In this document: one piece after another, positions 1-27,316 of the stretch
Position numbering within the stretch: the stretch's first letter is position 1
Layout: the number at the start of each line of letters is the position of its first letter
Origin: a virus
IMG/VR virus record: IMGVR_UViG_3300035099_000516
Span: 1-27,316 of that record
DNA length: 27,316 bases
Direction: 5' to 3' (one strand)
The notes under the pieces: model-generated
Seen by the model: the letters and a program-made list of their open reading frames with translations, nothing else
The model's database searches: none
What the model was told of the DNA's origin: nothing
Program-made: the position numbers and the translations under genes

Positions 1-86
1 ACTCCGACGTGATCTGGATCACCCACTACAGCCAGCTGGTCTGCCGCAACCCGTACCGCATGGGTTCGCTGCAGGACCTGGCATAG
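1..86 (+). CDS. C-terminal fragment, probable phage major capsid protein
   Basis: Only the last 27 codons are in the window (frame starting at base 3, stop TAG at 84-86). The visible C-terminus includes WITHYSQLVCRNPYRMGSLQDLA-like residues in the segment from about base 15 to 83. A hydrophobic stretch ending in an RNPYRMGS motif is the kind of C-terminus seen in HK97/P22-type coat proteins, and the position just upstream of small virion genes and a head-tail connector is where the major capsid gene lies in siphophage late operons. The assignment is an inference from position plus a short tail of sequence; it could be another head protein. The gene is truncated by the window edge, not broken. 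Confidence 0.5.
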   Translation, partial: SDVIWITHYSQLVCRNPYRMGSLQDLA

Positions 87-100
87 CGAGGAGGTGACCA

Positions 101-403
101 GTGGCAAGCGTAGCGCGGATCATCTCTGACTGCCGGGACGGGCGAAAGATCGCCCGCGGGGTGACGGAAGTCACGGGATCGGCAGTCAACGTGGACACCG
201 GCCTTTCCGAGGTCGAGGATGTGATCCTGTCCATCAAGCGGAGCACTGCGCCTGGGCTCGAGGTCGCGCTTGCGACCTGGGCGGCGGGCGCGGCAGCGGG
301 ACAGATCAACCTCTACTGCTGGAAGCCCACGGCGGCCAACGACTGCACGCTGATCGCGGCCACCACCGCGGTGGATGTGGAGTGGCTGGCCATCGGCAAG
401 TAG
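101..403 (+). CDS. Small phage head-region protein (hypothetical)
   Basis: A 100-residue protein starting at a GTG with a strong Shine-Dalgarno GAGGAGG ending about 7 bases upstream. It lies 14 bases after the probable capsid gene. The sequence alternates short hydrophobic stretches with Thr/Ala/Gly (for example LEVALATWAAGAAAG around residues 54-68) and ends in VEWLAIGK, which suggests a compact beta-rich fold without signal peptide or membrane anchor. Small genes in this position commonly encode capsid decoration proteins or head fibres. That role is inferred only from position; no domain is recognised. Downstream is a strong hairpin, then the next gene. Confidence 0.6.
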   Translation: MASVARIISDCRDGRKIARGVTEVTGSAVNVDTGLSEVEDVILSIKRSTAPGLEVALATWAAGAAAGQINLYCWKPTAANDCTLIAATTAVDVEWLAIGK

Positions 404-409
404 CAATTC

Positions 410-458
410 GGGGGCCGGCCTTCAGCCTCGATCAAGGTGAGACCGCGGGCCGGCCCCC
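410..458 (+). terminator. Strong GC hairpin after head-region gene, no U-tract
   Basis: A perfect 11-bp inverted repeat (GGGGGCCGGCC at 410-420 and GGCCGGCCCCC at 448-458) encloses a 27-base loop, starting seven bases after the stop of the preceding gene. No T-run follows, so it is not a classical intrinsic terminator. It may protect mRNA 3' ends or attenuate transcription so that capsid-region messages are more abundant than those of the connector genes. Confidence 0.4.
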
Positions 459-491
459 CAGGACAAAGCACCAGGTGTGCGGAGGTAAGTC

Positions 492-893
492 ATGCGCGTA
501 GAGAAGCGAGACGAGAGCGCAGAGTCCAGGTCTGCGCCACCCACCGAGGCCGCGGCGGACGCGGGCATCGTCGAGGAGAGCGCGGTGGTCGAGACAGCGC
601 CGGAGCCGCAGGCGGCGGAGGTCGGCACAACGCCAACTCAGGCGCGGGGGCCCGCAGGCGGGCCGTTGTCGGCCATGATGGCGCTTCCTGAGCCGCAGCG
701 CACGGAACAGATGGAGCGGGCCGTCCAGTCGGGGCAAGCCTTCTTCATCCGGAGCAAGACCGGCGGTGCGGTGCGCGTCAGTTACGGCGAGCACGTGCTC
801 GAGGTGACGCCCGAGGGCCGGCAGTTCATGGCCCCGCATGCGATCCACCTGCTGTGGACGGCGCCGGACAAGGTCGAGGAGACCAGCGGCTAG
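492..893 (+). CDS. Hypothetical phage virion-associated protein
   Basis: A 133-residue protein with ATG start preceded by GGAGGT at 481-486 (5-base spacing). The N-terminal half (residues 1-55) is rich in Glu/Ala/Pro and looks disordered; the C-terminal half (about 75-125) has an ordered alternating pattern ending FMAPHAIHLLWTAPDKVEE. Residues around 9-16 (SAESRSAPP) are encoded by one copy of the dispersed 21-bp palindrome, so part of the disordered segment arose from a repeat. It lies between the head-region genes and the head-tail connector and is probably a minor head or scaffold-like component; this is positional inference only. Confidence 0.55.
   Translation: MRVEKRDESAESRSAPPTEAAADAGIVEESAVVETAPEPQAAEVGTTPTQARGPAGGPLSAMMALPEPQRTEQMERAVQSGQAFFIRSKTGGAVRVSYGEHVLEVTPEGRQFMAPHAIHLLWTAPDKVEETSG
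517..537. repeat. 21-bp dispersed palindrome, copy 1 (inside a gene)
   Basis: Arms GCGCAGA (517-523) and TCTGCGC (531-537), followed by CACCC. It matches copy 2 (4745-4765) at 18 of 21 positions by direct comparison. It lies in the coding sequence and is read as part of the peptide SAESRSAPP. Confidence 0.7.
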
Positions 894-909
894 CGCACCG
901 GAGGGGCCA

Positions 910-1491
910 GTGCCCGAGAGCCCGATTGACGCGACCGTAGGGGGCGAGGAAAGCAACTCCTACGTCACGCTGGAGGAGGCGGAGGCCTACTTCGCCCAGC
1001 GGCTGCACGCCGCCGCCTGGGACGATGCGAGTGAGGCAGACCACGAGAAGGCGCTGCTCACCGCGTGCCGGCACATCGAGGCATGCCAGATCCGGGTTCA
1101 TCGGCGGCCCTATGGCTCCACGAGCCTGTTCGGGGGAGATCCGCTCGAACCCGCCTACCCCACGCAGGCGCTGAAGTTTCCCCGCAAGCGCGACCAGGAC
1201 GCAACGGGCGCGTACATCATTCCGCGCCCGGTCAAGGACGCGGAGTGCGAGGAGGCGCTGGTGCTGCTCGCGCACGGGGCGGAGCAGGCGCAGCGGCGCG
1301 CGCTGCAGGCCGCGGGCGTGACGTCGTTCTCGGTCGAGGGCCTGAGCGAATCCTACGGCAGCCCCGGGCTGCGAGAGCCGCTGGAGAGCGTCGAGGCGCG
1401 CGGACTGCTCGCGCCCTACATTGAGCGAGGCGGGGTCCTGGCGACCTCTGACAGTCCGGACGGCGAGTTCACGCCTGGGAGCGGGCGATGA
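910..1491 (+). CDS. Head-tail connector (DnaT-like/gp6-like family)
   Basis: A 193-residue protein. I choose the GTG at 910 because GGAGGGG ends five bases upstream; a longer upstream reading overlaps the previous gene. The N-terminal half matches the phage family often annotated 'putative DnaT-like ssDNA-binding protein', really a head-tail connector: SNSYVTLEEAEAYFAQRL near residues 16-33, then W plus a helical stretch with KALLTACRHIE, and an ALKFPRK segment near 90-100 equivalent to the family's 'ALAWPR'. In virions this family forms the ring beneath the portal. The C-terminal part (VEGLSESYGSP) is also typical. It overlaps the next gene by four bases (ATGA), so the two are probably translationally coupled. 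Confidence 0.75.
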   Translation: MPESPIDATVGGEESNSYVTLEEAEAYFAQRLHAAAWDDASEADHEKALLTACRHIEACQIRVHRRPYGSTSLFGGDPLEPAYPTQALKFPRKRDQDATGAYIIPRPVKDAECEEALVLLAHGAEQAQRRALQAAGVTSFSVEGLSESYGSPGLREPLESVEARGLLAPYIERGGVLATSDSPDGEFTPGSGR

Positions 1492-1793
1492 TCCGCACCT
1501 ACCTGGCGCAGGCGGTTTACTGGCGCGCGCGAACCGGCAGCGACGAGAACGGGCAGCCGGTCTTCGCCGCGGCGGTGACGGTCAAGGGCCGCTGGGTCGG
1601 CAAGCGCCGCCTGGTGCGGGCGCAGAACGGCGAGCAGATGACGTCCGAGGCGACCGTGATCCTGCCCGCTTCGGCTGAGGTCGCGCCCGGCGACCATCTG
1701 TCGCAGGACGGGACGACTTATGTGGAGATCATCACCGTCTCGGCGCCGCCCGGCCTGGGCGGCCGGGTGGCGCAGCGGCTCGCATATGTGTGA
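1488..1793 (+). CDS. Head closure / minor capsid protein (head-tail adaptor)
   Basis: A 101-residue protein whose ATG overlaps the preceding stop (ATGA at 1488-1491). Its pattern is that of small head-completion proteins: an N-terminal strand (TYLAQAVYWRARTGSDENGQP), a conserved substitution-type stretch (VKGRWVGKRRLVRAQNGEQ), a middle strand set (SEATVILPA), then a GDHLSQDGTTYVE turn and a final strand. This order (R.G.D..G.P then V..R then GD.I..DG..Y) is seen in the minor capsid 1 / head closure families that seal the connector after DNA packaging. It lies directly after the connector gene as expected. Which family it belongs to is inferred from pattern, not from a search. Confidence 0.65.
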   Translation: MIRTYLAQAVYWRARTGSDENGQPVFAAAVTVKGRWVGKRRLVRAQNGEQMTSEATVILPASAEVAPGDHLSQDGTTYVEIITVSAPPGLGGRVAQRLAYV

Positions 1794-1836
1794 CCCTGCT
1801 TGCGCCCAGCGCGCAGGCAAGCAAGGAGAGTCCGAG

Positions 1837-2028
1837 ATGCCGGTTGAGAAGCAGTTCCGATGGTGGGTGACGGCGCGCAAGGCGCTGATTGCCGCCATCT
1901 ATGCGGGCGCGGCGGTGCTGGTCGCGGAGTTCAGCGACCTGCCGCCCGAGCAGTATGTGTGGGCGCCGGTGGCGATCGCGGCGGTGGAGGCCCTGCGCAA
2001 CCTGGTGAAGTTCCGCCTGGAGCGCTGA
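1837..2028 (+). CDS. Small two-segment membrane protein (holin-like)
   Basis: A 63-residue protein beginning at ATG 1837 with AAGGAGAG about eight bases upstream. After a basic start it has a hydrophobic Ala-rich segment (about residues 15-31, ALIAAIYAGAAVLVAEF), a short polar turn, a second hydrophobic segment (about 41-53, WAPVAIAAVEAL) and a basic C-terminus (KFRLER). Two membrane segments with charged ends fit a small holin or an inner-membrane structural accessory. The position among head-completion genes is unusual for a holin, and a second holin candidate lies at 16157 next to the endolysin. The lysis role is therefore only a possibility. Confidence 0.6.
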   Translation: MPVEKQFRWWVTARKALIAAIYAGAAVLVAEFSDLPPEQYVWAPVAIAAVEALRNLVKFRLER

Positions 2029-2031
2029 TGC

Positions 2032-2532
2032 ATGGCGAAACTTGGCCGCGAGTTCAGTCTCCAGGGCCTCGATGGCGTCATGCGGCAGTTGTCGCGCGAC
2101 GGGCCGGTATGGGAGCGCGCGCAGCGGGCGATGATCCGCGGGATGACCGAGAACACCGAGGACCTGCTGGGGCGAGCGATGCGCGACGCGCCGGTGGATG
2201 AGGGGACGCTGCGGGCCAGCGGCTACGCCACCGTCTATGCCAACGGCAAACCGGTGGCGCGGCGTGGGTTTCGGGAGGTGCGATCGGAGGCCGCTGAAAG
2301 CCCTGAGCGCTTCGAAATGCGGGAGCGACGCGCGGTACATGAGGGCACCCTGGGCGACGCGGTGGTGGGGCACGTCGGCTTCAACACACCCTACGCCCTG
2401 GCGCAGCACGAGCGCCTGGACTACAACCATCCCAAGGGCGGGAAGGCCAAATACCTGGAGGACAACCTCAAGGATCAGGCGGGCGCGCACCAGGCGAAGT
2501 TGCGCGAGCGCCTGCGGGAGGCTCTGGCATGA
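2032..2532 (+). CDS. Minor capsid / tail-component protein (Minor_capsid_2-like)
   Basis: A 166-residue protein starting at ATG 2032, three bases after the previous stop. The C-terminal part carries the motif of the 'minor capsid protein 2' / HK97-gp10-like tail-component group: GHVGFNTPYALAQHERLDY, then NHPKGGKAKYLED (residues about 114-146). The N-terminal half has the helical segment with APVDEGTLRASGY that is also typical of gp10-like tail-completion proteins ('P.dtG.LR.S'). These proteins act at the head-tail joint or in tail assembly. It overlaps the next gene by four bases (ATGA). Family assignment is based on two recognisable motifs and gene order and is fairly secure. Confidence 0.75.
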   Translation: MAKLGREFSLQGLDGVMRQLSRDGPVWERAQRAMIRGMTENTEDLLGRAMRDAPVDEGTLRASGYATVYANGKPVARRGFREVRSEAAESPERFEMRERRAVHEGTLGDAVVGHVGFNTPYALAQHERLDYNHPKGGKAKYLEDNLKDQAGAHQAKLRERLREALA

Positions 2533-2930
2533 GCCTGCTGGTGGACCAGTTGGCGGCCTATCTGCAGAGCCGGGGGGAGGGGACCGTGGGAACCGACATC
2601 TTCAAGTTCCAGCGGCCATCCTCTCCCCTGGCGGTGTTGAGCATCCACCCCACCGGCGGCTACACGCCCAATCCGTACTCCGAGCGCGAGCGGCCGACGC
2701 TGATGATCTTCGCGCGGGCGGGCGCGCCAAACGCCGCCCTGCAGAAGGCCTATGGCGCGTACAACAATCTGCGCAATCTGCAAAACGTCGACCTGGGCGG
2801 AGGCGTCTTCGCCCTGACCATAGAGGCGATCAACAGCCCGGCTTATGTCGGCACCGAGCAGGCCGCCAATCAGACGGCCCACCTCGCCTCGTTCAATCTG
2901 CTGTTCGATTTGCGCCGGCCTTCTTCGTGA
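2529..2930 (+). CDS. Tail terminator / minor capsid protein (Minor_capsid_3-like)
   Basis: A 133-residue protein translationally coupled (ATGA) to the preceding minor capsid gene. It begins MSLLVDQLAAYLQSRGEGTVGTDIF and then has a strand-rich body with GGYTPNPYSERERPTLMIFARA and a central helix (AYGAYNNLRNL). An N-terminal helix, a beta sheet and a conserved 'RPTLQI..R' strand are the hallmarks of the phage minor capsid 3 / tail terminator group, which caps the finished tail tube and joins it to the head. Order (gp10-like, then terminator, then major tail protein) agrees with siphophage late operons. No unusual residues were noticed. Confidence 0.7.
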   Translation: MSLLVDQLAAYLQSRGEGTVGTDIFKFQRPSSPLAVLSIHPTGGYTPNPYSERERPTLMIFARAGAPNAALQKAYGAYNNLRNLQNVDLGGGVFALTIEAINSPAYVGTEQAANQTAHLASFNLLFDLRRPSS

Positions 2931-2955
2931 GGCGGCGCAAGCAAGGAGGAGACAA

Positions 2956-3777
2956 ATGCCTGCTACCATCGAGAAGGTGATCCCGTTCTACGCGAAGGCG
3001 GGAGACTCGGCGATCGAGATCATCGGCGCGGGGTTTCAGGACGACCCGAGCTTGACCAAGGTCTACCACCGCAAGCACGGCGAGACGGCGTGGGAGGCCG
3101 TGGACCCGTCGCGGGTGACTTTCGTCTCGGCGACAGAACTCACCATCGCCATTGACGCGGCGAACACCGACGGGTGGGACCCGGGGCTCGATGACGTCGG
3201 GGTCAGCGACTACGGTGTGAGCACGCCCGACGGCTACATCGTCCAGGCGCTGTATTTCTACACCGCCGGGGTGGCCGATCCGGACGCGGTCATCAAAGGC
3301 GCGCCGGACGCGATCTACGTCGAGGGCCTCTACATGGGGCACACCCACGGCGGCCTCGATCTCGACCACACCGTCGAGACCGACGACATCGAGACCGACC
3401 AGTCGCCGGTGCCGGTGCGCACGGTCAAGCAGAGCGAGGGCTACACGATCAGCGTCCCCCTGGCGGAGGTCTCTCTGGAGAACCTGAAGGAGGTCTGGGG
3501 GTTGTCAGCGACCATCGAGGACCTCGGCGACGGGCGGCGTCGCCTGACCGGCGGCGGAGACACGACGCTGGTCAACCGGAGCGTCATGCTGGTGCTGCCG
3601 GCCGGGCAGGGCAAGAAGTGGGCGGTGTTGTTCTACCGCACCACGGTGGTAGCCCCCGGGACTCTTACCTGGTCGAAGGAAGACCAGGTGGATCTCCCGC
3701 TGGAGTTGACCGTATTGGCGGACACGAGCCGGCCCGTGGGCGATCAGGTCTTCCGCATCGAGGAGTACAACGCCTAG
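2956..3777 (+). CDS. Major tail (tube) protein with N-terminal IPT/TIG-like Ig domain
   Basis: A 273-residue protein. ATG 2956 has an excellent Shine-Dalgarno (AAGGAGGA at 2943-2950). Residues about 2-97 look like an IPT/TIG Ig-like fold: IEKVIPFYAKAGDSAIEI, IGAGFQDDPSLTKVY, then a VTFVSATELTIAI strand pair, a TPDGYIVQALYFYTA closing strand. Residues about 105-273 contain a tube-like beta domain with acidic loops (HTVETDDIETDQ), conserved Gly-rich turns and a hydrophobic RSVMLVLPAGQGKKWAVLFYRTTV core, ending with long strands typical of major tail proteins. Immediately downstream comes the tail chaperone gene, as expected for the tube gene. Assignment rests on order, length and fold-like pattern; an Ig domain at the N-terminus rather than the C-terminus is less common. 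Confidence 0.7.
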   Translation: MPATIEKVIPFYAKAGDSAIEIIGAGFQDDPSLTKVYHRKHGETAWEAVDPSRVTFVSATELTIAIDAANTDGWDPGLDDVGVSDYGVSTPDGYIVQALYFYTAGVADPDAVIKGAPDAIYVEGLYMGHTHGGLDLDHTVETDDIETDQSPVPVRTVKQSEGYTISVPLAEVSLENLKEVWGLSATIEDLGDGRRRLTGGGDTTLVNRSVMLVLPAGQGKKWAVLFYRTTVVAPGTLTWSKEDQVDLPLELTVLADTSRPVGDQVFRIEEYNA

Positions 3778-3806
3778 CGGCGGTTGGCGGCGATGAACTG
3801 ATGTCG

Positions 3807-3822
3807 GCGGGCGGCCGCCCGC
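3807..3822. repeat. 16-bp perfect palindrome in the spacer before the tail chaperone gene
   Basis: Bases 3807-3822 (GCGGGCGG/CCGCCCGC) form a perfect palindrome with no loop. It sits in the 160-bp non-coding stretch 3778-3937 between the tail tube gene and the tail chaperone gene. No promoter is evident there. It may be a protein site or merely a product of GC-rich composition. Confidence 0.3.
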
Positions 3823-3891
3823 AGCCGCAGGCGGCGATGCGCGGGCGGTTCGCCCTCCGGCTGGTGCACTTGTCCGCCGCAGCCTTGCCTG

Positions 3892-3911
3892 CCCCGAGCG
3901 TGGTCGAGGGG
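3892..3911. repeat. 20-bp dispersed palindromic repeat (GAGCG..G.CGA type), copy 1
   Basis: Bases 3892-3911 begin CCCCGAGCG and end TCGAGGGG, an imperfect palindrome. It agrees with the copy at 12486-12505 at 15 of 20 positions. Flanking AGCCTT (3881-3886) and AAGGCT (3915-3920) extend it into a longer hairpin just upstream of the tail chaperone start. Repeats of this type are familiar as scattered intergenic palindromes in several high-GC bacterial groups. Confidence 0.5.
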
Positions 3912-3937
3912 GCGAAGGCTGAATGGAGACGCGCATG

Positions 3938-4378
3938 ACCGATGAACGCAGGACCGAAGCGGCCCCCGTCGAGACCCCTCACCAGGGACCCAGCGCCGAT
4001 CAAGTGATGCTGGGCGATGTCCGCCGCTTCAGGGTGGGCGACCGTGAGCTGATCGTCCGCGCCTTCACCATCGGCGATTTCCGGCGCATGGCCCAGGAGT
4101 TGGGCGAACTCGCGCAGCGAGTCGTACGGGAGCATCCCGAGATTGACTTCGAGCATCTGGACCAGCATCTGCCAGCGGTCTTCCCCGTGGCCGCGGACCT
4201 GCTCATGCGGGTGCTGGCGCACCTGTTCCAGCTCGAGCAGGAGTTCCTGGAGGAACACCTGACGCTGGTTCAAGCGAGCGAGATCGTCGTCGCGGCGCTC
4301 GAGGTCAACCAGCTCCCGGAGATCGTAAAAAACGCCCGCAGCGCTCGGCAGCTAGTGAAGACGATAGCGGTTCCCTGA
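3938..4378 (+). CDS. Tail assembly chaperone, G product
   Basis: A 146-residue protein from ATG 3938; an in-frame ATG lies at 3923, but neither has a strong Shine-Dalgarno. It follows the tail tube gene and precedes the tape measure gene, the fixed place of siphophage tail chaperones. The N-terminal 20 residues are acidic and disordered, the rest is strongly helical (FTIGDFRRMAQELGELAQRV, LLMRVLAHLFQLEQEFLEEHLTL), typical of TAC proteins that bind and chaperone the tape measure protein during tail polymerisation. Codons 131-132 (AAA AAC) lie on a slippery site at 4327-4333 that lets some ribosomes shift to -1 and continue into the T reading frame. G alone ends at TGA 4376-4378. Confidence 0.8.
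   Translation, partial: TDERRTEAAPVETPHQGPSADQVMLGDVRRFRVGDRELIVRAFTIGDFRRMAQELGELAQRVVREHPEIDFEHLDQHLPAVFPVAADLLMRVLAHLFQLEQEFLEEHLTLVQASEIVVAALEVNQLPEIVKNARSARQLVKTIAVP
4327..4333 (+). promoter_or_regulatory. Programmed -1 ribosomal frameshift site (A AAA AAC)
   Basis: The heptamer A-AAA-AAC is in the X-XXY-YYZ register of the G frame (codons GTA AAA AAC). Slipping back one base places two AAA codons in the T frame, which is open from there to the stop at 4783-4785. The G stop lies 43 bases after the site, so the T extension can only be made by slippage upstream of it. Such a site at the end of the tail chaperone gene is a conserved arrangement in siphophages. No clear downstream stimulatory stem was identified. 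Confidence 0.85.
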
Positions 4379-4785
4379 ACCTGGGCTGGGCGGGCGCTTA
4401 CGACTTGCTGATGGCGGAGTACGGCATCGCGTCTCCGGAGCAGATTACCTGGGGATGGACGCCGGCGCAGGTGTTCGTCGCCTTTGAGTCCATTCGCCGG
4501 CGGCGGCTGCTGGAGCAGGTCGAAAAGATCGAGAACACGCACCTGGCCATGACGGCGGCCCAGGGTGGGAAGAAGGGCTTCAAGGCGCTGCGCCATTACC
4601 TGCGGCGGCTGCGGCACGAGGCGGGGGTGACCATTCGCGGGGCCACCGCGCAGGACCTCGTGCAAGCGATGGGCCTTTCCATGCCCCATTGGACCCATTC
4701 GGGAAGCTCAGGGCAGGTAGGGTCGGGGCCGGCAGCCGCATCAAGCGCAGATTCCAAATCTGCGCCACCGGGTACTGACACATGA
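4334..4785 (+). CDS. Tail assembly chaperone T domain (expressed as G-T frameshift fusion)
   Basis: This reading frame is -1 relative to G and has no convincing start of its own; the first usable codon is a TTG at 4405 without a Shine-Dalgarno. Read from the slippery site it adds about 150 residues to G. Early residues LGWAGAYDLLMAEYGI then WGWTPAQVFVAFESIRRRRLLEQ form helices, followed by a basic helical stretch (KGFKALRHYLRRLRHEAGV) and a low-complexity Ser/Ala/Gly tail. The tail includes SADSKSAPP encoded by a dispersed palindrome. In lambda-like phages the G-T fusion recruits the tape measure protein and tube subunits. The stop overlaps the tape measure ATG (ATGA at 4782-4785). Confidence 0.75.
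4745..4765. repeat. 21-bp dispersed palindrome, copy 2 (inside the T frame)
   Basis: Arms GCGCAGATT (4745-4753) and AATCTGCGC (4757-4765) with CCA between them, followed by CACCGG. It is translated as SADSKSAPP, in the same reading phase as copy 1. Confidence 0.8.
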
Positions 4786-7700
4786 CGGTCGGCGAGATAG
4801 TCGCGGTCCTGAAGGTGGACGCCACCCAGTTCCGGCAGGGCCTGGCGAAGGCCAACTCCCTGCTGGAGCAAAACGGCGCGCTTGCCACGCGCGCCGCGAC
4901 GATGCTCGCTGGATTCTCCGCAGCGATCGTCGGAGCCTTCGCTTACTTCACGAAACAGGCCGTCGAGTTCGAAGCCGCGATGCGCAACGTGAACTCGATC
5001 CTCAAGCAGAGCGAGGAGAACTACCGCGCCACCTCCGCCGCCGTCCTCGCCCTGGCCGGCGACGTCGGGCAAGCCCCGGCGGTTCTTGCCCGCGGGTTGT
5101 ACGACATCGTCTCCAGCGGATTCGAGGGGGCCGACGCGCTGCAAGTGCTGGAGGCGTCCGCCCGAGCGGCCACCGCCGGCCTCACCGACACCGCCACCGC
5201 GTCCAGGGCGATCGTGGCGACTCTCAATGCGTATGGCATGGGCGCGGATGAGGTGGGGCGCGTCTCCGACGTCCTCTTCAAGACGGTCGAGCGCGGAGTC
5301 GTCACGTTCGGCGAACTGTCCCAGAACCTGGGCGAGGTCATCTCTACGGCGGCGCAGGCGCGCGTGCCGATCGAAGACGTGGGCGCGGCGATCGCGACCA
5401 TGACGAAGGCCGGCATTCAGGCGCCCGAGGCGGTCACATCGCTCAACCAGGTGCTGCTCTCCTTCATCCGCCCCACCGACCAGGCGCGGGAGGTCGCCAA
5501 GCAATACGGCATCGAGCTCAACGCGACCACCCTCGCCGCCCTGGGGCTGGGCGGGACGATGAAGCAGCTCGCCGAGCGGCTGAGGACCAATACGACCGAA
5601 ATCGAGCAGCTCATCAAGATGGGGGCCAGCGAGGCCCAGATTATGATGCTCGTCGCCACGCGCGCGGGCATGACGAGCGAGGCGCTGGCGGAGCTCTTCC
5701 CCAACGTGCGCGCACTGCGAGGAGCCCTGGCGCTGGCGGCGGAGGAAGGCAAGCAATTCTCCGAGGACATCGAAGCCATGGCCGCGGCGACCGGCTCCAC
5801 CGCGGCGGCGTTCGCCGAGCAGGGCAAAGCGTTTCAGCAGGAATGGGCGAAGACCTGGGCTGGGGCGCGCGCCTTCATGATCAAGACCGGCGCGGACTTC
5901 ATCTTCGTGCTGCAGGGAATCGCGTCGGCGCTGAAAGCCCTCATCACCCTTGCCGAGGCCGTGCCGCAGCCGGTGCGCGTCATCGTCGCGGTGCTGGCGC
6001 TTGTTGCGGCGGGGCTCGCGGCGGTGACCGCCGGCTTCATGATGTGGAACACGCAGATGGCCGGCGGCCTGACGCTCGCCGCGGCCATGACCGGCGCGAT
6101 GGCTCAGATGACCGGGGCCATCGCCGCGGCCAATGTGCAAATCACCATTCATACCTTCGGCCTCACGCGTATGGGCGCCGGCCTCAAGGCCGTTGCCGGG
6201 TACGTGACCAACTGGCGCGGCATCCTGTGGGACGCCACGATGTGGTGGAAGAAGCTGTGGATCGCGGCGCGCTCGCCGGGCGTGCAGGGGCTGGGGCTTG
6301 TCGGCGTCGCCATCGCAATCGTCGCCATCGGCACCGCCGCGCTCAACGCCGCCGCCGACCTGAAGCGCCTCAATGCCGAGTTCGCGGACCTCCAGAAGAA
6401 AGCGCGCCAGATGCCCGAGGTCGCGCCCGAGGTCATGAAGGCGGCAGCCGATCTGAAGCCGACCTACTTCGACGTCCTGAGCGAGAAGGTCAGCAAGTGG
6501 TTTGGAATCCAGTCGGCCCACATGAACCTTTACCGCCAGCAGGTCGCCCTGGCCGCCGGCGCTTTCGAGGTGGCCGAGAGGCGCAAGGCAGCCGCCGCCG
6601 CGGGCACGGCGGCGCTGCAGCAGGATCTCCTGGCCGCCGAGCAGGGTGCGCTCAAGCTCCGGCTGGAGGCGATTGACAAGCAAGCGGAAAAGTGGGTCCG
6701 GGCCGGCCGGGACGAGGTCGCGGTGACCAAGTGGGCCGAGCGCGAGAAAGCCAAGGCGCGCGGCGACGAGAAGATGGCCGTTATGCGCATCGAGGCGGAG
6801 ATCCTCGAGGCCCAGGGCAAGTCGCTCGAGGCGCGCCTGAAGATGATAGATATCGAGACCGCCGAGCGCGTGAAGTCGCTGATGGAGGCCGGGCGCGCCG
6901 AGCAAGAGGCGATGGAACTGGCCGAGCAGTGGGCCAAGGAGCAGCGGCGCAAGGCCCGCGACGAGGAAGCACGCGAGGAAAAACTGCGAGCCGAGGAGCG
7001 CATACGCCGCTTCGAGGACACGGCCGGCAGCATAGTCTCCACCTGGCGCACGGCCGCCGACAACATGCGCCGGGCCGGGCGGCTGCAGGCGGACGACTAC
7101 GCCGCGCAGATGGTGCGCATCCTGCAGTTCATCGAGCAGATCAACGAGGCGCAGCGGCAGGCCGGACAGGCGCCGGTCCTGGTGGACGAGCGCCGCCAGG
7201 CGATCGAGGACCTGGGCAATCTGCAGAAGGAGCTGACGGACGACGTCGCCGAGAAAGAGCGCCGCCTGCAGGAGCAGCGCCGGGAGAGGGCGCGCGAGCA
7301 GCGGGAGTGGGCCAAGCAGCTGCACGACTACGAGATGCAGATGCACGATCTCGCCTTCCAGCATCGGCGCGATCTGCTGACCGTGGCCGGCGAGCTGGAG
7401 GCGAAGCAGGCCAAGCAGATCGTCGAGGAAGAGATCGCGCGCCTTCAGAGCCGCCTCTACTACGAGCGCCTGACGGCCGAGGAGCGGTTGACCACCGAAA
7501 AGCGCCTCAATGAACTGAAGGCGGCGGCCGCGGGCGAGGAGCAGGCGGTCGTGGCCGCTCGCATCCAGCAGGCGCAGATCAACGCCGACGAACTGCGCAT
7601 GCTGCAGCAGAAGCTGGGCTACCAGAAGGTGGGGGCCGAGGAGCAGCTCGACGTCGCCAAGCGGCTGCACGACCTGATCATGGAGATGGCGCGAGCAGGC

Positions 7701-8135
7701 GAGTTGGCGCCGGAGCAGGCGCGGGCGGCGCTCCAGGAGTCCTATCGCGCTATGGAGGACGCCCGGAAACAGCAGCGCGCCGAGGCGCAGAAGGCGCACG
7801 AGGAGACCCTGCGCGGCTTCGACGAGGCGCTCGGCAAACTGGAGAAAGAGAAGACCACGCTGCTGGATTATCTTCAGCGCGTCGGCCCGGCGATCCAGCA
7901 AATCGTGGACGACTTCTACGGCCGCGTACAGCAGTGGATGCAGGCGCTGTCGGCGCAGCTGGAGATCCGGCCCGCGCCCGGGGCGGCGGCGGCTGGAGCG
8001 GCTGCAGCCGGCGGCCAGCGCATCTTCAACATCTACTTCGGGGGCCGGGAGGTCGGCGCGCCCGCCGACGTCGAGCGCATGCTTGAGGAGATGGCGAAGC
8101 GGATCGAGCGCGCGACTGCCAATCCTAGGAACTGA
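4782..8135 (+). CDS. Tail tape measure protein
   Basis: A protein of 1117 residues and the largest gene in the window. Residues about 60-240 carry the TP901-type tape measure core: FEAAMRNVNSILKQSEE, LARGLYDIVSSGFEGADAL, the TATASRAIVATLNAYGMGADEVG stretch, then FGELSQNLGEVISTAA and APEAVTSLNQVLLSF. Hydrophobic segments occur near 40-55, 395-425 (VIVAVLALVAAGLAAVTAGF) and 505-525. From about 580 to 1075 it is an almost continuous charged coiled coil rich in Glu, Arg, Ala and Gln. The C-terminus has an Ala/Gly linker, then IFNIYFGG. The protein sets tail length and is injected with the DNA; membrane segments suit a role in crossing the cell membrane. It is translationally coupled to the T frame. 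The 1101-residue open frame on the opposite strand is a composition artefact. Confidence 0.95.
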   Translation: MTVGEIVAVLKVDATQFRQGLAKANSLLEQNGALATRAATMLAGFSAAIVGAFAYFTKQAVEFEAAMRNVNSILKQSEENYRATSAAVLALAGDVGQAPAVLARGLYDIVSSGFEGADALQVLEASARAATAGLTDTATASRAIVATLNAYGMGADEVGRVSDVLFKTVERGVVTFGELSQNLGEVISTAAQARVPIEDVGAAIATMTKAGIQAPEAVTSLNQVLLSFIRPTDQAREVAKQYGIELNATTLAALGLGGTMKQLAERLRTNTTEIEQLIKMGASEAQIMMLVATRAGMTSEALAELFPNVRALRGALALAAEEGKQFSEDIEAMAAATGSTAAAFAEQGKAFQQEWAKTWAGARAFMIKTGADFIFVLQGIASALKALITLAEAVPQPVRVIVAVLALVAAGLAAVTAGFMMWNTQMAGGLTLAAAMTGAMAQMTGAIAAANVQITIHTFGLTRMGAGLKAVAGYVTNWRGILWDATMWWKKLWIAARSPGVQGLGLVGVAIAIVAIGTAALNAAADLKRLNAEFADLQKKARQMPEVAPEVMKAAADLKPTYFDVLSEKVSKWFGIQSAHMNLYRQQVALAAGAFEVAERRKAAAAAGTAALQQDLLAAEQGALKLRLEAIDKQAEKWVRAGRDEVAVTKWAEREKAKARGDEKMAVMRIEAEILEAQGKSLEARLKMIDIETAERVKSLMEAGRAEQEAMELAEQWAKEQRRKARDEEAREEKLRAEERIRRFEDTAGSIVSTWRTAADNMRRAGRLQADDYAAQMVRILQFIEQINEAQRQAGQAPVLVDERRQAIEDLGNLQKELTDDVAEKERRLQEQRRERAREQREWAKQLHDYEMQMHDLAFQHRRDLLTVAGELEAKQAKQIVEEEIARLQSRLYYERLTAEERLTTEKRLNELKAAAAGEEQAVVAARIQQAQINADELRMLQQKLGYQKVGAEEQLDVAKRLHDLIMEMARAGELAPEQARAALQESYRAMEDARKQQRAEAQKAHEETLRGFDEALGKLEKEKTTLLDYLQRVGPAIQQIVDDFYGRVQQWMQALSAQLEIRPAPGAAAAGAAAAGGQRIFNIYFGGREVGAPADVERMLEEMAKRIERATANPRN

Positions 8136-8146
8136 ACATGGTAGCG

Positions 8147-8656
8147 CTATTTCACTGTCGAATCAGCGATCGGGCGGCCTGCAAGCGCGGCTTCGACAGC
8201 CGTAATGTGCTCGCTGGCGAGTCGCCAGCCCTCCTGTATCATCGCCTCGTGCATGGCGGCGTCGGCGCGGTCTACAATCTTGCGCTGCCAATCCCTCGCT
8301 GCCAACTCGTAGCATGCAATCGCCTGCTCAAGTCTCTTACGGCTCGGAGGCAACAGGTCTTCTGGATGGCTCCTCAAGAATCGGTCAACCGCAATACGGG
8401 CGTCCGCGACACGAGTGCAGTAATCGCTGTAGATGGTTCCGCCTCCGACGACAGATTGTATGTCCTGCACCGCAGTCAAGGCTACCGAGGCGGCCGTAAC
8501 GTAGTCCCCGCGACGTGCCTCCGCGGCCGCTCTCGCCATCTCCGCCGCTTTCGCGCGGGCCGCTTCAGTCTGCCGCGCACGAATTGCAGGGACCGCAGTA
8601 AGCAGGACGACAGCAAGGATGAACACTCCTGTCGCCGTCTTCATAGTCCGCGACAT
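8147..8656 (-). CDS. Membrane-anchored hypothetical protein on the reverse strand (moron-like)
   Basis: A 169-residue reverse-strand protein inserted between the tape measure and distal tail genes. I choose the ATG at 8656 because GGAGGAG lies about seven bases upstream on this strand; a longer reading to 8698 lacks one. Residues about 5-25 are a basic start plus a hydrophobic stretch (GVFILAVVLLTAVPAI) typical of a signal anchor. The rest is helical: an Ala/Arg/Glu stretch (about 28-48), a YVTAASVALTAVQDIQ segment and further helices to the C-terminus. It converges on the tape measure gene with 11 bases between stops. Opposite orientation and a membrane anchor suggest an independently expressed moron, perhaps altering the lysogen's envelope. 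The forward reading of the same stretch looks non-coding. Function unknown. Confidence 0.65.
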   Translation of the reverse strand: MSRTMKTATGVFILAVVLLTAVPAIRARQTEAARAKAAEMARAAAEARRGDYVTAASVALTAVQDIQSVVGGGTIYSDYCTRVADARIAVDRFLRSHPEDLLPPSRKRLEQAIACYELAARDWQRKIVDRADAAMHEAMIQEGWRLASEHITAVEAALAGRPIADSTVK

Positions 8657-8718
8657 GGTGCCTCTCCTCCGGGAGTTGTTTCCGCGAGGTTGTTCCATAA
8701 TCCAGGGGAGTCTTTACA

Positions 8719-9096
8719 GTGCCCAGCGCCTGTTACCTGAGCAAGCCGGACGACAGCGAGAAGACGTACCTCGACGAGGACCCGACGGCCTACGATGATG
8801 CACCGCCGGAGCGCCGCGCTTCGTCGGTGGCCACGCTTGGCGGCGGGCGGGTGTGGCAAGACTTCGGGGCGAGGGATGTCGACCGCGAGCTGCGCGTGCG
8901 CTGCGACTGGATGAGCCAGGCGACGCTGGACGCGCTCAGGGCCAAGTACGCCGCCGTCGGCCAGTTGTGGAAATGGGTGGATCACAAGGGGCACGACTAC
9001 CGGGTGTTTTTCGCCGACTTGCGGGCGGAGCGCATCCGGGCGAACGCAGCGTACCGGGTGGAGATGCGGCTGGAAGTGGTGCAGGTGGTGACATGA
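8719..9096 (+). CDS. Distal tail / minor tail protein (gpM- or Dit-like)
   Basis: A 125-residue protein starting at GTG 8719 with AGGGGAG eight bases upstream. The N-terminus is acidic (DDSEKTYLDEDPTAYDDAP), followed by a beta-rich region: VATLGGGRVWQDFG, RELRVRCDW, a helix ATLDALRAKYAAVGQ, then LWKWVDHKGHDYRVFFADL and a final strand RVEMRLEVVQVV. Strand, helix, 'W.W.D..G..Y.V.F..L' and a closing strand follow the pattern of lambda gpM/DUF2460-type minor tail proteins and the N-domain of distal tail proteins, which attach the tail tip. Position just after the tape measure gene supports this. The start lies 62 bases from the divergent reverse-strand gene, so both share one short intergenic region. 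Family not confirmed. Confidence 0.6.
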   Translation: MPSACYLSKPDDSEKTYLDEDPTAYDDAPPERRASSVATLGGGRVWQDFGARDVDRELRVRCDWMSQATLDALRAKYAAVGQLWKWVDHKGHDYRVFFADLRAERIRANAAYRVEMRLEVVQVVT

Positions 9097-9244
9097 CGGG
9101 CGGCGGGAACGCGATAGGCGCGCCAACAGGGGCAGGCTTGCGGGCACGCGGGGCGCTGTGGGGCGCTCACGGCCCGGGACGGGCCAATGGCGCACCCGCG
9201 CCGGAAGCGGGGCGCACAGGGGCACGTGGCGCAAAACACGGGGG

Positions 9245-9502
9245 CTATCCGCGCTGCTCGCTGTCCGCCTGTGATGCCTCCACGAGAACCTCGGCGGTAA
9301 CAGTCGCCATCTCGCCCGAGAGTTCAAGCACCAGGCCGAGGAAGAACCTGGCTTTCTTCTGGAAGCGCTCTTGGGCCTCCGGGTCGGGCGTCAACTCGTG
9401 GCTGAAGGAGAGGATTTCGGCCTCGAAGTGGTCCTCGATCTGGTCCCAGCGCTTCGCCCAGCGCGCGCGCACTTCGGCTGCCACTTGCTCGGGATTCATC
9501 AT
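9245..9502 (-). CDS. Small helical hypothetical protein on the reverse strand
   Basis: An 85-residue reverse-strand protein beginning at ATG 9502 (a second ATG follows directly) with CAGGAG about seven bases upstream on this strand. A longer open frame to 9598 starts without a Shine-Dalgarno and reads like random sequence. The protein is acidic and helical: QVAAEVRARWAKRWDQIEDH, then EAQERFQKKARFFLGLVLEL and EMATVTAEVLVEASQ. There is no signal peptide and no known motif. It is the second reverse-strand gene set among forward tail genes, again suggestive of a moron. The stretch 9097-9244 between the distal tail gene and its end is G-rich and shows no gene. Function unknown. Confidence 0.5.
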   Translation of the reverse strand: MMNPEQVAAEVRARWAKRWDQIEDHFEAEILSFSHELTPDPEAQERFQKKARFFLGLVLELSGEMATVTAEVLVEASQADSEQRG

Positions 9503-9586
9503 GCGGGTCTCCTGTCTGCGTGCCCCGCACAGGCAGGGCTGTGGGGGATTCAATGGGTTATTCCATAGACCGGCGGGGAGACTGCT

Positions 9587-10297
9587 ATGGCCAAGCAAGC
9601 AACGAAATACCTGAGCGACGGGGTGACTCCGGCCGGCGCGAGCGCCGACGAGGGAACGGTGCGCGACGGGCAGGCGACCACGCCGCGGCGGCTATGGTGG
9701 AAGAACACCTCGACCGCCAGCGAGACGCTAGTCAATACCCGCTTTCGCCGCGTGCAAGCGGGCGCCAATGACGGATACAACTTCCTGCAGATCGCCGCGG
9801 ATGTCCCGGTATCGCCGCCTGCCGCGCCGACTCTCGCCCTGGCGGCCGGAACCGAACTCGGCATTGGCGCTTACAAGTATGCGATGACCTTCTACAACCC
9901 CAACGGTGAAACATCCGCCGGCGCTGAGGCGCAGATCACCACCACCAGCGGCAACCAGCGAGTGCAGCTTTCTGACATCCCGACCGGGCCGTCGGGCACC
10001 ACCGGCCGGCGCATCTACCGCACGACGGTGGGCGGGGCGCAGAAGAAACTGGTGGCCGCCATCGCCAACAACACTGCGACCGACTACCTCGACCAGGTTC
10101 CCGACGCGAGCCTGGGGGTTGATATTCCTACACTCAACACCTCGGGGTCGCCGGGGACGTGGCAGACCGCGAACATCACCGTGGGCGATATGACGGTGGG
10201 CCAGTATGCCGCCTGCTGGATGCGCTACAACGTGCCGGGCGGGACGACGCAGATCGGCAACCCGCGCCGGGGCTACGTGCAATTCGAGGAGAGTTAA
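9587..10297 (+). CDS. Tail structural protein with Ig/FN3-like domain
   Basis: A 236-residue protein from ATG 9587 with GGGGAG about ten bases upstream. Residues about 1-70 form a first domain (KNTSTASETLVNTRFRRVQAG) resembling the N-terminal assembly part of tail proteins. Residues about 77-180 form an FN3-like unit of a type common in phage fibres and host-attachment proteins: LGIGAYKYAMTFYNPNGETS, then a strand and GTTGRRIYRTTVGG, ending TATDYLD. A last portion (TWQTANITVGDMTVGQYAACWMRYNVP) is beta-rich. The likely role is a baseplate or fibre subunit at the tail tip. An intrinsic terminator lies about 90 bases downstream, so this may be the last gene of one transcription unit. Confidence 0.6.
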   Translation: MAKQATKYLSDGVTPAGASADEGTVRDGQATTPRRLWWKNTSTASETLVNTRFRRVQAGANDGYNFLQIAADVPVSPPAAPTLALAAGTELGIGAYKYAMTFYNPNGETSAGAEAQITTTSGNQRVQLSDIPTGPSGTTGRRIYRTTVGGAQKKLVAAIANNTATDYLDQVPDASLGVDIPTLNTSGSPGTWQTANITVGDMTVGQYAACWMRYNVPGGTTQIGNPRRGYVQFEES

Positions 10298-10384
10298 CGG
10301 CGGCGCGCCGGGCCGTGATCCGGCGCGGACAACCACATAGCCCAGACGAGGCGGACTGATCATCCGTCGGGTCTGACCGACCTG

Positions 10385-10423
10385 AAGCCCTGGTTCTCGC
10401 GCGAGAGGGAGCCAGGGCTTTTC
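10385..10423 (+). terminator. Intrinsic terminator within the tail gene series
   Basis: Inverted repeat AGCCCTGG (10386-10393) and CCAGGGCT (10412-10419), with an inner TCTC/GAGA pairing (10395-10398 with 10403-10406), followed directly by TTTT and then CGTTT. A smaller hairpin (GTCGG 10366-10370, CCGAC 10377-10381) lies just upstream. Stem, loop and T-run make this the most convincing terminator in the window, although tail genes continue after it. Confidence 0.75.
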
Positions 10424-10459
10424 GTTTGGGCGGCCGGCACAGGCAAGGAGGATATGGAG

Positions 10460-10996
10460 ATGGCTGGAGCAGCGGACGTTTTGCAGTGGCGCTGCGTTAC
10501 CACGCTGCGCAAGTTCGAGGCGGATATCGAGGAGTACCGCCGGCGGTTCGGGCGGGCCGCGGGTGAGCGGCTCTTCGAGGCGGAGCAGCAGCCCTTCGAG
10601 GAGCGGGTGATTGAGGGCAACCTGCTGCTCCAGGAGGGCATCCAGGCGCTCTTCACGCTGCTCATCGGCGGCAGCGAGACCGCCTTCAACAACGCCAACG
10701 CGCGCATCGGCGTGGGCAATGGGACCGCGGCGGCGGAGGACACGCAGACTGGCCTCCAGGGGGCCAGCACCGCGTTCAAGGGAATGGACACCGGCTACCC
10801 GCAGGTCGGCACGCTGGCCGACAAGAAGTGCACCTGGCGGGCCTCCTTCGGCTCTGCCGAGGCTAACTTCGCCTGGCAGGAGTGGACCGTGGACAACGGC
10901 GCGACCCCCAACAAGAACCTCAACCGCAAGGTGGAGTCCCTGGGCACGAAGACGACGGGGACGTGGATGCTTACGGTTACGGTCTCACTTGCGTAG
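10460..10996 (+). CDS. Phage structural protein (tail-tip/fibre-associated), hypothetical
   Basis: A 178-residue protein. ATG 10460 is eight bases after AAGGAGG (10445-10451); the in-frame ATG at 10454 is too close to it. The N-terminal third is helical and charged (LRKFEADIEEYRRRFGR, AGERLFEAEQQPFEERV). The remainder is beta-rich and Gly/Asn-rich: ETAFNNANARIGVGNG, DTQTGLQGASTAFKGMD, then ANFAWQEWTVDNG and a final TTGTWMLTVTVSLA strand. This organisation occurs in many uncharacterised tail proteins of environmental phages, perhaps as tail-tip or fibre proteins. It follows the intrinsic terminator, so either antitermination or an unseen promoter must express it. No precise function can be given. 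Confidence 0.55.
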   Translation: MAGAADVLQWRCVTTLRKFEADIEEYRRRFGRAAGERLFEAEQQPFEERVIEGNLLLQEGIQALFTLLIGGSETAFNNANARIGVGNGTAAAEDTQTGLQGASTAFKGMDTGYPQVGTLADKKCTWRASFGSAEANFAWQEWTVDNGATPNKNLNRKVESLGTKTTGTWMLTVTVSLA

Positions 10997-11014
10997 ATGG
11001 ATCGGGTCTGACGC

Positions 11015-12457
11015 ATGAAGTGCGCAGTCGGCTCATACACCGGGAACGGCACGGATAACCGCGCCATCACGGGCGTGGGTTTCCAGCCCGACCTGGTCAT
11101 CATCAAGAACCGCGTATCGAACTGGGGCTGCTTCCGCACGTCGGGGATGACGGGCGACAGCACCGCTTACTTCGCCCAGGCGGCAGCCAACTTCGCTGGC
11201 GGCATAAAGAGCCTGGATGCGGACGGCTTCACCGTCGGCACCCATGCGAGCGTCAACACCAGCGGCCAAGTCTATGACTGGCAGGCCTTCAAGGACGACG
11301 ACGCGGGCGACTTCAAAGTCGGCTCCTATGTCGGCACCGGCGTGGACAACCGCAACATCACCGGCCTGGGATTCCAGCCCGACCTCGTGTGCCTGAAGGT
11401 CAACGGCACCGCGCAGGACGGCGTGTGGCGCACCGCCTCCAACTCCGGCGATCAATCCATGCGATTCTCCGCCGCCGACGATGCTGCGGATCACATCCAG
11501 AGCCTGCTCGCCGACGGCTTCCAGGTAGGCCTGTCCCAGAACGCGAGCGGCTCCACCTACCACTGGTTCGCCTTCAAAGCGGTGGCTGGCTTTATGGGCT
11601 ACGGCGCCTACACCGGCGACGCCACTGACAACCGCAACATCACCGGCCTCGGCTTCCAGCCCGATCTGCTCTGGGTCAAGGGGGCGGGCCTGATTCGCTG
11701 CGCTGTGCGCCCCTCGACGCTGACCGGCGACTCCACGGTGTTCTATAGCTTCAACACCGCCGCCGCGGACTGGATTCAGGCACTGCTGAGCGATGGTTTC
11801 CAGGTCGGGACGCAGCTCAATGCAAGCGGGGTCGCCCACCGCTATTTCGCCTGGAAAGTCGGCGCGACCAGCGCCCCCACCGAGAAGTCCTCCTCTGATT
11901 CTGGGGCCGGCGCCGAAAGCGCGAGCGTCGTGGAGGCGTACTCGGGCTCCGATTCCGGCGCTGGAACCGAAAGCGTGCTCCTCGCCGCCGAGATATCGCC
12001 CGCCGACTCCGGGGCGGCGACCGAGACCAGCGAACTCGTCACCGAGGGCGAAGAGATCCAGAAGACTGGGGCCGATTCCGGCGCGGCGACCGAGACCGCA
12101 GCCCTGGCCACCGCGGCGGCGGCGCTCGATTCAGGGGCGGCAACCGAAGTCAGCGAGCTGCTCGTCCCGGTGGCCTCCGCCGACGCAGGGACCGCGACCG
12201 AGACCGCCCTGATCTTCCCACTGGTCGACTTCTTCGAACTTGCGGTGACGGTGACGCCCGCGCTGACCGACCGATTCGAGCTGATCGCGCAGGTCTTACT
12301 CGACCGCGTCGCCGACTCATTCGAACTTCAGGTGGATGTCTCGCCCCTGGTGGCCGACCCATTTCTGCTGATGGCGACGATCATCAACCAGGACCAGGAG
12401 GCCGCAGCCGCCCAGGCGGTGATCGCGCCGACCGCCGAGGTGGCGTTCCTGGAGTAG
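11015..12457 (+). CDS. Repeat-rich tail fibre/adhesin protein (triple GFQPDL domain)
   Basis: A 480-residue protein made of three kinds of tandem repeat. Residues 4-93, 101-188 and 196-281 are three copies of a roughly 90-residue domain that begins with a G.YTG...DNR.ITG.GFQPDL motif, ends with a DGF.VG..... .Y.WFAFK-like segment, and resembles the DUF7483-type domain seen in phage tail proteins. Residues 295-404 contain six DSGA.TE-type units at irregular 15-25-residue spacing. Residues 405-456 hold four units ending in FEL or FLL. The C-terminus is Ala-rich. It probably forms an elongated fibre that recognises the host surface. The ATG at 11015 has no strong Shine-Dalgarno, so coupling to the gene 18 bases upstream is likely. 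The domain name is from memory, not from a search. Confidence 0.65.
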   Translation: MKCAVGSYTGNGTDNRAITGVGFQPDLVIIKNRVSNWGCFRTSGMTGDSTAYFAQAAANFAGGIKSLDADGFTVGTHASVNTSGQVYDWQAFKDDDAGDFKVGSYVGTGVDNRNITGLGFQPDLVCLKVNGTAQDGVWRTASNSGDQSMRFSAADDAADHIQSLLADGFQVGLSQNASGSTYHWFAFKAVAGFMGYGAYTGDATDNRNITGLGFQPDLLWVKGAGLIRCAVRPSTLTGDSTVFYSFNTAAADWIQALLSDGFQVGTQLNASGVAHRYFAWKVGATSAPTEKSSSDSGAGAESASVVEAYSGSDSGAGTESVLLAAEISPADSGAATETSELVTEGEEIQKTGADSGAATETAALATAAAALDSGAATEVSELLVPVASADAGTATETALIFPLVDFFELAVTVTPALTDRFELIAQVLLDRVADSFELQVDVSPLVADPFLLMATIINQDQEAAAAQAVIAPTAEVAFLE

Positions 12458-12519
12458 CGCAGATTCGAAGGGTGGCGCAAACCCGCCCTGAGCGCAGCCG
12501 AAGGGTCTCAAATCTGCGC
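12457..12519. repeat. 21-bp dispersed palindrome, copy 3, split by an insert
   Basis: Left arm GCGCAGATT (12457-12465) overlaps the stop of the fibre gene; right arm AATCTGCGC is at 12511-12519. The arms are 45 bases apart instead of three. The intervening segment contains a second palindromic repeat (12486-12505), giving a nested structure. Confidence 0.6.
12486..12505. repeat. 20-bp dispersed palindromic repeat, copy 2
   Basis: Bases 12486-12505 begin CCCTGAGCG and end CCGAAGGG, an imperfect palindrome with 15 of 20 positions shared with 3892-3911. It lies inside the split copy 3 of the 21-bp palindrome, in the 82-bp gap between fibre and hub genes. Confidence 0.55.
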
Positions 12520-12539
12520 TCCATAGAACGGCCTGAGAC

Positions 12540-14159
12540 GTGGCAATCGAGATCAAACCGACAACTTGCAGCATAGACTCCAGCCTCGAGAGCCTGGCCG
12601 ACGGCCTCGACCTGACGCTCGTGGAGGAAGACGCCGCCGCGCGCCTCTCCCCCACCGCGCAAGCCTGGCGGACGCTGACCGAGGGCGACCAGATCCGCGT
12701 GCGCCTCGGTCTGGAGGGAGTAGGCAGCGATGACTACGGTGTCTTTCGCGTGGACGAGTGCGCGCTGGAGGCGTCCGAGGATCGGTGGCTGACGCGGGTG
12801 CACGGCCGGGACAGCGCGGCGCTGCTGATCGAGGACCGCGCCGCCGAGGAGTACTCCCACGGCGCCTGGGACGAGGACAAACCCGACGACAAGACCCACC
12901 CCTCGGCGCGCAGCATCGCGCAGAAGTTGGCGGCGCGGGCATCGCTCAAGCTCGTGTGGGACGCGCCGAATTACACCCTGACCAAATTCTCGCTGCGCCC
13001 CGACGAGACCGTGGCAGCCGCCCTGGGGCGGCTGCTCGAGCCACTGCGCGTTTCTACGCGATACCGCGCCGACGCCTGGGTCTATGACGGCAACCTGATT
13101 GTGCGCCGCCGAGGTAACGGGCCCAATCTGGGCAGCATTGACTGTCGGCAGGGCCAGGTGCGACGGATCACCCGCAGTCGCCGCCCACAGGTGGGCGCGA
13201 TCACGGTGCGCGGCGCGACCTACTCCTGGTTCGAGCCCGCCCCGCCGGAGGCCGAGACGAAGAAGGCGGGCACGGGCGAAGGCGAGCCGCAGGCGAGCGT
13301 GCGCACGACCGAAGAAACGCCCACCCACCGCGTGGTGGAGACCGGGATCGTCCAGGCGAACGGCGAGTTCGTGGTCATCACCAGAGAGACCGAAGACCTG
13401 ACCTACCAGGACGTGACTGACGCGGAGGGCAACTGGCTGGGGCGAGTGCTGCTGAAGAGCGAAGCGCTGGAGGAGAAAGACCTCCACACCTCCAGTTCGA
13501 CGCGCAGCCGGAAGGTCACCTCATTCGGCTACGACAGTCAGTGGCGGATGGTGCTGCGCGACGAGCGCACCGAGGAGTACCAGGCGGACGGGACGCTCAA
13601 ACCGGTCGCGCACGTGCTCACACGCTATGAGCAGGCGACGCCGACCGATGTGCGCACCGTCACCACCGAGTTCGAGATCGCGGCGGACAAGACCGAGACG
13701 GTGAAGGAGGGCTTCCCCAAGTGGGAGCAGCAGCCCGGCCACCTGCAGTCTGTGCTCCAGACCGCGCCCGATCCTGATCGCGCGTGGGAGCCGAAGCCCG
13801 ACAAGGGCAAGCCGGATGACCAGAAGAAGGTCGAGAAGACCCGCCAGTACGAGGCGGCGGCCAACGGCGGCGGGGCCATCCCGCAGGTCTACGAGAACAG
13901 TCTGCTCGCAAGCTCGGCCATCTGCTCGCAGATCGCCAACGACCTGGCCGCTGAAAGCGGCAAGTGGGTCTACGTCGTGGAGCTGCTCTGGCCGCGCCCC
14001 TTCCCCTACCGCAAGGGCGACAAGGTCACCCTTGCCAACCTGCCGGGCGGCTGCCCCGACTTAGCGAACGCGATCATCACCGCGGTGCGCACGACTTTCG
14101 ACGAGGAGGGAGCGCGCTGGGAGCACGAGATCAGCCTCGAGTGCTGGAGGGACGCATGA
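12540..14159 (+). CDS. Tail hub / baseplate protein (gpD- or Tal-like)
   Basis: A 539-residue protein from GTG 12540; the Shine-Dalgarno is weak. Residues about 1-130 form a tail-hub-like beta domain: strands with SLADGLDLTL, LTEGDQIRVRLGL and DDYGVFRVDECALEAS, then WLTRVHGRDSAALLIEDRAAEEY. This 'G..V.v..g' and 'HGRD' arrangement is typical of late control D/gp27-type hub proteins that form the ring around the spike. A domain from about 140 to 230 (THPSARSIAQKLAARASL, SLRPDETVAAALGRLLEPL) corresponds to the hub's second helix-strand unit. The C-terminal half is charged and beta-rich, with TRYEQATPTDVRTVTTEFEI and a QVYENSLLAS segment. It overlaps the next gene (ATGA). Confidence 0.65.
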   Translation: MAIEIKPTTCSIDSSLESLADGLDLTLVEEDAAARLSPTAQAWRTLTEGDQIRVRLGLEGVGSDDYGVFRVDECALEASEDRWLTRVHGRDSAALLIEDRAAEEYSHGAWDEDKPDDKTHPSARSIAQKLAARASLKLVWDAPNYTLTKFSLRPDETVAAALGRLLEPLRVSTRYRADAWVYDGNLIVRRRGNGPNLGSIDCRQGQVRRITRSRRPQVGAITVRGATYSWFEPAPPEAETKKAGTGEGEPQASVRTTEETPTHRVVETGIVQANGEFVVITRETEDLTYQDVTDAEGNWLGRVLLKSEALEEKDLHTSSSTRSRKVTSFGYDSQWRMVLRDERTEEYQADGTLKPVAHVLTRYEQATPTDVRTVTTEFEIAADKTETVKEGFPKWEQQPGHLQSVLQTAPDPDRAWEPKPDKGKPDDQKKVEKTRQYEAAANGGGAIPQVYENSLLASSAICSQIANDLAAESGKWVYVVELLWPRPFPYRKGDKVTLANLPGGCPDLANAIITAVRTTFDEEGARWEHEISLECWRDA

Positions 14160-15502
14160 GTCGGCTCGCAGACGCCATCGAGAAGATCGTGGCTGCCGCG
14201 CCCACCGTTGGCGCGGCGCGGGTGGATGCTCACACGCGCCCGGGCGAGGTGCGCCTCCGGGGACACGAGGATGCGGCGCTGGTGGCCGGCAACGCCATGC
14301 CCGCGATCGGCGAGCGCGCGCCGTTCGTGCGCCTGGGCGATGACCGCCTCGTGACGCCGCGAAATGCGCGCTATCGCATGCCCTGGGTCGCGCCGGCAGC
14401 CGGCCGCGTCTGGCAGCAAACCCTGGTCACCGACCTGGCGACCTACGGCCACGACGTGTATAAGGTCTTCCACATCTGGCAGGACGGCGCCGGCTACTGG
14501 TGGGTGAGCGCGGAGAAAGACCCGGCGGGCATCTACGATAACCCGGAGCCGATTCTCTTCCGCGGTCAGTTCGGGCAGACGCCCTGGGAGTACAAGGGCG
14601 CGGTGCCCGGGGCCAGGCGCGGCTACGTCATCGGCCACGGCGACAAGATCTTCGCCGTCTACCGAACGACCTCCGCCTATTTCCCCGTGGTGCGCTCGCG
14701 CCAGGGCACGATTGCCGGTGACGGCGGCATCACCTGGGGCGATGAATGGGACCTCGATCATGCGCCGTGGAACACCGAGCTGCGCTATCCGCACATGATG
14801 CGCGATCCCGCCGGCTACATCTGGCTCTACAATGCGCCGCGTGCCGGCTATCCCTTCGACCGCGTGATCTGGCGCTCCAACGATCCGGATTCCCTGGCCA
14901 ATGGATGGCAGCTCCGGCATCAGAGCACAGTGGTTGACAACCGCCCAACCGGCTTCCTCGCCTCGAATGGCAACCGCTGCGTGCTCCTGCGCATGCGCCA
15001 GATGGGATTCCCGGAGCTGTCGTGCTACATGGAGACCTCGGCCGATTGGGCGGCGACGCCGCAGGACCTGGGCTTCCCCGGCCTGATGTTCCGCCACGCC
15101 TGGTGGGGCGGCAAGTGGTGGCTGACCTACGGCGCGCCGGGCAGCGTGGCCTACCTCAACTATGGGCTGCTCTACATCGAGGGCGGCGACGGCGACACGC
15201 CCTCCTGGGGCGCGGCCCACTACATCGAGCCGGCGGGAACCAGATTCTACTTCGTGCTGCCCTATGGCAGCGGCAATCGCATCTCGGCCGTCTATGCGGC
15301 GGCCAATGAGTTGTGGCAGGCGGAACTGCCGAGCCTCAAGCAGGCGAGCCGCTTTCCGCGCGATTACGACGGGAACTTCCTGCCGGCCGGCACCGAGGTC
15401 TACCCGCTTTCGGTCGAGCCGCGCGGCGTCGCCGACGCCGATAACCCGGTGGTGATGTGGGAGGGGCACCGCGTGTGGGCGGCGAGGTGGGTGAATGCAT
15501 GA
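14156..15502 (+). CDS. Putative beta-propeller tail protein (sialidase/BNR-like)
   Basis: A 448-residue protein whose ATG 14156 overlaps the stop of the hub gene. After an N-terminal helical segment (MSRLADAIEKIVAAA) the sequence is Trp-, Tyr- and Gly-rich with repeated short strands: VFHIWQDGAGYWWVSAEKD, GRRGYV-like turns, GDGGITWGDEWDL (close to the Asp-box pattern S.D.G.TW), RDPAGYIWLYNAP and AWWGGKWWLTYGAPG. This periodicity suggests a five- or six-bladed propeller, as in receptor-binding or glycan-degrading tail tip proteins. Catalytic residues cannot be named from sequence alone, so binding rather than hydrolysis is equally likely. Order (hub, propeller, small OB-like protein) supports a tail-tip location. 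Confidence 0.55.
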   Translation: MSRLADAIEKIVAAAPTVGAARVDAHTRPGEVRLRGHEDAALVAGNAMPAIGERAPFVRLGDDRLVTPRNARYRMPWVAPAAGRVWQQTLVTDLATYGHDVYKVFHIWQDGAGYWWVSAEKDPAGIYDNPEPILFRGQFGQTPWEYKGAVPGARRGYVIGHGDKIFAVYRTTSAYFPVVRSRQGTIAGDGGITWGDEWDLDHAPWNTELRYPHMMRDPAGYIWLYNAPRAGYPFDRVIWRSNDPDSLANGWQLRHQSTVVDNRPTGFLASNGNRCVLLRMRQMGFPELSCYMETSADWAATPQDLGFPGLMFRHAWWGGKWWLTYGAPGSVAYLNYGLLYIEGGDGDTPSWGAAHYIEPAGTRFYFVLPYGSGNRISAVYAAANELWQAELPSLKQASRFPRDYDGNFLPAGTEVYPLSVEPRGVADADNPVVMWEGHRVWAARWVNA

Positions 15503-15756
15503 GCGCGGGCGCGACCAGGTTCGTGAACGCCGTTCGTCGGCTGGCCGGTCGCGGGGACCGCGCGGAGGTCGGGACGGTCGAGGGGTATTCCGGCGGCAAC
15601 CGCTACCGGGTGCTGGTGCGCGGGACGATCTACGACGACGTGCCGGCTGCCGGCGACGTCGAGGTTTCGGTCGGCCAGAGCGTCGCGGTGCTCGTGAGTG
15701 AGTCGCTGGGGCGGCCGGTGGCCGTGCTCGGCGCGCTGCGCCGGGGCGGGGAGTAA
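15499..15756 (+). CDS. Small OB-fold-like baseplate protein
   Basis: An 85-residue protein coupled (ATGA) to the propeller gene. The N-terminal 20 residues are basic (TRFVNAVRRLAGRGDRAEV). The rest reads like a five-strand OB fold: VGTVEGYSGGNRYRVLV, RGTIYDDVPAAGD, VEVSVGQSVAVLV, then GRPVAVLGALRR. Strand-turn-strand with 'G..V..y.....y.V...G' and 'v.vGd.V.vl' recalls the gpV/gp45-type OB domain of phage spikes and hub accessory proteins. The role is inferred from this pattern and gene order. A palindromic repeat begins four bases after its stop. Confidence 0.5.
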   Translation: MSAGATRFVNAVRRLAGRGDRAEVGTVEGYSGGNRYRVLVRGTIYDDVPAAGDVEVSVGQSVAVLVSESLGRPVAVLGALRRGGE

Positions 15757-15759
15757 GGA

Positions 15760-15780
15760 GCGCAGGTTTCAAACCTGCGC
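15760..15780. repeat. 21-bp dispersed palindrome, copy 4
   Basis: Arms GCGCAGGTTT (15760-15769) and AAACCTGCGC (15771-15780) form a perfect hairpin-capable palindrome around a single C, followed by CACC as in copies 1 and 2. It lies in the short gap before the next gene's Shine-Dalgarno. Confidence 0.8.
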
Positions 15781-15796
15781 CACCAGGAGGGATGAC

Positions 15797-16144
15797 ATGC
15801 CCATCTATCACGAAGTCGTGGACAGGATGAATGTATCGAAGGAGGAGCTGGAGGTGGTGTTGCCGCCGCGCGAGTTTGGAGACAAGCCAAGGAGAGTGTT
15901 GACGTTCACGAACTACGGCGATCTCCCGCTGGCGGACGCGACGATTCAGGTCGGGCCGACGCCGACCGGCCCCTGGTTCGACGAGGACCTGACCGGGAAT
16001 CCGCTGCCCACTCTGGCGGCGGAGGCGAGCGCGGTGTACCGCATGGACAAGGTGGATCGCTACCTCCAGGTGCAGGCCCAGGGCGGCGCCGGCGAAGAGG
16101 GGGCATCTCACCTCCAGATCTGGATTGACGCCTACGGCCCGTAG
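15797..16144 (+). CDS. Small beta-rich phage structural protein
   Basis: A 115-residue protein from ATG 15797 with AGGAGGG six bases upstream. It begins MPIYHEVVDRMNVSKEELE and then shows strands typical of small beta-sandwich proteins: RRVLTFTNYGDLPLADATIQVG, TGPWFDEDL, a turn, ASAVYRMDKVDRYLQVQAQ and ASHLQIWIDAYGP. It may be a tail-tip or fibre accessory, or a carbohydrate-binding module. No signal peptide or membrane segment is visible. It closes the structural block; the holin-like gene starts 12 bases after its stop. Confidence 0.55.
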   Translation: MPIYHEVVDRMNVSKEELEVVLPPREFGDKPRRVLTFTNYGDLPLADATIQVGPTPTGPWFDEDLTGNPLPTLAAEASAVYRMDKVDRYLQVQAQGGAGEEGASHLQIWIDAYGP

Positions 16145-16156
16145 GAGGGATCGGCA

Positions 16157-16453
16157 TTGGAAAAACTGCTGGAGTACGGGATACCCGGGTTCGTGGTCAT
16201 CTGCCTCATGCTCATCCTGGGGCTGGTGGTGCGGCCCATGGTGCGCACCTTCAGCGACGAGCTGCATGCATCGCGGGAGGAGCGCCAGCAACTGCTCTTC
16301 CCGATGATCGAGGCTGTCACCAAGTTGACCGCTAACATCGAGGCGCTCGACCGGCGCAGCAGCGAGTCGCACGCCGCGACGCTCGAGGTGCTCCACGGGC
16401 TGAAGAGTGCCGTGGATATCCTGTGCAGCAGGGCCAACGGAGGCCGGCGGTGA
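16157..16453 (+). CDS. Holin-like protein (N-terminal membrane segment plus coiled coil)
   Basis: A 98-residue protein beginning at TTG 16157, seven bases after TAGGAGGG. Residues 9-25 are strongly hydrophobic (IPGFVVICLMLILGLVV), followed by basic residues and then a charged helical tail (ELHASREERQQLLFPMIEAVTKLTANIEALDRR). A single N-terminal membrane segment with a coiled-coil tail is characteristic of the phage_holin / BhlA type. It precedes an endolysin gene by one small gene, which supports a role in timing lysis. It could instead be a spanin-like or regulatory membrane protein. Confidence 0.6.
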   Translation: MEKLLEYGIPGFVVICLMLILGLVVRPMVRTFSDELHASREERQQLLFPMIEAVTKLTANIEALDRRSSESHAATLEVLHGLKSAVDILCSRANGGRR

Positions 16454-16668
16454 CTGAGGCGAGCTTCTGTTGCCCCCACGGGCCATACGTCATCCTGATC
16501 AACAAAGACGAGGGCGGAAGCATCATCAGGATCGAGCGTAGCGGCGATCCGCCGTTCGCGGTTGAACTGGCCGTGAGTGACAAGTTCGTCGGCGAGGATA
16601 TACGGCGCGGGCCGGAGACGCCGCCGGAGACGCGGATTCTCGACCGCGCGCCGGATAGGGAGAGGTGA
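16450..16668 (+). CDS. Small hypothetical protein between holin and endolysin
   Basis: A 72-residue protein from GTG 16450, overlapping the preceding stop (GTGA). GGAGG lies about six bases upstream. It contains two Cys residues near the start (SFCCPHGPY), a strand region (VILINKDEGGSIIRIERSG), and an acidic to basic C-terminus rich in Pro, Glu and Arg. No domain is recognised. Overlap at both ends suggests coupled translation with holin and endolysin, and so a lysis-module accessory role. Confidence 0.5.
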   Translation: MTEASFCCPHGPYVILINKDEGGSIIRIERSGDPPFAVELAVSDKFVGEDIRRGPETPPETRILDRAPDRER

Positions 16669-17153
16669 TACGAAAAATGAAGCCCTGGAAACCGACCAAG
16701 GCTGCTCACCTGCTGGTGCTTGCGCTGAAAGAAGTCGGCAAGCCCTACGTGCTCGGCAGCGAAGGGCCGTCTGGGGAATCGCTCAAGACCTGGGACTGCT
16801 CCGAACTGGTGCAGCACCTGCTCGCCCAAGTCGGCGTGAAACAGGTGACAGATTCCAGAGGCCGCGTCACTCCCATTGCCGTCTTCGACCGCGCGGGATT
16901 TCAGTGGGAGCGGTCGCGGCCCATTCCGTTTGAGGTCGGCGTGAAACTGCCCGGTGCTTTGCTCTTCATCCAGTCGGCTTCTGCTTACCGGGGCAAGCCT
17001 CACAACATCGGTCACGTGGCGATCTCGCTGGGCAACGGCTACATCCTGGAGGCGCGCGGGAAAGCCTATGGTGTCACCATCGGGCCGGTGCGACCGTCGT
17101 TCAACCTGGCGACCAAGGTGCAAGATCTATATGCCCCGGCACGGGTGGCGTGA
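16665..17153 (+). CDS. NlpC/P60-family endolysin
   Basis: A 162-residue predicted cell-wall hydrolase. The GTG at 16665 overlaps the previous stop; an ATG at 16677 is the alternative start and would remove four residues. Catalytic Cys45 lies in TWDCSELVQ, the usual 'fDCSgl' motif, and His117 in HNIGHVAISLGNG, the 'HVgIylG' motif; Glu129 follows in YILEARG. The segment PGALLFIQ before the His corresponds to the family's 'pGDLvff'. NlpC/P60 enzymes cleave peptide bonds in peptidoglycan stem peptides. There is no signal peptide, so export would need the nearby holin. Length is normal for a single-domain enzyme, with no separate cell-wall-binding domain. Confidence 0.85.
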   Translation: MIRKMKPWKPTKAAHLLVLALKEVGKPYVLGSEGPSGESLKTWDCSELVQHLLAQVGVKQVTDSRGRVTPIAVFDRAGFQWERSRPIPFEVGVKLPGALLFIQSASAYRGKPHNIGHVAISLGNGYILEARGKAYGVTIGPVRPSFNLATKVQDLYAPARVA

Positions 17154-17566
17154 TGGTCAAGGGAGCGCATGAGATGGGGGCGGCGCCCGAGTTCCGAGAG
17201 GAAGTCGAAGCTTGGGTCGCGCGCCTGCTCGGCCCGGAGTGGGAGGTTGTGCTCGGAGCAGACGACACTCTCGCCGACCGGGCAGCCGTGAGCGTCTGCG
17301 TTCGTAATCGCGAGGCGACCATCATGGTCTGCCCAACCCGGGACGTCCGGCGGAACTCGACCGCCTGCCACGAGGTGGTGCACATCCTCCTCCGCCGCAT
17401 GCACGACGTCGCCTGGCGGATCATAGACCAACTGCCAGAGCCGCTGCGGCAGTTCGCGCGGGATACGTGGGTGGATGCGCACGAGGAAGTGACGGAGGAT
17501 GTGGCCAGGGCATTCATGCGAGCGTACGCAGCCCAAGCCGAAACACAGAAAGGGGACACCGTATGA
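17153..17566 (+). CDS. HExxH zinc metallopeptidase-like protein
   Basis: A 137-residue protein from ATG 17153, in a TGATG junction with the endolysin stop (a GTG at 17150 is possible). Residues 73-77 are HEVVH, the zinc-binding HExxH motif, in TACHEVVHILLRRMHD. A second acidic helix about 45 residues later (AHEEVTEDVARAFMRAY) can supply the third ligand. The N-terminal half has a helix and two strands (WEVVLGADD, REATIMVCPTR), like compact minimal metallopeptidases of the ImmA/IrrE or SprT-like type. Possible roles are cleaving a repressor or processing during lysis. The motif is clear, the substrate unknown. It sits between endolysin and small genes, an atypical spot for ImmA. Confidence 0.6.
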   Translation: MVKGAHEMGAAPEFREEVEAWVARLLGPEWEVVLGADDTLADRAAVSVCVRNREATIMVCPTRDVRRNSTACHEVVHILLRRMHDVAWRIIDQLPEPLRQFARDTWVDAHEEVTEDVARAFMRAYAAQAETQKGDTV

Positions 17567-17682
17567 ACCGAGGCATCGCGATCAGCACGCGCCACTGCGC
17601 CCCTGACGCTGCATCTCAAGTAACGCATGGCTCCGCAATGACGGGGCGGAAGGAGAGATCATCATGGACTTCGGGAAGGTGA
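17563..17682 (+). CDS. Possible very short protein downstream of the metallopeptidase
   Basis: A 39-codon open frame with ATG 17563 overlapping the previous stop (ATGA) and AAGGGG about nine bases upstream. It is Ser/Thr/Arg-rich without hydrophobic segment or motif and overlaps the start of the next gene by 19 bases. Coupled starts make translation possible, but the sequence offers no other support; it may be a spacer. Confidence 0.25.
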   Translation: MNRGIAISTRHCAPDAASQVTHGSAMTGRKERSSWTSGR

Positions 17683-17909
17683 TACGCTGGCTATCGGTCG
17701 GACTGCGAATCGGGGCGATCATCGAGGTCCTCAAGGGCGTTGACGCGCGTGCGCCGGGCACGACCAGCGAGGCGTATGCGGCGGCGGCTCCCGTGGCGCT
17801 CGCCTCGACGAGCGCGGAGTTCATGTCGCGGCTGACCCCAGAGGAGCAGGCCGAGTTCGAGAAAACGATGCGAGTGGCGCTGTTCTGGCTGGACTGGAAG
17901 ACGCAGTAG
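17664..17909 (+). CDS. Small hypothetical protein with hydrophobic N-terminus
   Basis: An 81-residue protein from ATG 17664 with AAGGAGAG about seven bases upstream. Residues 7-24 form an amphipathic to hydrophobic helix (IRWLSVGLRIGAIIEVLK), then a low-complexity Ala/Thr/Ser linker and a charged helix (MSRLTPEEQAEFEKTMRVALFWLDW). Architecture and position at the end of the lysis region suit a small membrane-associated accessory. No family is recognised. A GC-rich hairpin follows. Confidence 0.5.
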   Translation: MDFGKVIRWLSVGLRIGAIIEVLKGVDARAPGTTSEAYAAAAPVALASTSAEFMSRLTPEEQAEFEKTMRVALFWLDWKTQ

Positions 17910-17947
17910 CTCCGGGCTGCCACAGCACCATGCCCCCAGCCCTGGCG

Positions 17948-17972
17948 GGCCCCGGTCTGAACCACCGGGGCC
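17948..17972 (+). terminator. GC-rich hairpin after the lysis genes
   Basis: Arms GGCCCCGG (17948-17955) and CCGGGGCC (17965-17972) with a nine-base loop. A short TGCGTCGTTT follows, a weak U-tract. It lies in the 223-base gene-free stretch 17910-18132, which otherwise contains a conserved leader-like element (see 18051). Confidence 0.4.
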
Positions 17973-18050
17973 TGCGTCGTTTCCAGGCCCTTGGGGCTTG
18001 ACTTTCCTCGGCCCCAGCGTGACGTATGTAGCCCGGTCCGGGAGGTCTGG

Positions 18051-18105
18051 AAAACAGGCCCGCACATTCTCGCAACCTCAAGGAAATGTGTACGTGACCG
18101 CAGCC
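18051..18105 (+). promoter_or_regulatory. Conserved upstream element, copy A (before amidoligase)
   Basis: About 50 bases here match 20111-20164 at about three of four positions (36 of 49 over the ungapped part). Shared landmarks are GGCCCGCA, ATTC, TCAAGG, AATGT and TGAC in the same spacing. The element ends about 28 bases before the amidoligase ATG and contains an AAGG plus a GTG that would start a nine-codon peptide. It may be a duplicated promoter/leader or operator. Confidence 0.45.
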
Positions 18106-18132
18106 GCAGCGAGCCGAGGATAGGACGCAAGG

Positions 18133-19077
18133 ATGAAGCAGGAGCAGGCAGCCAGCACGAAGGCCGAGGAGTACACCATCGGAGTAGAGATCGAATGCCT
18201 CATCCCCAGCCGCGAGGTGCGGCGGCTCGGCATCCAGATAGGCTCCTACCACCACGGATGCCCGCTGCCAGCGCCCTTCCCGGCTGGATGGACGGCGGAG
18301 CGCGACGGCAGCCTGCGCACTGACCGACGGGGTTACGTCCCGGTCGAGATTGTCAGCCCGGTGCTGCGAGGGCGCGCCGGCATCGAGCAGGTCAAAGAGG
18401 TCGCCAAGATTCTCAAGGGCCTCGGGGCGACGGTCAATAGCACGTGTGGATTCCACGTTCACATTGGCGCAGCCTCGGTCGCCGGGTCAGACCACGCGGC
18501 GCAAGCCGAATGGGTGAGCAAGCTCCTCTACCAGACCGCCATGCACGAGCAGGCGCTCTACGCATCCACCGGAACCCGTCGGCGAGAGAACGGGCACTAT
18601 GCCCGCAGCATCAAGGAGCAGCGCCGGCTGGCGGACGACGTCCGCAAGGCCCCCAAGACCCGCAAGGCCGAGCGGCTGCGCGACCGCCTCTACTACAGCG
18701 CGCGCTACAGCGTCCTCAACCTCACCAACCTCTTCACCCACAAGCCGACGGTCGAGTTCCGCTACGCAGCAGGCACGGTCGAGTGGGTGAAGATGCTCGG
18801 GCACATCCAGACCTGCCTGGCGCTCGCGGAGAGGGCGACCGAGCAGGCCAAGCTGGACTGGGACGGCATCGCCAGCGAGCGCACCTACCACCAGAACGGC
18901 ACGGGCGCCAGGGCGCTCGACCGCTTCTTCTACCTGACCGGCTGGACGAAGGGCCGCCGCGACGTCGGCAAGCCGGTGGTGCAGATGGCGGGATGGATTG
19001 CTGACCTCGCGGACCTCAACGCGGTGAAGCGCGAACTCAAGCGGCTCGCGCGGAAGTACGATGGGGCGGCGGCATAG
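18133..19077 (+). CDS. Predicted amidoligase (PF12224-type)
   Basis: A 314-residue protein from ATG 18133 with a close AAGG. It carries the motifs of the predicted amidoligase family of the glutamine-synthetase/COOH-NH2 ligase fold: GVEIE (17-21) at the start of the first strand, RDGSL (57-61), EIVSPVL (72-78), then GFHVHIG (106-112), and a later THKPTVEFRYAAGT stretch with conserved Glu and Arg. These positions supply metal, ATP and carboxylate contacts in the family, which is predicted to form amide bonds on peptides or small molecules. A class II glutamine amidotransferase two genes downstream could supply ammonia or hydrolyse amides, a partner type reported for amidoligases. In a phage it may modify cell-wall peptides, phage proteins or host metabolites. 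Substrate unknown. Confidence 0.75.
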   Translation: MKQEQAASTKAEEYTIGVEIECLIPSREVRRLGIQIGSYHHGCPLPAPFPAGWTAERDGSLRTDRRGYVPVEIVSPVLRGRAGIEQVKEVAKILKGLGATVNSTCGFHVHIGAASVAGSDHAAQAEWVSKLLYQTAMHEQALYASTGTRRRENGHYARSIKEQRRLADDVRKAPKTRKAERLRDRLYYSARYSVLNLTNLFTHKPTVEFRYAAGTVEWVKMLGHIQTCLALAERATEQAKLDWDGIASERTYHQNGTGARALDRFFYLTGWTKGRRDVGKPVVQMAGWIADLADLNAVKRELKRLARKYDGAAA

Positions 19078-19092
19078 GCCCGGAAAGGAACG

Positions 19093-19365
19093 ATGATGGT
19101 CAAGGAACACCTGCTGTGGGAGAGCGACCTGGAGGGCGCCGAGGGCGAGGTCAAGGCGCTGCGCCAGGTAGCGGGGCCGCCGGGTGACGGCCACTATCTG
19201 GACGTGATGCTGATGGACACCGGCGAGGGCACACCTGAGAGCGTCTTCCTGGTGGTCAAGGATATTGACGGCGAGAGCGCCCACATTCCCCTGCCGCTGG
19301 CGCGGCGCGTGGCAGAGGCGCTCCTGGACTTCGCGCGGGCGGCGGGAGTCAGGGGCAACGGCTGA
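19093..19365 (+). CDS. Small acidic protein between amidoligase and amidotransferase
   Basis: A 90-residue protein from ATG 19093 (a second ATG follows at 19096); GGAAAGGA lies four to six bases upstream. It looks like a single alpha/beta domain: HLLWESDLEGAEGEV, then YLDVMLMDTGEG, a strand SVFLVVKDIDG, and a helix RRVAEALLDFARAAG. The strand-strand-helix layout is common in phage accessory proteins. Its stop overlaps the next start (19365), and the position inside the amidoligase-amidotransferase cassette suggests an accessory or substrate-carrier role. No motif supports either. Confidence 0.5.
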   Translation: MMVKEHLLWESDLEGAEGEVKALRQVAGPPGDGHYLDVMLMDTGEGTPESVFLVVKDIDGESAHIPLPLARRVAEALLDFARAAGVRGNG

Positions 19366-20054
19366 TGTGCGGTATCTTCGGGTACGCAGCCGAGGGCAGG
19401 ATGACGCCCGCCCAGCAACGCCTGGCGATGGACCTCATGGCAGAGCTGGCCATCGCCAGCGAGGTGCGCGGGCGAGATGCCGGCGGCTTCGCCGCCCTGT
19501 GCGCCAATGGCGAGCTGATAGCCCGGCGGCAGCCGGGACCGGCGGGGCCGCTTTTCCGCGGGCAGGAGTGGCGCGGTCTGCGGCAGCGACGCATCCTGAT
19601 GGCCATCGGGCATACCCGTCTGGCGACCCACGGCGCGCCCGCCATCAACGGGAACAATCACCCGCACCTGGCTGGCGAGTGGGCACTGGTGCACAACGGC
19701 TGCATCCCCTACCACGAGCACAAGGCGCGGCGCCTAGGCGTCAGGCTCCACAGCCAGTGCGACTCTGAAATCCTGGTGCATGTGCTGCGGCGATGGGGCG
19801 AGCGCAAGGGCCCGCTGGTGTGCCAGGGGCTGTGTGGCTCGCAGTCGGTGCTGGCCATCAACGCCGCCGCGCGGGTGATGCTCGCCTGGAGCAATGGGCT
19901 GCAGCCTTTGGCGGCTTTCCGAGTGGATGGGTTGCCGGCGGTGTGGTTCGCCTCGACGCTGGAGATCGCAACTGGGGTGGCGGCGCGCCTGAGCCTCATC
20001 GTACAGCCCGCGCAGGTCGAAACGGACCAGTTGTACCGGCTGGAGGCACCGTGA
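19365..20054 (+). CDS. Class II glutamine amidotransferase (Ntn-hydrolase)
   Basis: A 229-residue enzyme from ATG 19365, overlapping the preceding stop by one base. It starts MCGIFGY, so removal of Met exposes Cys2, the nucleophile of class II (GATase_6-type) amidotransferases. Other active-site motifs are RGRDAGG (35-41), GHTRLATHG (82-90), NNHPH (97-101), ALVHNG (107-112) and DSE (133-135). It releases ammonia from glutamine or acts on a related amide. No synthetase domain (asparagine synthetase, GFAT or PurF type) follows, so the partner is separate, most likely the amidoligase two genes upstream. The C-terminal part has strands and a NGLQPLAAFRVDG segment typical of the fold. Length is that of a stand-alone domain. 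Confidence 0.85.
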   Translation: MCGIFGYAAEGRMTPAQQRLAMDLMAELAIASEVRGRDAGGFAALCANGELIARRQPGPAGPLFRGQEWRGLRQRRILMAIGHTRLATHGAPAINGNNHPHLAGEWALVHNGCIPYHEHKARRLGVRLHSQCDSEILVHVLRRWGERKGPLVCQGLCGSQSVLAINAAARVMLAWSNGLQPLAAFRVDGLPAVWFASTLEIATGVAARLSLIVQPAQVETDQLYRLEAP

Positions 20055-20110
20055 GACGCGGTGGGCCGCAGAAAGCGGAGAGCCGCCTCGCGGGTTCTGA
20101 AATCGCGGCG

Positions 20111-20164
20111 AAAAAGGCCCGCAGATTCCGGCGGATTCAAGGCAATGTACACATGACAGCGGCC
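20111..20164 (+). promoter_or_regulatory. Conserved upstream element, copy B
   Basis: Second copy of the roughly 50-base element at 18051-18105, 30 bases before the GTG at 20195. It also contains AAGG followed by an ATG (20153) in frame with the next gene, so part of the conservation may reflect a ribosome binding site and start codon. Confidence 0.45.
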
Positions 20165-20194
20165 CAGGCAAGGGCTGCGCCGGAGGAGACGAGG

Positions 20195-20416
20195 GTGACG
20201 AACAGCGAGCTTTACCAGGGCAAGGAGAACCGGGACCGCCGCGCCCGCGAACTGAAAGCGATGGGATTCCAGGTGCGGCGCGGCAGCCACCGCGGGCAGA
20301 TGTTGCATCCGCAGTACGTCCATGACGCCGACCAGGGTATGCGAGGGCAGACGGGGTTCGGCAACACCGTTTACCACAGGCTCTGGCCGGTGCTCTACGA
20401 GGTGCGGTGGCAGTAG
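20195..20416 (+). CDS. Small basic hypothetical protein
   Basis: A 73-residue protein. GTG 20195 is six bases after GGAGGAG and is the best start. The frame is open further upstream, so ATG 20153 (87 residues) or GTG 20051 (coupled to the amidotransferase stop) are possible. The sequence is basic: ENRDRRARELKAMGFQVRRGSHRGQMLHPQYV, then GMRGQTGFGNTVYHRLWPVLYEV. The first part, with an Arg-rich helix and 'Q..HP.YV', recalls small phage DNA- or RNA-associated proteins that do not belong to a named family. Function unknown. Confidence 0.5.
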   Translation: MTNSELYQGKENRDRRARELKAMGFQVRRGSHRGQMLHPQYVHDADQGMRGQTGFGNTVYHRLWPVLYEVRWQ

Positions 20417-20484
20417 CCGCCGCCCCCTCGCCAGGCAGCCGCATCCTGGCCTGAAGAGCCCGAAGGGGCGAAAGGGGAACTCAG

Positions 20485-20700
20485 ATGGCGCGACCATACG
20501 AGCGGATGTTGGAGATGGCCCAAGGCGACCAGGCGCTGCTGTTGGCGCTGCTGAGGGAGCGCGCCGCCCGCCGGCGCCTGCAGGCCGTCCGCTGCCGCGA
20601 AATCGGCAGCCCGGACATGGCCAGGGAGTTCGAGGAGGACGCACTGCTCTACCACCAGGCGGCGGCGAACCGCCTCGGCGGCAACGGAGGGCGAGCATGA
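20485..20700 (+). CDS. Small helical hypothetical protein
   Basis: A 71-residue protein from ATG 20485 with AAAGGGGA about seven bases upstream. It is almost entirely helical: RPYERMLEMAQGDQALLLALLRERAARRRLQAV, then ARE FEEDALLYHQAAANRL. This coiled-coil-like pattern suits a small oligomeric accessory. Its stop overlaps the next start (ATGA). No family recognised. Confidence 0.5.
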   Translation: MARPYERMLEMAQGDQALLLALLRERAARRRLQAVRCREIGSPDMAREFEEDALLYHQAAANRLGGNGGRA

Positions 20701-21065
20701 CGGCGCAGAACGAAACAGCAACGGGGACGCGAGTGCAGCCTCTGGTCATCAAGCAAGTGAAGGTGATGCCACAGACGGACCGCCCGACCTACGGGAAGGT
20801 GCGGGTGTACTTCTGGCCGGAGGGTGAGACGGTCGTGGAGAATGCAGTCCACGGTCGGTGGACGCGGCCTCACCGCCTCTACCGCAGACATCTTCCGGCA
20901 GTGTACCAGGCGGCGGGAATCCCGCAAGGGGTGAAGGCGAACTGGAATCAGCGGGCCGGCTGCGAGTGCGGATGCAGCCCCGGCTTCATTCTCGAGCACC
21001 GCGCCACCTTTGACGTGCATGTCACCGTCGCTTGGACGGGACCGGCGACCGATCCCGCGCAATGA
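20697..21065 (+). CDS. Conserved phage protein with Cys cluster
   Basis: A 122-residue protein coupled (ATGA at 20697-20700) to the preceding gene. The N-terminal 15 residues are polar, followed by strands (PLVIKQVKVMPQ, YGKVRVYFWPEG), a basic stretch (RWTRPHRLYRRHLPAVYQAAG) and the motif NWNQRAGCECGCSPGFIL (near residues 82-99) with three closely spaced Cys. The last part (ATFDVHVTVAW) closes a beta sheet. Proteins with the 'QKAGCSCGCSPGF' motif are seen in many phage genomes without an assigned function. The Cys pattern may bind zinc or form a cluster; this is inference. Confidence 0.55.
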   Translation: MTAQNETATGTRVQPLVIKQVKVMPQTDRPTYGKVRVYFWPEGETVVENAVHGRWTRPHRLYRRHLPAVYQAAGIPQGVKANWNQRAGCECGCSPGFILEHRATFDVHVTVAWTGPATDPAQ

Positions 21066-21171
21066 ACTGCCGGCCAGGGCCGGGCGGCTCGCGCGCTTTC
21101 CAGCCCAGCCCGTCGGCCCCCGCGCATCACGGTGCGCAGGGGCGGGCGCGAAGCCCGGCAAGGAGGATGAG

Positions 21172-21492
21172 ATGCCCAGACGAGGACGCGCGGCAGAGCA
21201 GGTTGAGGGAACACCTCGCCGCCGGGGGCGGCAGGCACAGGAGGAGGCAGCGCCCCAGCGCGGCACACAGGGCAACGTGGGGCACAGCACAGGTGCCACG
21301 GGAAAGGGTCCGATGGTGACCATCGCACTCCGCGGGGAGAATGCGACGAAGATGCGATCCTTGGCCGAGGCCCACGGGATGTCCCTGGCCAAGCTGCTGC
21401 GCGACATGATGCTGGTCTACGAGGGCGAGGTCAACGCAGGCTATGAGCCAGGGACCTGCCTAGCCTCGCGCCAGATCGGGGAGAGCGAATAG
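21172..21492 (+). CDS. Basic protein with ribbon-helix-helix-like C-terminal domain
   Basis: A 106-residue protein from ATG 21172 with AAGGAGGA five bases upstream. The N-terminal 45 residues are low-complexity and basic (many Arg, Gly, Gln), probably disordered. From about residue 48, MVTIALRGENATKMRSLAEAHGMSLAKLLRDMML follows a strand-helix-helix layout typical of ribbon-helix-helix DNA-binding domains, with a C-terminal segment YEGEV. It may be a repressor or plasmid/partition-like regulator. It is the last gene with phage-like composition; the next region shifts in base composition and begins with a promoter. Confidence 0.5.
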   Translation: MPRRGRAAEQVEGTPRRRGRQAQEEAAPQRGTQGNVGHSTGATGKGPMVTIALRGENATKMRSLAEAHGMSLAKLLRDMMLVYEGEVNAGYEPGTCLASRQIGESE

Positions 21493-21621
21493 GTGCATCT
21501 GCGCGGCGATGCGGCGGCGCGCACCCAATCCCTGCGGCGCGACCGGATATATCGCTAGCGAGGTTGCTTTGGGATGTCGAAAAGGGATGGTGCCGGCTTC
21601 CGGTGTTCGCCCATGTTCTGG

Positions 21622-21627
21622 TATACT
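21622..21627 (+). promoter_or_regulatory. Extended -10 promoter for the five-gene operon
   Basis: TATACT (21622-21627) is preceded by TG one base upstream (TGGTATACT), an extended -10 for a housekeeping-type sigma factor. TTCCGG 18 bases upstream (21598-21603) is a poor -35. It lies about 50 bases before the ATG at 21675 and in the only gene-free gap (21493-21674) before the operon. The gap also contains a 10-bp perfect palindrome (TCGCTAGCGA, 21552-21561). Confidence 0.5.
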
Positions 21628-21674
21628 CCAGGAGTGGGACTACGGGAGCCGTACCGATAACCCAAAGCGACCCG

Positions 21675-22355
21675 ATGACACGACATGAAGTCTCAGACAG
21701 CATGGGGAGGCTCGACGAGGGACGCACTGCCCAGGACGGCAGCAGGGCCTGCTTCCTGTGCCGGCCGCGCGAGGACTGGGTCTACCTGGAAGCGGCGGAC
21801 CTCTTCTGCATGGTCGGAATCGGTCAGCTCATGGAGGGCTACTCGCTCATAGCGACTCGCGATCATATCCCGAGTATGTTTGACCTTCCGGAGTCTATGG
21901 TCGAGCGCTGCGGTACCTTCAGACAAGAGGTCCGTGCGACAATCCTCCGCGTCCTGCGCCAGCGTTGCATCATTACAGAGCATGGCAGAGTGCCTATTTG
22001 CGACTACTATGACAGAACTGCCAACGAGACCCATTGCTACCATGCGCACCACCTGGTGTTCCCCGGGGATGTCGAACTGCGACCGTATCTCGAAAGGAAT
22101 GCCTTCAACGTCACGCGGTTCGGCAGCTTCGCGCAGGCATGGCGAGCTCGGATCGCTGGTGAATACCTCTACTACGAGGACATGGAAGGCGGGGTGACGG
22201 TTGCTACCGCTCGGCCCAGACTGCCTCGACAGTTCTTCCGCATGCTTGTAGCGGAACAGTTGGGTCTGCCGGAGCGGGCCAACTGGCGCACTTGCTCCAG
22301 GGATGAGCAGCAGCTCACACGCACCGCCAAGCGGCTGCGAGAAAACGACGCATGA
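21675..22355 (+). CDS. HIT-like nucleotide hydrolase/transferase
   Basis: A 226-residue protein from ATG 21675; an upstream TTG at 21564 precedes the promoter and is rejected. The N-terminal half follows the HIT (histidine triad) layout: CFLC (26-29), LFCMVGIGQLMEGYSLI then RDHIPSMFDLP (62-72), a helical stretch, ITEHG (100-104), and HCYHAHHLVFPG (120-131). HIT proteins use an H-x-H-x-H motif, with the middle His as nucleophile, to hydrolyse or transfer nucleotides. Here H123 and H125 fit, but the third His position holds Leu, with an extra His at 126. Residues 132-226 form a C-terminal region with REX-type basic helices of unknown role. First gene of the five-gene operon; its stop overlaps the next start. 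Confidence 0.6.
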   Translation: MTRHEVSDSMGRLDEGRTAQDGSRACFLCRPREDWVYLEAADLFCMVGIGQLMEGYSLIATRDHIPSMFDLPESMVERCGTFRQEVRATILRVLRQRCIITEHGRVPICDYYDRTANETHCYHAHHLVFPGDVELRPYLERNAFNVTRFGSFAQAWRARIAGEYLYYEDMEGGVTVATARPRLPRQFFRMLVAEQLGLPERANWRTCSRDEQQLTRTAKRLRENDA

Positions 22356-23581
22356 GAAAGCCAGGCCGAGGGAATCGGTTACCTGAGCAGGCGAGGGCGG
22401 GTCTCGGTGTCGTGCGAGACCTGTTCCGCGCCGCCAAGGTTAGGACGCCCGAAGGCAACGAAGCGTGGGGGCAGTTCCTGGACTTTCATCCAGGCTCCAG
22501 GCAGTATGGAGTTTACGGCACGGCAGCAGGGGTCCGTGCGCTAGTGTTGGCGGGTGAACCGCCCGTAGTAGCCGAGGTCGCAGGCGCGGCCGACCAACTA
22601 AAGCTAGAATGGGAGCGCAAGACCCAAAAGCAGACCGAGAAGACGCGCTATCCGGACCCATGTATCGCCTATAAGGCTGCCTGGCTGCTTGAGGCACTAT
22701 GTCCCGACCAGGCGCAGATCAGCGCCACGCCAGTCGAGGCATGGTTCAAGGAATTGTTTGCAAGGCAGCTTCCGGACGGCGGATGGGGCGACTATTCCTG
22801 TCCGGCTGATACGGACGCGCACTCGAGCTCGTCATCGCCGCTTGCCACGGCGTTCGTCATCGGCTGTCTTTCTCGCTATCCTGGCTTCGTTGGCGACCTG
22901 GACCGAAGAGACAAGGCGATCAGCCGCCTCCGCCAGGAGGTAGCTGGCCATCCCGGGTTGGACCCAGCTGTGCTGGCCATTGCCCTATGGGCATTGTCGA
23001 GGCTTCCTAAGCCATCTGAATCCGAGTGTGGCCTGGCGAGACTCCTGAGGCTGCAGCTTATTCGGCATGTCAGCCACCTGCGAAAGAAAGGGGTGGGCCG
23101 CAGTTACGTGTTTTTCTACGCCGTAGGCGACCGATACCACTATCTGCACATACCAGTGCTTGTCGTCGCGTTGCTTGCTCTACTCCAACACGATCAGCGC
23201 CTCGCCTACGACAGGAACGTGAGGCTGGCTACGCGGGCAGTTGTGGAGCGGGCAGCACGCGAAGGGGGACTACGAGCCGAGGATACGTCTCGATTGTCCA
23301 CAGTGGACCACTGCTGGCTTGCGCTACTCCTGAGGAGGGTCGTGGAGGTTGGCGACCGATGGCAGTCGGCCCCGTTCCGAGAGGCCATGCTTGACCCCAG
23401 AGCCTGCTGGTGGAAGGGCATCTCCGGGTGGAGCGCATTGCTAGTAACCGGCGTGTCAGGCATTTGGGTTGGGCAGACCTATGGCCCCCCTTATATGGTC
23501 GTAGGGCTTGGTGCCTCAGTCCTGCTCCTCGGCCTGCTTGTCAACCTGTTCACCGACTGGCTCCAACTCTTGCGAAGATGA
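22352..23581 (+). CDS. Terpenoid-cyclase-like toroid protein with C-terminal membrane segments
   Basis: A 409-residue protein coupled (ATGA) to the HIT-like gene. Residues about 50-340 have the helical repeat pattern of the prenyltransferase/squalene-oxidase superfamily (alpha/alpha toroid): helix pairs ending in Gly-Trp turns, notably FARQLPDGGWGDYSCP (136-151), which resembles a QW motif, followed by ATAFVIGCLSRYPGF and similar units. No DXDD cyclase motif is visible, so cyclase activity is unlikely. Residues about 355-405 hold two hydrophobic segments (SALLVTGVSGIWVG and MVVGLGASVLLLGLLVNLF). The protein may therefore be a membrane-anchored binding or effector protein. Its ancestry is inferred from pattern only; it could be another helical-repeat protein. 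Confidence 0.5.
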   Translation: MRKPGRGNRLPEQARAGLGVVRDLFRAAKVRTPEGNEAWGQFLDFHPGSRQYGVYGTAAGVRALVLAGEPPVVAEVAGAADQLKLEWERKTQKQTEKTRYPDPCIAYKAAWLLEALCPDQAQISATPVEAWFKELFARQLPDGGWGDYSCPADTDAHSSSSSPLATAFVIGCLSRYPGFVGDLDRRDKAISRLRQEVAGHPGLDPAVLAIALWALSRLPKPSESECGLARLLRLQLIRHVSHLRKKGVGRSYVFFYAVGDRYHYLHIPVLVVALLALLQHDQRLAYDRNVRLATRAVVERAAREGGLRAEDTSRLSTVDHCWLALLLRRVVEVGDRWQSAPFREAMLDPRACWWKGISGWSALLVTGVSGIWVGQTYGPPYMVVGLGASVLLLGLLVNLFTDWLQLLRR

Positions 23582-24837
23582 TTTTCTACGACCTGCTGCA
23601 CGGCGTGATATCGTTCGACGGTCTGGCCCTGCGGCTGCTGATGTCGCCGGAGGTACAGCGACTTCGCGAGGTCTCGCTAATCAACACTACAACACCAAGC
23701 TGCGCTTCCCTGAGCGACGTGAAGCGCTTCGCTCACACCCTGGGCGTCGCGCACCTTGCGGAAGCCGTTCAGGAGCGGCTCCACGGCATACCGCCTGACC
23801 AGAGAGGCCTGGTGCAAGCGACCGCAGTCCTGCATGATGTCGGAACCGGTCCCTTCGGTCACCTGCTGGAGTATCTGCTGCGCGAGCGGTTCGGCTGGGA
23901 CCATGAACGACAGCTGCGGTCGGTGTTGCGCGGTGACTATCGCCCAGAAAACATACACCACCAGATCTACCACGGGGGGACACTCAAGGTGCGTGACATC
24001 CTCGATGCCGCGGGAATCGACTGGGAGGACGTGGCCAACCTTGCCGAAGGAAAGCCACCACTCGGTCCTGTGCTTAATGGGACGCTTGATCTGGACAACG
24101 TTGACAATGTTGCCAGAATGGCTGCGCATTTCGGCCTTCAGACGATCTCAGGTGTCAGGCTCCGCGCTCTCGCATCCAGGATAAGGCCGGATGGTTGTGT
24201 GTCTCTGGACCCTGAGGCTATGGAACTAGTGCAGGAGTGGCAACGGCTGCGCGCACGCTGCTATGAACTGCTCATGTTTGATCCGGCGACGCTCAGTTGT
24301 CAGGCCATGCTGCATGATGCGATGCAAATGGCCCTGAATGAGGAGTTGATCGGACAGGAGTACTGGCACTACACCGAGGGCAAATTGCTGGACACGCTCG
24401 AACGGCATTCTACTACCGCGCGCTTGATGCAGCGGCTTCGGCGCGGCGACCTCTACGAGTGCATCGGAGTGTACTGGCTTCACGGCACCGCACTCAAGGC
24501 GGAGTGGGATGCTGATCTGAGGCAGAGCGTATCGTCAGAGCTAAGTCGGTCCTTAGGAGTCAAGATATCGCTGTATGCTTTCAGGGATCGAGGCGCTGTG
24601 TCAAAGGCCGTCGCCTTGTCAGACGAGAGCGGCCATCAGATCGTGGTGGGTGCAGATTCCAATTCTCTTGTCTGCGCGGTGTTCCGCATGAGCGGACATG
24701 ACATCAGAGCTGGCTGGCGCACGAGCGCTGCGGAGATACTTATCTCTGCTGTGGGCTGCGGTCCGGAGGCACTCATGCGCATCCCTTGCCCGGAGGAACC
24801 GTATGGAATCTCTAGTCAGACGTCGCTTCCGTTCTGA
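23578..24837 (+). CDS. HD-domain phosphohydrolase
   Basis: A 419-residue protein coupled (ATGA) to the toroid gene. The HD core is clear: FAHTLGVAHL with His53, VLHDVGTGPFGH with the His86-Asp87 doublet and His95, then WDHERQLRSVL, and LDLDNVDNVARMA with Asp173/Asp176. This H...HD...D order with 'HD.G..PF.H' is typical of dGTPase/SAMHD1-type and related HD hydrolases that act on dNTPs or other phosphoesters. A C-terminal region (about 190-419) of helices and strands may control oligomerisation or sense a ligand. HD proteins of this type occur in nucleotide-depletion antiviral systems and in cyclic-nucleotide turnover. It overlaps the methyltransferase gene by 35 bases. Confidence 0.75.
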   Translation: MIFYDLLHGVISFDGLALRLLMSPEVQRLREVSLINTTTPSCASLSDVKRFAHTLGVAHLAEAVQERLHGIPPDQRGLVQATAVLHDVGTGPFGHLLEYLLRERFGWDHERQLRSVLRGDYRPENIHHQIYHGGTLKVRDILDAAGIDWEDVANLAEGKPPLGPVLNGTLDLDNVDNVARMAAHFGLQTISGVRLRALASRIRPDGCVSLDPEAMELVQEWQRLRARCYELLMFDPATLSCQAMLHDAMQMALNEELIGQEYWHYTEGKLLDTLERHSTTARLMQRLRRGDLYECIGVYWLHGTALKAEWDADLRQSVSSELSRSLGVKISLYAFRDRGAVSKAVALSDESGHQIVVGADSNSLVCAVFRMSGHDIRAGWRTSAAEILISAVGCGPEALMRIPCPEEPYGISSQTSLPF

Positions 24838-26023
24838 GCTCCGTGGCATTGACTGGAGTTTCAATGGGTCGTCCCACAACGGAGCATTCGCAGCCATTCA
24901 CTGGTATCCGGCGCGGTTCATACCGGAGATACCAGGGACCCTCATCGGGTACTTCTCAGAGCCGGATGAACTCGTGTTGGACCCCTTTTGCGGTAGCGGC
25001 ACGACGTTGACCGAGGCTATGCGGCTCTGTCGCCGAAGCATGGGTGCCGACCTCAATCCTATTGCGACGTTGATTACGCAGGCAAGAACTGATGTTTCTC
25101 CAGCCGATGATCTTGCAGCGAAGTTCATGCTTCTGCAGGCAGAGGTAGAAAGACGCCAGCCCGACGTCCCGATGATGGGCATAGGAAGGAGCGCTTTGGC
25201 GCCGACTACTGTTCTCGCTCTCGACCGCGATACTGAGCTTCCGAGCGACGAATTGAGGTCGTGGTATGCTCCAGGAACACTGAGGCATCTGGATGCGCTC
25301 TCGCGGTCACTGCGGCTCTGGCCCCCGAAGGACGGCTTCCGCGTTATTGCTACAGCCTGCTTCTCCTCGGTGCTTCGTCGGCTATCCAGCCAGGAAGCAC
25401 ATTGGGGATACGTGTGTGACAATGTGAAGCCGAAGCAGTTGGTCGAGAAAGACGTCCTGGCAGTCTATTATGACCGAGTCAAAGACTTTCTGGAACTCAG
25501 GCAGCGCTTTCTCGGTCTGTGCGACAAGCGCTGGATTCGAAGGAAGATCAACCGACCACACATCGCCACAGGCGACGCCGGGGGCTTCCTCGAAACGATA
25601 GATGCCAATTCCGTTGACCTCATAGTGACATCGCCTCCCTATCTGAATGTGACAGACTATGTGAACTCCCAGCGGCTGACTTTCCTCTGGCTAGCACGAT
25701 GCCAAAGGGAGAGTCTTCGTCCCTCCGAGATAGGGGCGCGCTACAAGCGGTTCCGCAAGGACAGTCTTACCGAGTACATCCAGCGCATGACATTCTGCAT
25801 ACGCCAAATGGCCCGCGTGCTCAAGAAGGATAAGGTGCTTGCTTTTGTCCTCGGACAGTCCAAGAGTCATCCCGAATGCGTCGACGAGTTGGCGAGAGTT
25901 TGCGAGGCCGCGGGACTGCACATGCTTGAACGTTTGAGCCGTAGCATATCGCTGCAACGCACATTGGCACCTAGCGTACGCGACGAGGAGATCATGCTCT
26001 ACCGCAAGGGAGCCGGCAAATGA
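24803..26023 (+). CDS. DNA methyltransferase (N4/N6 type, TSPPY)
   Basis: A 406-residue protein. ATG 24803 has GGAGGA about six bases upstream; a longer frame to 24698 lies wholly inside the HD gene. AdoMet motif I is LDPFCGSGTT (59-68), followed by RRSMGADLNPIA; the region before it (AAIHWYPARFIPEIP, 30-44) matches the 'H.YPA.F' signature of an orphan methylase group. Catalytic motif IV is VTSPPYLN (275-282); TSPPY suggests N4-cytosine modification, though N6-adenine is not excluded. About 200 residues lie between motif I and IV, the order of alpha-class enzymes, so this region probably contains target recognition. No endonuclease is visible nearby. It could also modify RNA. It overlaps the next start (ATGA). 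Confidence 0.75.
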   Translation: MESLVRRRFRSELRGIDWSFNGSSHNGAFAAIHWYPARFIPEIPGTLIGYFSEPDELVLDPFCGSGTTLTEAMRLCRRSMGADLNPIATLITQARTDVSPADDLAAKFMLLQAEVERRQPDVPMMGIGRSALAPTTVLALDRDTELPSDELRSWYAPGTLRHLDALSRSLRLWPPKDGFRVIATACFSSVLRRLSSQEAHWGYVCDNVKPKQLVEKDVLAVYYDRVKDFLELRQRFLGLCDKRWIRRKINRPHIATGDAGGFLETIDANSVDLIVTSPPYLNVTDYVNSQRLTFLWLARCQRESLRPSEIGARYKRFRKDSLTEYIQRMTFCIRQMARVLKKDKVLAFVLGQSKSHPECVDELARVCEAAGLHMLERLSRSISLQRTLAPSVRDEEIMLYRKGAGK

Positions 26024-27069
26024 AGTTGGGCAACCTTGGTGAGCGTCGGATCATAGCAGACCTGCTCTACCCGCGTTACAGCGGAGCTGAGGGAATCAGA
26101 TACTGGGAGGACTGCGCGCTGCTGGAAGTGGATGGCGGATGCCTATTGGCAGTGACGACCGACCCTTGCCCTCGGCCCATGGCTGCGATTCTGGGGGAGA
26201 CTGATCTATACTACTATGGCTGGCTGCTGGGAACCATCAATCTGAGCGATCTCGCGGCAGTCGGAGCGCATCCCTTGGGACTTCTCACGTCGCTCACCGC
26301 GCCTGCCAGTATGGCCGTAGGTGACTTTGAAAGGCTACTGGATGGAATCGACGCCGTGTGTCGTCGCTGCGACACCAGGGTGATTGGAGGCAACATCAAG
26401 GAAGGCCCTGAACTGCAATGCTCCGGCACGGCGATAGGGCTGTGCGAGCGAGGGAAAGAGCTTCGTAGAAGTGGTGCCCGCCCGGGGGATCTCCTGCTAG
26501 CAGTCGGAGACCTGGGTGAATTCTGGGCCTATGCTTTGAACCGGCTTAGACGACTAGGTGTGCCAGAATCAAGTTTGGAACGCGGTCGGAGCAATGCGCT
26601 CACTCCAGTCCCCAAAATCCGAGAAGCAACCGCGATAGCATCTGTGGCCCGAGCCACCGCGTGCATGGATAACTCGGACGGCCTCTATGCATGCGCCAAA
26701 GAGCTAGCTCTGATCAATCGGTGCTCCGTAGTCATCGACTTCGCGAAGGTTCATTTCTCGCCCGGGGTCAACGAGGTTGCCAGGCGGCTGGGGGTGACCC
26801 CGCACAGGCTGGCCCTGGGATGGGGCGATTGGCAATTGGTGCTCACTGTAGCCCCTGATGATTTGGGCGCCATATCCTCTGCGGTAAGCGAAATCGAAGG
26901 GTCGGCGGTCTACGTTGTTGGTCGCCTGGCAGAAGGCCCGCCAACTGTGCTTCAGGCGCAGGACGGCAGAATCGGCGAGCTGAGGCCCGTGGATTCGGAA
27001 AGGTTCACTGCGGACTCTTGGTTCTCTGCGGGGATTGAGATCTACATCGCGCAGCTTCTCGGCGAATAG
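26020..27069 (+). CDS. ThiL/PurM-superfamily kinase-like protein
   Basis: A 349-residue protein coupled (ATGA) to the methyltransferase gene and last in the operon. It follows thiamine-monophosphate kinase (ThiL) layout: MKLGNLGERRIIADLL, WEDCALL (29-35) near the first metal site, LAVTTDPC (43-50), GTINLSDLAAVGA (71-83), VIGGN (121-125), PGDLLLAVGDLG (155-166), LTPVPKI (194-200) and MDNSDGL (216-222; ThiL usually has 'ADISDGL'). ThiL uses ATP to phosphorylate thiamine monophosphate, while relatives (PurM, HypE, SelD) activate other substrates through phosphorylation. No thi genes are near, and motif differences suggest another substrate. A role in supplying a phosphorylated or activated compound to the neighbouring enzymes is inference. 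Confidence 0.7.
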   Translation: MKLGNLGERRIIADLLYPRYSGAEGIRYWEDCALLEVDGGCLLAVTTDPCPRPMAAILGETDLYYYGWLLGTINLSDLAAVGAHPLGLLTSLTAPASMAVGDFERLLDGIDAVCRRCDTRVIGGNIKEGPELQCSGTAIGLCERGKELRRSGARPGDLLLAVGDLGEFWAYALNRLRRLGVPESSLERGRSNALTPVPKIREATAIASVARATACMDNSDGLYACAKELALINRCSVVIDFAKVHFSPGVNEVARRLGVTPHRLALGWGDWQLVLTVAPDDLGAISSAVSEIEGSAVYVVGRLAEGPPTVLQAQDGRIGELRPVDSERFTADSWFSAGIEIYIAQLLGE

Positions 27070-27172
27070 GCCTGCGCACTACCTGATGGGAAACGGAACC
27101 AGCACGACGCCTGTCCCCTCATGCCTTAGTCCGCCTGATGCTCGTCCAGCCGGAGTGAGCGCGCCAGCTCGC

Positions 27173-27193
27173 TGCCTTGCCTTGCCTTGCCTT
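27173..27193. repeat. Short tandem CCTTG repeat
   Basis: Three consecutive copies of a TGCCT/CCTTG unit run from about 27173 to 27193, just downstream (on its own strand) of the transposase fragment's stop. Such a simple repeat may mark the insertion sequence end or slippage; no clear terminal inverted repeat is visible. Confidence 0.4.
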
Positions 27194-27200
27194 AGACCTT

Positions 27201-27316
27201 CTAACAAAACCCCATCTGCAGGAAGTTCCAGCAGATGAAGATGCAGCCCAAGATGAGGAAGCCCTCATGAATCTCGGGGCGGCGTTCCCAGCGGATGCGC
27301 AGACGGCGGAATTGGT
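27201..27316 (-). CDS. IS5-family transposase, C-terminal fragment
   Basis: Read on the minus strand, the last 116 bases encode a C-terminus beginning QFRRLRIRWERRPEIHEGF and continuing through LILGCIFICWNFLQMGFC to a TAG at 27201-27203. The segment RRLRIR.ERR..IHE.FL.LGC..ICW is the conserved C-terminal signature of IS5-group DDE transposases, including the catalytic Glu region. The gene continues beyond the window edge, so completeness is unknown. It points toward the phage and operon from the right flank, so an insertion sequence borders the accessory operon, consistent with mobile surroundings. Confidence 0.8.
   Translation of the reverse strand, partial: QFRRLRIRWERRPEIHEGFLILGCIFICWNFLQMGFC

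Follow-up and report, generated by a model that had tools for sequence, protein, structure and literature searches.

What the short palindromes are that recur in a tailed-phage record, two of them inside genes, and how they came to lie there, is the question raised by the window analysed here (27,316 nucleotides; IMG/VR record IMGVR_UViG_3300035099_000516, positions 1 to 27,316). The sequence-only reading had proposed four copies of a 21-bp palindrome resembling REPs or a small mobile element. Palindromes of the form GCGCAG-N9-CTGCGC occur three times in the window against a mean expectation of 0.03, and three or more were found in 0 of 100 shuffles. The 25-base consensus including CACC, built from the same copies, also occurs three times at up to 3 mismatches and in none of 100 shuffles. 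These are copies 1, 2 and 4, exact at 517-537, 4745-4765 and 15760-15780 and each directly followed by CACC. Copy 3, by comparison, is itself no 21-bp palindrome and is not followed by CACC; it consists of the half-arms GCGCAGATT and AAATCTGCGC, separated by about 43 nt. The coordinates are collected in Table 1.

Table 1. Candidate REP copies, second repeats and affected genes in the window.
Feature	Position	Strand	Remarks
Candidate REP copy 1, GTGG tag (CACC on + strand)	517..541	-	In frame in gene 492-893 as SAESRSAPP
Candidate REP copy 2, GTGG tag	4745..4769	-	In frame near 3' end of gene 4375-4785 as SADSKSAPP
Candidate REP copy 3, GTAG tag providing the stop of gene 11015-12457	12454..12519	+	Palindrome split by second repeat
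Candidate REP copy 4, GTGG tag	15760..15784	-	3 nt past stop codon of gene 15499-15756
Second repeat (CCCTTCGGCTGCGCTCAGGGC) nested in copy 3	12485..12505	-	0 mismatches; at ≤2 mismatches none in 40 shuffles
Second repeat (CATTCGGGAAGCTCAGGGCAGG) upstream of copy 2	4696..4717	+	2 mismatches; at ≤4 mismatches none in 40 shuffles
Weaker second-repeat match, intergenic, after major tail protein gene	3891..3911	-	3 mismatches; 0.075 expected
Structural-region gene with copy 1	492..893	+	No PHROG match
Gene upstream of tape measure gene, with copy 2	4375..4785	+	Start codon uncertain, 4375 or 4405
Tail fibre-like gene, stop codon from copy 3	11015..12457	+	

On the reverse strand, GTGG opens copies 1, 2 and 4. 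Copy 3 is opened by GTAG, and because this tag stands on its left (12454-12457) its orientation is opposite to that of the others. The TAG within it (12455-12457) is the stop codon of the preceding gene; the earlier statement that copies 3 and 4 follow stop codons hence applies to copy 4, while copy 3 contains the stop. The tag is followed by a stem of the pattern CGCAGRTT / AAYCTGCG, and each of the four copies forms a hairpin (−11.9 to −31.6 kcal/mol, z −2.0 to −4.5). Inspection by eye showed no target duplication at the copies, and an Rfam search of the window returned no match.

Translation bore out that copies 1 and 2 are read in the same phase as the peptides given in Table 1. A shared phase of two copies is by itself weak evidence, expected in 1 of 3 cases by chance. 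Judged from the aligned sequences, however, both copies are genuinely in frame, because the start signal of gene 492-893 (Shine-Dalgarno and ATG, upstream of copy 1) is conserved and the ATGA overlap joining the end of gene 4375-4785 to the next ATG is kept in most relatives.

These relatives, 15 IMG/VR records retrieved with the major tail protein as bait, are partial contigs totalling 168 kb. The empty sites to be expected of a mobile element were found: the palindrome is absent from 15/15 records, and the relatives that cover sites 1 to 3 show alignment gaps there. At the first site an eight-residue gap overlaps the copy in all nine aligned relatives, the insert with copy 2 is missing in 9/9, and at site 3 the distance between genes is 82 bases in the window versus 0-9 in the four relatives aligned there. 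At site 4 the three relatives reaching that far show, by eye, GTG one base past the stop codon. Genes 14156-15502 and 12540-14159, used as baits, yielded no relatives.

A second repeat family accompanies the palindromes. Its copy at 4696..4717 shares the inserted stretch with copy 2 and translates as HSGSSGQ; a similar repeat lies in frame in L054. The nesting seen in copy 3 recurs in G050, a genome from the class of the palindrome-bearing genome G001, where the second repeat is nested in two REP copies. With a spacing of 4-6 bases this pattern was found in one of 14 class genomes, at two places, and with a fixed 4-base spacing in 0/14. The exact 22-base second repeat occurs in 9 stretches of viral contigs. 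The sequence strings of both repeats were sought in the literature and none was found.

A scan of genome contigs from 84,980 species showed the exact GCGC...CACC form to be rare, with four stretches, two in each of two MAGs. At up to 3 mismatches these MAGs gave 9+13 and 63+59 strand matches, versus 3+2 and 2+2 with the reversed control. In the class of G001 the tagged palindrome was present in 6 of 14 genomes at ≤1 mismatch (control 0), and it was also found in a Chloroflexi MAG. GGTR stands on exactly one side in 20/26 distinct copies from loci of the class and in 12/13 from loci of the Chloroflexi MAG, never on both; the other 6 class copies are untagged. The many dispersed chromosomal copies typical of GTAG superfamily REPs are thus present, in genomes other than the true host. 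By tag and stem sequence, the phage palindromes belong to the same tagged family as these chromosomal repeats. Confinement of the repeat to this phage, which the sequence-only reading had named as speaking against it, was not observed; the palindrome with its flank, usually tagged on one side, is dispersed in bacteria.

Among viral contigs, a set from which the window's own record was possibly left out, the tagged pattern gave 0 matches. A viral source was considered and rejected: the first palindrome pattern matched 12 viral contigs, of which the 11 in a one-strand listing have a low G+C content (36-39%) and different flanks and were therefore taken as unrelated. The 12th, L005, matches on the other strand only and lies outside this set.

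A RAYT gene with copies of the repeat, the further partner sought, was found once. In the class genome G078 an ORF (L135:1669-2460, minus strand) matches NF047646 with 72 bits (E 4.6e-20), the curated cut-off being 80. GTGG-tagged copies lie in and around this gene, at 1584, 2090 and 2267; the copy at 2090 is in frame inside it as ADLQSA, its phase matching that of the window copies, and two of the three are one-base stem variants (GGCAG for CGCAG). Five of the palindrome-bearing genomes have listed Y1 transposase loci; all 13 of these loci were checked, and 12/13 lack this palindrome. Other GTRG-tagged palindromes stand within 500 nt of seven of these 12, a raw count with no chance expectation. 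Neither G001, which carries the palindrome, nor the window gave a Y1 match.

Bacterial copies, empty sites and one RAYT with copies together support the reading as REPs or small mobile palindromes. The four palindromes probably belong to a bacterial family of GTAG superfamily REPs and were inserted in a tailed phage or provirus, with a RAYT of the host, acting in trans, as the likely agent. This RAYT (HUH, IS200-like) would have acted on single-stranded phage DNA, during phage replication or residence as a prophage. Copies would have been retained at sites of little consequence, either at a stop codon or behind one, or in frame within the variable ends of proteins. On this reading a RAYT moved the copies, the host carries this REP variant, and those in the phage serve no function under selection. 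The E. coli transposase is described as tolerating no change of GTAG (PMC8266576), and GTGG copies would therefore need a more tolerant enzyme. An observation counting against this reading is that the phage copies are single, whereas the mobile unit is thought to be an inverted pair.

It is possible, though we consider it the lesser prospect, that the record represents a provirus, resident or decaying, whose REPs arrived as in any chromosomal stretch and would therefore be uninformative on phage biology. The right part (22352-27069) does carry HD, DNA methylase and AIR-synthase genes, the first and last of which lack PHROG matches, and the record may be a fragment. However, the reading frames of the main structural genes are open, among them a tape measure gene of 1117 codons, and the fifteen related records form a diverse group with the palindrome in none. 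As for the host, tail protein homologues in the class of G001 show only 24-32% identity, and the major tail protein has weak matches in Chloroflexota, the phylum of G002 (6/251, best E 1.7e-6). The AIR-synthase gene at the right end favours no host, its closest matches in either phylum reaching only 32-35% identity. Against phages, the window DNA (25,000 bases) gave no match and the tape measure protein only matches below 60% identity. The idea of an IS5-type transposase at the right end was dropped, as no Pfam match was found.

That the palindromes are selected RNA hairpins, stabilising 3' ends or terminating phage transcripts, is unlikely. All four do fold and two lie at gene ends, but two others are in frame inside genes and the relatives do without them. 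The intrinsic terminator reading was rejected, since no T-run follows the copies and none is among the 6 predicted terminator-like sites (6.7 expected). Operators or other binding sites for a phage regulator, which several near-identical palindromes in one phage genome might suggest, are very improbable given two copies within coding sequence and one overlapping a stop codon, their absence from relatives and the dispersal of the same tagged sequence in bacteria, in and around a RAYT gene.

Four palindromes of chromosomal type in a phage, two of them within proteins, suggest that the tiny mobile repeats of a bacterium are able to enter its phages as well. With four tagged copies in about 15 kb and empty sites in relatives, the phage offers a tangible example of REPs entering a mobile genome, and phages are possible carriers of REPs between hosts. 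More tentatively, host RAYTs may act on infecting phage DNA, and the tailed phages of this group may thereby pick up several families of chromosomal repeats, including REPs, wherever insertion is tolerated, even within reading frames, and transfer them from one bacterial lineage to another. If true, this would explain the presence of one tagged palindrome in distant phyla, though REPs are treated as old chromosome residents.

Promoter early stem-loops of T4-type phages are small palindromic cassettes between genes that carry early promoters and are phage-specific. The window resembles them in having small palindromes in a phage genome; in contrast to them, a search of 400-16200 gave no sigma-70-like promoter site. 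MITEs measure 70-300 bp (PMC3733652) and have terminal inverted repeats and a target duplication; the present elements are 21-25 bp long and showed, by eye, no duplication. Rickettsia palindromic elements, compared by description only, likewise lie in frame in protein genes; RPE-4 and RPE-6 are filed in that account under CGTC repeats, without a transposase link (PMC3733652). REP bodies are believed to be moved by RAYT in REPINs (Bertels and Rainey 2011, PMC3116915); unlike these, the four copies stand kilobases apart with no inverted pair at short spacing.

GTAG superfamily REPs are described as 20-40 bp palindromes bearing at one end an unpaired tag, GTAG or a variant (GTGG, GTRG), GTGG being noted for Opitutus terrae (PMC3733652). 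Tag and palindrome are both present here, although the last tag base pairs in the stem. Copies 3 and 4 show the usual intergenic location near 3' ends, and copies 1 and 2 are in-frame exceptions; stop codons supplied by the tag and some in-frame copies in genes are also described for GTAG REPs (Di Nocera 2013, PMC3733652). The window copies differ in lying in a phage record, few and as singles only, and in that the RAYT with these copies belongs to one distant genome and not to the host itself. The elements themselves are of a known kind and their location in a phage is the unusual part: tagged stem-loop, position at gene 3' ends, tag as stop codon and in-frame copies are all features shared with the GTAG-tagged REPs described with RAYT (PMC3733652; Nunvar 2010, PMC2817692), and a RAYT with copies beside it, as described for those, is seen here at one of the 13 Y1 loci.

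Three intact copies of the 21-bp palindrome lie exactly where the sequence-only reading had placed them, each followed by CACC, and GCGCAG-N9-CTGCGC occurs three times in the window against 0.03 expected. The description of copy 3 as split held: its half-arms GCGCAGATT and AAATCTGCGC are present, with about 43 bases between them. Hairpin folding is possible for all four copies, and none of them is among the terminator-like sites predicted in the window. The proposal of a REP-like mobile palindrome (REP, repetitive extragenic palindrome) was strengthened by a GTGG or GTAG tag at one end of the stem, which is the defining mark of one REP superfamily. Most likely, the four palindromes are bacterial REPs put into phage DNA; for this phage we infer that a REP-associated tyrosine transposase (RAYT) acting in trans would have placed them and that they would have been kept where harmless.

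Repeat copies and RAYT locus in the window and in bacterial genomes
Feature	Location	Strand or tag	Context
Copy 1	window 517-541		in gene 492-893
Copy 2	window 4745-4769		in gene 4375-4785, just before tape measure gene
Copy 3	window 12454-12519		split
Copy 4	window 15760-15784
Second repeat CATTCGGGAAGCTCAGGGCAGG	upstream of copy 2		same inserted stretch; 2 mismatches to consensus
Second repeat CCCTTCGGCTGCGCTCAGGGC	inside copy 3		0 mismatches to consensus
CACC form	G001		MAG labelled Bacillota; 2 stretches
CACC form	G002		Chloroflexi MAG; 2 stretches
RAYT ORF, G078	L135:1669-2460	minus	REP-associated tyrosine transposase model, 72 bits, below cut-off 80
Palindrome, G078	1584	GTGG	beyond 3' end of RAYT ORF
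Palindrome, G078	2090	GTGG	within RAYT ORF, in frame = ADLQSA
Palindrome, G078	2267	GTGG	open frame = ADCKSAP, upstream of possible start at residue 84

Using the major tail protein as query, 15 IMG/VR loci were retrieved (58-72% identity), syntenic with the window across much of the module where their contigs, many of them short, reach. The palindrome is absent from all 15 relatives (168 kb searched), and a loose arm pattern, which matched in six of them, picked up only sequence that is not a palindrome, inside or close to the tape measure gene. Empty sites, which the same reading had suggested looking for in related phages, appeared as gaps in aligned relatives at the positions of copies 1-3. 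At site 3, 0-9 bases separate the genes in all four aligned relatives versus 82 in the window. At site 2 the insert is missing in nine of nine aligned relatives (12 have the gene homologue; L044 was omitted for a gap of 1.4 kb, L045 for a contig end and L055 for its weak similarity). One of the nine, L051, has another, unlike insert there, some 30 bases long, at this gene junction (11663-11717, TCCGCCGTAGCTCGGGCGGAGGCGGA). At site 1, where the N-terminus is variable, all nine aligned relatives show a gap of eight residues overlapping copy 1 (12 loci have a homologue; L053, L054 and L055 fall outside the alignment). At site 4, a GTG was seen by eye one base past the stop in all three relatives reaching it; this possible empty site is only suggestive because the next gene in the relatives looks unlike that of the window.

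Copy 1 sits behind a GGAGG and a start codon common to nine relatives, and copy 2 between the conserved core of its gene and the tape measure gene start, a junction whose first gene ends in the TGA of ATGA in the window and in relatives such as L050. Given the shared start signal and the kept ATGA junction, both copies are therefore translated if their genes are. One phase is common to copies 1 and 2 and the G078 copy at 2090, and also to that at 2267 if translated; given the first, chance would produce this in 1 in 9 (three copies) or 1 in 27 (four), the agreement having been noticed post hoc.

Among genome contigs of 84,980 species the CACC form was found in four stretches, confined to two genomes (see table). 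At up to three mismatches these yielded 9+13 (G001) and 63+59 (G002) strand matches and the reversed pattern 3+2 and 2+2, where a single palindrome can score on both strands. At up to one mismatch the CACC form occurs in five of 151 sampled genomes of G001's phylum, all within its 14-member class, and a shorter palindrome pattern in six of those 14. GGTR flanks exactly one side in 20 of 26 distinct class copies and 12 of 13 G002 copies of the fetched loci, neither side in six and one, respectively, and both sides in none (any copy 12 bases or less from the edge of its locus was excluded).

Y1_Tnp proteins were found at 33 places in 11 of the 14 class genomes. The 13 places fetched are those in five of the six palindrome-bearing class genomes; the sixth, G001, has no Y1_Tnp protein. 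The G078 copies at 1584 and 2267 are one stem pair off the usual form, and the latter, judging by its position, is perhaps in the 5' flank of the RAYT gene. The link between palindrome and RAYT hangs on this single locus, because the remaining 12 of the 13 places are without the palindrome. Other GTRG-tagged palindromes lie within 500 nt of seven of those 12, counted without a chance expectation (five of seven places in G050, one of three in G010 and the one in G117). In G050 they accompany the Y1 transposase genes of loci L128-L130, L133 and L134 (e.g. GTAGGGCAGGAGCTTGTCTCCTGCCC), possibly as a second REP and RAYT set in the class.

A second repeat family, scored against partly assumed consensus strings, occurs beside or within two of the copies (see table); 40 shuffles gave no match as close as these two. 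It is also present in relatives L053 and L054, in the latter in frame at a gene end. At L053:7407-7452 two second repeats stand head to tail directly past a stop codon, one frame reading HSTSSGQARSTSSGQ. In the class loci, which were picked for palindromes or transposases and total 358,528 bases, the family has four and two matches at up to three mismatches. In G050 the family splits two REP copies, as in copy 3, and in G010 it lies directly upstream of a REP. Such shared composites would be a better link between the phage copies and the repeats of bacteria than the short palindrome by itself. The intergenic stretch 3780-3934, past the major tail protein gene, resembles a mosaic of repeat modules, one a weak second-repeat match.

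The window is an entire IMG/VR-type virus record of 27,316 bases, which is perhaps a fragment and may be a provirus. Its left 18 kb form a tail and head-tail module (major tail protein, tape measure, baseplate hub, fibre, NlpC/P60 protein). The stretches 8138-8717 and 9100-9586, between tail genes, have opposite-strand ORFs lacking a Pfam match. Neighbouring amidoligase and glutamine amidotransferase genes follow the module (18133-20054). Cargo, a defence island or flanking host DNA are possible readings of the block 22352-27069, which encodes an HD-domain protein, a DNA methylase, a ThiL-like AIR-synthase protein and one unknown protein. Only distant tail protein homologues (24-32% identity) occur in the class of G001, in three of 251 genomes of its phylum, all of them class members. 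The AIR-synthase gene, at the right end of the window, has matches in 124/151 (E 0.001) and 16/251 (E 1e-25), the best 32-35% identical, and favours neither this phylum nor that of G002 as host. The window holds four palindromes in 27 kb versus 11+9 strand matches at up to one mismatch in the 2.3 Mb of G078, and a host richer in REPs is therefore expected. A conserved near-palindrome between conserved flanks of AT-rich viral contigs (L004, L006-L015; GCGCAGATTTAAAACCTGCGC) is taken as unrelated to that of the window.

For other REPs, a RAYT has been shown to cleave the single-stranded repeat DNA and to carry out strand transfer on it (passages of PMC8266576). Among the listed matches of the open-access literature no report of REPs in phage genomes was found, an absence that is not proof; PMC3733652 names phage once, with regard to CRISPR spacers only. 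In the P. fluorescens group, mobile DNA is described as mapping to REP-free regions (part of PMC3390384).

Copies 1, 2 and 4, read on the other strand, show GTGG and then the stem. Copy 3 has the opposite orientation and starts with GTAG at 12454-12457, whose TAG serves gene 11015-12457 as stop codon; the four aligned relatives terminate this gene with TAA or TAG right behind conserved residues. With the window elements, the GTAG kind of REP gains a new member. According to sections of PMC3733652, one REP superfamily is defined by an unpaired GTAG, a tag that some families have in degenerate form and that reads GTGG in the majority of O. terrae GTAG-20 elements. As described in part of PMC8266576, cleavage by the Marinomonas enzyme persists with GTGG, whereas the E. 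coli enzyme tolerates no change of GTAG. GTAG-type termini often supply the stop codon of neighbouring genes (PMC3733652, in part).

Follow-up and report, generated by a model that had tools for sequence, protein, structure and literature searches.

The window analysed here is a whole IMG/VR virus record of 27,316 bases, in which genes for a head-tail adaptor, a major tail protein, a tape-measure protein, a baseplate hub and a tail fibre are present. Three neighbouring open reading frames (ORFs) on its plus strand make up the locus of interest, whose position was given correctly in a first-pass annotation made from the letters of the sequence. They encode an amidoligase, a small protein of 90 aa, and a class II glutamine amidotransferase (GATase), the genes of the two enzymes being separated by 287 nt (Table 1). 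Taken together, the two neighbouring intact genes have the appearance of an amide-bond-forming system that is fed by glutamine. Given the low dN/dS of both enzymes and the recovery of the window's clade in both gene trees, the cassette genes are real and represent more than a chance arrangement.

Table 1 Features in and around the cassette, with positions in the window unless a locus handle is given
Feature	Position	Strand	Remarks
NlpC/P60 peptidase, possible endolysin, outside the cassette	16665..17153	+	PF00877, E 2.3e-8
GC-rich stem-loop between the lysis-side genes and the cassette	17930..18000	+	Predicted fold -41.4 kcal/mol, z -2.4
TTGACTT...GTGACGTATGT element	17998..18029	+	Candidate promoter/operator of the cassette
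54-nt direct repeat, left copy	18052..18105	+	40/54 identical to 20111-20164
Amidoligase (PF12224), 314 aa	18133..19077	+	Pfam E 2.3e-26; predicted glutamine-synthetase/YbdK-like fold
Small ORF, 90 aa, without family match	19093..19365	+	Not a conserved cassette member
Stand-alone class II (Ntn) glutamine amidotransferase, 229 aa	19365..20054	+	PF13522, E 1.5e-13
54-nt direct repeat, right copy, just 3' of the GATase	20111..20164	+	40/54 identical to the left copy
Members of the insert family of about 150 aa	L115:3919-4359, L118:4946-5581, L132:4899-5345, L146:4943-5398		Plus 7 more loci

The two enzymes

Both family assignments made in the first-pass annotation held in profile searches. The first ORF matched PF12224 (Amidoligase_2) with 93.6 bits against a curated Pfam cut-off of 22, and PHROG amidoligase families were matched as well; the family was present in none of 14 control genomes, and a scan of genome contigs for the amidoligase gave no matches. 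The protein is 68-74% identical to its counterparts in nine related phages. All 13 sequences of an alignment share seven residues (E19, E21, D58, E72, H108, H110, and R210), and the acidic and histidine motifs GxExE, E.vSP, GxHxH, and EFR are kept.

No solved structure close to the amidoligase by sequence was found. An AlphaFold2 model, for which the input alignment was shallow (13 rows), reached a pLDDT of 78 and a pTM of 0.83, and VIA-align gave Z scores of 10.1 for YbdK-like proteins, about 9 for glutamine synthetases, and about 8.5 for PafA/Dop. The model is also similar to plant glutamate-cysteine ligase. Its closest solved folds are YbdK / GCS2-type carboxylate-amine ligases (1tt4 and 1r8g), at approximately 15% identity, and we know of no GATase partner for ligases of this type. 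The Foldseek match to 1tt4 had an E-value of 2.1e-4 and a TM-score of only 0.38; because such TM-scores are modest, the model supports a glutamine-synthetase/YbdK-like fold class and leaves the details of the fold without support. ATP-dependent amide formation is the predicted activity.

The third ORF matched PF13522 (GATase_6) with 51.4 bits against a cut-off of 27, and its nearest solved structure is the glutaminase domain of GlmS (E 4e-12). Its N-terminus reads MCGIFG, with the nucleophilic Cys2 directly after the start methionine, and the residues of the glutamine site are intact. Of 69 sequences, 68-69 have C2, R85, T88, N111, G112, and D133, in keeping with the earlier description of Cys2 as an intact nucleophile. 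The ORF ends after 229 aa, so the enzyme is not a domain of a longer GlmS protein. Among the close relatives L012, L013, L015, and L016, dN/dS ranges from 0.06 to 0.13 for the amidoligase and from 0.09 to 0.18 for the GATase, so that purifying selection acts on both enzymes (0.06-0.18 overall).

Linkage, gene history, and inserted ORFs

In all nine nearest relatives the GATase gene is the next one downstream of the amidoligase gene on the same strand, and the linkage that had been expected in other phages was borne out by a wider survey. With the GATase as seed, 43 of 44 records had an amidoligase domain no more than 2.5 kb away in the same orientation, one of the 43 matches lying below the Pfam cut-off. 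With the amidoligase as seed, a GATase lay downstream at 60 of 71 evaluable loci, and the gaps between the two genes at linked loci were mostly short or nil. These counts come from IMG/VR contigs that are partly redundant and therefore do not represent independent events. Of the two outcomes that the first-pass annotation had named as speaking against its reading, a missing family match and missing linkage in relatives, neither was found. Furthermore, the window's clade is recovered as a single branch in each gene tree, with support of 100 and 98, and the divergence of the two proteins is correlated (r 0.93, a value owed in part to a single distant pair).

Eleven evaluable amidoligase loci lack a GATase immediately downstream in the same orientation. 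In ten of them the entire record is without one, and in L150 one is present elsewhere. In the amidoligase tree, the lineages closest to the window's clade (L110-L113, L117, L135, L159, L168, and L172) have no GATase anywhere in their records. Because these nearest sisters are GATase-less, the ligase can live without its partner and does not always need a GATase as its source of ammonia. The same placement of partnerless sister ligases indicates that loss or gain of the partner took place on more than one occasion. A different arrangement was seen on one phage contig (L020 / L150), which carries two divergent amidoligase genes and a single GATase gene on the strand of the second.

The first-pass annotation had treated the three genes as a trio, which was not borne out for the middle one. 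The 90-aa ORF was not found in any of the nine nearest relatives, and the amidoligase and GATase genes abut or overlap in six of them. It had no match in Pfam, PHROG, or NCBIfam, no relatives of it were found in viral contigs, and it is not homologous to the ORFs inserted at the same slot in other phages; a conserved third member at this position was rejected accordingly. Its end overlaps the GATase start by 1 nt (TGATG), and on account of this overlap it may well be translated. Elsewhere among the relatives, a 65-aa ORF lies between the two enzymes in L012 and L013, and 545 nt separate them in L018.

An unrelated family of about 150 aa occupies the slot between amidoligase and GATase in 11 distant loci (L115, L118, L126, L127, L132, L141, L145, L146, L148, L157, and L170). 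Several of its members carry LHEFAHA, LHEFGHA, or LHEFRHA, that is, a HEFxH motif similar to the HExxH of zinc peptidases, and the motif is degenerate or lost in others. Scans of four members against Pfam returned nothing, and those against PHROG nothing significant.

Published relatives and proposed function

Phage genomes with both an amidoligase and a GATase have been published before; the first-pass annotation, too, had named such partners as known for amidoligase families. They were reported in UFV-P2 and LUZ24-like phages, with an HNH endonuclease gene between the two in UFV-P2 (PMC3890496), in phage tf (PMC3517423), and, in a passage on OM43 phages, in those as well (PMC10580990). In podoviruses the same genes are called a peptidoglycan modification cassette, which is a hypothesis in that text too (PMC5498523), and prevention of superinfection was suggested as a role of amidoligase/GATase genes (PMC10580990, citing Iyer et al. 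2009). The relevant passages of PMC5498523 and PMC10580990 cite no experiment behind the peptidoglycan or superinfection idea. In the cited literature, as far as its passages on these genes extend, phage amidoligases rest on prediction, and no biochemical test was found there.

The window's pair is a further example of this known pairing, which is common in phages, and not of the full podovirus cassette. Cassettes of the LUZ24/phiEco32/PSA-HP1 type (PMC5498523, PMC3890496; ctwe8250) have the same amidoligase and GATase as neighbours on one strand, but they add a gamma-glutamyl cyclotransferase and an ATP-grasp enzyme; ctwe8250 and UFV-P2 also have a PF14395-type ligase. Neither a gamma-glutamyl cyclotransferase (PF06094) nor a PF14395 COOH-NH2 ligase was found in the window, which is a fragment, or in the nine nearest relatives, among them records of 58-84 kb that were covered for the cyclotransferase; the positive control was matched in both searches. 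The ATP-grasp model PF14243, which missed its positive control, gave no match in the window and one 36 kb away in the record of L006. In Arthrobacter phage Salgado the same two enzymes adjoin, with approximately 25% identity for both proteins and a different genome position. The OM43 phages have both enzymes in the same genomes (PMC10580990), again at low identity and in a different genome position. The window's clade is a very small set by comparison, with two strongly conserved genes that abut in most members, and the GATase-less sister ligases offer natural comparisons. With so small a two-gene set, what phage amidoligases modify becomes directly testable with two proteins.

MurT/GatD and LtsA/AsnB-type systems likewise couple a glutamine amidotransferase to an ATP-dependent ligase, and they amidate peptidoglycan peptides. 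LtsA/AsnB is a fusion of the asparagine-synthetase type, whereas the window's ligase is predicted to be glutamine-synthetase-like. In MurT/GatD the ligase belongs to the Mur ligases and the GATase to class I (PMC3267633).

On balance, we lean towards reading the pair as a two-component amide synthetase that depends on glutamine, with a carboxylate of the peptidoglycan stem peptide as its most likely substrate. A two-component synthetase is suggested by the amidoligase family and its glutamine-synthetase-like fold, the intact GATase site, the linkage, the correlated divergence, the shared clade in the trees, and the published cassettes. Counted against it are the 11 evaluable loci without a downstream GATase, which include the nearest sister lineages, as well as the cyclotransferase and the phiEco32-type ligase of LUZ24/PSA-HP1-type cassettes, neither of which turned up in the window or the nine phages closest to it. 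The GATase would hydrolyse glutamine by means of its N-terminal Cys2 and release ammonia, which would be handed to the amidoligase. The latter would activate a carboxylate with ATP as an acyl-phosphate, in the manner of glutamine synthetase or YbdK, and then form the amide. Free carboxylates of peptidoglycan stem peptides or their precursors are the leading candidates because the same genes were named a peptidoglycan modification cassette in podoviruses and were given a suggested role against superinfection; by this analogy, peptidoglycan is perhaps the substrate. Such a change to the wall, made in the course of infection or in lysogeny, might for instance keep out competing phages or counter their endolysins.

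Other readings were weighed against such a synthetase. The amidoligase could instead use an amine to link two molecules, as glutamate-cysteine ligases and PafA do, and leave to the GATase a separate step such as trimming or glutamyl donation. The resemblance of the model to PafA, Dop, and plant glutamate-cysteine ligase would suit such a reaction, as would the existence of solo amidoligases and of two ligases around one GATase in many other phage records. We nevertheless consider it unlikely, as a supply of ammonia is what best fits a pairing that is nearly obligatory and a glutamine site that is complete. Still less probable is a modification of a host or phage protein, or of a nucleotide or DNA base, in place of the cell wall. 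Iyer et al. in 2009 (as cited in PMC10580990) reportedly proposed peptide modifications of proteins for ligases of this kind, and the pair lies near DNA polymerase genes in some phages, both of which would accord with such a target; yet neither thymidylate-synthase-type nor QueC genes, a context expected for base modification, turned up in the window or among its relatives, most of the records being fragments.

For Phage-ZRK32, which carries an amidoligase, a GATase, a glutathione synthase, and a cyclotransferase, a role in nitrogen metabolism was proposed (PMC10945688), and the window's pair could by extension be an auxiliary module that helps the host to assimilate ammonia. This we regard as very improbable: a GATase that consumes glutamine does not assimilate ammonia, and the cyclotransferase of the Phage-ZRK32 set was not found in the window. 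A more speculative version of the amide synthetase, to which we give little credence, would have the window's clade use a minimal two-protein enzyme, without cyclotransferase and second ligase, to amidate a target other than peptidoglycan, with the small, often HEFxH-bearing protein of distant relatives serving there as a third partner that handles the substrate.

Surroundings of the cassette

Upstream of the cassette lie the NlpC/P60 peptidase gene and then two conserved small genes. The peptidase is 81-86% identical in five relatives (L012-L016), nothing similar to it was found in L011, L017, and L018, and in L006 the endolysin slot holds an Amidase_3 instead. The amidoligase-GATase pair itself adjoins a DNA polymerase gene in L007, and exonuclease and helicase genes in L009. 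Given that the endolysin is exchanged between relatives and that the pair is placed elsewhere in other phages, the connection to lysis, which the first-pass annotation had drawn from the position of the cassette after the endolysin region, is weak and not general. Just after the endolysin, a small gene at 17150-17566 (77% identical to L006:2817-3299) encodes a metalloprotease-like protein with a CHEVVHILL motif.

Between these genes and the amidoligase, the GC-rich stem-loop is a possible transcription end and was not flagged by the terminator scan, and the TTGACTT...GTGACGTATGT element is a possible promoter or operator of the cassette. Nine of the ten phages in the window's clade have TTGACT at a distance of 65-139 nt before the amidoligase; the -10 match of the element is poor and not significant by shuffling, and promoter and terminator scans returned no site on the plus strand. 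The position of stem-loop and TTGACT element upstream of the amidoligase suggests that the cassette is a transcription unit of its own.

The two copies of the 54-nt direct repeat agree at 40 positions, against a best value of 38 for 60 random 54-mers of the window. A similar intergenic unit (about TTCTGCCGGATTGCAGGCATGACTCACATGA), operator- or promoter-like in appearance, lies upstream of the amidoligase in L015 (L015:5930) and L018 (L018:5941) and after the GATase in L011. Because such units recur near the cassette in these relatives, the direct repeat is likelier a regulatory element than the boundary of a mobile cassette.

Several further features were observed around the pair. L012, L013, and L015 share an ORF starting REFLYHGTTEGAVKAILQDGIMPRRGERPS directly after the GATase, which by eye resembles the ADP-ribosyltransferase/KptA type and is a candidate only. 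The tail-fibre-like protein encoded at 11015-12457 contains three DUF7483-type repeats, and five 46-nt repeats lie in 11948-12224. The right end of the window (21564-27069) carries CwfJ/HIT-like, HD (dGTPase-like), DNA methyltransferase, and ThiL/AIRS-like genes that are unlike the phage genes to their left, and perhaps represents host chromosomal sequence next to a provirus, or else an island of the defence type. Among genome contigs, only distant archaeal relatives were found for the ThiL-like gene (34-35% identity), and relatives of the HIT-like and ThiL-like genes again lie close together in Methanoperedens (L099).
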